DNA of 64,000 bases from assembly GCA_937930305.1 (NCBI GenBank), contig CALGLE010000001.1, forward strand, positions 62,001 through 126,000, given 5' to 3'. Under the pieces are notes generated by a model. That model was not told the DNA's origin and searched no databases. It saw only the letters and a list, made by a program, of their open reading frames with translations. Position 1 is the stretch's first letter. Every line of letters begins with the position of its first letter. The stretch comes from an uncultured Granulosicoccaceae bacterium. GTDB taxonomy: Bacteria; Pseudomonadota; Gammaproteobacteria; Granulosicoccales; Granulosicoccaceae. The translations under genes were made by a program, and so were the position numbers. Positions 1 through 64,000 of this stretch are shown here, piece after piece.

Positions 1-1663
1 GCTCCCCTTCCCAAGGTCCTGGATCTTTGCGGGTATCCGAGCCAAGTCCCCAGCACTTACCCACTTTGTCAGCAACTTCCTGGCTAATGAGTTGAGCCGC
101 CCAACCGTTCATAGACTGGTATCCGGTGGCTAACACAACAAGGTCGGCCTCCAGTTCACTGCCATCGTTAAACACAATACCGGACTCGGTAAAATCTGAA
201 ACTTCTACGCCCGACTTTAATTTAATTTTGCCATCGGCAACCAACTCGGATGCACCCACATCAATGTAATATCCCGAGCCACGGCGCAGGTACTTAACAA
301 ATAATCCAGAACCGTCCTCACCAAAATCAAGCATGAATCCCGCTTTCTCAAGTCGGTCATACAAATCTTTATCGCGCTCCTTCATTTCGGCGTATACCGG
401 CACCTGAAACGCTGGCAGAATTTTATAGGGCACTGAAGCAAAGATTAAGTCGGCCTTGTGATGGTCAATGCCGTTAGCGCGTGCCTTCTCCGAATACAGA
501 TCCCCCAACGCTAAATCCATGAGTGTGTCGGACTTGCAAATATGCGTGCTGCTGCGCTGAATCATAGTGACGTCAGCATCGTTTTCCCAAAGTGCCGCGC
601 AAATATCATGCGCTGAGTTATTGGATCCAATCACAACCACTTTTTTACCAGCATACTGATCAGGGCCCGGGTGCTGACTGGAGTGTTGTAGTTCACCTTT
701 GAACTTTTCCTGACCCGGTAACGTGGGAATGTTCGCGCGCGCCGACATGCCAGTGGCCATAACGAGCTGCGTGGGCTTGAGCACCACGTCTTCGCCATCC
801 CGATTCACCTTAACCGTCCAAGTTTTTGTCGCTTCATCGTAAGTGGCGCTTTGACACTCAGTGGAATGCCAATAATTAAGCTCCATCACTCGGGTATACA
901 TCTCTAGCCAATCCCCAAGTTTATCTTTAGGGGCAAACACTGGCCAATGCTCAGGGAATTCTATGTACGGTAAATGGTCGTACCATACGGGGTCATGTAA
1001 GCACAACGACTTGTACCGATTGCGCCAACTGTCGCCAGCACGTTGGTTTTTCTCGATGATGATGGTCGGCACACCCAGCATGCGCATTCGAGCCCCAAGC
1101 GCGATGCCACCTTGACCACCACCCACAATCACACAATAGGGTTGCTCTGTATAGCCCAGCTGCGATTGCTCGTCTTGGCGAGACTCGGCCCAGGTCTTTC
1201 TCGATTTGTCAGCCCCGTGCTCAACACCCATTGGCCGCGCTGCGCCATTTTTTTCCTCATAACCCTTTAGCTCCACCATGGTGGTTAACAAGGTGAAGGC
1301 CTTACCATCGCGTAAACGCAGATGCCCTCGGCCGCGCGCCACTTCGGTTTCGAACGTAATCCATGCGTCAATTATTCCGTCCGCTTCAGTGGGTGGCTCT
1401 TCTGCTTGCCATTGACTTGGTTTTACTTTGCTTGCACAACTAGCCACCATGTCCTTAATGGCATCGTGGCCCTCCAAGGTCGTAATATTCCAGGTAAAGC
1501 TGATCATGTCTCGCCAAAAACCTTCTGGTTCAAACAAATCAGCCGTGGCATTTGGATCCGCCTGACTCAGCGCTTTTTCAAATGCGCCTAGCCATTCATT
1601 AACGGCTTGTAGTTCCTTACTCGGTGTGGAATCAGGCGCAATTTCTGCGGCGGTAGTACTCAT
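1..1663 (-). CDS. SnoaL-like domain fused to flavin-containing monooxygenase (C-terminus beyond window)
   Basis: I translated this frame from the minus strand; it starts at the ATG at 1663 and is still open at base 1, so the C-terminus is missing. The first ~150 residues look like a SnoaL/NTF2 small-molecule-binding domain (acidic start, then an ALSQADPNATADLF segment). A class B flavin monooxygenase follows: a first dinucleotide site GGGQGG after VIV (FAD) and a second, VVVIGSNNSAHD, for NADPH. A later VLATGYQ segment is the typical ATG motif of this family. Such enzymes oxygenate N- or S-containing small molecules or act as Baeyer-Villiger enzymes; the substrate cannot be read. It is divergent from the MetE-like gene across 190 bp. 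Family assignment is firm, specific reaction unknown. Confidence 0.85.
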   Translation of the reverse strand, partial: MSTTAAEIAPDSTPSKELQAVNEWLGAFEKALSQADPNATADLFEPEGFWRDMISFTWNITTLEGHDAIKDMVASCASKVKPSQWQAEEPPTEADGIIDAWITFETEVARGRGHLRLRDGKAFTLLTTMVELKGYEEKNGAARPMGVEHGADKSRKTWAESRQDEQSQLGYTEQPYCVIVGGGQGGIALGARMRMLGVPTIIIEKNQRAGDSWRNRYKSLCLHDPVWYDHLPYIEFPEHWPVFAPKDKLGDWLEMYTRVMELNYWHSTECQSATYDEATKTWTVKVNRDGEDVVLKPTQLVMATGMSARANIPTLPGQEKFKGELQHSSQHPGPDQYAGKKVVVIGSNNSAHDICAALWENDADVTMIQRSSTHICKSDTLMDLALGDLYSEKARANGIDHHKADLIFASVPYKILPAFQVPVYAEMKERDKDLYDRLEKAGFMLDFGEDGSGLFVKYLRRGSGYYIDVGASELVADGKIKLKSGVEVSDFTESGIVFNDGSELEADLVVLATGYQSMNGWAAQLISQEVADKVGKCWGLGSDTRKDPGPWEGE

Positions 1664-1853
1664 GACACACTCCCTTCATCTGCTAAACGGAGGACACAGA
1701 TAACTTGATTCTGAGTGCCATGTCAAATTTGTTTGGTTTTAGCCGGCCTATCGGTGTGTCTAGCAGAAGAGCCGCTGGTTTTTTCGTTCGAAAAGCGCCG
1801 TCACAATGAATTTGCTACATTGCTCGCCAACTTAACTTACAGAAATTACTCCC

Positions 1854-2909
1854 ATGGCAATTAAAACAACCTGTATCGGTGCGTACCCGAAACCGGATTT
1901 TGTCAAGTTGCCAGATTGGTTCACCATTGCTGGTGGTCCCGATGCAGCCGACCCCACAAGGCATTGGAAAGAAGCCATGCAGGCCTTGGGAGACGATGCA
2001 GAAGCGACCATAAGCCGTGGGGTTAAGCATGCCATTGACGATCAAATCTCTGCTGGCATCGATATTCCAACCGATGGTGAAATTCCTAGAGAAAATTATG
2101 TTCACTACCACTGTCGTCATTTGAACGGATTCGACTTTGATAATTTGACAACTAAAGAGCTGCGTGGTGGCACCTACTCGGCCGAGCTGCCCACAATAGT
2201 GGGCCCTGTGTCGGCCAAGCAAGCGTTTATGGTGAACGAATGGAAGCGAGCCCAACAATACACCGACAGGCCGGTGAAAATAACCATGCCTGGACCCATG
2301 ACCGTGTCCGATACGAATGCGGATGCCTACTACCATGATTTTGCACGCCTCGGCGCAGATATCGCAACGGCATTAAACAGCGAAGTATTGGCATTAGCTG
2401 ACGCCGGTTGCACCAATATACAAATTGATGAACCCCTGTTTGCACGTCGCCCTGCCGATGCATTGGACTATGGCTTTGAAAACCTGGAGAGAGCGTTTCA
2501 TGGTTGCCCAAAATCGGTAACTCGTACGGTACATATGTGCTGCGGTTACCCAGACAGACTCGACAACCCGAACTACCCCAAAGCCGATCCTGATGCTTAT
2601 ATGCAGCTCGCAACCGTTATTGATAACGCCAAAATAGATGCCGTATCATTTGAGGATGCGCATCGGCCTAACGACTTAGCATTATTAGACAAGATCAAAT
2701 ACACAACCGTTATCTTCGGCGTTGTCGCAATCGCTAAAAGTGAAGTGGAATCGGTTGAGATGATTCGCCAAAGACTTTTGGCAGCGCTTGAACACATTGA
2801 CCAAAACCGTTTAATCGCAGCACCCGATTGTGGTTTAGGAATTTTGGGGCGAGACTTAGCTATGGCAAAGTTAAGTAATATGTGTAAAGCCGCTGCCTCA
2901 ATTTCTTAA
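1854..2909 (+). CDS. MetE C-terminal-domain-like (cobalamin-independent methionine synthase core) methyltransferase
   Basis: The protein has 351 residues, about half of full-length MetE (~750), and corresponds to the catalytic C-terminal barrel alone. The zinc/thiol site is recognisable: H-x-C in VHMCCGYPD, the Glu of SFEDAHRPND and the distal Cys of APDCGLG. TMPGPMTV and QIDEP are also family segments. Stand-alone core proteins of this kind transfer methyl groups to or from thiols or corrinoid/folate donors; the methyl donor and acceptor here are unknown. No strong Shine-Dalgarno precedes the ATG. It is divergent from the flavin monooxygenase and ends 8 bp from the converging LysR gene. Membership of the phosphonate locus is not implied. 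Confidence 0.8.
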   Translation: MAIKTTCIGAYPKPDFVKLPDWFTIAGGPDAADPTRHWKEAMQALGDDAEATISRGVKHAIDDQISAGIDIPTDGEIPRENYVHYHCRHLNGFDFDNLTTKELRGGTYSAELPTIVGPVSAKQAFMVNEWKRAQQYTDRPVKITMPGPMTVSDTNADAYYHDFARLGADIATALNSEVLALADAGCTNIQIDEPLFARRPADALDYGFENLERAFHGCPKSVTRTVHMCCGYPDRLDNPNYPKADPDAYMQLATVIDNAKIDAVSFEDAHRPNDLALLDKIKYTTVIFGVVAIAKSEVESVEMIRQRLLAALEHIDQNRLIAAPDCGLGILGRDLAMAKLSNMCKAAASIS

Positions 2910-2917
2910 GTGGGGTT

Positions 2918-3784
2918 TCAAGCCGAGTGCTCTCTAGCAAGCACGATAAATCGACGAATCAGTCTATTTTCTCGGCGTTCACGCAAACACACAATGGCCT
3001 CTTGCATGCTCAGCTCTTTGTCGCGAATTACAATTTTAGTGAGTTCAGGCCCATCCACGAATTCAGCTTCGGACACCACACCAATACCGCCCCCATCAAC
3101 CACAATTTGTCGCACGGCCTCACGACCTTCCGCCTCGATACTGACGTTCAATGTAAATCCCGACTGACTCGCCTTCTCTTCCAGTTTAGCTCGGGTACGT
3201 GAGCCATGCTCGCGCATAACCAATGGCCATGTCGCAAGCTCCTTAAGACTCACTGTTTTACGAGATGAAACAGCACTGGCAGTGGATGCAAATGCGATAA
3301 GGGGTGTGGATTCTAGAGGAACAACATCCAGTTGATTGTCATCAGGGACATCGCCTAAAACTCCGATATCTGCTTCGTACCGGTGAAGTAAATCTAACAC
3401 TTGATTCGAATTACCCGACTTTACAGACACAAACACATCAGGAAATTCTTGTCGAAAGGCTGCCAGTACTCGTGTCATGTGATGCGCAGAATCTGCAACA
3501 ATTTTTAAGGTTCCCGTTCGCTGCGAGCGAGACTGGGTAAGAAATTCGTAGGCTAGCTGTTCAACTTCAAACAGACGATTGGTAATGTCCAACAACGCCA
3601 GCCCGTGTTCAGTCACGATGACTTGTTTTCGGTGCCTTTCGAAAAGTCGCATATCGTATTCCGATTCAAGCTTTCTGACCTGATCGGATATGGCCGGTTG
3701 CGTGACATGCAACGCTTGAGCTGCCCGAGAGAACCCACCGAGTGTGGCAACGTAGTGAAACGCTCTAAGCTGAACGTATCGCAT
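2918..3784 (-). CDS. LysR-family regulator, probably phosphonate-catabolism associated
   Basis: This is a 288-residue LysR protein. An N-terminal winged helix (LRAFHYVATLGGFSRAAQAL, then VTQPAISDQVRKLE) is followed by a periplasmic-binding-protein-like effector domain. I chose the ATG at 3784, which gives the usual MRYVQLRAF start; a GTG eight codons upstream at 3808 is the alternative. It is transcribed away from phnW across a 196-bp gap, the classic arrangement of a LysR regulator with its target. A named LysR subfamily accompanies aminoethylphosphonate genes, and position and sequence fit it. The likely inducer is an aminoethylphosphonate pathway compound (inference). Confidence 0.85.
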   Translation of the reverse strand: MRYVQLRAFHYVATLGGFSRAAQALHVTQPAISDQVRKLESEYDMRLFERHRKQVIVTEHGLALLDITNRLFEVEQLAYEFLTQSRSQRTGTLKIVADSAHHMTRVLAAFRQEFPDVFVSVKSGNSNQVLDLLHRYEADIGVLGDVPDDNQLDVVPLESTPLIAFASTASAVSSRKTVSLKELATWPLVMREHGSRTRAKLEEKASQSGFTLNVSIEAEGREAVRQIVVDGGGIGVVSEAEFVDGPELTKIVIRDKELSMQEAIVCLRERRENRLIRRFIVLAREHSA

Positions 3785-3980
3785 TGTGCTTAGCCATAAG
3801 TTGTCCACCTGAAAGAATCAATCCAGATAAATTCAATATATCAGAATTTCTTATAGTTCTATCTTAAATATCGATTTTACGAATGCAGGGGTGGTTGTTA
3901 CTATGCGGCAGCGTTCCTAGATATAGCCAATCTTCATGCGCGGTTCTCAAGCAACAAGCGATTTAATTGAGGTCAAAACC
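3785..3980. promoter_or_regulatory. Divergent control region between LysR gene and phnW
   Basis: This is the AT-rich gap between two divergent genes. It should hold both promoters and the LysR site, but I could not single out a convincing T-N11-A operator. The base run 3969-3972 (GAGG) sits 8 bases before the ATG at 3981 and supports that phnW start over the in-frame ATG at 3936. Confidence 0.45.
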
Positions 3981-5177
3981 ATGGCCAAACCCAGCGATAC
4001 CATCCCCTTGCTTGCACCACATGAAGGCGAGCCTTATCTGCTGACTCCAGGTCCACTGACAACGGCCTACTCTGTAAAACAGGCCATGCTTCGTGATTGG
4101 GGCTCCTGGGATGATGATTTTCGACAAACGACTAAACATATCCGCGCTGAGTTACTGGCAATGGTTGATGACGTGGATCAACAATATGATTGTGTACCCA
4201 TGCAAGGCAGTGGCACATTTGCGGTGGAAGCCATGTTGGGCTCCCTACTTCCCCGCGATGCAAAAGCACTGGTGTTGGCGAATGGCGCTTATGGACTTAG
4301 AACCGCAAAAACATTGGAATACCTTGGCCGCTCGCATGTGGTGTTGGATAAAGGTGACTATTTGCCACCGCGTGGGGATGAAGTAACCAAATGGTTGGAT
4401 GCAGATCCTGACATTACGCATGTCATTGCCATTCATTGCGAAACCAGCTCCGGCATTCTTAATCCCATCGAAGAAGTATCCCGCGCAACCTATGCTGCAG
4501 GTCGGAAACTACTGATTGACAGCATGAGCGCCTTTGGTGCTATCCCATTGTCCAGCCAATCCATTCAGTATGAGGCCATCGTTTCGTCAGCGAACAAATG
4601 CATAGAAGGTGTGCCCGGTTTTGGTTTTGTTATCGCCAAAAAAAGTGCGTTACAAGCCGCCAAAGGTTGCAGCCATTCTTTAAGCCTTGACTTACACGAT
4701 CAATGGACAACGATGGAGAAAACAGGCCAATGGCGATTCACACCTCCGACGCACACCGTGACGGCTTTCGCTGAAGCACTGCGCCAACATCGTGAAGAAG
4801 GTGGCGTTGAAGCACGCGGCTCTCGTTATCGGGCTAACCGCGATGCCTTAGTGGTTGGCATGCGCAAACTGGGTTTTGAAACGCTGCTTCACGATCGCTG
4901 GTTATCTCCCATCATCGTGACATTTTTTAATCCTGCGCATCCGAATTTTGATTTCAACGTCTTCTACGAATTGATGAAAAGTAAAGGCTTCATTATCTAT
5001 CCCGGCAAGCTCACGGTGGTAGACAGTTTTCGAATTGGCTGCATTGGGCAGCTGGACGTGCACGTCATGCAACAAGTGGTAACCGCCGCAGGAGCCGCAC
5101 TGGATGAAATGGGCGTTGACACAGCGGTTGCACCTATTGCGGCGTATAATGAACGCGAAAAATTGACGGCGGAGTAA
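3981..5177 (+). CDS. phnW: 2-aminoethylphosphonate:pyruvate aminotransferase
   Basis: PhnW is a PLP fold-type I enzyme. It moves the amino group of 2-aminoethylphosphonate to pyruvate, giving phosphonoacetaldehyde and alanine. The N-terminal LLTPGPLTT motif, the [11 protein letters not shown] segment and the PLP lysine in [14 protein letters not shown] are typical. The 398-residue length from the chosen start is slightly above the ~370 usual. The start at 3981 has a GAGG ribosome site; the open frame extends 15 codons further upstream without support. It opens an operon with phnA, phnY, a pbfA-like gene and a dehydrogenase, and this context removes doubt with other class V aminotransferases. 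Confidence 0.93.
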
Positions 5178-5229
5178 ACAAAGTATTTTACTTCGTCCAA
5201 ACTAATACCAAAGGAAATTCCCACACCAA

Positions 5230-6480
5230 ATGCCTTCCCAACTAACAGTCAATGAGCGCGAATATGAGATTCCTCCGGTTTGTGCTATCGCCATCTGCCT
5301 TGATGGTTGCGAGCCAGCCTACCTAGATGCCGCGATTGAAGCCGGTTTGATGCCCACGCTGAAACGTATGCGTGAACAAGGCACAGATCGTTTAGCGCAC
5401 AGCGTCATTCCAAGCTTTACGAATCCAAACAATATGTCTATCGCCACGGGCAGGCCACCTGCGGTGCACGGCATTTGCGGTAACTTTTTATACGACCCCG
5501 ATACCGGTGAAGAGGTCATGATGAATGACCCTAAGTTTCTCCGTGCGCCCACCATTTTTAGTGCGTTTTATAACAGTGGAAAAAAAGTAGCGATCGTTAC
5601 CGCAAAAGATAAATTGCGTTCCTTACTAGCCGATGGCATGTCATTCGATGACGGTCGAGCCATTTGCTTCTCATCCGAACGTGCAGACACCACCACTATG
5701 AAAGAACACGGCGTTGACAACGCCTCAAACTGGATGGGCATGGAGGTGCCCGAGGTGTATTCGGCAGCTTTGTCGGAATTTGTTTTTGCCGCAGGCGTTA
5801 AATTGTTAAAAGAATTTAAACCCGATCTTATGTACCTGACTACCACCGATTACATTCAGCATAAGCATGCTCCCGGTGACGCAGTCGCCAATTCTTTCTA
5901 TGCAAACTTCGACAAATATCTAACTGAATTGGATGCAGCGGGAGCCGCCATTGCCATAACCGCTGACCACGGTATGAAACCAAAGCATCACGCTGATGGT
6001 TCACCCAATGTCATTTATGTTCAGGACTTATTGGATGAATGGCTGGGCAAAGAGAAAGCCCGCTTGATTTTGCCCATCACAGATCCCTATGTGGTGCACC
6101 ACGGCGCCTTGGGCTCATTCGGCACAGCGTATCTTCCAAAGGATGCCGATCAACAACAAGTGATCGACAAACTGCTAGCGATCGATGGCATTGACGTTGT
6201 GCTTAACCAAGCACAAGCGTGTTCCCAATATGATCTGCCCGCTGACCGAATTGGCGATATCGTTATTATCACGGGAGAAAACGTCACCGTGGGCACCAGC
6301 GAACATCGACACGATTTAGCCGCCTTAGATGTACCGTTGCGTTCTCATGGCGGGCTCACCGAACAGTCGGTACCCTTTATCGTAAATCGCCCTTTAAATT
6401 CTCTGGCCAACCAGCCAGAGCTTCGTAATTTTGATGTCATAAACGTTGCATGCCAAGCAGCACAGGTTGAGAAGTCATGA
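5230..6480 (+). CDS. phnA: Phosphonoacetate hydrolase
   Basis: This two-zinc enzyme of the alkaline-phosphatase / nucleotide pyrophosphatase superfamily cleaves the C-P bond of phosphonoacetate to acetate and phosphate. The expected site residues are all present: Asp25 (CLDGCEP), the nucleophile Thr64 (SFTNPNN), Asp207 and His211 (TDYIQH), Asp246-His247 (TADHGMKPK) and His373 (RSHGGLTE). At 416 residues it has the family length. An AAGGAAA run lies about 14 bases before the ATG. Its stop overlaps the phnY start (ATGA). This is the PhnA of the PhnWAY route, not the unrelated YjdM/PhnA zinc-ribbon protein. Confidence 0.93.
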
Positions 6481-7931
6481 GTAAACCATCCGGTGAAGTT
6501 CGCAAAGAAGCTATGCGCATTGGTGGCGAAAAAGTTCACACCAATGACGTCATTGAAGTTCGATACCCTTACACGAATGAGGTAATCGGAACGGTACCGG
6601 CTGGCAATGCAGAGCATGCCAAACGTGCCTTTGAAATTGCGGCCAACTTTCGCCCAAGGTTATCCCGGTACGAACGTCAGCAGATTTTATTTAAAACCGC
6701 TGAACTCATTCGCGAACGCCGTGAAGAGATCGCCCATTGGCTCACGTTGGAATTAGGCATTTGCCATCAGCATGCCTTATACGAAACCGGTCGCTCATAT
6801 GACGTGTTCATGCTGACTGGACAACTCGCCATACTTGATGACGGTCAGATATTTTCCTGCGACTTAACCCCGCATGGCAAAGATCGAAAAATTTACACCA
6901 AGCGTGAGCCGGTAAGAGCGATATCTGCAATAACACCGTTTAATCACCCGCTTAACATGGTGGCGCATAAAATCGCACCATCAATCGCCACCAACAATTG
7001 CATGGTGTGTAAACCCACTGAGCTCACTCCATTAACCGCCATCACACTTGCCGATATATTGTATGAAGCGGGCCTTCCCCCTGAGATGTTTCAGATCGTC
7101 ACGGGCATGCCTGCTGACATTGGCGACGAGATGGTGTTGAACGAGCACATCGAAATCATCACGTTTACCGGTGGCGTGAGCGTGGGTAAAATGATTGCCA
7201 GCAAAGGCGCTTACAAGCGTCAAGCACTGGAACTCGGTGGAAATGATCCACTCATCGTATTGAATGATTTAAACGATGCTGACCTTGACAAGGCCGCCAC
7301 CCTAGCCGTGGCCGGTGCCACTGGAAATTCAGGACAACGATGTACCGCTGTGAAACGCATTCTTGCCCAAGAATCCATCGCGGACAAACTGGTTGCTAAA
7401 GTCTTAGATAAAGCCAAAGCCATACAGTTTGGCGACCCCATGAATCCTGACACTCAGCTGGGTTGTGTCATTCATGCAGAAGCCGCTGAGCTATTCGAAA
7501 ATCGTGTTCATATGGCGGAGAAAGCCGGCGCTAAAATTCTCTATCACCCAGGTCGCAAGGGCGCCTTGTTACCCCCTATCACCGTAGATCACGTTCCGCA
7601 CGACAGTGAGTTGGTTCTTGAAGAAACGTTTGGGCCCATCGTACCCATCGTCCGTGTTCCCGATGACGATGCAACGGTTATGAATATCTCGAATTCAACC
7701 GCGTTTGGACTCTCTGCCGGTGTATGCACCAATAACTTGAATCGAGCTATCGATTACATTGAGGGATTGGATGTAGGAACCGTTAACGTTTGGGAACAGC
7801 CAGGCTACCGAATCGAGATGTCGCCGTTTGGTGGAATCAAGGATTCAGGAAATGGGGTCAAAGAAGGAGCGTTAGAGGCCATGAAGTATTTTACTAACGT
7901 GAAAACCTACTCTCTGCCGTGGCCTCGATAA
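6477..7931 (+). CDS. phnY: Phosphonoacetaldehyde dehydrogenase
   Basis: This 484-residue NAD-dependent aldehyde dehydrogenase is predicted to oxidise phosphonoacetaldehyde (from PhnW) to phosphonoacetate (for PhnA). Visible motifs are the cofactor-site [11 protein letters not shown] region, the general-base Glu in ALELGGNDP and the catalytic Cys in [11 protein letters not shown], followed by EETFGPIVP. It overlaps phnA by 4 bp and is followed after 6 bp by the pbfA-like gene, so it is translated within the same operon. The family alone would allow other aldehydes; the substrate call rests on its place between phnA and the lyase. Confidence 0.9.
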
Positions 7932-7937
7932 GCCCCA

Positions 7938-9332
7938 ATGACTTCAATCCCACCAGCGGGTGAAAGCGAAGTAAATACGTCTTCCCGGCGTCAACGCTGG
8001 GCGGACGATGTTCATGATAGTTCGACTAAAAAAATGTTGGCAGAGGACGCGCATTACTTTCTGCGCCAATCGGTCTCCACGCCGTGCTTATCGACCATCG
8101 CTCGCGCAGAAGGGGCTTACATTGAAGATACACAGGGCCGTCGGTATTTAGATTTTCACGGTAACAACGTTCACCACATCGGTTATGGGCATCCGAAACT
8201 GAAAGCGGCCATTGCACGACAAATGGATGAGCTGCCGTTTGCCCCTCGCCGATTTGCCTGTGAACCGGCAACCGCCTTGGCAAAAAAACTCACTGAACTG
8301 GCACCCGGGGATTTATCCAAGGTGTTGTTCACTACAGGTGGCTCATCGGCGGTTGAAGTGGCGATGAAAATCGCACGGGCGGCCACTGGCAGACACAAAA
8401 CCGTCTCCTTTTGGGATGCGTTCCACGGCGCAGGCTTTGGAGCAGCATCCGTTAGTGGGGAACAAATGTTCCGTTCTCATGCCGTTGGCCCTTTGCTATC
8501 GGGTACCCAACACGTCGCACCGTTTGATTGTTACCGATGCCCTTACGGCTATCCGAGTGTGAATGGCAAACCCCAATTGGAACTGTGCAAACTCACTTGC
8601 GCCAATATGGTTAAGTATGTGTTGGAGAAGGAAGGTGATGTTGCAGCGGTGATCGCCGAACCGGCCAGAGCGGTACCCTATATTCCTCCACCGGGTTTTT
8701 GGGCTGAGGTAAGACGTGCCTGCAATGAACACGGCGCCCTACTCATCTTTGATGAGATTCCAACTGGGTTAGGTAAAACCGGTAAATTATTCGCTTGTGA
8801 TCATGACGCAGTAGTGCCCGATATCTTAGTGTTGGGAAAAGCGCTAGGCGGCGGCATTTTGCCTTTAGCTGCGGTACTCGCAACGCCAGAACTGGATGTG
8901 GGTGAGAACTACGCTTTCGGACACTACACCCATGAAAAAAATCCGGTAAGCGCGACTGCCGGTCTTACCACCATACAAATCATCGAAGATGAAAACCTTG
9001 TCGACAACGCCGCCACTCTCGGGACCATCGCGTTAAGTCGACTGAATGAAATGCAAGCGTCGTACTCTGTTATAGGTGATGTACGCGGTAGAGGACTGTT
9101 GTTTGGCGTTGAACTGATCATGGATAAAGACACCAAAACACCCGCCGATGATTTAGCTGAAGCGGTTTTTTACCGCTGTCTAAACAAGGGGCTATCATTT
9201 AAAATATCCATGGGCAACACCTTAACGTTTACACCGCCTTTGATACTCACTGAAGCACAATTGGACTTTGCTTTGAACGTTATCGAGGAGTCTATCGTTG
9301 AAGAGTGCAAATTAGCGGGTATTGCTACATGA
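7938..9332 (+). CDS. pbfA: PLP class-III protein, probable (R)-1-hydroxy-2-aminoethylphosphonate ammonia-lyase
   Basis: This 464-residue class-III aminotransferase-fold protein has the PLP lysine in VLGKALGGGILP, the Asp of LLIFDEIPTGLG and an N-terminal FHGNNVHHIGYGHP segment. Class-III proteins found inside phnW/phnX or phnW/phnY/phnA clusters have been characterised as PbfA. That enzyme does not transaminate but eliminates ammonia from (R)-1-hydroxy-2-aminoethylphosphonate to give phosphonoacetaldehyde, widening the substrate range of the pathway. The gene sits 6 bp after phnY and overlaps the next gene by 4 bp. An ordinary omega-aminotransferase is the alternative; context strongly favours PbfA. 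Confidence 0.82.
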   Translation: MTSIPPAGESEVNTSSRRQRWADDVHDSSTKKMLAEDAHYFLRQSVSTPCLSTIARAEGAYIEDTQGRRYLDFHGNNVHHIGYGHPKLKAAIARQMDELPFAPRRFACEPATALAKKLTELAPGDLSKVLFTTGGSSAVEVAMKIARAATGRHKTVSFWDAFHGAGFGAASVSGEQMFRSHAVGPLLSGTQHVAPFDCYRCPYGYPSVNGKPQLELCKLTCANMVKYVLEKEGDVAAVIAEPARAVPYIPPPGFWAEVRRACNEHGALLIFDEIPTGLGKTGKLFACDHDAVVPDILVLGKALGGGILPLAAVLATPELDVGENYAFGHYTHEKNPVSATAGLTTIQIIEDENLVDNAATLGTIALSRLNEMQASYSVIGDVRGRGLLFGVELIMDKDTKTPADDLAEAVFYRCLNKGLSFKISMGNTLTFTPPLILTEAQLDFALNVIEESIVEECKLAGIAT

Positions 9333-10378
9333 GTGAATCGGTTACGAACCTCAGCGGTGTTCGCGTGGTACGTACCGATTCTGAAATTCAGTGTGACGTG
9401 ATTGACGAATGGTTTCGCAGTCGAGGTGCCGAATTAGTCCTACTCCCGGCTGATGTTAACGAAGACGATCTTTGCCAAGCAGTCGCACACGCCAGCCTTT
9501 TGTTGATGTGCTACACAACAATAAACTCAAATACCATCCAGGTCGCTAAACAACTGCGCGGAATTGTGAAATACGGCGTGGGCATTGATGCGATCGACAT
9601 TGAGGCTGCAACCCAATGCGGCATTCCAGTGGTTAACGTTCCCGAGTACGCTGAGCAAACGGTTGCTGAAGGGGCGTTTTGTTTAATGCTGGCGCTACTA
9701 AAAAAGTTATTACCCGTTCATCAAGCCATGCAGCAATCAGGCTGGATTGAACCGAGCAACCAATGGCTCGGACACGATGTGTTCGGAAAATGTGTAGCGA
9801 TTATTGGCGCGGGTCGCATTGGTCGTGCGTTTGCACGTATGGCTGGCAGCGGCTTCAGTGCCAGAGTCATTGCCTACGACCCGTTCGTCAGTGCCGCAGA
9901 ATTAGCACAACTGAATATCGAAAAAATGGATGATCTACATGCGCTGCTTGCGCAAGCGGATGTGATTTCTGTGCATACAGTTTTAAACGATGACACACGC
10001 GCGATGATTGGTCGTAAGGAATTCGCTGCCATGATGAAGCAACCCATATTCATCAACGTATCCAGAGGGGCGCTGGTGGATGAGATGGCTTTGCTGGACG
10101 CACTTAACAACCATCAAATCCGTGGTGCTGGGTTGGATGTATACAGCTCCGAGCCCTTGAATCGCACCTCGCATAAGTTGGCCAGCTTGTTCGATCGCGA
10201 CAACGTCATCGTCACTCCTCATTTGACATTCTTCACTCATGAAGCCATGCAACGCTTGACAACAGACACACTGGCCCGCTGTCAGGAGCTGCTCCTGGGT
10301 AAAAGCGTCACCCTACGCTCGACTGATCCTAGACTGGTTGCACAGCAAGGCGTTCTAAATGTCAAATTTAACACCTAG
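9329..10378 (+). CDS. D-isomer-specific 2-hydroxyacid dehydrogenase in the phosphonate operon
   Basis: The 349-residue NAD(P)-dependent dehydrogenase has the Rossmann motif GAGRIGRAFARM, the substrate-binding Arg in NVSRGALVDE, a following Glu in SSEPLN and the catalytic His in VTPHLTFFTHEA. I chose the ATG at 9329, which overlaps the stop of the preceding gene (ATGA); an in-frame ATG at 9305 lies inside that gene. The overlap implies co-translation with the pbfA-like lyase, so it should act in the same pathway, yet no step of PhnWAY needs it. A hydroxyphosphonate or phosphonopyruvate/phospholactate-type substrate is possible (inference). It shares only family features with the dehydrogenase at 62.2 kb. 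Confidence 0.85.
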   Translation: MSESVTNLSGVRVVRTDSEIQCDVIDEWFRSRGAELVLLPADVNEDDLCQAVAHASLLLMCYTTINSNTIQVAKQLRGIVKYGVGIDAIDIEAATQCGIPVVNVPEYAEQTVAEGAFCLMLALLKKLLPVHQAMQQSGWIEPSNQWLGHDVFGKCVAIIGAGRIGRAFARMAGSGFSARVIAYDPFVSAAELAQLNIEKMDDLHALLAQADVISVHTVLNDDTRAMIGRKEFAAMMKQPIFINVSRGALVDEMALLDALNNHQIRGAGLDVYSSEPLNRTSHKLASLFDRDNVIVTPHLTFFTHEAMQRLTTDTLARCQELLLGKSVTLRSTDPRLVAQQGVLNVKFNT

Positions 10379-10743
10379 CTGCTGGAAGCTAAAGCTGCCA
10401 AAAAACACTTATATATTTAATTAATTCAATAGGTTATGAAACATTTATAAATAAAAATAGCTATTGCTTAGCGCTTATGCAATCGCACTGAGATGTCATG
10501 AATGTCTTGTAGCGTTTTCAATGTCCATATACAGTGTGAAGGTAAGCACTCAGAGTTAATAAAGTGCATGCAAATAAAATTGTCATAGAACATTGTAAGT
10601 GTCAGTACGGATGGTGTGCGAGTACTTCTTAGGCACTTGTGAAGGCCTAAGTTTTATAAATGACAGCGGTGATTTCATCGTGGCGTAATAAACGCCGCGT
10701 ATTAATCACGACTGAATAAAAAATCACATGAGGAAGAACAACG
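10379..10743 (+). promoter_or_regulatory. Intergenic region upstream of the peptide-type ABC operon
   Basis: These 365 bases without a gene separate the phn operon from the transporter operon. They are AT-rich near the start (about 10400-10460) and carry one weak stem-loop (10628-10655). The last 60 bases include AGGAAG just before the ATG at 10744. The region is long enough for a separate promoter, but no clear -35/-10 pair could be chosen. Confidence 0.4.
10628..10655 (+). terminator. Weak stem-loop with T-run (terminator or leader element)
   Basis: CTTAGGC at 10628-10634 pairs with GCCTAAG at 10645-10651, with a 10-base loop and TTTT after it. The stem is only 7 bp, so it may be a weak end for the phn transcript or a leader structure of the next operon. 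Confidence 0.35.
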
Positions 10744-12780
10744 ATGAAAAGAATTTTACTTCTAACCGGCTTAAGTATGGTGGCAACGTCCGCTATAGCC
10801 AACTGTCCGCCTGTTACGGTGGCAGATGCACAAGGGGTTGGCGCCGGAGCCTATCCTCAGCAATACGAATTATCTGAATTTCAATCACTCGCAAGCTGCG
10901 AATTAGCCTTCTCAGAGAACCCAGACATCGCCAGCCTCAATGGCAAGATCCGAGGTAATCCCGATCTACCGCCATTAGCTGAACGGCTACCCGAGGAACC
11001 TTTAGTCGTTGCGCCTTATGATGAAATCGGCCAGTACGGTGGCAGTTTGCGTGCCTTGTCGAACGCTACGGAAGCGGGCACCTCAGACTTTTTGTCAACC
11101 CGTCATGTCAATCTGGTTCGCTATTCCGATGATTTAGAAACCATCGTGCCTAACGTGGCCAAATCTTGGGAATGGAACGATGACTTCACCGAGCTGACTT
11201 TCTCTTTGCGTAAAGGCCACAAATGGTCTGACGGTGCACCGTTCACCGCTGAAGACGTTAAGTTCTGGTACGACCATCTTGCGTTGGACTCCAACGTCAT
11301 TGAAAAACCCAAAGATTATGTGCTCATCGGTGGCGAACGCATGACAGTGGACGTGGTTGATCCGCAAACTGTGCGCTTTAATCTGCCTGCACCAAAACCG
11401 GGCTTACTCGCTCACTTTGCTACATCGTTCGCACAAGGGTTTCAGCCCAAGCATTTCTTAGGGCAATTTCATCCTGATGTGAATCCTGAAGCGGATGCCA
11501 TGGCACAAGCGGCTGGATTTGAAAATGGTTATGCACTAATCAAAGCGTACTGGGGTAATTCTGATTGGACTGATACACCCTCCCCGCTTTTGAATTCTCC
11601 TGACAAAGTGGCTGATCTGCCAGCTGATGTTTACCCCACGTTGGAAAGTCACATCACGGTGGGTGAAACCACAGAAGGTCGACGCTATGTCGCGAATCCT
11701 TACTTTTTCATGGTGGATACGCAAGGTAACCAACTGCCCTACATCAGTGAACAGGATGAGCAATACATCAATGATGCTCAGGTTCGTTTGCTGAAACTGG
11801 TCAATGGTGAGGTCGAATACAAAACGCAGTCGCTGCAATTGTCTGATGTACCACTACTGCTAGAGAATCAGGAAAAAGGCGATTACACGATTGATATTCG
11901 TCCTAAAATCGCCATGCATGCGTTCTCATTCAACGTAACCTCTGAAGATCCTGAAAAACGCAAAGTATTCGGTGATTTACGGTTTCGAAAAGCGATGTCC
12001 ATCGCGATCAATCGTGATGACTTAAATGAAGTCGCCTATTTCGGTCAAGGACAACCCCAGCAATACATTGGTTTTTCTCCAGCCCCAGGATTTGTTGACG
12101 AAAAATGGAAAAGTTACGCCATTGAGTACGATCTTGATCAGGCGAAATCCTTACTGGATGAAGTGGGTTTAAAAGATACCAATGGCGATGGCTTTCGTGA
12201 ATTGCCGAACGGTGACAACCTTGTGATCAACATGCAGTTTGCAACACAAGGGATCGCAGGACAGGTTGTGGAATTGGTTGGCCAGTACTGGTCTGAAGCC
12301 GGCATACAAACCACTGTGAAAGAAATCACGCCCGATGAGTATCGTTCAGCTCAGTCATCAAATGCCCTGGATGTTGGCATGTGGGAGAAAGGTCAACCCT
12401 TAGGTATCGTGCTAGGCAATAACGAGCTTTGGGTTGCACCATTTGAGAATTACTTCGCACACCGCGTCGGTATGTTGTGGGGCGAGTACTTCGAATCCGA
12501 TGGTGCAAAAGGTGTTGAGCCACCCGACTATGTTAAGCAACTCAAAGATGACATTGATGCGTTTCAGTCAACGCCAGTCGGCACGCCTGAATCCGATGAA
12601 CTCGGTGCTCGTCTCGTTCAGAACATGGTTGAAAACCTGCTGTTCATCGGCACGGCCATGACACCGGATCCTATCTATCACCGTAATGCATTGAAGAACG
12701 TTGTCGAATTCAAAACGGCTTCTTACGAATATTATCGAACGTTCCCGTATCGCGCGCAGCAGTGGTCCTTAAGCGAGTAA
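10744..12780 (+). CDS. ABC transporter substrate-binding protein, family 5 (oligopeptide/opine type)
   Basis: This 678-residue periplasmic binding protein of the SBP_bac_5 family has an N-terminal signal peptide (MKRILLLTGLSMVATSAIA). The core contains the family run LRKGHKWSDGAPFTAEDVKF and a KAMSIAINRDDL segment. It is longer than DppA/OppA (~540), with inserted sequence around residues 200-330. An AGGAAG ribosome site precedes the ATG. Two permeases and two ATPases follow in order, so the importer is complete. The ligand is unknown; downstream genes suggest a phosphonate ester or phosphonopeptide (inference). Confidence 0.9.
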   Translation: MKRILLLTGLSMVATSAIANCPPVTVADAQGVGAGAYPQQYELSEFQSLASCELAFSENPDIASLNGKIRGNPDLPPLAERLPEEPLVVAPYDEIGQYGGSLRALSNATEAGTSDFLSTRHVNLVRYSDDLETIVPNVAKSWEWNDDFTELTFSLRKGHKWSDGAPFTAEDVKFWYDHLALDSNVIEKPKDYVLIGGERMTVDVVDPQTVRFNLPAPKPGLLAHFATSFAQGFQPKHFLGQFHPDVNPEADAMAQAAGFENGYALIKAYWGNSDWTDTPSPLLNSPDKVADLPADVYPTLESHITVGETTEGRRYVANPYFFMVDTQGNQLPYISEQDEQYINDAQVRLLKLVNGEVEYKTQSLQLSDVPLLLENQEKGDYTIDIRPKIAMHAFSFNVTSEDPEKRKVFGDLRFRKAMSIAINRDDLNEVAYFGQGQPQQYIGFSPAPGFVDEKWKSYAIEYDLDQAKSLLDEVGLKDTNGDGFRELPNGDNLVINMQFATQGIAGQVVELVGQYWSEAGIQTTVKEITPDEYRSAQSSNALDVGMWEKGQPLGIVLGNNELWVAPFENYFAHRVGMLWGEYFESDGAKGVEPPDYVKQLKDDIDAFQSTPVGTPESDELGARLVQNMVENLLFIGTAMTPDPIYHRNALKNVVEFKTASYEYYRTFPYRAQQWSLSE

Positions 12781-12818
12781 CGCTAAATAGCGTCATACAA
12801 GTCGCTTAACAAGCAAGT

Positions 12819-12860
12819 AGAGCAAGCGCGGGGTTAACGCCCTGCACTTGCTCTGCCTTT
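12819..12860 (+). terminator. Intercistronic stem-loop between binding-protein and permease genes
   Basis: AGAGCAAG at 12819-12826 pairs with CTTGCTCT at 12847-12854, and an inner GC-rich stem (12828-12833 with 12840-12845) closes a TTAACG loop. That makes about 14 bp with one mismatch. The T-run after it is poor. Such elements between a binding-protein gene and its permeases commonly stabilise or partly terminate the mRNA, giving excess binding protein. Confidence 0.6.
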
Positions 12861-12883
12861 CGCTCTGAACCGATAGACAAAGC

Positions 12884-13894
12884 ATGCTCAGATTTCTACA
12901 GTTCACGTTAACGAGAGCGGTTTTATCGCTCTTTACCCTGTTAACGGTTTCATTAATCGTGTTTAGCTTAATGGAACTGGTGCCTGGCAATTGCGCCGAG
13001 CGCTATCTAGCCTTCAAAAATACGCAAGGCTCGCAAATATCAATCGATGATATCCAAGCTGAAGAGAGACGGCTCGGATTAGATAAACCATTCATTCAAC
13101 GTTGGGGCGGTTGGATATCCAACGTATTTCTTCGCGGTGAATTTGGCGATAGCTGCATCCTACGCCTCGACATCAACCAATTACTCAGTGACAAATTCTG
13201 GATAAGTTTAGGCATTAGTCTGGCGGCCCTATTGGTCGCTTACGCCATTGCGGTACCAGTCGGCATCTACTCGGCCACCACGCGCAGCGCATTGGCGAAC
13301 AATTCACTGCGATTCGTCAGCTACTTGGGATTAGCACTACCCAATTTCTTATTAGCTCTTATCATCATGCTCATCTCAACGGTGCTGTTTGGTGACTCAC
13401 TGACTGGTTTGTTTTCATCCGAGTACCGTGATGCCCCCTGGTCAATGGATAAGTTTCTTGATTTTCTATCCCGGGCCTGGCTACCTATTTTTATTCTCGG
13501 CTGGTCAGCAACCGCTTTCGCGCTACAAACAGTGCGCGCTTTGATGCTTGATGAAATCGGCAAGTTGTATGTCACAGCTGCCTCAGCCCGAGGCGTTTCA
13601 GGGTCTAAGTTGCTTTGGCGCTACCCGGCTCGTCACGCCATGGGACCTGTGATTAATTCACTCGGTTTTGACTTGAATAGAATATTCAATGAATTGCCGG
13701 TCGTGGCATTGATACTGACATTAACCGAAGCCGGCGCACTATTAATCGAATCGCTGGCAAGATCCAATGATCAGCAACTGGCTGGGGCCATCATCTTTTT
13801 GCTTACCGCCAGCATCGTTTTCGTCAACTTCATTACCGACATCATGCTGGCTCTTATGGATCCGCGCATTCGTAAAGGGATGATTGGCTCATGA
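12884..13894 (+). CDS. ABC transporter permease, DppB/OppB type
   Basis: The 336-residue inner-membrane permease starts with a hydrophobic segment (LTRAVLSLFTLLTVSLIVFS), typical of DppB/OppB. A periplasmic loop follows, then a conserved permease domain whose cytoplasmic loop reads TAASARGVSGSKLLWRYPARHA, the EAA-type coupling loop. About six membrane spans are visible. Its stop overlaps the next permease start by 4 bp (ATGA). It forms the import channel with the 13891-15084 gene. Confidence 0.9.
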   Translation: MLRFLQFTLTRAVLSLFTLLTVSLIVFSLMELVPGNCAERYLAFKNTQGSQISIDDIQAEERRLGLDKPFIQRWGGWISNVFLRGEFGDSCILRLDINQLLSDKFWISLGISLAALLVAYAIAVPVGIYSATTRSALANNSLRFVSYLGLALPNFLLALIIMLISTVLFGDSLTGLFSSEYRDAPWSMDKFLDFLSRAWLPIFILGWSATAFALQTVRALMLDEIGKLYVTAASARGVSGSKLLWRYPARHAMGPVINSLGFDLNRIFNELPVVALILTLTEAGALLIESLARSNDQQLAGAIIFLLTASIVFVNFITDIMLALMDPRIRKGMIGS

Positions 13895-15084
13895 ACCTAT
13901 TTCGGCGCAAAGCCTCATCAGAACAATCCCAAAAGCTGAAAGAAGCCTACTTCACAGCATCTCAAGGGCAACTTATTCGCTCCCGGTTCAAACGCAACAA
14001 AGCCTCGATGGTTGCCGCGTTTGTACTCACCGCGATGATATTGATGGGATTCTTTGCAGAGTTTCTATCTCCTTATTCACCTGACATCGCCGGTCGTGAC
14101 AAAGCCTATGAAAACGGCCCACCACAAATTCCAAAGTTCTGGGATGAAAACGGATTCTCTGCTCGACCGTTTCTATACACATTGGAACGCGAACGCTCGA
14201 TTAAAACCAATTTTCGTTGGGTTATAACCGAGAACAGAGAGAAACGCCGCTACGTAAAAATGTTTGTGCGAGATTGGGAATACAGCTACATCGACATAGA
14301 CTGGAATCTGCCGGGCGAGATGTTTGATATCAAATGGAAGGCTCTGACAACGGACTTGCATCTGTTTGGCATGGATGAAGGAGGTCTGCATTTATTTGGC
14401 ACCGATGCCTCGGGTAAGGATATCTATTCGCGAACCTTGCACGCAATCAATACCTCTTTAGCCGTGGGTACACTGGGGGTACTCATCTCATTTGTGCTCG
14501 CCCTAGTCATCGGAGGCGTGGCGGGATACTTTGGCGGATGGATCGATTCGATTCTTCAAATGATCACCGATGCCATACGTACGGTGCCACCCATCCCATT
14601 GTTTATGGCACTGGCAGCGTTTATGCCCGATTCATGGAGCTCAGAAACCCGGTTTTTCTTCATCGCCAGTATTCTTGGGCTCATAGGTTGGCCAACGTTG
14701 GCGCGACGCATTCGCACCCACTTACTCACCGAACGAAGTCAAGAATATGTGTTGGCAGCTCAACTGTGTGGGGCCTCATCAGGGCACGTCATTCGTCGAC
14801 ACCTACTACCGAGCTTCACAAGCTACATCATTGTTGACTTGATGATTACGTTCCCCTATGTAGTTCGTTCTGAAACAGCTTTGAGCTTTATCGGGCTGGG
14901 GCTAACCGACCCGGTTAACTCATTAGGCTCCCTAATGCAGAACGTATCGAAGGCCGATGTGCTTTTGAATTATCAATGGTATTTCATACCGGTGTTATTT
15001 TTTATCGCGTTTGTACTGGCGTTTGTGTTTGTTGGCGACGGCTTACGTGATGCCGCTGACCCTTATTCGAATAGCAAACGATGA
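13891..15084 (+). CDS. ABC transporter permease, DppC/OppC type, with long periplasmic insert
   Basis: The protein has 397 residues, about 100 more than a usual DppC. After the first membrane helix (residues ~35-58) there is a long hydrophilic stretch to about residue 185 before the permease domain. The coupling loop carries LAAQLCGASSGHVIRRHLLPS. An elongated form is also seen in YejE-like permeases of peptide/antibiotic importers. It overlaps both neighbours by 4 bp, so the four membrane and ATPase genes are translationally coupled. Confidence 0.88.
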   Translation: MNLFRRKASSEQSQKLKEAYFTASQGQLIRSRFKRNKASMVAAFVLTAMILMGFFAEFLSPYSPDIAGRDKAYENGPPQIPKFWDENGFSARPFLYTLERERSIKTNFRWVITENREKRRYVKMFVRDWEYSYIDIDWNLPGEMFDIKWKALTTDLHLFGMDEGGLHLFGTDASGKDIYSRTLHAINTSLAVGTLGVLISFVLALVIGGVAGYFGGWIDSILQMITDAIRTVPPIPLFMALAAFMPDSWSSETRFFFIASILGLIGWPTLARRIRTHLLTERSQEYVLAAQLCGASSGHVIRRHLLPSFTSYIIVDLMITFPYVVRSETALSFIGLGLTDPVNSLGSLMQNVSKADVLLNYQWYFIPVLFFIAFVLAFVFVGDGLRDAADPYSNSKR

Positions 15085-16076
15085 GCTTATTAAAAGTTGA
15101 GAACCTAACGCTTCAGTTCAAAACTGATGAAGGCTTGATCACAGCCGTTGACAACGTCTCGTTTGAAGTGAACGCCGGTGAAGTGTTGGGCTTGGTGGGC
15201 GAATCGGGATCAGGTAAATCGGTGACGGCAAAGTCATTAATGAAGCTAAATCCTGAAAACGCGGTGTATAGCCCAGAGAGTTCCATCGAACTTAATTTGG
15301 ACGACCAAAAGATTGATGTGTTGTCTCTTACTTCAGGGCAAGACTTAAAACCGGTTCGAGGTGGTTCCGTTTCCATGATTTTCCAAGAACCGATGGCAAG
15401 CTTTGCACCAGCGATCAGCATTGGTGAGCAGATGGTTGAGCAACTGATGTTGCATAAGAAAATAAGCAAATCAGAAGCTTCCGGAATATCCATCGAAATG
15501 CTTGATCGTGTTGGCATATCCGATGCGTCCAAGCGATTCAAACAATATGCCTTTGAATTATCAGGCGGTATGCGTCAGCGTGCGATGATTGCTATGGCGT
15601 TGTCGACTCGACCCAGCTTACTGATCGCTGATGAGCCAACGACCGCATTGGATGTCACCATACAAGCGCAAGTCATCGATTTGATGAAAGATCTCATTGC
15701 TGAATTTGGTATGGGCATTATCTTCATCACGCACGACTTGGGTGTCATTGCTCAAACGGCGGATCGAGTCGCTGTGATGTATCTTGGCAAAATAGTCGAA
15801 CAGGGTTCGGTGCGGGATGTGATAAAAAACCCAGCACATCCCTATACACGGGGCTTATTAAACGCCTTACCTAAACTTGATGATCTTGACACACCATTGA
15901 CACCTATTCCGGGCGACATACCCAGCCCACTTGAACGCCCAGCCGGTTGTGTTTTCCATACACGGTGCCCCGTCAGCGAAGAGCGCTGCAAACAGTCTGT
16001 ACCTGAATATGAACAGCGCAGTGGGAGTCATAAGGCAGCCTGTTTTGTTACCGCGACTGAAGGGAATTTGCCATGA
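15081..16076 (+). CDS. ABC transporter ATPase, DppD/OppD type
   Basis: This 331-residue ATPase has Walker A GESGSGKS, the signature LSGGMRQR, Walker B LLIADEPT and the H-loop in FITHDLG. The C-terminal extension carries the oligopeptide-transporter Cys motif (GCVFHTRCP...RC), which in this family can hold an iron-sulfur cluster. It is coupled by a 4-bp overlap to the second ATPase, as expected for a heterodimer. Confidence 0.93.
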   Translation: MSLLKVENLTLQFKTDEGLITAVDNVSFEVNAGEVLGLVGESGSGKSVTAKSLMKLNPENAVYSPESSIELNLDDQKIDVLSLTSGQDLKPVRGGSVSMIFQEPMASFAPAISIGEQMVEQLMLHKKISKSEASGISIEMLDRVGISDASKRFKQYAFELSGGMRQRAMIAMALSTRPSLLIADEPTTALDVTIQAQVIDLMKDLIAEFGMGIIFITHDLGVIAQTADRVAVMYLGKIVEQGSVRDVIKNPAHPYTRGLLNALPKLDDLDTPLTPIPGDIPSPLERPAGCVFHTRCPVSEERCKQSVPEYEQRSGSHKAACFVTATEGNLP

Positions 16077-17074
16077 GTGATCAAGGCTTAATTGAAGCCG
16101 ATAAGCTTTCTGTGCACTTTCCTATTGGCGGCGGCCTACTGCGGCGCCCAAAAATGCTGCGCGCTGTGGATGAAGTTTCTTTATCCATTCCTAAAGGCTC
16201 TTTCTTTGGTTTGGTGGGAGAAAGTGGCTCGGGTAAAACCACATTAGGTCGAGCGATGCTGCGGGCAACACCGATAACGAGTGGAGGGGTGCGCTACTCA
16301 GATGGCGAGGTTGAGTACGATCTGGTCAACTTACCCAAATCTGAACTGATTGAATATCGCAAACGTGCTCAATTGATATTTCAAGACCCATACGCGGCCC
16401 TTAGCCCTCGTATGACAGTGCGCGATATCATCGCAGAACCACTGGAGGTGATGAAGATCACCAACTCGCGAGATGAAACCGATGCACGGGTGCGAGAAAT
16501 TGCTGAGAAATGCCGCCTGAATCTGGAACATTTGCGTCGTTTTCCGCACGCCTTTTCCGGCGGACAAAGGCAACGCATATCCATCGCCCGAGCCTTAGTT
16601 TCTAGTCCTCGTTTTGTGGTTGCGGATGAAAGTGTTGCAGCCCTGGATGTGTCCATTCAAGCCGATATTCTGAACCTACTGAAAGCGTTACAGCAAGAGC
16701 TAGAACTCACCTACTTATTTATCAGTCACGATTTATCTGTGGTTGCCCATATTTGCGACCATGTGGCTGTGATGTATCTGGGCAGACTGGTTGAAACAGC
16801 GCCCACACGCGAATTGTTTACAGCGCCAAGACATCCGTACACCAAAGCGTTGCTCTCCGCTATCCCTTCGCTTGACCCTGATCAACGCGGCAACGCGCAA
16901 AAGCTGGAAGGTGAAATTCCTTCACCCACTAACCCACCTTCGGGTTGTAAGTTTCATACGCGCTGCCCTCACGCCATCGACATCTGCAAACAAACCGAGC
17001 CTGCACTGGATCACCTGGGCAGTGAGCACGATGTGGCTTGTCATCGATGGCAAGAACTGGCTCATATTCCATAA
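16073..17074 (+). CDS. ABC transporter ATPase, DppF/OppF type
   Basis: The second ATPase of the importer, 333 residues, has Walker A GESGSGKT, signature FSGGQRQR, Walker B FVVADESVAALD and the C-terminal CKFHTRCP motif of oligopeptide importers. The Walker B run reads DESVAALD rather than the commoner DEPVSALD. It ends 55 bp before the hydrolase gene with no terminator between them, so the hydrolase is probably co-transcribed. Confidence 0.93.
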   Translation: MSDQGLIEADKLSVHFPIGGGLLRRPKMLRAVDEVSLSIPKGSFFGLVGESGSGKTTLGRAMLRATPITSGGVRYSDGEVEYDLVNLPKSELIEYRKRAQLIFQDPYAALSPRMTVRDIIAEPLEVMKITNSRDETDARVREIAEKCRLNLEHLRRFPHAFSGGQRQRISIARALVSSPRFVVADESVAALDVSIQADILNLLKALQQELELTYLFISHDLSVVAHICDHVAVMYLGRLVETAPTRELFTAPRHPYTKALLSAIPSLDPDQRGNAQKLEGEIPSPTNPPSGCKFHTRCPHAIDICKQTEPALDHLGSEHDVACHRWQELAHIP

Positions 17075-17129
17075 ATAGTTGTGCACCGTTCAAACGCTTT
17101 AATGCCAATCACTATGGCGTGCTCGCATC

Positions 17130-18692
17130 ATGACTAACAAAGTACTTCTGATTGTTCTTGACCAATTTCGTGCTGATTGTCTGAACGGTATGTTAGCTGA
17201 TGCAGCGCCTCTGCCTAATATGCAATCTCTAATGCAAGAAGGCACCACCTTCACACAGCACTACACAGTAACAACGCCTTGTGGGCCATCTCGCGCCAGC
17301 CTACTCACCGGTTTGTATGCGATGAATCATCGCTCAGTGCGTAATGGAACACCACTGGCACGCCAGCACTTAACCATCGGCCACCATATGCGCAAAGCGG
17401 GTATTGAGCCCATGCTGTTTGGCTATACCGATGTGAGTGCTGACCCACATGGATTGCACAGTAACGACCCAGATTTGAAAAACTACGAGGGACTGGCACC
17501 TGGGTTTGCGGAAATTGTTCGGATGCGCTTTGATGCCCCAGGCTCATGGGCAGGGTATTTAAAAGCCAATGGGTATCCCGTGCCAGATGACTATCAGGAT
17601 GTCTATAAGCCCAAGTTAGATAAGACGACAGCCACGGCAACTTATCCGGATGGCTCACCCATTCGATCCCCCGCTATGTACGCTGCAGAAGATAGTGATA
17701 CAGCTTACTTAACCAATCGAACCCTTCAAGAACTCTCGGCGCTGGAATCACAGAACTGGTTTGCACTATTGACCTACATTCGCCCTCACCCGCCGTTGGT
17801 TGCGCCCTCACCCTTCAATACGATGTATTCACCAGACTCTCTGCCAGCTCCAAAAACAGCGGGTTCGCTGGATGAGTTACGAGCATCGCATTCGTTTTTT
17901 GATACGTTTTTTGGTGCCCCTTCCCATCACGGTTTATTCAGAGGCTTCAATGGAAGACTCGACCAACTTAACGAGGAACAAATTGCCGAACTTCGTGCGG
18001 TTTATTTGGGACTCGCATTTGAAGTTGACCACCACATCGGACGCGTTATCGACTACCTAAAATCAAGCAATCAATACGATGATACTTTGATAATCGTTAC
18101 AGCCGATCACGGTGAGATGTTGGGAGATCACCGAATGTGGGGCAAAGGCACGCCATTGAACGGTTCCTTACATATTCCATTAATCATTCGAGACCCTCAG
18201 CAACCGAACAGTTTTGGTCAACAGATCTCTGCATTCACCGAATCGATAGACATCGCGCCGACACTAGTCGATTGGGTGTCTACAGACGCTGCCAACAAGT
18301 CATTCGACAGTTTCAATGGCTCGTCATTATTGCCCTTGATGACAGGTGCTACACCAGAAAACTGGCGCAGCTATGTATTTGCTGAAGCCGAACTGGGTGA
18401 CCCACATCAGGCAACGCACTATCAAACGACGTTAAATTTGTCAGCCGCTCAAGCGAACTTTGCGCTGCTAAAAACTCATGAACACAAGTATGTTCACTTT
18501 AACGGTGCTGTTCCGCCGATGTTGTTTAACTTAACCGATGATCCGAACGAGTTTAAAAATTTAGCATCAGATTCAGAATCGGCCCAACAGCTAAGTCGCT
18601 TATCATCCATCATGCTAGATCATCGTATGACGCATGCGAATCACTCATTAAGTAATTTCAAGCTGACCTGTGAGGGTTTGTTTACTCGATAG
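17130..18692 (+). CDS. Phosphonate monoester hydrolase / sulfatase-family enzyme (formylglycine type)
   Basis: This 520-residue member of the sulfatase branch of the alkaline-phosphatase superfamily carries the maturation signature C-x-P-x-R at Cys51 (TTPCGPSRASLLTGLY), so Cys51 should become formylglycine. Metal-site Asp11 (LDQFRAD) and the later TADHGEMLGDH segment are intact. Order and spacing of segments (MNHR, YIRPHPP, FTESIDIAPT) match the phosphonate monoester hydrolases of Rhizobium and Burkholderia more than typical arylsulfatases. No signal peptide is seen, so it should act in the cytoplasm on imported substrate. With phn genes next door, a phosphonate ester is the best guess; these enzymes are promiscuous. 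Confidence 0.82.
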   Translation: MTNKVLLIVLDQFRADCLNGMLADAAPLPNMQSLMQEGTTFTQHYTVTTPCGPSRASLLTGLYAMNHRSVRNGTPLARQHLTIGHHMRKAGIEPMLFGYTDVSADPHGLHSNDPDLKNYEGLAPGFAEIVRMRFDAPGSWAGYLKANGYPVPDDYQDVYKPKLDKTTATATYPDGSPIRSPAMYAAEDSDTAYLTNRTLQELSALESQNWFALLTYIRPHPPLVAPSPFNTMYSPDSLPAPKTAGSLDELRASHSFFDTFFGAPSHHGLFRGFNGRLDQLNEEQIAELRAVYLGLAFEVDHHIGRVIDYLKSSNQYDDTLIIVTADHGEMLGDHRMWGKGTPLNGSLHIPLIIRDPQQPNSFGQQISAFTESIDIAPTLVDWVSTDAANKSFDSFNGSSLLPLMTGATPENWRSYVFAEAELGDPHQATHYQTTLNLSAAQANFALLKTHEHKYVHFNGAVPPMLFNLTDDPNEFKNLASDSESAQQLSRLSSIMLDHRMTHANHSLSNFKLTCEGLFTR

Positions 18693-18752
18693 GTCGCTCG
18701 ATTCTTAGCTGTATACTGAGTACATTGGCAAAATAACAATGAGATTAAACCG

Positions 18753-20123
18753 ATGACCATAACCTGTATTTCCCCTATCGATGGCTCGGTGTACGCTGAA
18801 CGCCAAGCGCTTTCTGGCGATAAGGCGATGGCTGCTGCACAGGATGCAAGAACGGCTCAATCCCATTGGGCCACACGTCCGCTTGATGAACGCATCGCTT
18901 TGGTACAGGCCGGCGTTGCAAAAGTGGGTGAGATGAATGATGAAATCGTTCCAGAATTAGCCTGGCAAATGGGTCGACCCATTCGCTACGGCGGTGAATT
19001 TGGTGGGTTTAATGAGCGTGCCGGTTACATGAGTAGCATCGCTCATGAAGCGCTGGCGCCGATTGAAATCGAAGACAGCGATGCGTTTTGGCGAATGATA
19101 AAACGGGCACCTTTGGGCGTTGTGTTAGTTGTTGCACCGTGGAACTACCCCTATATGACAGCCATTAATTCAGTAGCCCCGGCTTTGATTGCAGGAAACT
19201 CGGTGGTACTTAAACACGCCTCGCAAACACTGCTTGTGGGTGAGCGTATGGCTGCTGCCTTTCACGCAGCCGGTGTGCCTAAGGATGTGTTCCAAAACGT
19301 GTTTCTAGATCACGCAACAACCTCTGAACTCATCGCCGCTAACGCGTTTGATTTTGTCAATTTCACAGGCTCTGTGGGTGGCGGTATTGCCATGGAACGT
19401 GCCGCCGCAGGTACATTCACCGGTGTCGGCACCGAATTAGGTGGTAAAGACCCAGGCTATGTTCGAGAAGATGCAAACCTTGAAGCAGCGGTTGATACCT
19501 TGATTGATGGCGCCATGTTTAATTCTGGTCAGTGCTGTTGCGGGATAGAACGGATCTACGTGCATGAATCGCTTTTCAAACCCTTTGTGGAAAAAGCCAC
19601 AGCCATTGTTCAAGACTACAAGCTAGGCAACCCACTGGAGCAGGAAACCACACTCGGGCCGATGGCGCATGTGCGTTTTGCCAATGAAGTTCGGGCTCAG
19701 ATAAAAGAGGCCATTGACACAGGAGCCACCGCGCATGTGCCAACCTTCGCCGAAGACGATGGCGGGGCCTATTTGTCCCCACAGATATTGACTGATGTCA
19801 CCCACAGCATGCGCGTAATGCGCGATGAAAGTTTCGGGCCGGTGGTTGGCATTATGCCAGTGAAAGATGATGCTGAGGCGATTGCATTGATGAACGATAG
19901 CGAATTCGGCTTAACCGCGTCTGTCTGGACTGAAGATGCCGCTCACGCCGAAGCCCTTGCTGATCAGATTCAAACCGGCACCGTGTTTATGAACCGTGCG
20001 GACTACCTCGACCCGGCCCTGTGTTGGACAGGGTATAAAAATACAGGTCGTGGTGGGGCGTTATCGCCCATCGGGTACCACAACCTGACTCGAGTTAAAT
20101 CGTATCATTTTAAGAAAGCCTAG
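18753..20123 (+). CDS. NAD(P)-dependent aldehyde dehydrogenase
   Basis: The 456-residue aldehyde dehydrogenase has the cofactor-site VVAPWNYPYM, the Glu in TELGGKDPGY and the catalytic Cys in NSGQCCCGIERIYV, with the usual ESFGPVVG later. It resembles the succinate-semialdehyde/medium-aldehyde branch and is not a close copy of the phnY product at 6.5 kb. It lies 60 bp after the ester hydrolase, so it may oxidise the alcohol/aldehyde part released from the imported compound (inference). The substrate is not readable from sequence. Confidence 0.85.
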   Translation: MTITCISPIDGSVYAERQALSGDKAMAAAQDARTAQSHWATRPLDERIALVQAGVAKVGEMNDEIVPELAWQMGRPIRYGGEFGGFNERAGYMSSIAHEALAPIEIEDSDAFWRMIKRAPLGVVLVVAPWNYPYMTAINSVAPALIAGNSVVLKHASQTLLVGERMAAAFHAAGVPKDVFQNVFLDHATTSELIAANAFDFVNFTGSVGGGIAMERAAAGTFTGVGTELGGKDPGYVREDANLEAAVDTLIDGAMFNSGQCCCGIERIYVHESLFKPFVEKATAIVQDYKLGNPLEQETTLGPMAHVRFANEVRAQIKEAIDTGATAHVPTFAEDDGGAYLSPQILTDVTHSMRVMRDESFGPVVGIMPVKDDAEAIALMNDSEFGLTASVWTEDAAHAEALADQIQTGTVFMNRADYLDPALCWTGYKNTGRGGALSPIGYHNLTRVKSYHFKKA

Positions 20124-20143
20124 CAAGAGCGTCACTCCTGCGC

Positions 20144-20161
20144 ACTTCAAGATTCTGAAGT
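20144..20161. terminator. Short palindrome between convergent genes
   Basis: ACTTCA (20144-20149) and TGAAGT (20156-20161) form a 6-bp stem with a 6-base loop between the aldehyde dehydrogenase and the converging serine hydrolase. There is no T-run on either side, so terminator function is doubtful. Confidence 0.25.
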
Positions 20162-20172
20162 AGCTACACTCG

Positions 20173-21168
20173 CTAAGAACGTGCCGCTGGAATAACTTCT
20201 CTCTCAATAAGATGCAACAGATCACCAAAGTAACCCGCACTGCGGGCTATGCGTGTCGGATCAGACGTGATGGCAATCGTCAGTGCCAGCTCAGGAACGA
20301 TACAAATGATCTGTCCACCATAACCGCGTGCTAGTGCATAGGATGTGGTACCGCTGTTTCCTATAAACCAACCATAACCGTATCCAAGACCGGAAAAAAC
20401 CGATTGAGTGACTGGCACAAAGGACTGGATCACCCAGTCTTCGCTTAACACTTGCTGAGTTCCAACACGTCCCTTATTTCGGTACATTTCCCCAAAGCGA
20501 ATCATCGCCTCTAAAGTCAGTGCCATTTCATTGCCCCCAAGGTATCGACCCTGAGGATCACGCGTCCAAGCAGGCACATCAAACTCCATAAATCGACCTA
20601 GGCGATCTTGAGTAAGCGCGCGTAGATTCTTTCCAGACACTAAGGACAATACCGCACCCATTATGTGAGAGGTGCCTGTTGAGTAAAGCATTCGTTTACC
20701 CGGCTCCGCCACCATCGGTCGAGATAATGCATCGGATACCCAATCACGACTGTTGACCCACACACCATAGTTTCGCCCAGATGTGCGTTCCAGCCCCGCT
20801 TGCATTGTGAGTAGGTTTTCAACCGTAATCGTTGACACCATCGGGTCAGCTTTTGCTGGGATTAGCTCGGGTGCAAGCTCGCCTAAAGTCGCTTGCACAG
20901 ATGGAATTTCCTGCCGATCAATTGCTGCGCCCGCAAGTGCCGCAACCAGTGTTTTTGACACAGATTTTATCGGTACGGCTTGATGAATGGCGGGACCACG
21001 AAACACTTCAGACAAAACCTGTCTACCGTGCTGAAATATCATCACGGCATGACATTGATTGTAACTAGCAGCTATTTTTGCCACCTGCTGCCAATCAGCG
21101 GTTCGGGCCGCCAGTGGAGAAGCCAAGAGCACAGCGGCGCCACTTAAAAAAGTGCGTCGTTTAATCAT
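20173..21168 (-). CDS. Tat-exported serine hydrolase, class C beta-lactamase family
   Basis: The 331-residue protein opens with a twin-arginine type signal (KRRTFLSG followed by a hydrophobic run and SPLAA), so it should be exported folded. The nucleophile motif S-x-x-K is SVSK (in VPIKSVSKT). The second motif is Tyr-Ser-Thr (LYSTGTSH) in place of Tyr-x-Asn, and the third is a GYGGQ segment. These features fit the esterase/peptidase relatives of AmpC rather than a true beta-lactamase. It converges on the phosphonate operon and shows no operon partner. Confidence 0.82.
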   Translation of the reverse strand: MIKRRTFLSGAAVLLASPLAARTADWQQVAKIAASYNQCHAVMIFQHGRQVLSEVFRGPAIHQAVPIKSVSKTLVAALAGAAIDRQEIPSVQATLGELAPELIPAKADPMVSTITVENLLTMQAGLERTSGRNYGVWVNSRDWVSDALSRPMVAEPGKRMLYSTGTSHIMGAVLSLVSGKNLRALTQDRLGRFMEFDVPAWTRDPQGRYLGGNEMALTLEAMIRFGEMYRNKGRVGTQQVLSEDWVIQSFVPVTQSVFSGLGYGYGWFIGNSGTTSYALARGYGGQIICIVPELALTIAITSDPTRIARSAGYFGDLLHLIEREVIPAARS

Positions 21169-21340
21169 ACCCAGCCATTATTTTATTGAATCCCAAGAAC
21201 ATAGTGGGTTCCTGTTTCACGCTTTCTTTTGCAACCACTGAAACACAGGTATTGAGGTGAAATCAAGCCCTATTGCACAACTATTTTTATTGGCACACAA
21301 TAGCTAAAAATCAGCTGATTTCTGCCGGAGTAGGATTCAA

Positions 21341-22027
21341 ATGACGAAACTTGTCATTGATGCACCCCCATTAGTCGCTTTGCCCATAGCGGGGTCTGAT
21401 GAAATGTTCCCAGTGCGCCGCGTTTATTGCATCGGTCGAAACTACGCCGCACATGCGATTGAAATGGGTCACGATCCCGATCGAGAGCCCCCATTTTTCT
21501 TTCAAAAAAATCCCTGTAATTTGGATTCAAGCGGTGTATTTCCTTACCCTTCCAAAACATCTGACGTCCACCATGAAATTGAAATGGCCGTCATGCTTAA
21601 AACGGGTGGCAATAATATTCCCGTATCAGACGCATTGGATCATGTATTCGGTTACGCCTTGTCTTTAGATATGACACGCCGAGACTTACAAGGCGAACAA
21701 AAAAAGATGGGACGACCCTGGGAGATTGGAAAAGCGTTTGAACGTTCCGCACCCGTTGGAATAATTTACACGGTCGATGCGGTCGGGCATTTGAGTACCG
21801 GACGAGTCGAACTGAAAGTAAACAACGAGATTCGACAGGAGGGGGATTTAAATCAGATGATCTGGAAGGTACCTGAAATGATTGCGTATCTGTCAGAGTA
21901 CTTTGAGCTTGCCGCTGGCGATGTGATTTTATCCGGTACACCAGCGGGTGTCGGTCCTGTCGTCAGAGGTGACGTAATGCAAATGAGCATTCAGGGACTG
22001 GGGAGCCTAGATATACCCGTGATTTGA
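21341..22027 (+). CDS. Fumarylacetoacetate hydrolase-family protein (fumarylpyruvate hydrolase-like)
   Basis: At 228 residues it is the short single-domain form of the FAH fold. Conserved segments are YCIGRNYAAHA near the N-terminus, FFFQKNP, the metal-binding HHEIEMAVML (Glu ligands) and the C-terminal GDVILSGTPAGVGPV. Such enzymes cleave C-C bonds in acylpyruvates, usually at the end of aromatic ring degradation. There is no ring-cleavage gene beside it. It converges on the disulfide oxidoreductase gene with a 13-bp gap. Confidence 0.88.
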   Translation: MTKLVIDAPPLVALPIAGSDEMFPVRRVYCIGRNYAAHAIEMGHDPDREPPFFFQKNPCNLDSSGVFPYPSKTSDVHHEIEMAVMLKTGGNNIPVSDALDHVFGYALSLDMTRRDLQGEQKKMGRPWEIGKAFERSAPVGIIYTVDAVGHLSTGRVELKVNNEIRQEGDLNQMIWKVPEMIAYLSEYFELAAGDVILSGTPAGVGPVVRGDVMQMSIQGLGSLDIPVI

Positions 22028-22040
22028 ATCGAAGCTGAGA

Positions 22041-23432
22041 TCACGACTTCAATGTACGTAAGAAACGAGAACAGGATTTTTTCACGATTTCTGCGTATGT
22101 CGGATAAGCAAAAATGGTATCGGCAATGTCTTCCGCTTTAAGGCCAAGCTTTACTGGAAGCGTTAAGCATTGAACCCACTCACCCGCATGAGCACCCACT
22201 CCAGTAGCCCCCACGATCCGATTGTCGGAATCCATGACAATTTTTAAAAATCCTCCTTGCTTACTGTCGGTGATAAACCGATCAGTCGAGGCATCGACCT
22301 GATAGGTATGCACACCATCAAGGTGTTCTCGTGCCTGTGCTTCACTCATACCAACATGTCCAATTTCAGGGTCGGTGAATATGGCCCAAGGTAATGGCGT
22401 CGGCTCAATCACTCGGTCGGCATCGGTCAACATATTGCGCACAACCAATTCACCTTGATAGTTTGCGACATGGCTGAACTTTGCCCGCGACGCAACATCG
22501 CCTAGCGCGCAAATGTGCGATGCGCTAGTTTGCATTTTTTCATCAACCGAAACGCCATGGCGTGTGTAATCTACCCCGGCCGCTTCAAGGTTTAATCCTT
22601 CTAAGTTGGGCACACGGCCGATAGCCACAAACAATTCATCCACCAATAATTTGCTTGTACTCTTGTCGCCGTGTTCGATATCAATACACACTTTTCCACT
22701 GCTGTCTCTTGAACACACTTTTGCATTGGCATCGGTGATCATCTCAATACCCATGCCTTCAAACACGTCGATGAGGTATTCACTGGCATCTGGATCAATC
22801 GCGCCAAGAATGCGGCTGTTGCGATCAATGATGGTGACCTTTGTACCAAAGCGTGCAAGTGATTGACCTAGCTCCGCTGATATTACTCCACCTCCTAGAA
22901 AAGCGATGCTTTCAGGTTGTTTGCGAAGCGCCCAAAAGTTCTCGTTATTAAGCATTTTGACAGGGTTGCTGGGATCAGTTGGCAGCAGCCTAGGCCCAGA
23001 ACCTGTTGCGATAATAATGTGTTTACCACTAACGACTTCTTTACCAATTTTGACCGTGTGTGCATCGATAAACGATGCGCCTGAATCATCAATATAGGTG
23101 TCAATTCCAAGATCGTTAAAGCGCTTAGGTTGCTCGTGAGCATACACACCATCAACAATACTTTTGACATGTTCCATGGCTCGCTTGAATTCGAAGCCAC
23201 TTTGCACATCCACAGAATGCAACCCATGTTTTTCAGCTGTATTGATGCTGTGATAGTGCTTAGCAACATCGATTAGAGCTTTGGAAGGTACACAACCAGA
23301 GTGTGTGCATTCGCCTCCAATTTTGTGTTTTTCCAATAACGCAACTTTCGCACCCTGTCGATACGCTTCAAAGGCTGCAGTAATTCCACCACCGCCGGCG
23401 CCAATAATTACAACGTCATAGTCAGTGGTCAT
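22041..23432 (-). CDS. FAD-dependent pyridine nucleotide-disulfide oxidoreductase
   Basis: The 463-residue protein has the FAD motif IIGAGGGGITAA and redox-active Cys42 and Cys47 in GGECTHSGCVPSKALI. It also has the NAD(P) motif FLGGGVISAELGQ and the second FAD segment CALGDVA. The C-terminal segment reads FAYPTYAEI, where lipoamide dehydrogenases have His-Pro-Thr, so the proton-donor His is replaced by Tyr. It therefore probably reduces something other than dihydrolipoamide, as in MerA/RclA-like relatives. It overlaps the metallophosphoesterase gene by 4 bp. Confidence 0.87.
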   Translation of the reverse strand: MTTDYDVVIIGAGGGGITAAFEAYRQGAKVALLEKHKIGGECTHSGCVPSKALIDVAKHYHSINTAEKHGLHSVDVQSGFEFKRAMEHVKSIVDGVYAHEQPKRFNDLGIDTYIDDSGASFIDAHTVKIGKEVVSGKHIIIATGSGPRLLPTDPSNPVKMLNNENFWALRKQPESIAFLGGGVISAELGQSLARFGTKVTIIDRNSRILGAIDPDASEYLIDVFEGMGIEMITDANAKVCSRDSSGKVCIDIEHGDKSTSKLLVDELFVAIGRVPNLEGLNLEAAGVDYTRHGVSVDEKMQTSASHICALGDVASRAKFSHVANYQGELVVRNMLTDADRVIEPTPLPWAIFTDPEIGHVGMSEAQAREHLDGVHTYQVDASTDRFITDSKQGGFLKIVMDSDNRIVGATGVGAHAGEWVQCLTLPVKLGLKAEDIADTIFAYPTYAEIVKKSCSRFLRTLKS

Positions 23433-24757
23433 GTCAGTGATTCCGTAAAGATAACTTCAGCGCCACCTTCGACCCCTTCAACTTGAAAATAGTTCATTTC
23501 CGCATCAGCTCCATCAATAGATAAGACGCAGAAGGCATGATGAAAGTGGTCCCCATCGTGACCCAGTTGACAATCCAGATTGATTTTAGGCGCTGAATCA
23601 AACTCTTCAGGTAGAGCTAAATTGGATAATTGTTTGTAGGGTTGCCAAAGCCGCGCCACAGGAATCGCCCCAGAGCCAATGCAGCGACCTTTACTCAGCC
23701 CGGCGTACGGTTCGAAAGCAACCAGATTGTGTTCATGTCCCCAAAGCCACAATTCAATCTGGGACAAGTGAGATTTGAAGGCCTCATAAAGCACAGGATT
23801 AAGAGCTAAGGGACGGTTGTCACGGGTTCTACCGATATTTCCAGAGGCGGTGAACAATTGATAATGCGACAACATGACCGATTTCCGACCTTCGGCATTG
23901 TCTAGCTTGTGCTTGTGCCAGAGCACTTCCTTGGGTTCAATGGTGGGTATGGCCGAAATGGCATCGGTTGGTTTTCCAATCTGGGGGGGTGCACCAATAC
24001 CGAGTATCTGCCAATGCTCGTTTCGCAAACAAAAGTAACTGGCAGGTTGCCCCAGTTCATCAAGCAACCAATAGTAGCCGGCACCACCAGCATACAAATC
24101 GTGATTACCTGCTAAATTAAATATTCGGGTGTGTGCTGGAAGACAATCACGGACGATGGAAAGAAAGTGATCTTGCATTTCCGCTTGGGTGCCTGAGTAG
24201 TACACATCTCCTAAGTGAATTACAATATCCGGTTGCTGCTCGCTAATGCGTCGCATAACATTTTTAGCCAACGGCGTTCCGGTTCCCCAATCCGATACAA
24301 ATGCAATTTTAGCTTTATCGGTTTGGCCATCACCTAGGGGTAGCACAAAATCATCCAGTGATTCGTAATGGCGGTAGGGTATGGCTTGGTGGTTACTATC
24401 AAATTCAAGCAGCGTTTTCGCCCACAACGGATCACACACAGAATATCGAACTTCAGATTCAAGCTCTTTAACGCGAGCATCGTTGCCGCTAATTTTTGCA
24501 GCCGCTAAGCTCACATAGAGATGCGCACACTTAGATACCAGCGATCCCTTGGTAATAACTTCCGCAATATCGATGGTGTCTTTACCTTCAGCAAGAGCCA
24601 CTTCAAGTTGCCCGCAGGCTTCACAGCTTGCAACCATTGCAGGATGTTCTGAAGAAAGATTTTCTGCTTCGTTGCGGTTGTCATTGCGGCTCAACACCGA
24701 ATGCAGCGCAGATTGCCAGCGTGACATAAAGGACATGCCGTAGGTTTTTATCGCCAT
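23429..24757 (-). CDS. Calcineurin-like metallophosphoesterase
   Basis: The protein has 442 residues, with the phosphoesterase core at about 145-380. Motifs are SDWGTGT (degenerate first Asp motif), HLGDVYYSG, LAGNHDLYAG, MLSHYQLFT and WGHEHNL, supplying the two-metal site. The first ~140 residues are extra and without a recognisable domain. No signal peptide is seen. It is translationally coupled to the downstream disulfide oxidoreductase (ATGA), so the two probably act together; substrate unknown. The ATG at 24757 lacks a clear ribosome site, and ATGs seven and ten codons in are alternatives. Confidence 0.83.
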   Translation of the reverse strand: MAIKTYGMSFMSRWQSALHSVLSRNDNRNEAENLSSEHPAMVASCEACGQLEVALAEGKDTIDIAEVITKGSLVSKCAHLYVSLAAAKISGNDARVKELESEVRYSVCDPLWAKTLLEFDSNHQAIPYRHYESLDDFVLPLGDGQTDKAKIAFVSDWGTGTPLAKNVMRRISEQQPDIVIHLGDVYYSGTQAEMQDHFLSIVRDCLPAHTRIFNLAGNHDLYAGGAGYYWLLDELGQPASYFCLRNEHWQILGIGAPPQIGKPTDAISAIPTIEPKEVLWHKHKLDNAEGRKSVMLSHYQLFTASGNIGRTRDNRPLALNPVLYEAFKSHLSQIELWLWGHEHNLVAFEPYAGLSKGRCIGSGAIPVARLWQPYKQLSNLALPEEFDSAPKINLDCQLGHDGDHFHHAFCVLSIDGADAEMNYFQVEGVEGGAEVIFTESLT

Positions 24758-24824
24758 GGTGTATTTAAATCGTTCTGTTCGTTTGTTGAATCGTAGAGCG
24801 TCTTCAGGCTGGAATGTTCACTCT

Positions 24825-25493
24825 CTATGCCACCGGCACTCGCAATTCGTCAAAACTAACCATGACGTGCGTGCGGTAATTGGGCATCGACTTAAGCATT
24901 TCATAGTATCGGCGAATAGCTGGCAACTCCGTTCGAACGATATCAATTTCAAAATATCGATACAAAATGTGACCGAATTGAATATCCGCGAGTGTTAAAT
25001 TGTCGCCCATTAAAAATGAGTGGTTATTGAGCCTGTCCTGCGCAATTTTCAGTTTTTTTTCAAAGGCTGTAACCGCTGTGACTAAACTTTTATTATCCTT
25101 ATTTGATTCCACCGCACGCATGACTGGCCAAAATATAGGACCGTTAAAAATCATCTGCACACTGACCTTAGACCATTCCGCCCAACGATCCACATCGGCG
25201 CGCTGCAGTGGATCGGTTGGCCAAAACTTCTCATCAGCGTAGGTATTCGCCAAGTAACGCAGTATGGCACCAGACTCCCACAAGGCTGGCCCATCGCCAT
25301 CGATCAGCGTAGGTACCGTTCCGTTTGGATTCATCTGCAAAAATTCAGGTGTATGGTTTACGCCATACATCAACCCAGCATCGATTCGTTCATACGGTAG
25401 ATTCAATTCCGCGATGCACCACATAACGCTTTGCACATTGGACGAACTGGCCCTGCCCCATACTGTAATCATCGGATTGGTTCCAACAGCCAT
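24825..25493 (-). CDS. Glutathione S-transferase family protein
   Basis: This 222-residue GST has an N-terminal thioredoxin fold with the catalytic-Ser region RASSSNVQSVMW, the cis-Pro GTVPTLID and the glutathione-binding ES pair in LWESGAILRYL. The all-helical C-terminal domain carries the N-capping LADIQFGHIL. It is divergent from a second GST gene with a 90-bp gap. The two are different classes, so this is not a recent duplication. Confidence 0.88.
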   Translation of the reverse strand: MAVGTNPMITVWGRASSSNVQSVMWCIAELNLPYERIDAGLMYGVNHTPEFLQMNPNGTVPTLIDGDGPALWESGAILRYLANTYADEKFWPTDPLQRADVDRWAEWSKVSVQMIFNGPIFWPVMRAVESNKDNKSLVTAVTAFEKKLKIAQDRLNNHSFLMGDNLTLADIQFGHILYRYFEIDIVRTELPAIRRYYEMLKSMPNYRTHVMVSFDELRVPVA

Positions 25494-25583
25494 TCACTTT
25501 GACGCAATCATACCGCTAGCGGGCATAAAATCAGCGTAATTGCAGTATGCTAACTGCACAGAATCCACTCAGCGACCCTGAAC

Positions 25584-26213
25584 ATGATTGATCTTTACTC
25601 CTGGACAACACCCAACGGCCGGAAGGTCTCGATCCTGCTGGAAGAGCTGGGTATCGAATACAACGTGCACCCCATTGATATCACCGCAGACGAACAATTC
25701 GCACCCAGCTTCCTTGCCATCGCTCCCAACAATCGAATTCCTGCCATCGTTGACAACGATGCGAATCTGTCGATGATGGAATCCGGAGCCATCATGCAAT
25801 ACTTGGCTGAAAAACACGGAAGGTTCTTATCGACCGACCTAAAAACACGTTGGGCAACCATTGAGTGGCTTAATTGGCAGATGGGTGGCCTAGGCCCAAT
25901 GGCAGGTCAAACCCATCACTTTGTAAAATACAATCCCGGAAAGTCACAGTACGCAGAAGATCGCTATCAAAACGAAACACGACGGCTGTATGGGGTGCTC
26001 GACAAGCGCCTAGAAAAAAATGACTTTATTGCCGGTGATTATTCGATTGCTGACATGGCTTGCTGGCCTTGGATTTCTCGCTTTGAATGGCAGGGCATCG
26101 ACATAACTGAATTTAAAAACGTAACACGCTGGTACACCGCCATTGCGAATCGACCAGCTGTACAGAAGGGTTATCAAGTGCCCAAGTATGTGTCAGACGT
26201 GCCTATGCCTTAA
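25584..26213 (+). CDS. GST of the YfcG/YghU (disulfide-bond oxidoreductase) type
   Basis: The 209-residue protein opens IDLYSWTTPNGRKVSILLEE, the YfcG-like signature in which a Thr rather than Cys or Ser lies at the active site. NNRIPAIVD supplies the cis-Pro and MESGAIMQYLAEKHG the glutathione contact. E. coli relatives bind two glutathiones and reduce disulfides. The transporter gene downstream begins 16 bp after its stop and is probably co-transcribed. Confidence 0.88.
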   Translation: MIDLYSWTTPNGRKVSILLEELGIEYNVHPIDITADEQFAPSFLAIAPNNRIPAIVDNDANLSMMESGAIMQYLAEKHGRFLSTDLKTRWATIEWLNWQMGGLGPMAGQTHHFVKYNPGKSQYAEDRYQNETRRLYGVLDKRLEKNDFIAGDYSIADMACWPWISRFEWQGIDITEFKNVTRWYTAIANRPAVQKGYQVPKYVSDVPMP

Positions 26214-26229
26214 GTCAGAAGCGTCAGCC

Positions 26230-27138
26230 GTGACTACGTCCACACCCACTGCCACAATTCCTAAACACGGCATACTCTTCGTGTTCGCCGCCGGTGTTCT
26301 ATGGTCGACGGTGGGTCTTGGTATTCGACTGATCGAAGATGCCGTCGTTTGGCAAATTTTGCTGTATCGCTCCGTTAGCATGTCGCTGTTTCTGTACATC
26401 GTCATTCGTTTGCGCTCAGGCGAAAGCCCGTTTACTCAAATCCGACGTGTGGGTTGGCCTGCCGTCATCGCAGGACTTGCTTTGGTCGCCGCTTATTCTG
26501 GCGGGATCTACGCCATTCAAAACACCTCAGTCGCAAACGCCATGTTGCTGTTTGCCACTGCCCCATTTATAGCAGCGGTTCTGGGTTGGATCGTATTAAA
26601 AGAGCCGGTACGACTCGCCACTTGGATTGCAATCGCCGTCGCACTGGGCGGCATTGCCATCATGGTGGCGGATAAATCGGGTGGAGTTGCACTATCAGGC
26701 AGCCTGGCAGCACTGGGGTCCTCTCTGGGCTTTGCCATCTTTACGGTGGCGTTACGTTGGGGTAAAACAGGGGAAATGTTACCTGCAGTTTTTCTGTCTG
26801 GTGTATTCGCTGTTTTCATCACGTTAGGTATCTGCCTATTCACTGGGCTTTCAACCACCATCAGTTTGTTCGATGGCTCTATCGCCATGAGCATGGGGGT
26901 CTTCCAAGTGGGCGCAGGCTTAATCCTCTACACACTGGGTTCACGCAGCTTGCCCGCGGCGGAATTGACATTACTCTCCCTAGCCGAGGTGTTGCTCGCT
27001 CCCCTATGGGTTTGGTTATTTCTGGGCGAAACGACGAGCATCAATACATTAATTGGGGGCGCGGTTCTGCTCGCGGCCATTGTTGGCAATGCTCTATCGG
27101 GTAAGCGACGCAAACCACCTCCGATCACAACCCCCTAA
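26230..27138 (+). CDS. EamA/DMT-family transporter
   Basis: This integral membrane protein of about 302 residues has around ten hydrophobic segments in two EamA repeats (the first from residue ~12, the second from ~155), the layout of DMT-superfamily exporters. The open frame begins inside the upstream GST gene. I prefer the GTG at 26230, which places the start just before TTSTPTATIPKHGILF and the first helix. An ATG at 26143 would give a 29-residue hydrophilic tail overlapping the GST. The substrate is unknown. Confidence 0.83.
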   Translation: MTTSTPTATIPKHGILFVFAAGVLWSTVGLGIRLIEDAVVWQILLYRSVSMSLFLYIVIRLRSGESPFTQIRRVGWPAVIAGLALVAAYSGGIYAIQNTSVANAMLLFATAPFIAAVLGWIVLKEPVRLATWIAIAVALGGIAIMVADKSGGVALSGSLAALGSSLGFAIFTVALRWGKTGEMLPAVFLSGVFAVFITLGICLFTGLSTTISLFDGSIAMSMGVFQVGAGLILYTLGSRSLPAAELTLLSLAEVLLAPLWVWLFLGETTSINTLIGGAVLLAAIVGNALSGKRRKPPPITTP

Positions 27139-27153
27139 GGCATGAACGCCTGA

Positions 27154-28314
27154 TCAGGTAAGAGAAAACATCACTTGCGTTTCTGACCTAGGCAAATTCA
27201 TACCAAGGCCGGATTTTTCGGGAAGCTGAAACCAGCCCAACCGGTTGTTCACTGGAGATAGATTCAGTTTGTCGAAAAATACTTGATGCAAGTAATGATA
27301 TTCAACATGAGCTACGCAGTTGCTCGCTAATCCTAAGTGCATTGCCGCAAGCAGAGCCACCGCTGTGGACGAAACTTCAAGCGATAGCTTGATATTTGAG
27401 TGCTCACAATGCGTGACTAGCTCAGCGAGTTGGAGTACACGACTGATGCCTCCGCAGGCTATCGGTGCCGTTTGCAAATAGTGTATTAAACCGTGCTCAA
27501 CCAGCTGATGATGAATTTCATGTCGATACTCAGCTTCTGTACCCATCACAGGAACACCCCGACGACACAAGAATTTCATCCCGTCGAAATCATCAGCTTT
27601 AACCGGAGATTGGAAAGCTTCCAATCGATCAGAAGGCAGAGCATTAAAAACTTGCAAAGCTTCAGCCGCGGTGTAACTGTACACGCCGTCAATAATCAAT
27701 TTGCACGATGGTTTTAACCCATCAAGCACAGCCCGGATGCGTTCAAGATCGCGATCAATGGATAGTGCACCGATTTTCATTTTTACTATATTAAATCCGG
27801 CAGCGTGCATGGAGTCCATTTCACTCACCAGATCGTCAATGGACTTGCTTTTTCCATACAGCCCTCCACTGGCATAAAGATGTACCGCCCTTCCCGTATC
27901 AGTTCCAATAGGAGTTTGAGGGGTTAGCAGGTTATAAAGTGGAACACCTGCTTCACGACTTCGCAAATCCCACAACGCAATATCAATACCCGACCAAGCG
28001 CTAGCCAACAGGCCATGCCTGGCGGTCAAGCTCGCTTTAGATAGCAGGTATTGGTGAATGGCAGCACACTCGTCTATTGTCAAGCCGATAAGGTGCGGGC
28101 ATATTTCTGTTCGAAGATAAGCCACTAAGGTGTCAGGGGCGGTATCAAAGCACCAACACTCCCCTAGGCCAATCAACCCCTGTTGGTTTTCAAGCGTGAC
28201 GAAGACGGCGTATTTCTTCGTCCAGGTGATGGCAGGGTTCCAAACTTTGCCCCCCAAATCATGGCAATGCGTATGCACTTCGATTCGTGTTATCACAGGC
28301 ACCCGCAGCAACAA
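27154..28314 (-). CDS. Enolase-superfamily (mandelate racemase/muconate lactonizing) protein with altered metal site
   Basis: This 386-residue protein has the enolase-superfamily two-domain layout. The K-x-K acid/base pair is present (Lys178, Lys180 in VKMKIG), as are the first metal Asp209 (LIIDGVYSY) and a Glu260 that fits the third metal ligand. The second ligand, normally the Glu of an E-E/Q-P segment, is absent: the protein reads AFQSP at 233-237. The Asp usual near LQ-x-D is also missing (LQTAP at 280-284). It may bind metal poorly and do unusual or no catalysis. It converges with the DMT gene and is divergent from the HMG-CoA-lyase operon. Confidence 0.78.
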   Translation of the reverse strand: MLLRVPVITRIEVHTHCHDLGGKVWNPAITWTKKYAVFVTLENQQGLIGLGECWCFDTAPDTLVAYLRTEICPHLIGLTIDECAAIHQYLLSKASLTARHGLLASAWSGIDIALWDLRSREAGVPLYNLLTPQTPIGTDTGRAVHLYASGGLYGKSKSIDDLVSEMDSMHAAGFNIVKMKIGALSIDRDLERIRAVLDGLKPSCKLIIDGVYSYTAAEALQVFNALPSDRLEAFQSPVKADDFDGMKFLCRRGVPVMGTEAEYRHEIHHQLVEHGLIHYLQTAPIACGGISRVLQLAELVTHCEHSNIKLSLEVSSTAVALLAAMHLGLASNCVAHVEYHYLHQVFFDKLNLSPVNNRLGWFQLPEKSGLGMNLPRSETQVMFSLT

Positions 28315-28405
28315 ATCCTAAAATGTTTCGAATTTTCATCAACATAAGGCTTAAGCCTTCTTATAAGATTGTAGACATAAATCAACCCGTTTCCGGAATG
28401 TACCC

Positions 28406-29314
28406 ATGAAAAAAAGCGTCGAAATTATTGAAGTTTCGCCACGTGACGGTATACAAAACGAGAAAAAGTTGCTGTCTTTGGACACCAAACTTGCTCTGAT
28501 TGATCGTGCCGTGAAAGCCGGTGCCTCCCGTATTGAAGTGACCAGTTTCGTCAATCCAAAACGCGTTCCGCAAATGGCGGAAGCAGACGAAATTTGTAAG
28601 GCACTCCCACGCAATACCGGCTCTAAATACATCGGACTTGCGCTTAATCGTCGCGGGTTTGAACGCGCCTGTAACGCAAACCTGGATGAAGTGAATTTTG
28701 TGGTTGTCGCTAGTGACACATTCAGTGAAAAAAACCAAGCCACCGACACAGACACGGGCATCCGGCTGTTCAACGATTTAACCACCGAAACAACACCGGG
28801 TATTGGAGTGGGTGTCACCATCGCAACAGCTTTTGGCTGCCCTTTCGAGGGCGAGATCTCTGTTGAAAGACTGATGCATGTTGTGAAAGGCTGCATGGAA
28901 GCCAATCCCTTTGAATTAGCGCTTGCCGACACCATTGGAGTAGCTACCCCCGTTGACATAGCAGAACGAATCGCTGCGGTACGCAAGCTTTACCCAGATG
29001 TTCCCTTAAGACTGCACTTACATAACACGCGCAATACGGGAATTGCCAACGCTTGGGCTGGTATACAAGCTGGGGTGCAAAGTTTAGACAGTAGTTTTGG
29101 TGGTGTGGGTGGTTGCCCATTCGCACCGGCTGCAACCGGCAATATTGCCACCGAAGACCTTGTGTATATGTTGGAACGCGCGGGCATTCATACTGGCGTG
29201 AATTTAAAAGCTGCCATAGACGCCGCAGAATTTATAGAATCGGCTTTGGGGAAAACCGTGCCCGGCATGTTAATGAAAGCGGGTATATTTCCCGATCAGT
29301 GCACGACATCGTGA
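28406..29314 (+). CDS. mvaB: Hydroxymethylglutaryl-CoA lyase
   Basis: This 302-residue HMGL-like aldolase has the N-terminal EVSPRDGIQNE with metal/catalytic residues, VTSFVNPKRVPQMA, the metal-binding His pair in LHLHNTRNTG and the family signature GGVGGCPFAPAATGN with the active-site Cys. It splits 3-hydroxy-3-methylglutaryl-CoA to acetoacetate and acetyl-CoA, usually in leucine breakdown. No other leucine genes are beside it, so a related acyl-CoA substrate is possible. A flavin oxidoreductase follows after 27 bp. Confidence 0.88.
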   Translation: MKKSVEIIEVSPRDGIQNEKKLLSLDTKLALIDRAVKAGASRIEVTSFVNPKRVPQMAEADEICKALPRNTGSKYIGLALNRRGFERACNANLDEVNFVVVASDTFSEKNQATDTDTGIRLFNDLTTETTPGIGVGVTIATAFGCPFEGEISVERLMHVVKGCMEANPFELALADTIGVATPVDIAERIAAVRKLYPDVPLRLHLHNTRNTGIANAWAGIQAGVQSLDSSFGGVGGCPFAPAATGNIATEDLVYMLERAGIHTGVNLKAAIDAAEFIESALGKTVPGMLMKAGIFPDQCTTS

Positions 29315-29341
29315 ATTGAATATTCTTATGGGATTTCCACT

Positions 29342-30571
29342 ATGAAAACAGATGTGCAAGTCGTTGTCGTAGGGGGCGGCATCGTTGGTGCCGCAACATT
29401 GTATTGGTTAGCCAAGCTAGGGTGGACCAACACCTTGCTACTTGAGCGTCGAAATCTGACATCCGGCTCTACTTGGCATGCGGCTGGTAACACCACCTAC
29501 TTCGGCCCCTATGCACAAATGACCCGTTTGTTCGCAGGCTCTATTCGCACCTATCTCCAAGCAGAAAAAGACTCAGGCCAATCGATTGGATTTCATCAAA
29601 CGGGATCTTTGCGTGTTGCAACAACCCAACGTGAACGCGAACAATTTCATAGCTTTGAAGCAGGCTACCAGGCGCTGGACATTGCGTACCAAGTCGTTGA
29701 CAACGACGTCATCAACGAATTACATCCGTGCATCCGCACCGACGGGTTGTTCGGCGCAGCCCATACACCCACTGATGGTCATGTAGACCCCAGCTCCACC
29801 ACCCAGGCGATGGCAAAAGCTGCACGTGGTTTGGGTGCTGCAATTGAATTGCAATGCCCAGTACAACAGCTGACAAGGGAGAACAATAGTTGGCTTCTGC
29901 AAACCCAAAGTGGATCCGTGCGGGCACAACACGTGGTCATGTCGGCATCTTTTTGGACGCGAGAATTGCTCGAGCCCTTAGGATTAAACGTACCGTTGTA
30001 TGCCACCGAGCACCATGAATTGATTACTGATGCCGTGCCAGAAATATCCGCTTTAAATTATGAAGTTCCTGCCTATCGAGATTCCTACGTGTCGTGCAGC
30101 ATGCGCCAAGAACAACAGGGGTTTCTATTAGGCATCTACGAGAGTGAGCCAGTTTTTTGGTCATTGGATGGCATTCCAGCAAACTTTAAGGAAGAACTTC
30201 TTGCACCGAACACCGATCGCTTAGAGCCTCATCTGGAGAAGCTCATGAAACGGGTTCCGGCTTTTGCAGACGCGGGAATTAAAACCATAAACAATGGGCC
30301 GATGTGTTGGACACCGGATGGGCTGCCCATGCTCGGTCCAATTGCCAAAAAGTATCCTGGCTTGTGGCTGGCTTCAGGCTTTAACGTCGGTATCGGCACC
30401 GGCGGCGGGTCTGCAGAGTTTCTGGCCCATTGGATGGTGTATGGAAAGCCTTTATTCGATCTACCTATTGTGCACGCCAGCCGGTTTGGAAACGAGGTCA
30501 CGAAGGCGCAGGCCGTGGATTCTATAAAGGCCTGCTATCGCCAGGGGTATCGTTTGCCTGATTCGATCTGA
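29342..30571 (+). CDS. FAD-dependent DAO-family oxidoreductase (sarcosine/dimethylglycine dehydrogenase-like)
   Basis: The 409-residue protein has the FAD motif VVVVGGGIVGAATLYWLAK, then LTSGSTWHAAGNTTYFGP, which is very like the N-terminal half of sarcosine and dimethylglycine dehydrogenases, where the His can carry covalent FAD. The C-terminal GPMCWTPDGLPMLGPI and GFNVGIGTGGG close the domain. The folate-binding GcvT half of those enzymes is absent. It probably oxidises a secondary or tertiary amine. It lies 27 bp behind the HMGL gene in the same direction. Confidence 0.85.
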   Translation: MKTDVQVVVVGGGIVGAATLYWLAKLGWTNTLLLERRNLTSGSTWHAAGNTTYFGPYAQMTRLFAGSIRTYLQAEKDSGQSIGFHQTGSLRVATTQREREQFHSFEAGYQALDIAYQVVDNDVINELHPCIRTDGLFGAAHTPTDGHVDPSSTTQAMAKAARGLGAAIELQCPVQQLTRENNSWLLQTQSGSVRAQHVVMSASFWTRELLEPLGLNVPLYATEHHELITDAVPEISALNYEVPAYRDSYVSCSMRQEQQGFLLGIYESEPVFWSLDGIPANFKEELLAPNTDRLEPHLEKLMKRVPAFADAGIKTINNGPMCWTPDGLPMLGPIAKKYPGLWLASGFNVGIGTGGGSAEFLAHWMVYGKPLFDLPIVHASRFGNEVTKAQAVDSIKACYRQGYRLPDSI

Positions 30572-30609
30572 ACTGGGTGCACTCATCATGGCTATCGACT
30601 CGTGTTTCG

Positions 30610-31194
30610 CTAGGCTGCGCGCGCCACACCATGATGCGATTCGTGCAGTTCAATGGCCTGCAGAATCCAGTTGTCTTTCTCAATTCGACTTGCATACACT
30701 CCTAAAGACTCACGCACTGAGGCTATATCGTTATCACTGATATTTGCCAATTCATCAAACGTTCTTATACCCATATCGTTAAGCAGTTTTTCAAACACCA
30801 CCCCGATACCCCAAATCTTCTTCAAATCATCGCCCTGTTGTTTGGTAGCTTCTGATCGGTGATTATTGGGTGATGTTGTCTTCGCCTCGTACTCTTTCAT
30901 ATTCACAACCTGGGAATCTCCAACCGACTCACTCTCACGCGCATTACCTGCACCTTCATCAGCCAAGCTTTGACTACCTAAAGATTGCAAGCCCCTTCTA
31001 CGCTCAAAAATGTAGTCAAACACCAAGCTCTCAGAACGACTTTGAGTATTACCACTTTTATCGTCGTCGTCCAAATTGTCTTTAGCCCCTTTGAGTCGTT
31101 CTCCCAATGTGAGCCTGGAATGAGCTCCCCACCAGTAGCTACTAATCAAACCTAAAAGGAATACGATACAACATGCGATAGCTGCATTTATCAT
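30610..31194 (-). CDS. Membrane-anchored helix-hairpin-helix protein
   Basis: The protein has one N-terminal membrane helix (NAAIACCIVFLLGLISSYWW), a charged, low-complexity middle and a C-terminal helix-hairpin-helix repeat at about 135-190 (LKKIWGIGVVFEKLLNDMGI, then FDELANISDNDIASV). Similar HhH tails occur in many small membrane proteins with no known role and recall DNA- or nucleotide-binding HhH folds. I chose the ATG at 31194 because GGAG lies 6 bases before it; the frame stays open to 31314. 194 residues. Function unknown. Confidence 0.75.
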   Translation of the reverse strand: MINAAIACCIVFLLGLISSYWWGAHSRLTLGERLKGAKDNLDDDDKSGNTQSRSESLVFDYIFERRRGLQSLGSQSLADEGAGNARESESVGDSQVVNMKEYEAKTTSPNNHRSEATKQQGDDLKKIWGIGVVFEKLLNDMGIRTFDELANISDNDIASVRESLGVYASRIEKDNWILQAIELHESHHGVARAA

Positions 31195-31871
31195 GACTGT
31201 CTCCGCCATTATTATTATTTTCAATGACGTTCTAAGTTTGGCGTTAAAACTTTTGTTCAGAACATCCCGCAGCAAACAGTTGCAGCGTATAGACGTAACT
31301 ACGGTAGCGAGCATTGCTGTCTAAAGCGCGCCCCGTACACCAATTGTTACACTAGGACGTGCTACACATTTATAAGCACCCTTTTTTAACCAATCGACGT
31401 TTTATCGTCTCATCCAAAATTTGAATATAAAAATAATGTGTCCTAATCAGGCATGGGTGGCCTCGATCAAACCTGAGCAACCTTTCATGAAACACATGCC
31501 CCGACAGCGCGGGCTCGGTAGAGGGTTCCCGTGAGCTGGCCGCGTCAAGAACCACCGGGCAAAGGAAGCTGAGTATTTTTCAATTTATCTGAACAAACTG
31601 ACAGAATGGCACTCAAATTCGATGATTATCCTGTCAGTTCTTCCAAATTCGCCATTTTCAATGCCAATAGCCCCGTTTGGGTATCTTTAGTGCACTGGTA
31701 GGACGAAAATGGGGATGCTAGGGATGCTCCGGACCCGCCGAGGCCTACGTATAAATGATGAGGTCAAAACTTCGGCACGGACCAGTCGACAGGCTTTGGG
31801 CCCCACAATTAGGGAATACGCAGCGCAAACCGCTATTCTTAACCAGCAAACCCGCTAAGGAATGTTGTCAG
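31195..31871. other. Long intergenic region before prc with a GC-rich block
   Basis: No gene is supported in these ~680 bases. The part near 31470-31570 is GC-rich and rich in short inverted repeats (CCCG/CGGG, GGG/CCC, GGTGG/CCACC across ~100 bases), followed by an AT-rich stretch. It could be a structured RNA or leader, but I could not match it to a known class. An AAGGA run at 31857-31861 serves as ribosome site for prc at 31872. Confidence 0.35.
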
Positions 31872-33971
31872 ATGCAGCAGCACTACCGTCGTAGTTTTGG
31901 AAACCTTTTTAACGCTAAAACTTGGCGGGCACTTTGTAGCGCCGTGGTTGTTCCCTTTGGCATGTTATTGGGCTGCACAGCGACGGCGGATACACGTGAG
32001 GTCACGCTCGACTCACTCAGCCCGACGATCGAGCACAGACAAGCCACCGAAGTGATCGTTTACTACATGGAACGCTATCACTACAGCCCAGCGACAGTAA
32101 ATGATGACTTATCCAACCAGATCTTTGACCGCTACTTAGAATCACTTGATCCCCAGAAAAGTTTCTTACTGGCCAGTGATGTTGAAGAATTCGAACCTTA
32201 TCGATTAAAGTTTGACGATGCACTTCGCAATGAAGACTTGAATACCGTGTTTGATATTTTTAAGCGGTTTCGGGCACGCGTTGAAGAACGTGCGCTATTT
32301 GCAACAGAATTGCTCACTCAAGAATTTGATTTCACCCTTGATGAAAGCTACGCATTTAATCGCGAAGATTCCGCCTGGCTTGAATCCAACCAAGCCGCTG
32401 ATGATTTATGGCGCAAGAGGGTAAAAAATGATGTGCTCAATTTACGCTTGGCTGAACAAACCGAAGAAGAACTAACCGATACGTTAGAAGAAAGATACGA
32501 ACGGATGCAACGACGGATAAGTCAGCTTTCCGCTAATGATGTTTTCCAAATATTCATCAATGCGTTCACGTTATCGGTAGAACCACACACTTCCTATTTC
32601 TCCCCACGCAGCTCCGAAGAATTCAACATCAATATGCGTCTTTCTTTGGAAGGCATTGGCGCATCGCTACAAACTGAAGACGAATACACCGTCGTACGGC
32701 GCGTGATCGCTGGCGGGCCCGCCGCCATGAGTGAGCTCATCGCACCCGACGATCGAATTGTGGGTGTCGGCCAAGGTGAGAAGGAAGAAATTGTTGATGT
32801 GGTGAGTTGGCCACTTAATGATGTGGTCGATCTCATTCGAGGCCCTAAGGGTTCAACCGTTCGATTGAAAATATTACCCGGCAACGCCCCGGCTGGCTCT
32901 CCACCGAACGTCATCACCTTAGTGCGAGACAAAATTAAATTGGAAGAACAAGCGGCTAAAAGTTCCGTTGTTGAAATTACGCGTAACGACAAGACACAGC
33001 GATTCGGTGTGATTGATTTGCCCACCTTTTATCTTGATTCCGCCGCACGGGCACAAGGGCAAAAAGACTATCGAAGCACCACCCGCGATGTAGAGCGCTT
33101 GATTAACGAATTAACTTCAGCAGAAGGTGGAGTTGATGGAATCATTGTCGATCTACGCGGTAATGGTGGCGGCGCGTTGCTTGAAGCCACACAGCTCACT
33201 GGCCTATTCATAGAATCTGGACCCGTTGTTCAAATTAAAAATTCCGACGGTGAAGTAGAAGCCGAGCGGGACAGTGATCCCGCCGTGGCTTACGAGGGAC
33301 CACTGGCCGTACTTGTGGATCGCTACAGCGCATCAGCCTCAGAGATTTTCGCAGCAGCGATTCAAGACTATGGTCGTGGTGTCGTGCTGGGAGAACCCAC
33401 TTTTGGTAAAGGGACGGTTCAATCGGTCGCCCCACTCGATCGAGACGGGAAACTGGGCCAATTAAAAATTACTATGGCTCAATTTTTCCGCGTCAATGGC
33501 GACGGAACACAACACCGAGGCGTTATACCTGATGTGTTGTTCCCTACTGCAATAGATTCTGACGCACAAGGTGAACGCGGGCTCGATAACGCACTGCCAT
33601 GGGACGCGGTTGCTCCCGCCAAATATAAGGGTTGGTCAAACCAAAAGGCAGACTACAGCTACTTACAGCCTTTGCACGAAACCCGATACCAAGCCAGTGA
33701 ATCGTTCGAATTACTGATCGATGAATTGGAAGCACAGCGTGTTGCTAGAAATCAGCGCCTCATCTCGTTGAACGAAAAAGTTAGAGAGCAGGAAAACCTG
33801 GAACGCGAAGCGGATCGCGAGAAACGAGAAGAGTTGTTTCGAAAGGCGTTCGGTGCATCTGGCCCTGACGATTCAGAAGACGATGAGACCGCTGTGGCGG
33901 ATATCATCTTAGAAGAAGCTGCCAATGTGCTTAATGATGTTATTGATAGCTCGAGGCAAAACAAGCCTTAA
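31872..33971 (+). CDS. prc: C-terminal processing (tail-specific) periplasmic protease
   Basis: This S41 serine protease has about 699 residues from the chosen ATG, which has AAGGA ten bases upstream; an upstream ATG at 31755 lacks support. The N-terminus is a signal sequence ending MLLGCTATAD, which could be cut as a lipoprotein (LLGC) or after TATA. A PDZ domain (LSLEGIGASLQ, GGPAAMSELIAPDDRIVGVG) precedes the protease core. The catalytic Ser is the middle Ser of SASAS, with Lys 25 residues on in FGKGTV and Asp in IQDYGR, as in E. coli Tsp. It degrades misfolded or tagged periplasmic proteins and trims envelope proteins. Confidence 0.93.
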   Translation: MQQHYRRSFGNLFNAKTWRALCSAVVVPFGMLLGCTATADTREVTLDSLSPTIEHRQATEVIVYYMERYHYSPATVNDDLSNQIFDRYLESLDPQKSFLLASDVEEFEPYRLKFDDALRNEDLNTVFDIFKRFRARVEERALFATELLTQEFDFTLDESYAFNREDSAWLESNQAADDLWRKRVKNDVLNLRLAEQTEEELTDTLEERYERMQRRISQLSANDVFQIFINAFTLSVEPHTSYFSPRSSEEFNINMRLSLEGIGASLQTEDEYTVVRRVIAGGPAAMSELIAPDDRIVGVGQGEKEEIVDVVSWPLNDVVDLIRGPKGSTVRLKILPGNAPAGSPPNVITLVRDKIKLEEQAAKSSVVEITRNDKTQRFGVIDLPTFYLDSAARAQGQKDYRSTTRDVERLINELTSAEGGVDGIIVDLRGNGGGALLEATQLTGLFIESGPVVQIKNSDGEVEAERDSDPAVAYEGPLAVLVDRYSASASEIFAAAIQDYGRGVVLGEPTFGKGTVQSVAPLDRDGKLGQLKITMAQFFRVNGDGTQHRGVIPDVLFPTAIDSDAQGERGLDNALPWDAVAPAKYKGWSNQKADYSYLQPLHETRYQASESFELLIDELEAQRVARNQRLISLNEKVREQENLEREADREKREELFRKAFGASGPDDSEDDETAVADIILEEAANVLNDVIDSSRQNKP

Positions 33972-34008
33972 TGGGGCAGTGATCTAAGGCCTGTAGGCAA
34001 CTTTTTAC

Positions 34009-34041
34009 AGAGGCCAGAAAATACACTTTCTGGCCTCTTTG
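34009..34041 (+). terminator. Rho-independent terminator after prc
   Basis: There is a perfect 12-bp stem: AGAGGCCAGAAA at 34009-34020 pairs with TTTCTGGCCTCT at 34027-34038, with a 6-base loop and a short T-run (TTT). It lies 38 bp after the prc stop and faces a converging gene. Confidence 0.85.
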
Positions 34042-34078
34042 TCTCATCAGAAGAAAAAAAAGCTGTAGCAACGCATCC

Positions 34079-35023
34079 TTACTGGCAACTGATCTGATAA
34101 TCCGTTGTACAAGAACAAGCAAGTCCATCACTGCCAGTCCATTCTTCAGTGGGAGCATAAGCTTCATCATCATCCACACACATGTACAGTAACGATGAGG
34201 CGTTCACACGTTCTCGCAATGGAGTTTCCACCACTACCCAGCCACCCTCTTCTTCAAGACGAGCGCCAAGTCGATCAGCACAAACAGTTGTTAGTTCGCC
34301 TTCCACACCCACGGTTACTGACAGGGTAGAGATGTCTACCAAGTTGTTCGTGTTTGGGTCTATTTGCCCCGAGGTGATACCGACTGTGAAAATTTCAAAA
34401 TCTGAATTACTTTCCGTGCAGGTCGATCGACCGCGTGAATAGATCGTATAGTCGGTCTCTTTGCCACGTACCAAAGACCCTTTTCCAATACCAAATGAAA
34501 TCGGCCGTAGGCTTGTGAAAGAAACACTCGCACTACTTAATACGTTACCGGGTAGCTGATCAATTCGAGTTTCGCTACCCACTAGTCTTCTTCCCACGTC
34601 CGAGCCATCACTGGTGGACGTAAACACACCCGCAGCATCTGCACGAACATAGTATCCCGTGATATCGGGCGGTGTAAGACCTGTTTGAGTAACTAATGTG
34701 ACGCCTGAGTTAGACGCTTCATTAATCGCGTTTTGCACTAAAGGATTGTCGAGAATATCTTCGGGCGTTGCAAAATTTCCTGGAATGGTGTTATCCAAGG
34801 GTGCCGGATCATCATCATCGTTGAACCCATCCCCATCATCGTCGAGATCGCAGGCATCACCCTGCCCGTCGGCATCGGTATCGAGTTGCGAGAGGTTTTC
34901 AATGCCAGGACAATTATCCACCACATCATTGAATATGGGATTATCCGATGAAGAAGAATCGCAAGCAACGAGTGTTAAGGCGAGCAACGCTAGGAGGCAG
35001 GGGTGGCGATAAAAGGTCAGCAT
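34079..35023 (-). CDS. Lipoprotein with thrombospondin type 3 repeats
   Basis: The 314-residue protein has a lipoprotein signal (LALTLVAC, lipobox Cys at residue 21). Residues ~37-75 hold calcium-binding Asp-rich TSP3 repeats (DNCPGIENLSQLDTDADGQG, then DLDDDGDGFNDDDD). The rest, to residue 314, has several Cys pairs and no domain I recognise. TSP3 repeats act as rigid Ca-binding stalks on surface proteins. It should be anchored in the outer membrane. It stands alone, convergent with prc. Confidence 0.82.
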   Translation of the reverse strand: MLTFYRHPCLLALLALTLVACDSSSSDNPIFNDVVDNCPGIENLSQLDTDADGQGDACDLDDDGDGFNDDDDPAPLDNTIPGNFATPEDILDNPLVQNAINEASNSGVTLVTQTGLTPPDITGYYVRADAAGVFTSTSDGSDVGRRLVGSETRIDQLPGNVLSSASVSFTSLRPISFGIGKGSLVRGKETDYTIYSRGRSTCTESNSDFEIFTVGITSGQIDPNTNNLVDISTLSVTVGVEGELTTVCADRLGARLEEEGGWVVVETPLRERVNASSLLYMCVDDDEAYAPTEEWTGSDGLACSCTTDYQISCQ

Positions 35024-35175
35024 GTCAGTTTCCGTGGTCGGACTTTCGAGGCGTATTTATTCGCCCTCGAATTCAATCCATTGGTGCTGTAATACAACAC
35101 ACCGCTGCCAAACTGTCAATTTGATTAGTTTAGATCAGTTGTGCAATGCACATTTTATTGATCCTATGGATCTTT

Positions 35176-35979
35176 TCAGGCCACACGACCCAACGAAAAC
35201 CCCCGCGCAAGATGATGCCGAATTAAGACAGCCAGTAGCACTCCAGGTGCCAAACCCAGCACGCCGGCAGCAGCCAAAAGCGGAACGTAGGCACTCATAA
35301 CGCTACCTACCCGAGTCATGATTCCACCAAAGGGTTTTGCATCGATGGTGGTAAGAGCATTGGACAACAGAAATTCAATCCAGGAAAACATAAAGCAAAA
35401 AAAGGCGGCTACAGCAATGCCAGTGGCAATTTGCGGCAGCAACAATTTACAAAAAAATCCCCCTACGCTGTAACCATCGAGCGCTGCACTTTCATCCATC
35501 TCTACCGGTACGTCAGAAATAAATCCTTCCAAGATCCATATGGCCAGTGGTACCGTGAAATAACAATGTGCAAAGGCCACCGCGAAATGGGTATCAATTA
35601 AATTAGCGGCAGAAAATATTTGCACAAAAGGCACAAGGAGTATCGCTGGCACCATCATGCGCAGCATCAGCAATCCAAAAAACAATACGCGGTGACCTGT
35701 AAAGCGATAACGTGAAAAAGCATAGGCAGCGGGCAATGCAACAGAGATGGACAAAACCACGTTCATCGTGACGTAAATAAGCGCGTTCACATACCCAAGG
35801 TACCAATCTGGGTCTGACAATATGTATTGATAATGACTTAATGTCGGGCTCGTGGGAAACAACACGAGCCCATCAGTGGCACCGCCGCCGGTTTGAATAC
35901 TCAGCGTAATCAGCCAATAAATAGGTATCGTAACCAGTGCCGTGAATACCAAGGGCACCACCGAAAACCGATGCGTCAT
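35176..35979 (-). CDS. ABC transporter permease, MalG/UgpE type
   Basis: The 267-residue inner-membrane permease has about six helices and the EAA coupling loop ESAALDGYSVGGFFCKLLLP. It belongs to the carbohydrate-uptake-1 group. It overlaps the partner permease upstream by 4 bp. No ATPase or binding-protein gene is visible within several kb on either side, so the rest of the importer must be elsewhere or lost. Substrate unknown. Confidence 0.87.
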   Translation of the reverse strand: MTHRFSVVPLVFTALVTIPIYWLITLSIQTGGGATDGLVLFPTSPTLSHYQYILSDPDWYLGYVNALIYVTMNVVLSISVALPAAYAFSRYRFTGHRVLFFGLLMLRMMVPAILLVPFVQIFSAANLIDTHFAVAFAHCYFTVPLAIWILEGFISDVPVEMDESAALDGYSVGGFFCKLLLPQIATGIAVAAFFCFMFSWIEFLLSNALTTIDAKPFGGIMTRVGSVMSAYVPLLAAAGVLGLAPGVLLAVLIRHHLARGFSLGRVA

Positions 35980-36860
35980 ACCTTACCTCCAACAACCGAA
36001 CTGTATGTTGTTTGGCGAGGAATGATAAGACGATAAAAAGTGGCGGATATAATGAGTACGATGAAAAAGTAAATCACCGCCATTGCGCCTGCCTTACCCA
36101 AATCAAATTGAATCAGACCTGTTTGAACGAGTTCATGCGAGAGAAATGTCGTACTTACTCCTGGACCACCACGGGTTATGACATAGGGTTCGGTGTATAA
36201 CGTAAAGCTGTCCATAAATCTTATAAGAATTGCAATGGCCAGTACCAACTTTAATCTTGGCAGTTGTATGTGGCGGAAGACTGACCATGCTCCCGCGCCA
36301 TCGATAGCGGCCGCTTGATAATACGAATTAGGGATGGATTTTAAACGAGCATAGCAAAGCAAAATAACCAACCCCGTCCAATGCCAGGTATCCATCAGTA
36401 ACAATAAAGCCCAGGTCCAAATCGGATGGTTCATGTCCAGCGTCATGCCTATACCCAGAAGTGATTGATACAGCAAACCAGTATCGGGCTGGATCATGGC
36501 TTTCCATAAGTACCCGACAACAATGGTGGGGGTTAGCATGGGAATAGAAATTAAAACAATAATAACGGTGGTCAGTATTCCTGACTTAGGCATTCGTAGC
36601 GCAACGAAAATTCCCAATGGAATCTGAATTAACAACGCCAGAAACGAAAAACTTAAACTACGGAAAACGGCGTCATAGAATAATTTGGAAGTCAGCACAT
36701 CTTCAAACCACTGCACACCCGACCAAATAAAAACATTACCCCCGAATGTATCGTGCATTGAATAGAAAAATACGAACCCAACAGGCACAAAGCCAACGAG
36801 AAAAAATACCAATAGCGAAGGTAGGAGTAACAACCAGGGTATGGACGTTTTATTCAGCAA
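35976..36860 (-). CDS. ABC transporter permease, MalF/UgpA type
   Basis: The 294-residue partner permease has a hydrophobic N-terminus (WLLLLPSLLVFFLVGF) and the coupling loop QAAAIDGAGAWSVFRHIQLP. The frame starts at a TTG (36860); no ATG lies close to the first helix and the ribosome site is weak, so the start is uncertain by a few codons. With the next gene it forms a translationally coupled MalFG-like pair without a local ATPase or binding protein. Confidence 0.85.
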   Translation of the reverse strand: MLNKTSIPWLLLLPSLLVFFLVGFVPVGFVFFYSMHDTFGGNVFIWSGVQWFEDVLTSKLFYDAVFRSLSFSFLALLIQIPLGIFVALRMPKSGILTTVIIVLISIPMLTPTIVVGYLWKAMIQPDTGLLYQSLLGIGMTLDMNHPIWTWALLLLMDTWHWTGLVILLCYARLKSIPNSYYQAAAIDGAGAWSVFRHIQLPRLKLVLAIAILIRFMDSFTLYTEPYVITRGGPGVSTTFLSHELVQTGLIQFDLGKAGAMAVIYFFIVLIISATFYRLIIPRQTTYSSVVGGKV

Positions 36861-36931
36861 TTGCGTTTTCTTTAAGTTAAATTGACAGCCAATAAATTCG
36901 GTTGGAAAGTTGAATGCCCAAGCCTATCCAT

Positions 36932-37315
36932 TTAAAACAATCTTCCCTGTTGGGGCTCATCGCTGCATTCCGCCCCACGCCATTCAAATTCGGATAGAGC
37001 AATCGTATCGTTTGTGAATAAAACACCTTCTTCAATCAACCGCTTTTTTTGCCTTCCCGCCTCAGGATGGCTAATTTTTCCTTTCGAGTTCACAACACGA
37101 TGCCAAGGCACATCTTCGGGGCAGGCCGCCATCGCCAGTCCAACCCAACGGGATGCAGACGCTTGATAGTCTTCTTCGCTGACCTCAGTCGGCTTAGGTA
37201 GCAGGTTAGAAATTCTTCCGTAGGTGGCAACTTTTCCAGAAGGTATGTCTCGTACCAGAGCCCACACTTGATCGAAATACAAGGACGGATTGGGCGGAGG
37301 CAAATAAGACCACAC
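36932..37315 (-). CDS. Alkyltransferase-like (ATL) DNA repair protein
   Basis: This 127-residue protein has the MGMT DNA-binding fold (IPSGKVATYGRISNLL, AMAACPEDVPWHRVVNSKG). Where methyltransferases have the acceptor Cys in PCHR, this one has Trp: PWHR at 70-73. That substitution defines ATL proteins, which bind O6-alkylguanine and flag it for nucleotide excision repair instead of removing the alkyl group. It starts at a GTG 3 bp after the stop of the RraA-like gene, suggesting co-transcription. Confidence 0.87.
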   Translation of the reverse strand: MWSYLPPPNPSLYFDQVWALVRDIPSGKVATYGRISNLLPKPTEVSEEDYQASASRWVGLAMAACPEDVPWHRVVNSKGKISHPEAGRQKKRLIEEGVLFTNDTIALSEFEWRGAECSDEPQQGRLF

Positions 37316-37318
37316 AGC

Positions 37319-38029
37319 TTAAGTCCTTGCCGCTTCGAATTTTGCCCACACCTCTTCCAATTTTTCGATATCAAAGCCAGGTTCACGGGCAGGCCCTAAT
37401 ACGATCGACTCGGTATCAATCACTTTTTCTATCGCGGCTTTAAGACGAGGTATAACATCTTTTGGTATCACTATCGCACCGTGTCGATCTGCGTGAATCA
37501 GCTCATTTTCACTGACTCGCATGCCTAAAATATTAACGGGTTTGCCGATATCGACGACGTGCACATACCCATGACTGGGCCCAATAGAACCAGACAGAAC
37601 CGGAAAACCTTCATCCATCACATCGAGATCACGCATCACACCATTGGTCACAGCCCCTCGTAAGCCTAGCCCTTTATGTACCGCGACATGAACCTCCCCC
37701 CACCATCCAGCAATACAATGAGGGTAATCAACATCTTCAACCACAGCAACAGATGGACTTACCCCTGCAGCCATCGAGCGAAAGTAATCCATTCGTTTGG
37801 CACGAACAATCTCATTGGGTTCAGTTGATGGGGCTAGCCCGGATATACGCGCAGTTCTAGCAAAACCAACCATGGCTGGGTCCCCTGGCTTGCAATGGTG
37901 CATAGCACCGCGTGTAAATCGATTGAACCCACGCTGTCCTTGAGCAACCTCAATGGCGTTACACACGGTGGGTGTATCCACAGAGGACAACAGCTCATGC
38001 AAATTGCTCGGTAACAAGGGATCAGTCAA
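37319..38029 (-). CDS. RraA-like protein (hydroxymethyl-oxoglutarate aldolase / decarboxylase family)
   Basis: The 236-residue RraA-fold protein has the substrate/metal segment GWWGEVHVAVHKGLGLRGAV with GAVTNGVMRDLD (Arg-Asp) and a C-terminal LIHADRHGAIVIP. The family covers 4-hydroxy-4-methyl-2-oxoglutarate aldolases, oxaloacetate decarboxylases and RNase E inhibitors; longer forms like this are usually enzymes. It begins at a TTG with AGGA seven bases before it. The double-SnoaL gene lies 24 bp upstream in the same direction, so both may serve one catabolic route. Confidence 0.83.
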   Translation of the reverse strand: MTDPLLPSNLHELLSSVDTPTVCNAIEVAQGQRGFNRFTRGAMHHCKPGDPAMVGFARTARISGLAPSTEPNEIVRAKRMDYFRSMAAGVSPSVAVVEDVDYPHCIAGWWGEVHVAVHKGLGLRGAVTNGVMRDLDVMDEGFPVLSGSIGPSHGYVHVVDIGKPVNILGMRVSENELIHADRHGAIVIPKDVIPRLKAAIEKVIDTESIVLGPAREPGFDIEKLEEVWAKFEAART

Positions 38030-38053
38030 TGCGGTTCCTAGTGGTGGGACGCT

Positions 38054-39004
38054 TTAAGTTTGCAGCAGAATTTGTTTCCATATCGCGATTTCATCAAATA
38101 GAGTGATTTCTCGGCGCACGCCTCTTGGACCAAACTCCATATGGCTCACCCCCATAATATAGACGTCGGCACCTGTCGGGGGACCAAACCGACCCCATCC
38201 CGTATGCTGACCGGTGAGTGACCACCGAATGGCACTCCGAGCTGGCATCAGTGCATCAAGTCGACCTATTTGATGTTCAATTTTTAATTCAGCTTTTGGG
38301 AACGAACTAACCACACCTAACCAGAATTGATCAACGGCTTCTCTTCCATAAGCCTCATGGCCACCTGGGTAGGACACCTGACAGGCTCGATCGTATTGGT
38401 CACCGATGATGGCAAAGTTTGCCGCCATCAATTGATGAAGAATGCCTGCGTGTTTCTCACCCCACTCATTGTTATTGCCTTTACCGGTGTATGGGCCCGC
38501 AATATCAGTTGCCGGTGTTAAGGGCATTGCGGTAGCACCAGCTCGAATAGCATCACGTGCCACGCTCTGGGCAGAATTTCCCAATTGGATTGCAATGGCT
38601 GCATTATCACGAATCAACCATTCATCCCAAACTCGATTATTCAAGCAGAACGTATCGGCAATGGTTCGAAACGAAACTGTCTGACCACTTGATGGGCCAA
38701 ACTCACCCCCGTGATGGGTTGCTGTTGATACGATGCGATGTGACGACAGAAACCCATTGTCATCATCGCCACACCAGATAACATCTTCACCCAATAACTG
38801 ACGATGTGGGAACTCACTCAGTGTTGCCATAGTATTGGCTTTGCCTGCCGCATTTCCGACACTTATTCCCGCTGGCGACCGAACAATTAAGTCGTCGGCG
38901 TAGTGCCAATCCAGCGCGGCAATATTACGCCCTTCCCAAATCATCGCGGTACACTTTAAGATGTAATCAGGTAGATCCAAGTATTGGGTATCAAATCCTT
39001 TCAT
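38054..39004 (-). CDS. Double SnoaL-like (NTF2-fold) protein
   Basis: The 316-residue protein appears to consist of two SnoaL/NTF2-like halves (about 1-150 and 175-316), each with an aromatic-rich cavity pattern (WHYADDLIVRSPAGI in the first, FGPPTGADVYIMGVSHMEF in the second). No active residues can be assigned. Such tandem proteins occur beside catabolic genes, possibly as hydratases or isomerases. The ATG directly follows a TAG on the same strand (39005-39007), as if it once followed another gene. Confidence 0.72.
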   Translation of the reverse strand: MKGFDTQYLDLPDYILKCTAMIWEGRNIAALDWHYADDLIVRSPAGISVGNAAGKANTMATLSEFPHRQLLGEDVIWCGDDDNGFLSSHRIVSTATHHGGEFGPSSGQTVSFRTIADTFCLNNRVWDEWLIRDNAAIAIQLGNSAQSVARDAIRAGATAMPLTPATDIAGPYTGKGNNNEWGEKHAGILHQLMAANFAIIGDQYDRACQVSYPGGHEAYGREAVDQFWLGVVSSFPKAELKIEHQIGRLDALMPARSAIRWSLTGQHTGWGRFGPPTGADVYIMGVSHMEFGPRGVRREITLFDEIAIWKQILLQT

Positions 39005-39208
39005 CTATCGTGACGCTCCCAGGTTTACCACCACAAGCTCAGTGTGGAAGAAATTTTTCGCCGCTTGAAGCGCTATATAAACTTTATTACCGGCGAAGTT
39101 TACAACTTGATCGGTGAGAATCACATCATATTTTATGTCGTTTTGGTGAATCAGTTCGCGTTCTGATTCTGCAATTGTCTTCCCTTCGGTCGAGACCGAA
39201 AAAGTAAC
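39005..39208 (-). pseudogene. Possible 3' remnant of a gene upstream of the double-SnoaL gene
   Basis: On the minus strand a frame is open for 67 codons from a TGA at 39209-39211 to a TAG at 39005-39007, which abuts the SnoaL ATG. It has no ATG and no good start. The translation is protein-like (ends FHTELVVVNLGASR) but I do not recognise it. It may be the tail of a gene whose 5' part was lost, or chance. Confidence 0.25.
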
Positions 39209-39211
39209 TCA

Positions 39212-39601
39212 TTTAACTGTTGATTCTAACTTTTTATCCTAGCAATGGTATGCACGATACCTTCGCATTATGCTTTAACTCTACACTTCTCCCAGGGAGC
39301 GAGGAGCAATAATGAAGTCTTTTGTATTCATAAATCTCTTAAATGGCATGCGTATCCATCGTTCACTCACCGATCCTGAATGAAATTTTTCGTTCTGACC
39401 GGTTCCACACGTACCTCTTGTTCACCGAACGAATTCACAAGAAAAACACCAAATAATGTGCTGTAGCTCTCGCCCGATGTTTCTTGATGTGACAACCTGG
39501 TGTCTAAATGAAAAACCAATACGATTACTCTTGTCGATGTTGAAGGACGAGAAAGCAGGGCCGACACCAGCAGTACCTCGATGATGTGATGGAATGTTCC
39601 G
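39212..39601. other. Intergenic region upstream of the DUF4377-like lipoprotein gene
   Basis: About 390 bases hold no gene I can support. A small minus-strand frame (39367-39693) overlaps the lipoprotein start and has no family features. Nothing promoter-like stands out beyond AT-rich stretches near 39220-39270 and a GGAA run before the ATG at 39602. Confidence 0.3.
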
Positions 39602-40318
39602 ATGAAATTCTTCAACGCAATTTTTAGTTCACTTTTAATCGCAAATTTCACCCTCTTTGGCTGCTCAGTTGATGCTGACATCGAACCAAGCATCGCGCCA
39701 GAAACCGTATTCGAAGATTTTCAAATCCCTGCAGTCCCAGCAATCAGCTCTTTAACTGCAGTGAGCTCTTTACCTAATGGGCCCATCAACGCCGAAGGCA
39801 CAGACTTTCGCATAGAGCGCTTACGGGTTAAGCACCACCAAGTGGAATGCGAAGGTTACTTTGTTACCCACTGCTTATTAACTCAGAATGAGAACAGCGA
39901 CGAATGGTTGTATTTTTACGACACTATCGAAGGCTTTAATTACGAATGGGGTATGAACTACGAGATCTTGATGGAAGTGCGAACCACAAATACGGGCGTT
40001 GCAAAAGCACCTCGACTTACCTACACCTTGGTTGAAATTCTCTCGCAAGCACAGCACGAACCAGACGAGGTGTTCCAGTACGCATCGCGCAAAAGTGATG
40101 AACGAATAACGCAAACTTCCCCGAGTGAATTCAGCTTGCTTGGGAATAAACCCTTTGTGTGTGATTCAGACAACTGTGAAACCCTACGTTCCACGATGGT
40201 GCAAGGCCAATCTGCTTTGCTTTCATTTAGGCACAGTTCAAGCCGCGATGGCCCGCTGGTACTGCAGGCAGTGCTCTGCGTTGATTCGCCGCAGTCTTTC
40301 AACGAATCTTGTTTGTAA
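39602..40318 (+). CDS. Lipoprotein with DUF4377-like domain
   Basis: The 238-residue protein has a lipoprotein signal (LIANFTLFGC, lipobox Cys near residue 20). Residues ~75-145 resemble DUF4377: a HHQVECEGYFVTHCLLTQ start with two Cys, then WLYFYDTIEGFNYEWGMNYE and ILMEVRTT. The C-terminal ~95 residues have two more Cys pairs and no match I know. It is likely anchored in the envelope; role unknown. No operon partner. Confidence 0.7.
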   Translation: MKFFNAIFSSLLIANFTLFGCSVDADIEPSIAPETVFEDFQIPAVPAISSLTAVSSLPNGPINAEGTDFRIERLRVKHHQVECEGYFVTHCLLTQNENSDEWLYFYDTIEGFNYEWGMNYEILMEVRTTNTGVAKAPRLTYTLVEILSQAQHEPDEVFQYASRKSDERITQTSPSEFSLLGNKPFVCDSDNCETLRSTMVQGQSALLSFRHSSSRDGPLVLQAVLCVDSPQSFNESCL

Positions 40319-40612
40319 TCGCTTTTCTAACGAGATTAAATAATATCTACGCCTCACCGATGTAAACGATTGTAAACATAGCCCCAGGTGTCTTAGCTTC
40401 GCTCGTTAACCAATTTTTTTCGGCAGATAATTTGCCTAATCAATAAAGCGCAGATGTTTTGAACATGAAAACGCTCGCTAGGAGAGTACGACCTTAACAT
40501 TAACCCAGTTGCCCTAAATCCGGGACTACACAACACGGATCAGCCAACGATAAGAACGATTGTCGTCTATTTATACTTTTGTCTAAACAGACTGTCAAAA
40601 GGAATCAGATCG

Positions 40613-41314
40613 ATGCGTAAATCCATGAAAGTTGCCTATCTAGAGGATAGTCCGGACCAAGGCCGAGCGGTGATGCAATGGCTCCAAGCTGAATCCATTG
40701 ACTGTGAGGTTTATCCCTCATTTGAAGCAATGCAAGTCGCGCTTGAAAGCGCGAAGTACGATGCCGTCATACTCGACGTAGAAATTCAAGGCCAACCGCT
40801 TGGGCTCTCCATGCTTGAATACATCCGTTCCACAGTCGACGCGGTGATACCCGTGTTAATCGTCTCATCAAAACCCTATTGGGATGAGGCATTACAACTT
40901 GGCGCTGATGACTTTCTAGAAAAACCGCTCAATCCGAAGCAGCTTTCAGCTCGCGTATTCCAACTACTTCGCCCGATAAGTGACACAGGAGCCGTTGAAT
41001 ACTACCCGCCCTATCAGCTGCATTCGGCTGAAAATTTAATAACGAATGAAGGGAGGCGAGTGGAACTCACCACCGGTGAATTTGAGCTTGCTGCAACGCT
41101 TTTCAAGCACTTTGGCAAAGTCCTTTCTTACGACTGGCTCATATCCACGTTACCGGAGCAGTCCTCTGAGACCTCATCTCGACGCATACAAAGTGATTTG
41201 CAAAAACTAAAACGAAAAATAGGCCTAAACCTTTCTGAGAGCTGGCGGCTTGAAACCGTGTATCAGCACGGATGCCGGCTGGTCGATACCGGGTATCACC
41301 CAAACCGCTCGTGA
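40613..41314 (+). CDS. Orphan OmpR-type response regulator
   Basis: This 233-residue two-domain regulator has a receiver (LEDSPDQ acidic pocket, phospho-acceptor Asp in AVILDVEIQGQ, Lys in FLEKPLNPKQ) and a winged-helix output domain with LTTGEFELAATLF and SRRIQSDLQKLKRKIG. An AAGGA site precedes the ATG. No histidine kinase gene is nearby. A start four codons later (MKVAYLED) is also possible. Target genes are not evident; the two flanking genes are small and unknown. Confidence 0.87.
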   Translation: MRKSMKVAYLEDSPDQGRAVMQWLQAESIDCEVYPSFEAMQVALESAKYDAVILDVEIQGQPLGLSMLEYIRSTVDAVIPVLIVSSKPYWDEALQLGADDFLEKPLNPKQLSARVFQLLRPISDTGAVEYYPPYQLHSAENLITNEGRRVELTTGEFELAATLFKHFGKVLSYDWLISTLPEQSSETSSRRIQSDLQKLKRKIGLNLSESWRLETVYQHGCRLVDTGYHPNRS

Positions 41315-41529
41315 GCTCATCCATCATCATCGTTATGGGTTGGCTATCTCCGCTGAAGGGGCGAAGTCAATCGGGACAAGGAAGCCTCTTCTCGGCAAGT
41401 AATCGAAGAGAATGCCGTTTAAGCAAGCAATCCATCGATCTCTAGTTGAAGAAGACGCTAAGGTATATGTCACTTATTTGCGTTTGTTATGGTTAATGTC
41501 TAAATAGGGGGTTTTATTGAGACATTGCT

Positions 41530-42006
41530 GTGACATCTGAAGCAAAGTTATCAATGTGCATAGATAAATTAGAAGCGTGGGTGCTGGGCAAGCCACTCTC
41601 TGCTCAAGAGGATGCGTTAGCACTTGGCTCTATTCTGTCTGAACTGTGTCACCTGGCGCGCGATCTTCCCGCGTGTGCTGTAGTGTCCTTCCGAATAAAC
41701 GAACACCTAAAGACTCCGATAGTCGATACAGACAAGGTGAGACAAAGAATGCTAGCACTCGAGTTCAACCACTACCCAGAGTTCAAGGAAATTACGGACA
41801 ACTCTTATTACCATGCCACGACGGGCCGATTATCAGATGACGTGGTTAGTGTGTATCAGGATTTAGTCGCGGGAAACATCCTATTTAAAAAAGGCGATCA
41901 ATATGGAGCGGTGAAGCATTGGCAATTCACGATGAATTCGCAGTGGTCTGTTGAAGCCACCAAGGCAATACAGTTCCTCAACGCGTACAGACGACAATTT
42001 AGATAA
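41530..42006 (+). CDS. DUF5063-like protein
   Basis: This 158-residue soluble protein starts at a GTG. The C-terminal half (LSDDVVSVYQDLVAGNILFK, then AVKHWQFTMNSQWSVEATKA) follows the DUF5063 pattern of a D-D-x3-(I/V)-Y-x-D-L segment and an (A/V)-x2-W-x-F helix, though less aromatic than usual. Function unknown. It stands alone after the orphan response regulator with a 215-bp gap. Confidence 0.6.
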   Translation: MTSEAKLSMCIDKLEAWVLGKPLSAQEDALALGSILSELCHLARDLPACAVVSFRINEHLKTPIVDTDKVRQRMLALEFNHYPEFKEITDNSYYHATTGRLSDDVVSVYQDLVAGNILFKKGDQYGAVKHWQFTMNSQWSVEATKAIQFLNAYRRQFR

Positions 42007-42285
42007 CTGATAGCAGTTTATCTTTATTGTTGTTCGTGAAACAGTTCGTGCTTTTTATAAGAAACAGTTGTTAGCTGGTCCCCTATTTAAACCGTGTAAG
42101 CACACATCGATCACAATCCAGTTACACGAAACTAAAATATACACTTCTAGGTCCGTTACCGGATTTAGAGGTAGAAAATAGAACTCGATGGAAATAGATC
42201 AAGCCCACGCAAAGATGGGAAGTCGCTTTAAACCAGAGATCTTCGCAAACATGAATGGCTGTCTTAAAACACGGCGTTGATTAAA

Positions 42286-42324
42286 GCCCACACTGAATCA
42301 TTGGATTTTAGTGTGGGCATCTTT
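42286..42324. terminator. Long stem-loop, possible terminator
   Basis: GCCCACACT (42286-42294) pairs with AGTGTGGGC (42310-42318). The stem continues inward (42295-42299 with 42304-42308, one G-T pair and a single-base bulge) to a 4-base loop, about 14 bp in all. The downstream T-run is weak (ATCTTTC). It could end the upstream transcript or be an isolated repeat copy. Confidence 0.5.
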
Positions 42325-42428
42325 CGCTATGAATGGTATGAGCTCATTCCCAGACACAGTAGATAGACAAACACCATTATTTGGCTATATGTATGGCCAC
42401 ATGCCATGGAAAATTGGGGAGGCTTTAA

Positions 42429-42512
42429 GCGGCGTCGGTATCACTACGCTCAATAAAAAAATAACGGGAGGCGGCGTCGGTATCACTACGCTCAATAAAA
42501 AAATAACGGGAG
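42429..42512. repeat. Perfect tandem duplication of a 42-bp unit
   Basis: The 42 bases at 42429-42470 are repeated exactly at 42471-42512. The unit begins GCGGCGTCGGTATCACTACG and contains a run of seven A. Identity is complete, so the duplication is recent. It is a multiple of three and does not break the doubtful frame around it. Confidence 0.9.
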
Positions 42513-42617
42513 CATGCCACGTCGATCGAAAGCTAATATCCGGTGATAGTCCGCTGGCGGCGAACGAATTCGGGAAACTTGCCATAGTCGTATTATTGAA
42601 AGAGATTTACTAACCAA

Positions 42618-42650
42618 ATTAAAATACCGCCAGCGATACTAGTCTGGCGG
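42618..42650 (-). terminator. Terminator at the end of the zinc-type cluster
   Basis: CCGCCAG at 42627-42633 and CTGGCGG at 42644-42650 form a 7-bp GC-rich stem. Read on the minus strand it is followed by TATTTTAATTT. It lies just beyond the last gene (stop at 42667), as expected for the end of this operon. Confidence 0.7.
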
Positions 42651-42666
42651 CAGCGCGTTGCGTAAA

Positions 42667-43254
42667 TTACTCGGGAGCATACGGCAATAGTTTGTCCACT
42701 TCAAAACGATAACCCGATTCGGCTAAATCACTTTTAACAGTTTCCGCTCGAATCGTACCGATGGCCCAAACCGGCTCATATGGGTTGTCCAACTCAATTG
42801 CTTCAGAAGGCTGGGCGTGGACAACCTGATTCGCAGGTGGTGGTGGGGTGTGTATACACGCCCCCAGGTAAGGCACTAACAAGAATTCGTTTAATTTGGC
42901 TTGACCATCAAATTCTAATGGAGTGATGTAAGCGGCAAGCCGCACGCGCTGCCCATCCAATTCTTCCACGACTGGCGCGTAGCTGAATTCTTCCTGCAAC
43001 TTTTGCAATCGCGCTTCCGACTCTGCACTGCCATCCAGCAAAGTATCAATCTCTTCTTGCGACATGGATGCGAAGGGGTTCTCTGGTTGTACAAAATCAT
43101 CAGGAATCAGATCATCCCAGTCGATAGTAGTTGCCGGCTCACCTTCCGAGGTGTCATCGTCATCGGAAAATGGCCACCACCCAGCAAGCGCACTTGCGTT
43201 GATAACGATAATTAACACTGCAAATACAGCAAGAGCTAAACGCCGATTACCCAT
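42667..43254 (-). CDS. DUF3299 protein of a zinc-type transport cluster
   Basis: The 195-residue protein has an N-terminal signal or anchor (LALAVFAVLIIVINASALAG), an acidic linker and a C-terminal DUF3299 domain with the marker segments AAYITPLEFDG, FLLVPYLGACIHTPPPPANQ. The family is exported; the conserved Cys-x-His and poly-Pro run are probably the functional site. In Vibrio a DUF3299 protein accompanies the zinc-regulated zrg transporter, and gene order here agrees. It is last in the operon. Confidence 0.83.
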   Translation of the reverse strand: MGNRRLALAVFAVLIIVINASALAGWWPFSDDDDTSEGEPATTIDWDDLIPDDFVQPENPFASMSQEEIDTLLDGSAESEARLQKLQEEFSYAPVVEELDGQRVRLAAYITPLEFDGQAKLNEFLLVPYLGACIHTPPPPANQVVHAQPSEAIELDNPYEPVWAIGTIRAETVKSDLAESGYRFEVDKLLPYAPE

Positions 43255-43278
43255 AGTGAAAAACCTCGTATTCTTAAA

Positions 43279-44532
43279 TTAAAGTTTCTGCGAAAGCCCA
43301 TCGGCAAGCGATTTGCGATAAGCCTGCAATGCAGGAATCATCCCAGCCAATATGCCAGCAAAAGCCACAAAGAGTAAAATTCTAATTTCAGCCGTGTGCG
43401 GCAGTGTTAACTGCACAGTTAGCCCAAATCGTTGTTGCAGATACACAGCGCCCACTCCCGTTAAAGCATAATGCAGCATTAGGCCAATAATAATTCCACC
43501 CATTGTCAAAAGCGTCGATTCGATACAGAGCAATAAAAACACATGTATCGGCCTCGCCCCAACCGAGCGGAGCACAGCCATCTCCCGACGACGTTCGTTG
43601 AGACCTGCCAGCAGAACCGACATTAAATTAACCAATCCAGCAATTACGACAACGACTGACACAATCATTAATGCCAATTCTGCCACACTCACCAGCCCCC
43701 ACAATTCTTGAAGGGCAACGCCTGGCAATATCGCAAGCAAGGGCTCAGCTCGATAGGTGTTGATGGCTCGTTGCTCACGAAACACCGTCGCCTTGGATTT
43801 TAGACCCACCAACAACGCCGTCACTGCCGTGGGTTTAAGCTCCATATTACGAATTTCATCCGCTGCAGTGCCCTCACCTTTCACATTTGCGCCATTGCGC
43901 CAATCAACATGCATAGCTTCTATGCCTTCTAAACTTACGTGCACCGCACGGTCCACTGGTGTGCCAGTGGCGTTTAGAATTCCACTGACTTTAAACGGTT
44001 GCTTATCGTGCTTGACCAAACCAACACGGCCAGTGCCATGAGCCACAACCATTTCATCACCGATGCGGTATTTCAACTGTGCCGCCACTTCACTTCCTAT
44101 GACCGCGTCGAATACGTCTTCAAACCGTTTGCCTTCAGCAAACGATAACGCGGTTTTGTTCCCATAGCGATAATGGTCAAAGTAATCGTGATTGGTGCCC
44201 AACACACGAAAACCACCGTGTGAATCACCCAAAGAAATGGGTATGACCCAATCGATGGCTTGTCTTTTCTTTATGTCGTCAACACTTTCCCAACTAATGT
44301 TGTTGGTTGCATTTCCTATACGAAAAACAGAATACAAAAGTAACTGAACCGCCCCACTTCTTGCACCAACGACTAAATCTGTCCCCGAGATCGTTTGCGT
44401 AAAGCTGGTGCGTGCATCTCGGCGAATTTTCTCCACCGTTAAAATCAACGCCACACTCATAGCTATCGCAAGAACAGCGAGCAATGCGGTTGGCCATCGA
44501 TTGCACAAGCTCTTCCAGGCGATACTGATCAT
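43279..44532 (-). CDS. FtsX/MacB-type ABC permease (zrg-like cluster)
   Basis: This 417-residue permease has one N-terminal helix (WPTALLAVLAIAMSVALIL), a ~250-residue periplasmic domain and three C-terminal helices (from ~280) with the ERRREMAVLRSVGARPIHVF coupling segment, the LolC/MacB/FtsX layout. It overlaps the ATPase gene by 4 bp. Such permeases usually drive envelope processes rather than classical import. With the His-rich and DUF3299 partners it resembles the Vibrio zrg zinc system. Confidence 0.86.
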   Translation of the reverse strand: MISIAWKSLCNRWPTALLAVLAIAMSVALILTVEKIRRDARTSFTQTISGTDLVVGARSGAVQLLLYSVFRIGNATNNISWESVDDIKKRQAIDWVIPISLGDSHGGFRVLGTNHDYFDHYRYGNKTALSFAEGKRFEDVFDAVIGSEVAAQLKYRIGDEMVVAHGTGRVGLVKHDKQPFKVSGILNATGTPVDRAVHVSLEGIEAMHVDWRNGANVKGEGTAADEIRNMELKPTAVTALLVGLKSKATVFREQRAINTYRAEPLLAILPGVALQELWGLVSVAELALMIVSVVVVIAGLVNLMSVLLAGLNERRREMAVLRSVGARPIHVFLLLCIESTLLTMGGIIIGLMLHYALTGVGAVYLQQRFGLTVQLTLPHTAEIRILLFVAFAGILAGMIPALQAYRKSLADGLSQKL

Positions 44533-45266
44533 CTCAGCTCACCCGCCGTTGAGGCCGAGTATGCAGCACTGTTTATATCGCGTAAATCTACCCGACGGTT
44601 AAAACTGCTTGCCAACAAGGCGTCATGACTAACGAACAATAGTGTCGATCCAGCTGCTTCAATTTCACTGAACAATAAATCTAGGAAGGCTTGCCGAGCA
44701 TCGCTATCCAGTGACGATGTGGGTTCATCAGCGATAATCAACGCAGGCTGCCCAATCAATGCTCGCGCCACAGCGACCCGTTGTTGTTGCCCCACACTCA
44801 GTTGAGACGTCGGCCTATGACGATATTCACTAGCAGACAATTGCATTGCATCCAGCAATCGATCAATTTCTTGATCTAGTGATCGCCCCTCTTTACTCGC
44901 CCTAGCTTTTCTAGTTGGGGAAAATCGACAGCTTAGTCGCACATTGTCGGCAACGGATAAAAACGGTAATAAGTTAAATTGTTGAAAAACTAAACCGATA
45001 TGATCAACACGAAATTGATCACGCTGGCCGCGCCGTAGCTCGGCCAGCGGTTGTCCATCAACTGTGATTTCACCACTTTGTGGGGAAAGCACAGCAGCTA
45101 TCAAGCTGAGCAAAGTCGTTTTGCCAGACCCAGACGGCCCCTGCAGAAACACGTGCTCTCCACGTTGCATCTTGAACTCACGAATATCCAATACGGGCTT
45201 CGCATGCTTGTTCCATGCAAACCGAACATCGTTTAATTCAACGATATGCTGAGTCACGCTTGTCAT
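44529..45266 (-). CDS. LolD/MacB-type ABC ATPase (zrg-like cluster)
   Basis: The 245-residue ATPase has Walker A GPSGSGKTT, Q-loop LVFQQFNLLPFL, signature LSVGQQQR, Walker B LIIADEPTSSLD and H-loop FVSHD. LSVGQ replaces the usual LSGGQ, a mild change tolerated in this group. It is co-translated with the FtsX-type permease (4-bp overlap). It powers the cluster's transport or envelope step. Confidence 0.9.
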   Translation of the reverse strand: MTSVTQHIVELNDVRFAWNKHAKPVLDIREFKMQRGEHVFLQGPSGSGKTTLLSLIAAVLSPQSGEITVDGQPLAELRRGQRDQFRVDHIGLVFQQFNLLPFLSVADNVRLSCRFSPTRKARASKEGRSLDQEIDRLLDAMQLSASEYRHRPTSQLSVGQQQRVAVARALIGQPALIIADEPTSSLDSDARQAFLDLLFSEIEAAGSTLLFVSHDALLASSFNRRVDLRDINSAAYSASTAGELR

Positions 45267-45304
45267 GCGCAGTGGGCTTACCTTGTCCGAATCTCAAAAC
45301 CGGA

Positions 45305-45901
45305 TCATTTGATAGATTGAAGATTTAAGACAGTATTTTGCGGATCCAGTTCTATCGCCGTTTGGCCTGATTCACCGATCAACTGCACATCCAGATCTTC
45401 AAAACCTGACCAAATAGAGAAAAGTGCAATATCGATTGAACTCAATTTATCCATATCGCCGCATTTGTAGCTGTAAGTCACAAGCACCGCTGAATGAGCG
45501 CTGCCTTCTTCCGAATGCTCATCTGCGTGTTCGTCCTTGTGTTCGTCCTTGTGCTCGTCGTCGTGCTCGTCATCATGCGACTCCTCGGACATGCTGTTTT
45601 CCAAGGACACATCAGTAACGGCGCAATCGCCTGAATTAAAAAGGAAGAGCTCATCCGCTTCGTTCAATTGGTGAATCGCTTCATCGACCAGCGCGTGCTG
45701 CTCATCCGTTTCGGGTTCGTGTTCAAATCCAACCATGTTGTTCCACGGCGAACTCAGTTCTATAAATACTTCCGACCCGGTCACTGCCACGTTCAAAGTC
45801 GCTAGGCCATGCACATGGCTATCGAGATCTCGTTCAGTTTGAGAAAAAGCGGGGGTTGAATAGAATGCTGACAATGCAGCAAGCACAGTAATGGGCTTCA
45901 T
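45305..45901 (-). CDS. Exported His/Glu-rich DUF2796 protein (ZrgA-like metal binder)
   Basis: The 198-residue protein is counted from the ATG at 45901, which has AGGAG at 45912-45916 and gives a clean signal peptide (MKPITVLAALSAFYSTPAFS). A longer frame to 46075 is not supported. DUF2796 features are the SHVHGLATLNVAV start and a central linker of repeated D-E-H-x units (DDEHDDEHKDEHKDEH), suited to metal binding. In Vibrio the DUF2796 protein ZrgA is the periplasmic zinc binder of a second zinc uptake system. Zinc is therefore the likely ligand (inference from family and gene order). Confidence 0.85.
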   Translation of the reverse strand: MKPITVLAALSAFYSTPAFSQTERDLDSHVHGLATLNVAVTGSEVFIELSSPWNNMVGFEHEPETDEQHALVDEAIHQLNEADELFLFNSGDCAVTDVSLENSMSEESHDDEHDDEHKDEHKDEHADEHSEEGSAHSAVLVTYSYKCGDMDKLSSIDIALFSIWSGFEDLDVQLIGESGQTAIELDPQNTVLNLQSIK

Positions 45902-45960
45902 TAAATAAGGACTCCTGAAGAAATGGGACGCTTGAATGCGCGAAACCGGGAACAACAACT

Positions 45961-46350
45961 TCAGGAGAGAGTGGGAGGTCCGCGAATGGAGTGTGAATCT
46001 GTCCAAAGCGCGATAGGACTGGTGGGTTCTTGCAGTCGTACCGTTCTTTGGATGGATTGCACGTGAACTAGGCAACTAGCTACAGGCTTTAACCCATACA
46101 ATCCAGCAAAGGCGTGGTACACCGTACAGTCGGCTTCAGCCTTGGTGCTGTTCGGCTGTTTGTGCGGCATATGGTCGTGATGGTGATGACCATCGGTGTG
46201 AGCCATTAGCCGATCAGGCAGGTGATGACCATCGAATACCGAGATGACTTCAGAGCCGTGCAGATGCCCGACAATGTGCACGTTGGACGCAAATTGACCC
46301 ACGCACAGCGCTAAAACGAGCAAGCAATGTATGATCGGATTCTGTTTCAC
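45961..46350 (-). CDS. Small exported His-rich protein heading the zinc-type cluster
   Basis: This 129-residue protein has an N-terminal hydrophobic segment (IIHCLLVLALCVGQFASN), a His-rich middle (DGHHLPDRLMAHTDGHHHHD), two Cys (near 75 and 93) and an IRGPPTLS C-terminus of a kind common in small metal-related proteins (DUF2946-like). The start is a GTG at 46350 with no ribosome site: the 22 bases before it are a palindrome. It is first of five genes in one direction and is probably a periplasmic metal handler. Confidence 0.65.
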   Translation of the reverse strand: MKQNPIIHCLLVLALCVGQFASNVHIVGHLHGSEVISVFDGHHLPDRLMAHTDGHHHHDHMPHKQPNSTKAEADCTVYHAFAGLYGLKPVASCLVHVQSIQRTVRLQEPTSPIALWTDSHSIRGPPTLS

Positions 46351-46372
46351 AACTAAAACTATAGCCTTAGTT
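46351..46372. promoter_or_regulatory. 22-bp imperfect palindrome, candidate metal-regulator operator
   Basis: The plus strand reads AACTAAAACTATAGCCTTAGTT, symmetric at 18 of 22 positions around a CTATAG core. It directly abuts the GTG of the first gene in the zinc-type cluster, and TATAGT on the minus strand could be a -10 box giving a nearly leaderless mRNA. Position suits a Zur-like repressor, but it does not match the classic gammaproteobacterial Zur box exactly. Confidence 0.4.
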
Positions 46373-46542
46373 CAGGTAAAAAGGGGAAATGGCAGTATCT
46401 TCGTTTTCTGTTACTGCGGTCGATCCCGTCTCTCATGTCCTTTCGAAATCGAAAGATTCCACGGCCCACACCGCATCCAATGGATTCGGTCGTGCACATA
46501 TAAAGAACCGTTGATCACTTAGCAGATGAGAATTCACTCGCT

Positions 46543-47568
46543 TTAAGCGAGCTCAGGATGCCCATACGCTTCTGGGTATGTCATGGGGTGAATCGGCCCG
46601 AGTGGCACCACATTATTCCAGGAGCGGCCAAAATACCCTTGTTTGCAGTGATCCAAAGAATTACTTTGCTCAACACCGGGTAAGGCGTATACCCGGCACA
46701 GCCAACGCCACAGATGTGGATAGTCAAGAATTTTCGCCGCATTTAATTTCATACGTAAGTAGTAAACGGGATCATGGCGAAACAGAGTTGGGTAAAGGCG
46801 AAGATCAGCTTCGGTAAACCTATCCCCAGTGAGAAAGGGTCGCTGATCTGATGCCAGTAACGATTCCAATTCTGCCAATGTATCGAAGTAGTTCCTAAAA
46901 GCGGTTGCGTACACTGCTTGATCGGAAGAGAAACCGGCTTTATACGCGCCGTTGTTTATATTGCTATAAATTTTATCGTTTAATTTTTCTATATCACTTT
47001 CCAGTGATGCTGGATACAAATTCCAGCGAGCATCTTCTTGAATGTTGCTACCCAAGGCTTTCGCATGGGTATTTAACATACGTATTATTTCAGCACTTTC
47101 ATTGTTCACAATACGTTGGGTTTTCTTGTCAAACAAAATGGGCACAGACCCTTCGCTAGAACCTTCAGCCGCATAGATTTCTTTGGCTAGCCGATAGCTT
47201 TTTCCCGTTGCTGTCTCTGTCGTGCATTCTGGTAAAGCAGCGCCCGTGAGAGTTGACACTCGACTGGGGTTGAACTCCCACAGGTTTGGCGCTACGGGAT
47301 CTGTTTCATCTGTTCTACTCGGAAACGCTACATCCAATGAAACAGCGTATTGCAATCCCAGAACATTGCGGGCAAGCGTCGCCCGGTGACACCACGGGCA
47401 ATTAAACGCTACGAATAAATGATAACGATTAGGCTCGGCCGGGAAGTCAGCATCGCCAATCGAATGCCTGAAGCCACTTACACCACGAACAAATTCCCCT
47501 TTCAAGCGGCGTTGATGCGAGTTGGCTTGAGATTCTTCTTTAGAAGTATCTGTAGAATGATCAGACAT
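46543..47568 (-). CDS. Glutathionyl-hydroquinone reductase, CPWC form
   Basis: This 341-residue GST of the Xi/ECM4/YqjG class reduces glutathionyl-hydroquinones (and some other glutathione conjugates) through an active-site Cys. The site is Cys57 in FNCPWCHRATLARN, and a second Cys60 is unusual: the family normally has CPWAHR. RYHLFVAFN before it and the NESAEIIRML segment are typical. It is the last gene of a four-gene operon; a paralogue with CPWA lies two genes upstream. A small inverted repeat spans its stop codon (46537-46551). Confidence 0.9.
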   Translation of the reverse strand: MSDHSTDTSKEESQANSHQRRLKGEFVRGVSGFRHSIGDADFPAEPNRYHLFVAFNCPWCHRATLARNVLGLQYAVSLDVAFPSRTDETDPVAPNLWEFNPSRVSTLTGAALPECTTETATGKSYRLAKEIYAAEGSSEGSVPILFDKKTQRIVNNESAEIIRMLNTHAKALGSNIQEDARWNLYPASLESDIEKLNDKIYSNINNGAYKAGFSSDQAVYATAFRNYFDTLAELESLLASDQRPFLTGDRFTEADLRLYPTLFRHDPVYYLRMKLNAAKILDYPHLWRWLCRVYALPGVEQSNSLDHCKQGYFGRSWNNVVPLGPIHPMTYPEAYGHPELA

Positions 47569-47582
47569 TAAAATGGTACCTA

Positions 47583-48170
47583 TTAACCACGTAATCGATA
47601 ATGCAAAATAATGGGCACAGCCAATTCTTCTTCATCACTTAAGTGCCGTACCAACAGTGACTCAATATGCGTTGTCACTGTGTGTAGCTTTCCCGCCTCA
47701 TCCATAGAACGCTGGTTATTACTTTGCATCAGCCGAATCGTTTGATTCGCAGCTTGGGTGAAGTCATCTAACCCTCGGTGCAAAACAACATGATCCTTTT
47801 CTAGAATATCCAATCCAACTTTAAAACTAGAGTCTGCTGCCAAGAGCTCAGGAAAGTAGCTGCGATCTTCCCATCCATGGTGGCCATGAAGATTGTTTAC
47901 TAACGCGCCACCTCGATAGGACAGGTTACTGGCGAATTCCTGTGAATCCTTTTTTCCATCAAGAAAAAGCTCTGTGTCTTTACGCACCGTCGCACTTAAG
48001 CGCCTAAACATTTCATGCGCTCCCAGCCATTGGCGTGTTAGTTCTTTAAAGCCTGCATGAGACTCCCAACTATCGCGCGGATACCGGGCAAGTAGCGTTT
48101 GCATTTCAGGCGGCATCCCGTCGGTTCGAATGTCCGAACTTTTGAGTCTAGCACCCGCTAAATCATCCAT
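47583..48170 (-). CDS. Hemerythrin HHE-domain protein
   Basis: This 195-residue helical protein carries the diiron hemerythrin-type ligand pattern: HHGWEDRSYFPEL, LEKDHVVLHRGLDDF and RHLSDEEELAVPIILHY. The soluble single-domain form may bind oxygen or nitric oxide, sense redox state or help iron-sulfur repair. It overlaps the upstream reductase gene by 8 bp and is followed after 14 bp by the second reductase, so it is translated with them. Confidence 0.86.
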   Translation of the reverse strand: MDDLAGARLKSSDIRTDGMPPEMQTLLARYPRDSWESHAGFKELTRQWLGAHEMFRRLSATVRKDTELFLDGKKDSQEFASNLSYRGGALVNNLHGHHGWEDRSYFPELLAADSSFKVGLDILEKDHVVLHRGLDDFTQAANQTIRLMQSNNQRSMDEAGKLHTVTTHIESLLVRHLSDEEELAVPIILHYRLRG

Positions 48171-49146
48171 TTAATTCAGCACGATCATGAGGTGCCGTAA
48201 AATCAATATCTGGTCCGAGAGGTACGACACGCGATGGATTTACCGACTCGTGGCTTGCGTAGTAGTGGTTTTTAATATGCTCCATGTTCACTGTGGAGCT
48301 GACACCCGGTTGTTGATACAGATCCCGTACGTAACTCGATAAGCTGGGGTAGTCGGAGATGCGTCTAATGTTGCATTTAAAATGCCCTACGTACACTGGA
48401 TCAAACCGAACTAGGGTTGTAAATAATCGCCAGTCCGCTTCGGTAATTTGGCTACCCGCTAAGTAGCGCCGTGAAGCCAGACGTTCATCTAACCAATCCA
48501 ATGTGTTGAATAAAGGTGTTATCGCTTCCTCGTAAGCTTCTTGAGTTGTCGCGAAGCCACATTTATATACGCCGTTATTCACAGATTCGTAAATGCGCTC
48601 ATTTAATTCATCAATTTCAGTGCGAAGAGGCTTTGGATAAAAATCCCCCGCTTTCGCACCCACCTCATCAAACGCTGAATTAAACATACGAATGATCTCT
48701 GGGGATTCGTTCGATACGATGGTTTTTGATTGTTTGTCCCACAAAACTGGCACCGTAACGCGCCCAGAATAATCGGACATGGCAGCGGTGTATATCTGAT
48801 ACATATAGTCAGCACCATTAACTTCATCGGGCACCACACCATCCCCGGATTGAAACGTCCAACCCTTATCTGCCATAAACCAGTGCACGGTAGACACCGA
48901 TATCATGTCTTCCAGGCCCTTTAGTTTCCTATAAATTAAGGTACGGTGAGCCCAAGGACAAGCCAGTGATACATACAGATGATATCGGCCAGCTTCGGCT
49001 TTAAACCCAGCATCTCCTGAGGGCCCAGCTGTGCCATCTTTAGTCACCCAGCTACGAAACTGCGGCAGTTTACGAACAAATCGTCCGCCAGTTGAACTGG
49101 TGTCGTACCACTGATCAACCCACTGGCCGTCTTGAAGAAGTCCCAT
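48163..49146 (-). CDS. Glutathionyl-hydroquinone reductase, CPWA form
   Basis: This 327-residue enzyme of the ECM4/YqjG family has the canonical site Cys63 in LACPWAHRTLIYR. The NESPEIIRMFN and TEADWRLF segments follow as in the family. I chose the ATG at 49146 (GAGA before it); the frame stays open to 49194. It belongs to an operon with the CDGSH-GltS fusion upstream and hemerythrin downstream. It probably regenerates hydroquinone from glutathione adducts. Confidence 0.92.
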   Translation of the reverse strand: MGLLQDGQWVDQWYDTSSTGGRFVRKLPQFRSWVTKDGTAGPSGDAGFKAEAGRYHLYVSLACPWAHRTLIYRKLKGLEDMISVSTVHWFMADKGWTFQSGDGVVPDEVNGADYMYQIYTAAMSDYSGRVTVPVLWDKQSKTIVSNESPEIIRMFNSAFDEVGAKAGDFYPKPLRTEIDELNERIYESVNNGVYKCGFATTQEAYEEAITPLFNTLDWLDERLASRRYLAGSQITEADWRLFTTLVRFDPVYVGHFKCNIRRISDYPSLSSYVRDLYQQPGVSSTVNMEHIKNHYYASHESVNPSRVVPLGPDIDFTAPHDRAELNG

Positions 49147-49212
49147 AATTTTCTCTGTATTTTTAAAATGATAACGTAATTCTGTTATATACAAGCGCGC
49201 ACAGTGAACCGC

Positions 49213-50754
49213 TTACTCCATCACTCCAGCAAATCGAACACCGCTCAAATCAGCCATTTCTCGTTTCCATGTAGTGATATCGTCCAGACACAATTTTGAT
49301 AGATCATTGTGACCACAGGCACGAGCTAGAACCTGCATAAGTTCGATACTTGCTCCAAAATAACGAGCGAGTCTTTCAGCACTTGTTTGTACATGTAAGC
49401 GAGCTCTAAGCTCCGGCTTTTGCGTGGCCACCCCAGCAGGACAATTGTTCGAATTACACATTCTGGCTGCTATACAACCCACCGCTTGCATAGCTGAATT
49501 TGAAACGGCAATAGCATCGGCACCCAGTGCCATGGCCTTGACAAAATCTTCAGCGACTCGTAAACCACCGGTTATGACTAAGGTGACTTCACCACCCGTT
49601 TTGGCATCTAGTCGTTTGCGCGCTCTAGCTAATGCGGGAATGGTGGGGACGGAAATGTTATTTCGGAACAATAAAGGTGCCGCTCCAGTGCCTCCACCGC
49701 GCCCATCAAGGATGATGTAGTCAGCTCCAGCGTCCAGTGCGAAGTCTATGTCGTCCTCAATCCGATTTGCTGAGAGTTTAAATCCGATAGGAATTCCACC
49801 AGAACGTTCACGAACTTCATCACTGAGTTTTCGAAAGTCGTTCGCGGTTCTAAGGTCGGAAAACGTGGACGGGGATATCGCGCTTTGACCAGGTTCAAGG
49901 CCTCGCACTTGAGCAATTTTTCCCTGTACTTTGTTGCCCGGCAAATGCCCTCCTGTACCTGTCTTAGCCCCTTGCCCACCTTTAAAATGAAAAGCCTGAA
50001 CACGTTCGACCAAACCTATGTCCCACCCAAATTTAGCCGACGCTAATTCATAGAAGTAACGTGAATTTTCTGCCTGCTCCTCGTTCAACATGCCACCCTC
50101 GCCCGAACAAATTCCCGTGCCCGCAAGCTCCGCCCCGCGCGATAAAGCAACTTTGGCCTCTTCTGATAAAGCCCCATAACTCATATCAGAAACAAACAAC
50201 GGTATATCAAGCGTCAACGGTTTCCTAGCACGAGGCCCAATGGTCACTGACGTTGACACTAGTTGATCATCTAACAATGGCTTCTTCGCCATCTGAACCG
50301 GCAGTATTTGTATATCATCCCAGTGAGGAAGATCTTTTCTTGGCACCCCCATTGAACCCATTTCACCATGATGCCCAAGCTTCGTTAACCCATCCCTGGC
50401 AAGTTCATGAATAGTTGCTACGGTGGGTTCTTCCGGAGTGGGCGCAGCCTCTGGCGCACCCTCTTTCGTCTTAGGAGCAGGCGCTGTATCGCCGATGGCT
50501 AATGATCCCAACGTGGCATGAGTGCCATCGCAGAAAGGAGCGGTCGCACTGGACTTACACTGACACAAAGCGACGTGCCCTGTCTTTTCAGCAGTAAATT
50601 TAAGTGGCCGTATGGACGTATCTCGATGCGAGCCATCACAAAACGGTTGCGAGGCGGATTTGCCACATCGACACCATAAATATTCCTTCCCAGCTTCCAA
50701 ACTCACTTTCGCCGGGACCTTAGCTGCTATAACCGGTACGTTGTTATTGCCCAT
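49213..50754 (-). CDS. Two CDGSH iron-sulfur domains fused to a glutamate-synthase FMN domain
   Basis: The 513-residue protein carries two CDGSH cluster motifs: Cys28, Cys30, Cys39, His43 (CRCGKSASQPFCDGSH) and Cys64, Cys66, Cys75, His79 (CQCKSSATAPFCDGTH). After an Ala/Pro/Glu linker (~90-110) comes a stand-alone GltB FMN barrel with LSRGAELAGTGICSGEGGM, GGQGAKTGTGGHLPG, DYIILDGRGGGTGAAP and the Cys cluster MCNSNNCPAGVATQKP. The glutaminase domain of true glutamate synthase is missing. It is first in the operon, divergent from a LysR gene. The likely role is an FMN/Fe-S redox enzyme using glutamate-like or unknown substrates. Confidence 0.9.
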   Translation of the reverse strand: MGNNNVPVIAAKVPAKVSLEAGKEYLWCRCGKSASQPFCDGSHRDTSIRPLKFTAEKTGHVALCQCKSSATAPFCDGTHATLGSLAIGDTAPAPKTKEGAPEAAPTPEEPTVATIHELARDGLTKLGHHGEMGSMGVPRKDLPHWDDIQILPVQMAKKPLLDDQLVSTSVTIGPRARKPLTLDIPLFVSDMSYGALSEEAKVALSRGAELAGTGICSGEGGMLNEEQAENSRYFYELASAKFGWDIGLVERVQAFHFKGGQGAKTGTGGHLPGNKVQGKIAQVRGLEPGQSAISPSTFSDLRTANDFRKLSDEVRERSGGIPIGFKLSANRIEDDIDFALDAGADYIILDGRGGGTGAAPLLFRNNISVPTIPALARARKRLDAKTGGEVTLVITGGLRVAEDFVKAMALGADAIAVSNSAMQAVGCIAARMCNSNNCPAGVATQKPELRARLHVQTSAERLARYFGASIELMQVLARACGHNDLSKLCLDDITTWKREMADLSGVRFAGVME

Positions 50755-50820
50755 TAATGCGTTCCCGTTTCAAAAGTAAAACCACTGAATGTTCTATCGT
50801 ATGAATTAGAATATAGGGTT

Positions 50821-50870
50821 ATAATAAATCGTACAATTAAATATTATCGAATTAATAATTCTAATTATTA
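50821..50870. promoter_or_regulatory. AT-rich divergent control region with two palindromes (probable LysR sites)
   Basis: A perfect 8+2+8 palindrome, TAATAATT-CT-AATTATTA, occupies 50853-50870, eight bases before the LysR start. A second inverted repeat, ATAATA (50821-50826) with TATTAT (50842-50847), lies beside it. Both sit between the LysR gene and the CDGSH-GltS operon, where a LysR dimer would bind. Confidence 0.6.
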
Positions 50871-50877
50871 GACCTAT

Positions 50878-51837
50878 ATGGGCCAGATAGAAGACTTACG
50901 TCATTTTGTGCAGATCGTCGAACTCGGCAGCATCGGCAAAGCGGCTGATCAAGCGGGCATTGCAAAATCGGCAATGAGCCGAAAACTGCGCATGCTCGAA
51001 GAACGCATGCAAACGGTGTTAATTACAAGAACCACTCGTCAGTGGTCGCTCACCGAAGCGGGCCGAGAATACTATGACCGCGGGTTGAGTATTCTCAACG
51101 GATTTGATGAGTTTGAAGCGGGCATTCGCCATGAGAATTTAGCTTTAGCCGGAGAGATAAGAATTTCGGTACCCCTGTATTTTGGCAAAATCCGCTTAAC
51201 GCAATATTTCTTAGAATTTTGTAATTCCCATCCCGACGTACATCTTAATGTGGACTTCAGCGACAGACTGGTGGATGTCATTGATGATCATTTTGATTTA
51301 GTTATAAGGATTTCCGATTTACAAGACTCATCATTAATCGCACGAAAATTATGTGAGACTCGCCATATCTGTTGCGCAAGCCCTGAGTATTTAAAAAACA
51401 ATACACCCATTAAAGAACCGCAGGACATCCGCTCACACCGCATCATTCAGTACGGCGCAACCAGAAGACCAAAATGGAGCTTCACACGAAAAGCCTCTTC
51501 CACTGAAAGCCCCTCCAGCAAACGCGCTGCAACCACGACGATACCGTTAGTGGCTTCAATGAATTCACACGATGGAGAGTTTCTGATTAATGCAGCTGAA
51601 GATGGACAAGGAATTGTCATGGTGCCTGATTTTTTAGCCAGCGCTTCACTAGAATCCGGCAGATTGCTGCAACTATTGAAACCTTACGAGCAAGCCCCAC
51701 GCGGTGTGAATATTGTCTACCCCAGCAAAAGATACTTACCCCACCGAACCCGGGTGTTTATGGAATTTTTAATTGAAAAATTCATTTCACAGGCTGGCAC
51801 GACCCCTACGCCAGCACCTACATCCACACCCACATAA
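50878..51837 (+). CDS. LysR-family regulator of the redox operon
   Basis: This 319-residue LysR protein has a DNA-binding helix (FVQIVELGSIGKAADQAGI, then KSAMSRKLRMLEERM) and a substrate domain with RISDLQDSSLIARKL and GQGIVMVPDFLA, like the group-related LysRs (YafC/DmlR type). It is divergent from the CDGSH-GltS operon over 123 bp, hence its probable target. A short Pro/Thr tail (TPTPAPTSTPT) ends the protein. Its last 20 bp overlap the converging transporter gene. Confidence 0.88.
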   Translation: MGQIEDLRHFVQIVELGSIGKAADQAGIAKSAMSRKLRMLEERMQTVLITRTTRQWSLTEAGREYYDRGLSILNGFDEFEAGIRHENLALAGEIRISVPLYFGKIRLTQYFLEFCNSHPDVHLNVDFSDRLVDVIDDHFDLVIRISDLQDSSLIARKLCETRHICCASPEYLKNNTPIKEPQDIRSHRIIQYGATRRPKWSFTRKASSTESPSSKRAATTTIPLVASMNSHDGEFLINAAEDGQGIVMVPDFLASASLESGRLLQLLKPYEQAPRGVNIVYPSKRYLPHRTRVFMEFLIEKFISQAGTTPTPAPTSTPT

Positions 51838-53596
51838 TCATTGGAACACTGATACAAACGATCACAACATCCAGCGGCAACCCCAAACGCCAATAGTCAC
51901 CGAAATGATAACCACCCGGCCCCATAACTAAGGTGTTTGATTGGTGGCCAATAGGCGTTAAATATGGAGATGCGGCCCCTATGGCAACGGCCATAAGAAA
52001 GGGCTCTGGGGGAAGCGCTAACTGAACGGATAGACTGAAAGCAATCGGCGCCATAAGAACAGCGGTCGGAGTGTTATGCACCACATCAGACAACAACATA
52101 GAAACAATAACAATGGCTGCTAGCAGCCCCCAAATGGGAAGATCCGTTGCCACCCCCGACATGGACAAGGCAATAAGGTCCGTTGTTCCGGTTTCTTGTA
52201 ATGCCTCTCCCACTGGGATTAAAAACCCGAGCAACACAATAACCGGCCATTCAATACTTCGATACACCTCGCGCAGTGAAATCAAATTCAATAACACTAA
52301 CCCACCAACAACGCCCATGAAAGCAATTTGTACTGGCACCAGTCCTAGCGCTGCTAACAGAATCCCTAATCCAAAGAGGAAGGGTGTGAGAAAAGTACTG
52401 CGTTTCGGAATGGGTTCAAAACCCCGATTTTTTATGGCTAAACAACCCAGTTCTGAACACAATTCCATTAAACGATGTGTGTCGCCTTGCAACAACAGCA
52501 CATCACCCACTTTAAATCGAACGTGCTTTAACAGAGCCCGTGGCGCTCGGCCCTCTCTAGCGACCGCTAGTAAATTAACGCCAAATCGCTTATGCATGTT
52601 TAGACCACGCATCGATTGACTCTCTATAACAGAATGCGGCATGACTACCGCTTCAATAAAACGCACATCGCTAGACTTCAGTGTTTCTTGGTCTGGGGTT
52701 TCTGCACCGATCTCAACTAAATTGGGATCTTCAAATAGAGGTTGTAAAGCTTCACTTTCCCCTTTCATGATGAGTACATCCCCAGCCCGGATGCCTTCCA
52801 CAGTTCTAGGCGCTAACCTGCGTTTTCCATTACGCACAATAGCCACAACGCTGACGTCATTCTCGCATCGTTGCTCTAGCTCTCCCACAGTTGAGGAAGT
52901 GAGTTCAGATGTTTCCGGGACACGCAACTCAGTCACATACCGAGCGATCGAAAGTACGTCTTCCGCCTTTCCCTCTGTTGTATGGCCCCGTTTAGGCAGT
53001 AATCGTGGGGCTGTTAAAACGATAAAAGTAATCCCGCCGACCGCAACAGCTAACCCAACAGGTGCAAAATCAAACATTCCAAACGCTTGACCCGCTTGCT
53101 CTTCCCGATAAGAAGAAATAATGATATTCGGTGGAGTTCCAATTAAGGTGGTTAACCCACCGAGTAAGCTGGAAAAAGACAGAGGCATTAATAAATCCGA
53201 TACTGGGCGTTTCGCACGACGAGCATCACGAACGGTGATCGGAAGCATTAAAGCTAGCGCTCCAATGTTATTCATAAAAGCAGAAAGCAATGCAGTGATT
53301 GAGCAGTTCGCCGCTGTTTGTGTGATTCTCCTGCCCCGTGCGCGGGCGAGCAATCGTAAAAACATACCGACGACTCCGGAGGATCGCATCGCTTGGCTGA
53401 TAACCAATACGGCGGCAACCGTAATTACAGCTGGATGAGAGAACCCGTCAAAGGCTTTGGTCGCAGGTACGACACCGGTGGCGACTGCAGCAAGAAGGAC
53501 CATTCCAGCGACGACATCGTAACGCCAGCGATTCCAAACGAACAGACACATCGCGACGGCTAGCAAAACACTGATTGTTATTTGGTGCAATGTCAT
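51818..53596 (-). CDS. SLC13-family permease with two TrkA-C domains
   Basis: The 592-residue protein is an SLC13/DASS-type sodium-coupled anion transporter: paired membrane blocks (about 1-200 and 400-592) flank a cytoplasmic section with two TrkA-C (RCK-C) domains (about 215-290 and 300-385; VGDVLLLQGDTHRLMEL). SFSSLLGGLTTLIGTPPNII is the conserved SNT-like hairpin and its counterpart is DVVHNTPTAVLM. Sulfate or a dicarboxylate is likely; RCK-C versions often carry sulfate. Its end overlaps the LysR end. Confidence 0.9.
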   Translation of the reverse strand: MTLHQITISVLLAVAMCLFVWNRWRYDVVAGMVLLAAVATGVVPATKAFDGFSHPAVITVAAVLVISQAMRSSGVVGMFLRLLARARGRRITQTAANCSITALLSAFMNNIGALALMLPITVRDARRAKRPVSDLLMPLSFSSLLGGLTTLIGTPPNIIISSYREEQAGQAFGMFDFAPVGLAVAVGGITFIVLTAPRLLPKRGHTTEGKAEDVLSIARYVTELRVPETSELTSSTVGELEQRCENDVSVVAIVRNGKRRLAPRTVEGIRAGDVLIMKGESEALQPLFEDPNLVEIGAETPDQETLKSSDVRFIEAVVMPHSVIESQSMRGLNMHKRFGVNLLAVAREGRAPRALLKHVRFKVGDVLLLQGDTHRLMELCSELGCLAIKNRGFEPIPKRSTFLTPFLFGLGILLAALGLVPVQIAFMGVVGGLVLLNLISLREVYRSIEWPVIVLLGFLIPVGEALQETGTTDLIALSMSGVATDLPIWGLLAAIVIVSMLLSDVVHNTPTAVLMAPIAFSLSVQLALPPEPFLMAVAIGAASPYLTPIGHQSNTLVMGPGGYHFGDYWRLGLPLDVVIVCISVPMIMWVWM

Positions 53597-53646
53597 CCAA
53601 TGTTCCTTAGGAATCTGTGTAAGGCGGTCAAAACCACTCCGGCACC

Positions 53647-54873
53647 CTACAAATCAGGAAGAAACCACACGGCTGAAAATATACACAAAGCGGCAACGGC
53701 GAGCACACCGAATAATTCAGCAAACCCCCAAGAACTGTGCACCCAAGCGATGAACGGTACGGCCGTTGCCATGACTGTGAAAGTGACAACATATCGCATA
53801 CCGTAAGCTCGGCTTCGCCATTCACCGCGCACCATGCGCCCCACGAGCACATCATTAATCGGGATTTGGCCAAACACCACCAACATAAACGCGATCGCAA
53901 CAACCAGTGCGGCTAACCCACTGAGCTGTATCATTAGAGTAAAGAACAAGGCCTGTAAAATGGCAACACAAATAAACACAACGCGCACGGAATACTTGTC
54001 TACCAGGTAACCCACAACGAGCTGTGCAAAGGCTGCCACAGTGAACACGATAAAAGTGTACCAACCCACTAGGGTAGCGGTATCCGCCATAGCGCCTAAT
54101 CGTTCATCAAACACTTTTGGCAATGCAAAGGTTGTGCTTTGAAATATAAGCCCACCCATTGCTGTGGTAAAAAATATGATGGCAAAAACACGTATGAGCG
54201 TGCTTTTAGAATATCGAGTGGCTTCTGTTTTTCCTGCGATGAATGCAGCAGAACTTGCCACTGTCGGATGTTGGGTGCGCAGAAAAACCAAGTAAAGTAA
54301 CCCGACACCCACCGATACCATACCCGAAATAACAAACGCACTTCGCCAGCCTGCCGTATCAATTAAAAAACCTGTAATCAGCGCGGCGCAGGCAACTCCC
54401 ATATTCCCAAAGACGCCATTAATTGCTAAAGGAATGCCGGTTTTTTGTCTTCCGTCGACAACCATGGCCAAACCGACTGGGTGGTAAATGGCAGCAAACA
54501 CACCGATAAAGGTCAGCGCTAACGCAATTTGGACAGGGTTATTAGCCATACTGGCAAAGACAGAACTTAACCCAATTCCAATAAAGAATACGAGCATCAT
54601 TCCGTCCCGACTCCACTTATCTGCTAACCACCCTGCAGGAATTGCGCAAACACCAAAAGCGATAAAACCTGGCGTTGCATAGGGAATCAGTTCGGCGTAG
54701 CTTAAATTCCATTCTTGAGTTAATCGCAATGCGGCCACACTGGCAAATATCAACATAAAAAAGTGGTCGAGAAAATGACCCATGTTGAGAAATAAAAATC
54801 TAACTTGGCCGGTATTAACTGTAATTTCTACGATTCCTGGTCTTTGCTGTAGTGAGCATAACATCCCACCCAA
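53647..54873 (-). CDS. MFS transporter
   Basis: This major facilitator protein of 408 residues from the first possible ATG has about 12 helices. GHFLDHFFMLIFASVAALRL begins helix 1, GWLADKWSRDGMM is the loop-2/3 motif A region, and the second half begins at ~220. The start is uncertain: the ATG at 54873 has GGTGGG near it, and the ATG before GHFLDH at 54783 would skip a 30-residue tail. The pattern resembles nitrate/cyanate-like or fosmidomycin-type MFS proteins; substrate unknown. Confidence 0.85.
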   Translation of the reverse strand: MGGMLCSLQQRPGIVEITVNTGQVRFLFLNMGHFLDHFFMLIFASVAALRLTQEWNLSYAELIPYATPGFIAFGVCAIPAGWLADKWSRDGMMLVFFIGIGLSSVFASMANNPVQIALALTFIGVFAAIYHPVGLAMVVDGRQKTGIPLAINGVFGNMGVACAALITGFLIDTAGWRSAFVISGMVSVGVGLLYLVFLRTQHPTVASSAAFIAGKTEATRYSKSTLIRVFAIIFFTTAMGGLIFQSTTFALPKVFDERLGAMADTATLVGWYTFIVFTVAAFAQLVVGYLVDKYSVRVVFICVAILQALFFTLMIQLSGLAALVVAIAFMLVVFGQIPINDVLVGRMVRGEWRSRAYGMRYVVTFTVMATAVPFIAWVHSSWGFAELFGVLAVAALCIFSAVWFLPDL

Positions 54874-54890
54874 TACATCAAAGAATCACT

Positions 54891-56102
54891 TTAAAGAATT
54901 GCACACACATCAATTTTACGGGTGTGCATTACACGCAAGAACGAATCGTTTATTGAGCTTTCCGATAAGCGACCATTGGCAAGATAGGCAAGTGCTCGGT
55001 TAATAGCGGGTGTCGTATCTTCCAGCGCGCTGAGCATGACCAAGTCCACCCCTGCTTCTAACGAGCGTGCAGCCGCTTCGGCATCATCCAAGGTGGCAGA
55101 AATTGCGTCCATGTTAAACGCATCGGTTATTACCAATCCTTGAAAACCTAGCCTTTTGCGCAACAGCCCTTCCACCGCAGCACGAGAAAGTGACGCAGGT
55201 TGCCCATTGGTTAAACCTTCGACCACTAAGTGGCCAACCATAATCGGAATATCTTTTCGCTTAGAGGCTTTCATGAAGGGAACAAGATCCCCCTCCCTAA
55301 GAATTTTCACAGCGGGAATTACAGGTAAACCGTAATGGCTATCACTGCCACGACCATGCCCCGGAAAATGTTTTAAAACTGGCACTAAGCCCGCATCCAG
55401 AATTCCTTCAGCGGTGGCTATAGCATAAGTTGAAACAACATGTGCATCACCTCCAAAAGAACGATCACCAATCGCATTGCTGAAATTTAGATCAGCCACC
55501 GGCGCAAGATTCATCGTGAACCCTAGCTCCCCAATTGCTTTCGCGTGTCGAGCTGCCAATTGCCTGGCTTGATCAGCACCTAGAGTTAACGCAACCTTTT
55601 TTGCACTCGGCACTCGGGAGGTTAAGTTGGATAAACGTTGCACACGTCCACCTTCTTCATCAACCGCAACAATTCCAGGACCCAGTAAGGATCGCTGTTG
55701 AAAGGAGGCAATAGCGTCTGAAATAGCGGCCGTGGGAGACCCGAGAACGACAACACCGCCCAGCATTCCCAGCGATGTAAGTTCAGTCGCTTTAGGAAAT
55801 TCTAATTGTGTCACCAAGGGAAACATCAACTGACCCAAACGTTGTTCGATGGGTATGGCTCTAGCACACTCTCGCTCAGTGGGCGCACGAGCTGCGATGC
55901 GAACCGGATTCGAAACTTCTGGTTTCATCACGTCTTCTGAGGAAGATTTTTGCGCCATGGGCTCTGCAGGCATTGGAGCCGCTTTTTCGTCAATAGCTTC
56001 ACAGCCGCTAAGAATGAGCAGTAGCCATAGAGTAAAAAGGTGGCCCCACCTACTCAGGGCCACAGCGTCACTGACTCTTGATGTGAATAGTTGAAATTTC
56101 AT
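54891..56102 (-). CDS. GH3 lipoprotein, NagZ-like beta-N-acetylhexosaminidase
   Basis: This 403-residue glycoside hydrolase family 3 enzyme has VAVDEEGGRVQRL, the NagZ motif KHFPGHGRGSDSHYGLPVI (His of the acid/base dyad) and the nucleophile Asp in VITDAFNMDAI. Unlike cytosolic NagZ (~340 residues) it has a lipoprotein signal (LFTLWLLLILSGC, lipobox Cys) and a 70-residue linker, so it should face the periplasm or surface. I use the ATG at 56102; the frame starts six codons upstream. It likely cleaves beta-GlcNAc from muropeptides or chitin oligomers. Confidence 0.88.
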   Translation of the reverse strand: MKFQLFTSRVSDAVALSRWGHLFTLWLLLILSGCEAIDEKAAPMPAEPMAQKSSSEDVMKPEVSNPVRIAARAPTERECARAIPIEQRLGQLMFPLVTQLEFPKATELTSLGMLGGVVVLGSPTAAISDAIASFQQRSLLGPGIVAVDEEGGRVQRLSNLTSRVPSAKKVALTLGADQARQLAARHAKAIGELGFTMNLAPVADLNFSNAIGDRSFGGDAHVVSTYAIATAEGILDAGLVPVLKHFPGHGRGSDSHYGLPVIPAVKILREGDLVPFMKASKRKDIPIMVGHLVVEGLTNGQPASLSRAAVEGLLRKRLGFQGLVITDAFNMDAISATLDDAEAAARSLEAGVDLVMLSALEDTTPAINRALAYLANGRLSESSINDSFLRVMHTRKIDVCAIL

Positions 56103-56220
56103 GCAGCGCCAAACCGTCAATCCAGGCGAAAATCCTGCAAGACTGAGGCCCGAAATTTAGACTGTAGGTATTAGTAAACTACTAGAAAGTTGACTTGTTT
56201 TCACACGAATTCTGAACGTA

Positions 56221-56257
56221 AAAAAAGACCGTTCAAATTCAAACGGTCTTTCTCTTT
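56221..56257. terminator. Bidirectional terminator
   Basis: AAAGACCGTT (56224-56233) pairs with AACGGTCTTT (56242-56251) around an 8-base loop. It is flanked by an A-run on the left (T-run on the minus strand) and TTTCTCTTT on the right. It ends the minus-strand lipoprotein gene at 56278 and can act both ways. Confidence 0.85.
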
Positions 56258-56277
56258 GTACAATTGACCAGAACCAC

Positions 56278-57139
56278 CTACTGATTGCGCAGAATCCTTA
56301 AAAGCTCACCAAAGTCAGATTCTGATATATCAAACTGTGATGCCAACGCATTAGGCTCTTGCGATACGCCTTGCTTATAGTACTCAAGATAAGCGGAGTC
56401 ATCAGTTGGATAGCGAAGGCCGTCCATCAAATCACCTGAGATCTGCACTCCAGCCGTGACCTCAAGGTTACCGTCAGGTGAGGATATAAAGTCATCCGTG
56501 CAATTGTCTAAAGATACGTCAACCGCGCACACCTCAAAATTACCCGCGCCTTGATTGCCACTACCCAGTGCGAAAGCACTGATCAGGCCTCCCCCAGCTT
56601 CGACATTCGTTACACACATACGTGGTTTCGGCCATCAAACACAAGGTCGATTCACCTTGAATTTCATTCGTGATCAGTGCCACGGTGCCGGATTCTGGCG
56701 ATGTCACGATGCCAGTAGCGGGAAACGGTACCGTCACCTCAAAAACCTCACCACTTGGAAAAATGTAATTAAAAGTGGAGGCTGGTGTCAGTCGTGCCAA
56801 TTGCTGAGCATCCGAACTTTGATTGCCAACAGGTACAACGGGCGGTTGCGTCACGGGTGGAGTCGGTGGAGTCACGACAGGAGGCTGCTGAACGACAGGA
56901 GGTTGTTGTACGGCTGGGGGTTGCTGAACCACAGGAGGTGTGGGCCCGGGTAGCTCAGTTCCAATTTCCCCAGGTACCGGTTCCACTTGCGGAGTCACGG
57001 CCGGCGCCGGTGTCACAGATAAAGGCGTTGCGACGGTACCATCGCCTTCTAAACATCCAGTTAGAACAACGGCTGCGCAAACTGCACCAAGAAGTTTGCT
57101 CTTGTTTAAAATAACAGTGCGTGGGTATATGGATTCCAT
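56278..57139 (-). pseudogene. Frameshifted Pro-rich lipoprotein gene
   Basis: Two overlapping frames read as one broken gene. The first (57139-56561) has a lipoprotein signal (GAVCAAVVLTGC), a PPVVQQ-type repeat region and a domain ending AETTYVCN. The second (56619-56278) continues as MCVTNVEAGGGLISAFALGS to the stop before a terminator. They join by a shift at the GTGTGT tract near 56615-56622. Losing one GT pair, or gaining one base, would explain it. It may be a true mutation, slipped-strand variation or a sequencing error. Function unknown. Confidence 0.65.
56876..56940 (-). repeat. 18-bp repeats encoding Val/Gln/Pro-rich units
   Basis: Three consecutive 18-bp units (56876-56893, 56894-56911, 56912-56929) and a partial fourth encode the PPVVQQ-like repeats of the broken lipoprotein. 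Units differ by several bases, so the array is old, and it likely forms an extended linker. Confidence 0.75.
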
Positions 57140-57250
57140 GTCATTTATTCCGTTTGAGTTGCTTGGAGTTTTCTAGTGTTGTCACCTCCAGTAACGAACG
57201 GGGATTTGATATCTAACGAGGGTACCGGTGTGCCTATGCCACCTAGTAAT

Positions 57251-58309
57251 CTACAAAGTGGTGCCTTCCACCAACTTGGCCGTGACAGCTGTAACGTCAT
57301 CGGTGGGTTCCTCTCGCAATTTTCTAATCAGTAGTTCGGCTGAGAGTGTTCCGATTTTCTGCATCGGCACCTCTGTGGTCGTGAGTCGCTCTACCAAAAT
57401 GGATGCGGCCTCATGGCCTCCCCAGCCAGCTATGCCGATGTCCTCGGGAACACGAATGCCCTTGCGCTGACACCATGCGAGACCACCCAATGCCATGGTG
57501 TCGTCTTGAAAATAGATCATGTCAACATCTTGCATTCGGTTAAGCAAATTTTCAGTGCCGTAGAAGCCAGAATAAAAACCTGGGGTATCGTTTAATTTAT
57601 CTTTATGAACAATCTTCCCGCCAGCATCGGTGAAACATTTTTCAAAACCTGTAAACCGATCCAATCGACCTGAGTCCCAATCCTGTAACGAACCGAGTAA
57701 AGCGGCTTTTTTATAACCTTTTAAAATGGCATAACGAGCCATGTCAAAACCTGAGTCGTATTCATTGAAGCCCACCGACATACTGAGTGGGCTGGTATTG
57801 AGATTCCAAAATTCCACCACGGGAATTCCAGCATCTTTGAGTAATTTTAATGTGCCTTTACTGTGATGTTTGCTAGACAACAAAACACCTGCAGGCCGCC
57901 AGGCAAGTATATTTTTTAACCAGAGCTCTTCCTCAGAAACTTGCTGGTTATGACTGCCAATGATGGCTTGAAAACCAAATCGCTGAAAAGTGTGTTCAAT
58001 GTTATCGAGCACCACACCAAAAAAATGACTCGACATTCGTGGCACGCAAACACCAACCAGCGTCGAAGCACTAGAAGGCCCGAATGCAGCTGCAATTCGA
58101 TTCGGTAGATAACCCGATTTTTCTACCTCACGTAAAACTTTCTCACGCGTAGCTTCAGAAAACCCATCAACGTCGCGTAGCACTCGAGACACGGTCATCT
58201 TTGAGACACCCGCAGCTTCAGCAATATGGCTAAGACTTGCGGTCGGTTTTTTTAACGACTTTTCTTTCATTTCCTGGGGCTTAGCGCCAACTTCTCTATG
58301 AACAGCCAA
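57251..58309 (-). CDS. LacI-family transcriptional repressor
   Basis: This 352-residue LacI/GalR protein has a DNA-binding helix-turn-helix (ASLSHIAEAAGVSKMTVSRV, LRD), the hinge region (VEKSGYLPNRIAAAF) and a periplasmic-binding-protein-like sugar domain. It is divergent from the sugar ABC operon, and a CGTTATCGGTAACG palindrome lies in the 142-bp gap. The same palindrome reappears upstream of the second ABC gene at 63.2 kb, so it should control both. Inducer unknown, probably the transported sugar. Confidence 0.9.
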   Translation of the reverse strand: MAVHREVGAKPQEMKEKSLKKPTASLSHIAEAAGVSKMTVSRVLRDVDGFSEATREKVLREVEKSGYLPNRIAAAFGPSSASTLVGVCVPRMSSHFFGVVLDNIEHTFQRFGFQAIIGSHNQQVSEEELWLKNILAWRPAGVLLSSKHHSKGTLKLLKDAGIPVVEFWNLNTSPLSMSVGFNEYDSGFDMARYAILKGYKKAALLGSLQDWDSGRLDRFTGFEKCFTDAGGKIVHKDKLNDTPGFYSGFYGTENLLNRMQDVDMIYFQDDTMALGGLAWCQRKGIRVPEDIGIAGWGGHEAASILVERLTTTEVPMQKIGTLSAELLIRKLREEPTDDVTAVTAKLVEGTTL

Positions 58310-58382
58310 ACAAGGCGTGACAATCTAACACTAAGCCCCGTGAAACCGAAAGCTTGTATTAATTGTTTTACTCGGTTAAGTT

Positions 58383-58398
58383 ACGTTATCGGTAACGT
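58383..58398. promoter_or_regulatory. LacI-type operator, site 1
   Basis: ACGTTATCGGTAACGT is palindromic apart from the central T/G pair and matches the CG-centred LacI-family operator type. It lies 54 bases before the ABC ATPase start and 74 bases before the repressor's own start. It matches site 2 at 63170-63183 at 13 of 14 core positions. Confidence 0.8.
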
Positions 58399-58451
58399 TA
58401 CAGCTCAGAGTGTAAAGCGAAACGCGTACCGCAGGTCCTTTTGGGGGAGTT

Positions 58452-59975
58452 TTGGCTAATTCAGACGGTTTGTTCTTTGACCGGATCACCAAATCCTTTG
58501 GTGGCACAAAAGCGCTCAATAACGTCTCTCTGCACGTGGAGCGGGGCGAAATTGTTGCCCTTTTAGGCGAAAACGGTGCTGGAAAATCCACACTCATAAA
58601 AACTCTGGGCGGAATGCACAGCCCTGACGAAGGACGCGTTCTGTTAGACGGCACCGAATACGCCTACAAAGCCGGAGCTGTCCAAACTCGGCCTCAGGTG
58701 GCATTTATTCATCAAGATCTTGGCCTAATTGAATGGATGAGCATTGCTGAAAATATAGCCCTGGCTGTGGGATACCCGAAAAACCACGGTTTAATCTCTT
58801 GGCGTAAAACCGAAGAGCTCGCGTACAAAGCCATGCGAATGGTGGATTGCAATTTTGACCCGAGCACACGGATTTCCTCCCTTACCCGAACAGAGAAATC
58901 TTTAGTCGCCATTGCCCGCGCTTTGATCGTGGAATGCGAATTTCTGGTGCTTGATGAACCCACCGCAAGCTTGCCCGCGGACGAGGTTGAACGTTTATTT
59001 CAAGCCTTACGACCTTTGAAAGAGAAAGGCGTTGGCATGATCTACGTCTCGCACCGTTTGGATGAAATTTTTAAAATTGCTGACAGAGTCGCTGTACTAC
59101 GTGACGGAGAAATGGTTGGGGTACGAGACATAAACCACACCAGTCCCGAAGAGTTGGTTACGTTAATTGTTGGACGAAAATCACGAGAAATCAGCCTTCC
59201 TAATTTAGTTCAGGATCGATTGGTATTAGAACTTAAAGGCTTTCACACCAAACGCGTGCAGCCACTTAACTTAACCTTACATCGAGGCGAAATACTAGGC
59301 CTAGTTGGTTTGCGAGGTGCTGGACATGAGGACATAGGTCGCGCGTTGTATGGACTGATTGACCACAAAGGAAAGGTGAAGCTCGAAGGCGCTGAACTAA
59401 ACGTTTCTTCACCAAGTGACGCCATGTCACTGGGTATCGGTTTAGTGGCCGGTGACAGAATAGTCGAGTCAGTAGCGTCAACCTTAACCGTTTGCGAAAA
59501 CATTTTTTTGAATCCGTTAGTTCGCAGCCGAAGGTTATTACAGTTACAAAGCAATCGCGAAGAACACAAAGCAGCCCACGCAATAGGTGAACAAATAGGG
59601 CTAAGCCCTAACGACCCTAACTTAGCAGTGGAAGCCCTATCGGGCGGGAATCAGCAAAAGGTAGTGGTTGGTCGTTGGATCGACACACAACGAAAACTTC
59701 TTATAACCGAAGATCCCACCGCCGGTGTTGATGTGGGCGCAAAGGCAGAAATTTACCAATTACTCTTTGAAGCCACCGCGTCAGGTATGGGTGTGTTGGT
59801 GGTATCCACAGATTTCGAGGAAGTCGCAAACGTGTGTCATCGCGCAGTGGTATTCAGTCGCGGGCGCTGTGTTGCCACACTGGAAGGGGTGGAGCTATCT
59901 ACTGAAAATCTTATTCAAAAAGCCTCTGCTGAAGAGTCTTTAGAACCAGAAGTCATTCACAATGCAGTCCATTGA
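58452..59975 (+). CDS. Sugar ABC transporter ATPase, RbsA/MglA type (double domain)
   Basis: This 507-residue protein carries two nucleotide-binding halves. The first has Walker A GENGAGKST, Walker B FLVLDEPTASL and a weak signature (SLTRTEKSLVAIARA). The second has the RbsA-like GLRGAGHEDIGRAL and the signature LSGGNQQKVVVGRW with TEDPTAGVDVGAK. It starts at a TTG with a strong GGGGGAG only two bases upstream, since no ATG fits; this start is unusual. It overlaps the permease gene by 14 bp. It powers uptake of a pentose- or hexose-like sugar or polyol. Confidence 0.9.
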   Translation: MANSDGLFFDRITKSFGGTKALNNVSLHVERGEIVALLGENGAGKSTLIKTLGGMHSPDEGRVLLDGTEYAYKAGAVQTRPQVAFIHQDLGLIEWMSIAENIALAVGYPKNHGLISWRKTEELAYKAMRMVDCNFDPSTRISSLTRTEKSLVAIARALIVECEFLVLDEPTASLPADEVERLFQALRPLKEKGVGMIYVSHRLDEIFKIADRVAVLRDGEMVGVRDINHTSPEELVTLIVGRKSREISLPNLVQDRLVLELKGFHTKRVQPLNLTLHRGEILGLVGLRGAGHEDIGRALYGLIDHKGKVKLEGAELNVSSPSDAMSLGIGLVAGDRIVESVASTLTVCENIFLNPLVRSRRLLQLQSNREEHKAAHAIGEQIGLSPNDPNLAVEALSGGNQQKVVVGRWIDTQRKLLITEDPTAGVDVGAKAEIYQLLFEATASGMGVLVVSTDFEEVANVCHRAVVFSRGRCVATLEGVELSTENLIQKASAEESLEPEVIHNAVH

Positions 59976-60984
59976 ATCAAACGCTCTAGAACCCACACGC
60001 GCTGAGCTAAAAGAACTCACGCTTTTACAGAAAATGGGGCGCATTGTGCCGGTCTATGGACTGGTTCTGCTCACTCTATTTTTAATTGTGTTGTTCTCAG
60101 TGCTGCTACCCAACACATTCCCAACTCTACTTAATGTACGGGCAATTCTTTCCGACAAATCCATCATCGCCTTGTTGAGTCTCGCGGCAATGGTGCCGAT
60201 GGCCGCAGGCCGCATAGATTTAACCGTCGGCTATGGAATCGTTATTTGGCATATCCTAGCGATTTCTTTACAAACCAAATTCGGTATCCCATGGCCAATA
60301 GCGGTGATTATGGTTTTATCGCTTGGCGCATTAGTTGGTTTTTTGAACGGTATGTTGGTAGAAGTAGCGAAAATAGATAGCTTTATCGCAACATTGGGGA
60401 CCGGTACCATACTGTATGCCTTAGCGCTATGGCACACCGGTGGCAGACAAATGGTTGGTGTATTACCAGACGGGTTCTACGCCATCAATGGCACTTTTGT
60501 TATGGGCCTACCTATAACAGCGTACTACTTACTAGCGATCACAATCGTTATGTGGTTAATACTCGAGTACACACCGATTGGCCGCTACCTTTACGCGATT
60601 GGAGCAAACCCGAGAGCCGCTGATTTAAACGGCATTCCGACTCGTAAATTTGTTGTAGGTGCATTCGTAACTTCCGGCTTAATGACCGCTCTCGCAGGCG
60701 TCCTACTCGCTTCAAAACTCCGGATTGGACAAGCCAGTGTGGGTTTGGAATTTTTACTTCCAGCCCTGGTCGGTGCATTTTTAGGATCAACCACGATAAA
60801 ACCAGGACGGGTCAACGTGTGGGGAACGGTGGTTGGAGTCGCCATACTCGCGGTGGGTATTTCAGGTATCCAACAGTTTGGGGGATCATTCTGGGTTGAA
60901 CCCATGTTCAATGGCGTCACCCTACTCGTGGCTATTGGTATCGCAGGATATGCGCAGCGCAGGAAAGGCGCTGCAAAAAAATAA
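59962..60984 (+). CDS. Sugar ABC transporter permease, RbsC type
   Basis: This 340-residue permease has about ten hydrophobic segments, the RbsC/XylH layout, including PMAAGRIDLTVGYGIVIWH near the second helix and a GANPRAADLNGIPTRKFVVG segment. It starts inside the end of the ATPase gene (14-bp overlap) and precedes the binding-protein gene by 62 bp. Together the three genes form a complete CUT2-type importer. Confidence 0.9.
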   Translation: MQSIESNALEPTRAELKELTLLQKMGRIVPVYGLVLLTLFLIVLFSVLLPNTFPTLLNVRAILSDKSIIALLSLAAMVPMAAGRIDLTVGYGIVIWHILAISLQTKFGIPWPIAVIMVLSLGALVGFLNGMLVEVAKIDSFIATLGTGTILYALALWHTGGRQMVGVLPDGFYAINGTFVMGLPITAYYLLAITIVMWLILEYTPIGRYLYAIGANPRAADLNGIPTRKFVVGAFVTSGLMTALAGVLLASKLRIGQASVGLEFLLPALVGAFLGSTTIKPGRVNVWGTVVGVAILAVGISGIQQFGGSFWVEPMFNGVTLLVAIGIAGYAQRRKGAAKK

Positions 60985-61046
60985 GATTATTTGCTAGTTC
61001 AATGTTGTATGAACGCTGAAAATATTTAACAACTGGAGGATAGACG

Positions 61047-62093
61047 ATGATTAAGAAAAACCTACTCAATACACTGGCTGCAGGTGTGACTACCGCGCTC
61101 TTTAGCGGCATAACCATAGCCGCAGATTTTGACGGCCCAACCGATGGTCCCGCCGCAGCTGCTGATAAAACCATTGTTGTGCTCGCCGCTGATATGAAAA
61201 ATGGTGGCATCTTGGGCGTCACTAATGGGGTCGAAGAAGCTGCGGAAAAAATTGGCTGGGAAGTTCGAGTGTTAGATGGCGGTGGTTCAGTTCAAGGGCG
61301 CACCGCTGCATTTGGGCAAGCTATTGCGCTGCAGCCCAACGGCATTATCATTAACGGTTTTGATGCTGTGGAACAGCAAGCAGCCCTGGACCAAGTCGTT
61401 GCAGCAAAGATTCCGATGGTGTCATGGCACTCTGGGCCAAAAATCGGTTGTGATGCACCCGGCGGAATCTTTGCCAATGTTTCCACTGATGCAATGACCG
61501 TATCGGAACACGCAGCCAAGTGGGCAGTAGAAGACGCAGGCGGCAAGCCGGGTGTTGTGATATTCACTGACTCAACCTATCAAATAGCGATAGATAAAGC
61601 GGATCGTATAAAAGAGACCGTGGAAGCGATGGGCGGCACCGTGCTGGAGTATGTCGACACTCCCATAGCGGATACGTCTAGCCGCATGGGGCCTTTAACC
61701 ACTACGCTTTTGCAAAAATACGGTGCGGATTGGACACATGCTCTGGCCATCAACGATATCTATTTCGACTTCATGGGCCCTGCACTTGCAGCCGCAGGCA
61801 TTGGTGGCGATGGTTCACCTAAGGCTGTAGCAGCCGGTGATGGATCAGAATCCGCTTTCCAACGAATTAAAACGGGGCAATATCAATCGATCACGGTTGC
61901 AGAGCCATTGAATTTGCAAGGTTGGCAGTTGGTGGATGAATTGAATCGCGCCATCTCTGGAGCAGAGTGTTCTGGCTACATCACAGCTCCCGCTGTTGTA
62001 AACATGGAAGGTGCAAAGGCGATGGGTGATAGTCCAATTTTTGATCCTGAAAACGGGTATCGAGAAGCCTATTCCAGTATCTGGGGCAAATAA
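61047..62093 (+). CDS. Sugar-binding periplasmic protein of the ABC importer
   Basis: This 348-residue type I periplasmic binding protein has a signal peptide (LNTLAAGVTTALFSGITIAA) and a GGAGG ribosome site seven bases before the ATG. Segments TIVVLAADMKNGGILGVTNG and NGIIINGFDAVEQQAALDQV are typical of RbsB-like proteins; two Cys (near 134 and 307) may form a disulfide. The gene ends in a strong terminator, so it closes the first operon. Confidence 0.9.
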   Translation: MIKKNLLNTLAAGVTTALFSGITIAADFDGPTDGPAAAADKTIVVLAADMKNGGILGVTNGVEEAAEKIGWEVRVLDGGGSVQGRTAAFGQAIALQPNGIIINGFDAVEQQAALDQVVAAKIPMVSWHSGPKIGCDAPGGIFANVSTDAMTVSEHAAKWAVEDAGGKPGVVIFTDSTYQIAIDKADRIKETVEAMGGTVLEYVDTPIADTSSRMGPLTTTLLQKYGADWTHALAINDIYFDFMGPALAAAGIGGDGSPKAVAAGDGSESAFQRIKTGQYQSITVAEPLNLQGWQLVDELNRAISGAECSGYITAPAVVNMEGAKAMGDSPIFDPENGYREAYSSIWGK

Positions 62094-62101
62094 GAAACAC
62101 G

Positions 62102-62141
62102 CAGCTGCGATTGTCAGAATCGCAGCTGTTTCCTTTTTTTC
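62102..62141 (+). terminator. Rho-independent terminator after the binding-protein gene
   Basis: CAGCTGCGATT (62102-62112) pairs perfectly with AATCGCAGCTG (62118-62128) around a 5-base loop, and TTTCCTTTTTTT follows. It starts 9 bp after the stop. It shows that a TTG at 62111 in the next frame cannot be a start, and that the dehydrogenase gene is expressed by read-through or its own promoter. Confidence 0.92.
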
Positions 62142-62158
62142 AGTTAAAGATCAACACC

Positions 62159-63103
62159 GTGAAAAAACCACACATACTGAGTTTCGAAACCTACGATGAT
62201 TGGGACCTTGAACCCATGCATGCGTTATTCGAAGTTCATCAGTTTCCCAGCACTAACAATGTGATGGATATATCGAGCGATGTGCGTGAAGACATTCGGG
62301 CGTTCGCATTTAAAGGGCACGCTGCATTGGGCGTGGAAATTATGGATGCATTTCCAAACCTAGAATTGATCGCGAACTATGGCGTCGGCTTTGACACGAT
62401 TGATGTAGCTCATGCTTCAAAAAAAGGCATCAAGGTAACCAATACCCCCGACGTGTTAACCGATGACGTGGCCGATCTAGCCATCGGCATGCTGTTGTCG
62501 TTAACGCGAGATATTGTCGGCGCTTCAGATTGGGTACGATCAGGTACTTGGGCGAAGTCGGGTGCCTACCCTCTACAAAGAACCATTTCAGGCAAATCTA
62601 TTGGCGTTGTTGGCTTGGGTAGAATCGGGCGTGCAATCGCTGATCGCTTGCAAGCCTTTAATACCCACATCCACTATTTTGCTCGCAGTGAAAAAGATAC
62701 CCCTGGCTGGGTCTTCCACACCGACCTCATAGACATGGCTAAAAAAGTCGATATATTGATGGTTGCCGTGTCCGGCGGGCCACAAACATCCGGCTTAATA
62801 TCTAAAGAAGTGATTGACGCGCTGGGCAACGATGGCGTCATCGTTAACAGCGCACGTGGTACCACATTAGATGAAGAGGCCTTAATTCAAGCACTTCAAA
62901 CTCATCAGTTGCGCGGCGCTGCACTGGATGTTTTCAACAACGAACCTCACATCGACGAGCGCTTTTCTAAACTCAGTAATGTATTGCTCCAACCCCATCA
63001 ATCGTCGGGCACCATAGAAACAAGAAAAAATATGGGGGCTTTGCAGCGGCAAAACTTAAGTGCTTTTTTCGCTGGGGATCCACTTGTAACAGCGGTGAAC
63101 TGA
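62159..63103 (+). CDS. D-isomer-specific 2-hydroxyacid dehydrogenase
   Basis: This 314-residue dehydrogenase of the GyaR/hydroxypyruvate-reductase type has the NAD motif GVVGLGRIGRAI, Arg in NSARGTTLDEEAL, Glu in NNEPHID and catalytic His in LLQPHQSSGT. I chose the GTG at 62159 because the upstream part of the frame lies in a terminator; no ribosome site is strong. It sits between two LacI-controlled sugar transport operons, so it likely handles an acid derived from the imported compound. Confidence 0.85.
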   Translation: MKKPHILSFETYDDWDLEPMHALFEVHQFPSTNNVMDISSDVREDIRAFAFKGHAALGVEIMDAFPNLELIANYGVGFDTIDVAHASKKGIKVTNTPDVLTDDVADLAIGMLLSLTRDIVGASDWVRSGTWAKSGAYPLQRTISGKSIGVVGLGRIGRAIADRLQAFNTHIHYFARSEKDTPGWVFHTDLIDMAKKVDILMVAVSGGPQTSGLISKEVIDALGNDGVIVNSARGTTLDEEALIQALQTHQLRGAALDVFNNEPHIDERFSKLSNVLLQPHQSSGTIETRKNMGALQRQNLSAFFAGDPLVTAVN

Positions 63104-63169
63104 ATATGTCAGCCGACCATCTCCACGCTGCTGTGGGCTGCCAATTACCGGCCCTATTTTGCATAGAAA

Positions 63170-63183
63170 CGTTACCGGTAACG
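63170..63183. promoter_or_regulatory. LacI-type operator, site 2
   Basis: CGTTACCGGTAACG is a perfect 14-bp palindrome, 46 bases before the ATG at 63229. It differs from the site at 58383-58398 at one position only, so the LacI protein at 57.3 kb should bind both. Confidence 0.82.
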
Positions 63184-63228
63184 ACACGACTACCTACTGT
63201 ACGAAGTTAATTGAAGAAGAACACAGAC

Positions 63229-64000
63229 ATGAACTCGCAGATAAATACCGAAACACCCAATGCTGTGATCAACATGCAGGGAATAACAAAGCAATTCGGT
63301 GGTGTCGTTGCGTTAAATAATGTTGATCTAACGGCTTACGCTGGTGAAGTATTAGCCATAGTCGGTGACAACGGTGCGGGGAAATCTACCTTAATAAAAA
63401 TTTTAACCGGGGTATACCAACCAACCAATGGGCATATCGAACTCGATGGTCAACGTTTTTCAATGGCCAACCACTCTGATGCGATTGCTGCCGGTGTCGA
63501 TGCGGTGTATCAAAACCTCGCTATCGCGGATCACTTAACGCCAGCACAAAATTTGTTTCTAGGTGGTGAACTGACGAAGTCCTTCATGGGTTTCACAATC
63601 CTAGACAATAAGAAAATGAAAGCTGCGGCCACAAAAATCCTTGAAGAGCGGCTAGGCGTTCGACTCAAAAGCATGGATGTTCTTACTGAGAGTCTCTCTG
63701 GCGGGCAAAGACAGGCGGTTGCCATCGCGCGAGCAGTTCGCCATGAAAATCTTCGTGTTCTGGTGATGGATGAACCCACTGCAGCCTTGGGGCCGCAAGA
63801 AACCGCAAGAACGTTACAACTGATCAAAGCATTGCGCGACCAAGGTCTTACGGTGATCGTTATCTCACATTCCTTGGATGACGTATTTGAGATTTCTGAT
63901 CGTATCCACGTGCAACGTCGAGGGCAATGCGTTGGGGTAGTGAAAACATCAGACACAAATAATGAAGAAGTGCTGAGCATGATCGTTGGCGCGTCAACAA
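63229..64000 (+). CDS. Sugar ABC transporter ATPase (cut by window end)
   Basis: The first 257 residues are inside the window: Walker A GDNGAGKST, signature LSGGQRQAVAIARA, Walker B VLVMDEPTAALG and an H-loop with VIVISHSLDD. The sequence is close to FrcA-type single-domain sugar ATPases, but it is still open at base 64000, so a double-domain protein cannot be excluded. A GAAGAAG run precedes the ATG. It is led by LacI operator site 2 and is probably the first gene of a second importer in the same regulon. Confidence 0.85.
   Translation, partial: MNSQINTETPNAVINMQGITKQFGGVVALNNVDLTAYAGEVLAIVGDNGAGKSTLIKILTGVYQPTNGHIELDGQRFSMANHSDAIAAGVDAVYQNLAIADHLTPAQNLFLGGELTKSFMGFTILDNKKMKAAATKILEERLGVRLKSMDVLTESLSGGQRQAVAIARAVRHENLRVLVMDEPTAALGPQETARTLQLIKALRDQGLTVIVISHSLDDVFEISDRIHVQRRGQCVGVVKTSDTNNEEVLSMIVGAST

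Follow-up and report, generated by a model that had tools for sequence, protein, structure and literature searches.

The mineralisation of aminoethylphosphonate (AEP) by PhnW, PhnA and PhnY has been described together with the importers AepXVW, AepP and AepSTU, which according to the accessible part of that work were studied with free AEP (PMC8316502); a P. putida triple mutant without AEP transport is described there as well. The locus of an uncultured Granulosicoccaceae bacterium presented here has in common with this system PhnW, PhnA and PhnY proteins that pass curated models and a LysR regulator of the phosphonate type. It differs in that a Dpp-type SBP5 importer and a phosphonate monoester hydrolase (PMH) homologue adjoin phnWAY, and in that no AepW was found in the genome of the window (the whole stretch of 64,000 nucleotides that was analysed) by a search at E 1e-60 that scored 25 of its 30 initial candidates. 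R- and S-HAEP enter through side routes based on PbfA and PbfF, whose genes are those of this locus and lie in a phnWAY cluster of the same kind, but mention of an SBP5 importer or of a PMH, both present here, was not found in the accessible parts of the two reports (PMC8154272, PMC12366243). The PMH/PehA proteins (4upk, 2w8s, 2vqr; plasmid pRL9 of R. johnstonii 3841) share with the window protein the family and the CxPxR, GYT, PHPP, DHG and GK motifs; the latter differs by a score below the PehA equivalog cut-off and by its genomic linkage to C–P cleavage. The agrocinopine system (AccA with its ABC importer, the phosphodiesterase AccF and the phosphatase AccG) imports an intact phosphodiester that is then cleaved inside the cell, as would be the case here, but its ligand is a sugar phosphodiester and, in the text available, no C–P chemistry takes part (PMC4526662). 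The Sulfitobacter PEH proposed to act on phosphonate esters of marine polysaccharides would likewise open the ester before C–P cleavage. That case uses C–P lyase and a linked importer is not described in the portion of the article available (PMC5649143), whereas hydrolytic C–P pathways and a linked Dpp importer are found here. No description of an SBP5 importer paired with PMH and C–P cleavage was found in the accessible portions of the open-access literature (PubMed Central).

Twelve genes, all on the forward strand, occupy positions 3936–20123 of the window in the order phnW-phnA-phnY-pbfA-pbfF-like, SBP5, dppBCDF, PMH homologue and aldehyde dehydrogenase (ALDH) (Table 1). A sequence-only reading had proposed a phnWAY-pbfA run, a full SBP5/DppBCDF importer, a PMH-like gene and an ALDH gene in one direction, and every one of them was found at its place. 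The phnW frame opens at 3936, and the start given in that reading for the locus (3981) is a second ATG in this frame; the LysR and MetE-C-like genes upstream are added to the picture. Intergenic distances are 52 bp (phnW-phnA), −4 (phnA-phnY), 6 (phnY-pbfA), −28 (pbfA-pbfF), 365 (pbfF-SBP5), 103 (SBP5-B), −4 for each of B-C, C-D and D-F, 55 (F-PMH) and 60 (PMH-ALDH). This spacing is compatible with one or two transcription units. The 365-bp gap yielded no promoter-like site, and its sole terminator-like site is weak and on the reverse strand.

Table 1. Genes of the locus, window coordinates and supporting matches
Feature	Position	Strand	Evidence
MetE C-terminal-domain-like protein (Meth_synt_2)	1854..2909	+	Pfam PF01717
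LysR regulator, phosphonate-associated type, divergent from phnW	2918..3808	-	TIGR03339 307.8 bits
phnW, AEP:pyruvate transaminase	3936..5177	+	TIGR02326 484.7 bits, cut-off 400.8
phnA, phosphonoacetate hydrolase	5230..6480	+	TIGR02335 533.8 bits, cut-off 407.55
phnY, phosphonoacetaldehyde dehydrogenase	6477..7931	+	TIGR03250 746.3 bits, cut-off 635.65
pbfA, (R)-HAEP ammonia-lyase	7938..9332	+	NF049939 658.2 bits, cut-off 525
probable pbfF, NAD-dependent HAEP racemase	9305..10378	+	PF02826, inside phnWAY-pbfA run
SBP5-type binding protein P0008, 678 aa	10744..12780	+	PF00496 SBP_bac_5 193.4 bits
DppB-type permease	12884..13894	+	Opp2B 172.1 bits best, cut-off 350; position between SBP5 and DppC genes
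DppC-type permease	13891..15084	+	PF00528 BPD_transp_1 + PF12911 OppC_N
DppD-type ATPase	15081..16076	+	PF00005 ABC_tran + PF08352 oligo_HPY
DppF-type ATPase	16073..17074	+	PF00005 ABC_tran + PF08352 oligo_HPY
formylglycine-type phosphonate monoester hydrolase/phosphodiesterase homologue	17130..18692	+	closest solved structure 4upk "phosphonate monoester hydrolase", 485.9 bits
aldehyde dehydrogenase, lineage-specific neighbour	18753..20123	+	PF00171

PhnW, PhnA, PhnY and PbfA were assigned by the curated cut-offs of NCBIfam. Adjacent genes pass the three equivalog models of the hydrolytic AEP pathway, and PbfA exceeds that of NF049939. The gene overlapping pbfA by 28 bp within this cluster is a member of pfam02826, the family of the recently published HAEP racemase PbfF according to the accessible part of PMC12366243. 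It is 54% identical to a gene adjoining pbfA in Shinella zoogloeoides, a comparison made with that gene and not with the published PbfF accession itself. The species appears in Table 1 of the accessible text of PMC12366243; phnW, phnA and phnY were not found in the 13 kb seen of the compared strain. Judged by family and position, this D-2-hydroxyacid-dehydrogenase-like gene most likely codes for the racemase PbfF rather than for the dehydrogenase of the sequence-only reading.

The importer consists of an SBP_bac_5 protein, whose amino terminus resembles a signal peptide on inspection, two permeases and two ATPases with oligo_HPY domains. Permease B is assigned from its position and from the NCBIfam Opp/Nik/DppB permease models that it matches, all below their cut-offs. 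A structure predicted for the binding protein from a two-sequence alignment has a mean pLDDT of 31.6 and was set aside. By sequence, the nearest solved structures to this protein are 7ver (SPH1118) and 5ipw, deposited as an oligopeptide-binding protein, with DppA and OppA well behind; AccA, which we take to be a member of the SBP5 family, is weakly similar (4zec, E 4.6e-7). SBP5/Dpp systems are commonly peptide carriers, a point in favour of phosphonopeptide uptake. Such uptake is disfavoured because no gene of 1854–20123 matches a peptidase family, and it is highly improbable considering also the ranking of the solved structures and the identity of the recurrent partner of the importer, an ester hydrolase.

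The PMH homologue carries CGPSR at residue 51, and its CGPSR, GYTD, PHPP, DHGE and GK motifs occupy positions common to the PMH rows of the alignment. It has both the formylglycine CxPxR and the active-site motifs, the choice of the catalytic residues among those aligned being in part our assumption. NF045661, the PehA equivalog model, gives it 472.5 bits where 900 are required, and the protein is therefore classed as PMH-like and not as PehA. Inspection by eye revealed no export signal, and the enzyme is probably cytoplasmic. The genome of the window has one match to the formylglycine-generating-enzyme family. To our knowledge, work on the PMH family has so far treated it mostly as a model for catalytic promiscuity.

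The sequence-only reading had set absence of co-occurrence in related genomes as the outcome that would speak against it. Checked here, the proposal stood: the cluster is found again within the genus and, combined with different C–P enzymes, in further families. The whole run phnWAY-pbfA-pbfF-SBP5-BCDF-PMH is found in G021, of the same genus. Two more genomes of the genus carry it interrupted by a contig break (G034) or, without pbfA-pbfF, from the middle of phnA, where the contig ends, onward (G036). G340, from a second family, has pbfF-pbfA-phnY-phnA-phnW divergent from PMH-SBP5-dppB-dppC. The plasmid CP049030.1 of Rhodobacteraceae SC52 (sea cucumber gut) codes in one direction for SBP5-BCDF-phnW-phnX-PMH, PhnW and PhnX both exceeding curated cut-offs, and G400 combines a TIGR03364 oxidase and a TIGR03351 PhnX-like hydrolase (a narrow pass, 220.3 versus 218.9) with SBP5-B-C-DF and a PF01663 phosphodiesterase. 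The importer is linked to PhnWAY in the genus and the second family, to PhnW-PhnX on the marine plasmid and, as a third kind of C–P pathway, to a PhnX-like hydrolase with a flavin oxidase. Other observations go against the import of an ester. In G340, dppD and dppF were not found in the 26 kb examined, so its importer stands without linked ATPase genes; G031 and G042 have the phnWAY-pbfA-pbfF run and no close SBP5 homologue; and no SBP5 importer or C–P gene is annotated within 9 kb of the R. pomeroyi PMH.

A C–P-cleavage gene lies within 9 kb of 7 of the 16 sampled close homologues of the 678-residue protein and of none of 27 paralogous SBP5 loci (Fisher p 3.6e-4, uncorrected for kinship). Co-occurrence was sampled in 48 genomes of the family, which are also those of the order-level search, the order being represented by one family. 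PMH is found with PhnA in 12/13 (p 3e-7), or in 12/16 when three weaker PMH matches are retained (p 3e-5), and SBP5 with PhnA in 9/10 (p 5.7e-5). The pairing of importer and C–P genes exceeds chance because it recurs in other lineages and is absent around paralogous SBP5 proteins. That two unrelated operons are chance neighbours across the 365-bp gap would agree with the lack of a clearly conserved block in this gap among four relatives and with the 9 of 16 SBP5 genes for which the available DNA shows no C–P gene inside 9 kb (G009 and G013 on short contigs), a count that also goes against ester import. Such an accident is scarcely credible and was rejected, given the paralogue control and a pairing that returns in G340, G400 and SC52 with varied gene orders and C–P pathways. 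Less favourably, the phn label requires three changes on the SBP5 tree, and these may represent a single ancient link that was lost twice. Five are required for the phn link on the PMH tree, at least four of them forced by well-supported branches. A second PMH subfamily (34–41% identical) is encoded directly after phnW or phnY in G003, G005, G006, G009 and G015.

The window importer has an SBP_bac_5 protein and lacks the SBP_bac_6-type AepX of AepXVW. AepW was not found in G034 or G036 (the latter 68% complete) either, so in these operon carriers, as in the window's genome, the importer could carry free AEP. The Dpp-type system would then replace AepXVW for AEP or HAEP, and PMH would act on another phosphodiester, joined to the locus only via phosphorus metabolism. 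This is unlikely. G021 codes for an AepXVW-type AEP importer immediately behind PMH (binding protein TIGR03261 above cut-off), and with both importers in one run the Dpp importer there is not simply an AepXVW substitute. PMH is moreover part of 6 of the 7 C–P-linked SBP5 clusters (that of G034 inferred across the contig break), the seventh having another phosphodiesterase. Transport of free AEP would also hardly explain Ruegeria conchae and R. halocynthiae, which have importer and PMH, yet PhnW, PhnA, PhnX and PhnY were not found nearby; these two clusters count against the import of aminophosphonate esters as well.

In keeping with ester import, PMH homologues elsewhere also adjoin SBP5/Opp importers, for instance on pRL9 of R. 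johnstonii 3841 (surroundings on plasmids were examined in 12 of 37 records). The R. conchae run codes for PMH, DeoR, members of the inositol-monophosphatase and N-formylglutamate amidohydrolase families, a glutamine-synthetase-like protein, ALDH, Fe-ADH, EamA, DeoR and SBP5-BCDF. That of R. halocynthiae codes for SBP5-B-C-D (truncated at the locus edge), DeoR, EamA, a Na/Pi cotransporter, an inositol-monophosphatase family protein and PMH. There is a hint that the ligand of the two Ruegeria clusters is a phospho- or phosphono-ethanolamine diester. These gene sets, the enzyme set with PMH in MAG3 (SBP5 not found within the 21.5 kb available) and the Aureimonas PMH, which adjoins DeoR, glpD and a sugar-type ABC importer, are in line with a general phosphodiester scavenger (of glycerophosphoethanolamine, for example) for which phosphonate esters are a side substrate. 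Such a role is quite improbable for the present locus: both here and in the relatives of the genus the operon begins with phnWAY, SC52 and G400 join the importer directly to C–P enzymes, and among those neighbours of the operon that were scanned, a part of the total, the window's ALDH is the sole gene of this sort, with no phosphatase of that type, glpD or amino-alcohol gene.

The genes flanking the core cluster are less constant. TIGR03339 is the best match of the LysR protein, below its curated cut-off of 341.1; LysR relatives adjoin phn genes in L070, L082–L085, L087 and L094, and the protein may regulate the locus. The MetE-C-like gene, possibly accessory to the locus, has matches in 15 of the 48 family genomes, adjoining PMH in G001 (PMH truncated by the contig end), G002, G003, G005 and G009 and the SBP5 importer in G006 and G015. 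The ALDH that the sequence-only reading included in the locus is present in the window but is not a conserved member. Its matches in 21 of the 48 genomes show no association with phnA (p 0.82) and no ALDH of this type lies behind PMH in G021 and G034, the contig ending there in G036, so ALDH was rejected as a conserved partner within the family. In five of seven other loci examined it adjoins a glutamine-synthetase-like gene, the remaining two being on short contigs. It accompanies PMH in R. conchae and MAG3 and is possibly an element shared with those clusters.

The sequence-only reading that a larger phosphonate is imported, opened inside the cell and fed to PhnWAY stands as far as an ester is concerned, ester import being the best reading given the recurrence of importer, ester hydrolase and C–P pathway across lineages; its phosphonopeptides are unsupported. 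The locus is probably an uptake-and-release module for aminophosphonate O-esters joined to the hydrolytic AEP/HAEP pathway. The SBP5 protein would capture an ester of AEP or HAEP with a small organic group and DppBCDF would import it, whose P–O–C bond would be hydrolysed by a cytoplasmic PMH. PhnW, PhnY and PhnA would turn the freed AEP into acetate and phosphate, HAEP entering via PbfF and PbfA. The foremost candidate ligand would be glycero-AEP from degraded phosphonolipid, followed by a small glycan fragment, though glycero-AEP as the specific ligand is put forward with considerable doubt. According to the accessible part of PMC9381506, many marine organisms carry AEP bound to their glycans, lipids and proteins. 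It is conceivable, at somewhat less than even chances, that SBP5/DppBCDF-PMH serves specifically to import aminophosphonates that are esterified in nature (phosphonolipid head groups, phosphonoglycan fragments) and to free them from the ester, and that such ester hydrolysis, with phosphodiester analogues in clusters without C–P genes, is what the PMH family does physiologically. The recurrence of the partnership in other families suggests that these bacteria import phosphonates still bound to other molecules and free them inside the cell. If true, uptake of whole conjugates would supply a missing step in the return of bound phosphonate to the phosphorus cycle, and the well-studied PMH enzymes would gain a testable natural role.

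The gene run proposed from sequence alone, a phnW-phnA-phnY-pbfA-dehydrogenase operon continued by an oligopeptide-type (SBP5/Dpp) importer, a gene like those of phosphonate monoester hydrolases (PMH) and an aldehyde dehydrogenase gene, was confirmed by gene calls and family models. It comprises 12 genes of the same orientation. The PhnW, PhnA, PhnY and PbfA products score above NCBI curated cut-offs. The fifth gene is followed, after a 365-bp gap, by the genes coding the binding protein SBP5, DppB, DppC, DppD, DppF, the PMH homologue and the aldehyde dehydrogenase. Permease DppB, whose model matches are all below cut-offs, was placed by position. Passages of PMC12366243 describe PbfF, shown in 2025 to be a NAD-dependent racemase of hydroxylated aminoethylphosphonate (AEP), as the product of a D-2-hydroxyacid-dehydrogenase-like gene from AEP-degradation clusters of Rhodobacterales and Hyphomicrobiales, and Table 1 of that source includes Shinella zoogloeoides. 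The gene adjoining pbfA in this species codes a protein with 54% identity to the window's fifth gene product; phnW, phnA and phnY were not found in the 13 kb examined of that strain. Outside the run, a gene similar to the MetE carboxyl terminus domain recurs next to PMH in five genomes and next to the SBP5 importer in two. It is also found behind a different ABC importer in G031, G037 and G042 (the binding protein, scanned in G031 only, is SBP_bac_8). A calcineurin-like metallophosphoesterase gene lies a few genes downstream of the run.

Coordinates of the features discussed, in the window and in the compared loci
Sequence	Feature	Positions	Strand	Basis
Window	MetE C-terminal-domain-like gene	1854-2909		
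Window	Run of 12 genes	3936-20123	+	Gene calls, family models
Window	D-2-hydroxyacid-dehydrogenase homologue (fifth gene)	9305-10378	+	Pfam family match
Window	PMH homologue	17130-18692	+	Nearest structure 4upk
Window	Calcineurin-like metallophosphoesterase	23429-24757	-	
L145 (G340, second family)	SBP5, dppB, dppC	9907-14342		
L168 (R. conchae plasmid)	PMH and SBP5 importer stretch	3818-20251		
L175 (R. johnstonii 3841 pRL9)	PMH, SBP5/Opp-type importer	8992-16204		
L178 (Roseibium aggregatum plasmid)	PMH, SBP5 importer	8060-15833		

The structure nearest to the PMH homologue is 4upk, named phosphonate monoester hydrolase (485.9 bits), followed by 2vqr, 4uph and 2w8s. Its score against the PehA equivalog model (472.5 bits) is well under the cut-off of 900 and it is therefore called PMH-like. 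The formylglycine motif CGPSR is found at residue 51, and the GYTD, PHPP, DHGE and GK positions are common to the PMH rows, with small variations, in an alignment of 31 sequences including 3 outgroups. A match to the formylglycine-generating-enzyme family is found elsewhere in the genome. Since inspection of the amino terminus by eye revealed no export signal, the protein should act in the cytoplasm. Homologues (E < 1e-80) were found in 13 family genomes with 36-100% identity. In eight of these (window, G021, G036, G003, G005, G006, G009, G015) the distance to phnA or phnW is at most about 11 kb, in a ninth (G034) the link to phn genes runs across a contig break, and in G002, G007, G031 and G037 no phnA or phnW is nearby; in G007 the PMH gene adjoins orthologous dppBCDF. 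PhnA is present in 12 of these 13 genomes (p 3e-7 across the 48 genomes, with no correction for kinship), or 12/16 once three weaker PMH matches are counted in (p 3e-5). The phn link requires five changes on the PMH tree, at least four of them forced.

SBP5 homologues are present in 10 of the 48 family genomes, the window's own included (65-87% identity, next matches at most 34%), in three more from other families in a class-level search of 369 genomes (50-69%), and in 2 of 72,556 plasmid records. With that of R. halocynthiae, which joined the sample via its PMH, they total 16 genes, one of them (G009) split across two contigs; G003 and G007 were left out because their matching dpp genes are at contig ends and SBP5 was not seen. 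The pairing of this importer with phosphonate catabolism claimed by the sequence-only reading recurs in the neighbourhood survey that it had proposed: genes for carbon-phosphorus (C-P) cleavage lie within 9 kb of the SBP5 gene in 7/16 homologues (window, G021, G034, G036, G340, G400 and the Rhodobacteraceae strain SC52) and were not found within that distance in nine (G002, G005, G006, G009, G013, G015, G310, R. halocynthiae, R. conchae), against 0/27 paralogous loci of the same family's genomes (27-34% identical) with a C-P gene or PMH in that range. The pairing thus exceeds chance (Fisher p 3.6e-4 for C-P linkage, kinship uncorrected). A tree of 15 of the homologues with four paralogues places the homologues in a single well-supported group of their own. 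On this tree the phn link requires three changes, all forced, which may correspond to one old link and two losses.

The C-P enzymes differ between loci. The linked pathway is PhnWAY with PbfA and a probable PbfF in the window's genus and in G340; in G036, whose DNA is seen from mid-phnA on, PbfA and PbfF are missing between phnY and SBP5. G340 codes SBP5, DppB and DppC, while dppD and dppF were not found in the 26 kb examined; its importer ATPases may be located elsewhere or shared. SC52, from sea cucumber gut, carries PhnW-PhnX in the order SBP5-B-C-D-F-phnW-phnX-PMH, in a single direction. G400 has a TIGR03364 flavin oxidase (399.1 versus 285.1) and a PhnX-like hydrolase that passes TIGR03351 narrowly (220.3 versus 218.9), with SBP5-B-C-DF and then a 273-residue PF01663 phosphodiesterase behind them. 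Part of PMC10590968 annotates PbfD1, an N-methyl-AEP oxidase, in TIGR03364. Importer, ester hydrolase and C-P enzymes are thus combined repeatedly, with enzymes swapped between loci, and this recurrence is the chief argument for the pairing. A Na/Pi-cotransporter with a PhoU domain, scanned for domains in some copies, occurs in family phn clusters (L082, L083, L084, L085, L088, L091) and likewise in the PMH clusters of R. halocynthiae and MAG3; it may export surplus phosphate.

PMH neighbourhoods were read for 12 of 37 plasmid records, whose gene tables are incomplete there. C-P genes are found in the PMH clusters of SC52 and of Pararhizobium qamdonense, the latter ordered oxidase-PhnX-ABC importer-PMH. 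An SBP5-type importer is in the cluster of five records: directly behind PMH in Pseudoroseomonas cervicalis, R. johnstonii 3841 (pRL9) and Roseibium aggregatum, and farther from it in SC52 (about 6 kb) and R. conchae (8.6 kb). Pfam confirmed SBP_bac_5 in the first four, and the R. conchae binding protein has 61% identity to the window SBP5. Plasmid pRL9 is, going by the structure's name, the home of the solved 2vqr enzyme, and the adjacency of PMH and importer there is a clue to the natural substrate of PMH. In Roseibium a divergent regulator is annotated PhnF (Pfam GntR/UTRA). PMH adjoins DeoR, glpD and a sugar-type importer in Aureimonas, an ABC importer of another kind in Aliiroseovarius, and neither C-P genes nor an SBP5 importer in R. 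pomeroyi, Ruegeria B32, Ruegeria THAF33 and Rhizobium NLR16a.

The R. conchae stretch also codes phosphatase-family, glutamine-synthetase-like, aldehyde dehydrogenase, Fe-alcohol dehydrogenase and N-formylglutamate-amidohydrolase-family proteins, a set which by analogy with the putrescine route would handle an amino alcohol through a gamma-glutamyl route. It looks like a phosphodiester catabolic cluster; no PhnW, PhnA, PhnX or PhnY is annotated in 48 kb, and genes for a DUF1045 protein and a PhnD/SsuA-family binding protein lie 8.8-10.3 kb past the importer. Phosphoethanolamine has AEP as its phosphonate analogue, and a single SBP5 lineage recognizing phospho- or phosphono-ethanolamine esters would account for both the R. 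conchae and the phn settings. The simplest candidate ligand is glycero-AEP. The solved structures nearest to SBP5 by sequence are SPH1118 and 5ipw; because the former is an oligosaccharide binder, a glycan-bound phosphonate is a further candidate.

The Dpp importer might instead serve for free AEP in the window's genome, G034 and G036, where the AEP importer component AepW was not found (G034 and G036 are 84% and 68% complete). AepW is present in 7/48 genomes, all with PhnA. In G021, however, AepX-ATPase-AepW (the last so named by its position behind a TIGR03261 binding protein) lies directly behind PMH, and the Dpp importer can therefore coexist with an AEP importer.

The agrocinopine system is the closest in function: as excerpts of PMC4526662 describe it, AccA and its ABC transporter import the intact phosphodiester, which is then processed by phosphodiesterase AccF and phosphatase AccG. 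A section of PMC5649143 proposes PEH as the opener of phosphonate esters in Sulfitobacter with C-P lyase. Since the open-access literature yielded no description of PMH and PhnWAY or PhnWX together with a Dpp-type importer, the combination is taken as new, while import followed by cleavage is a known principle. The sequence-only reading had a larger phosphonate taken up and opened inside the cell; its best form is that the importer probably brings in an aminophosphonate ester, the ligand itself being putative, which would be opened in the cytoplasm.
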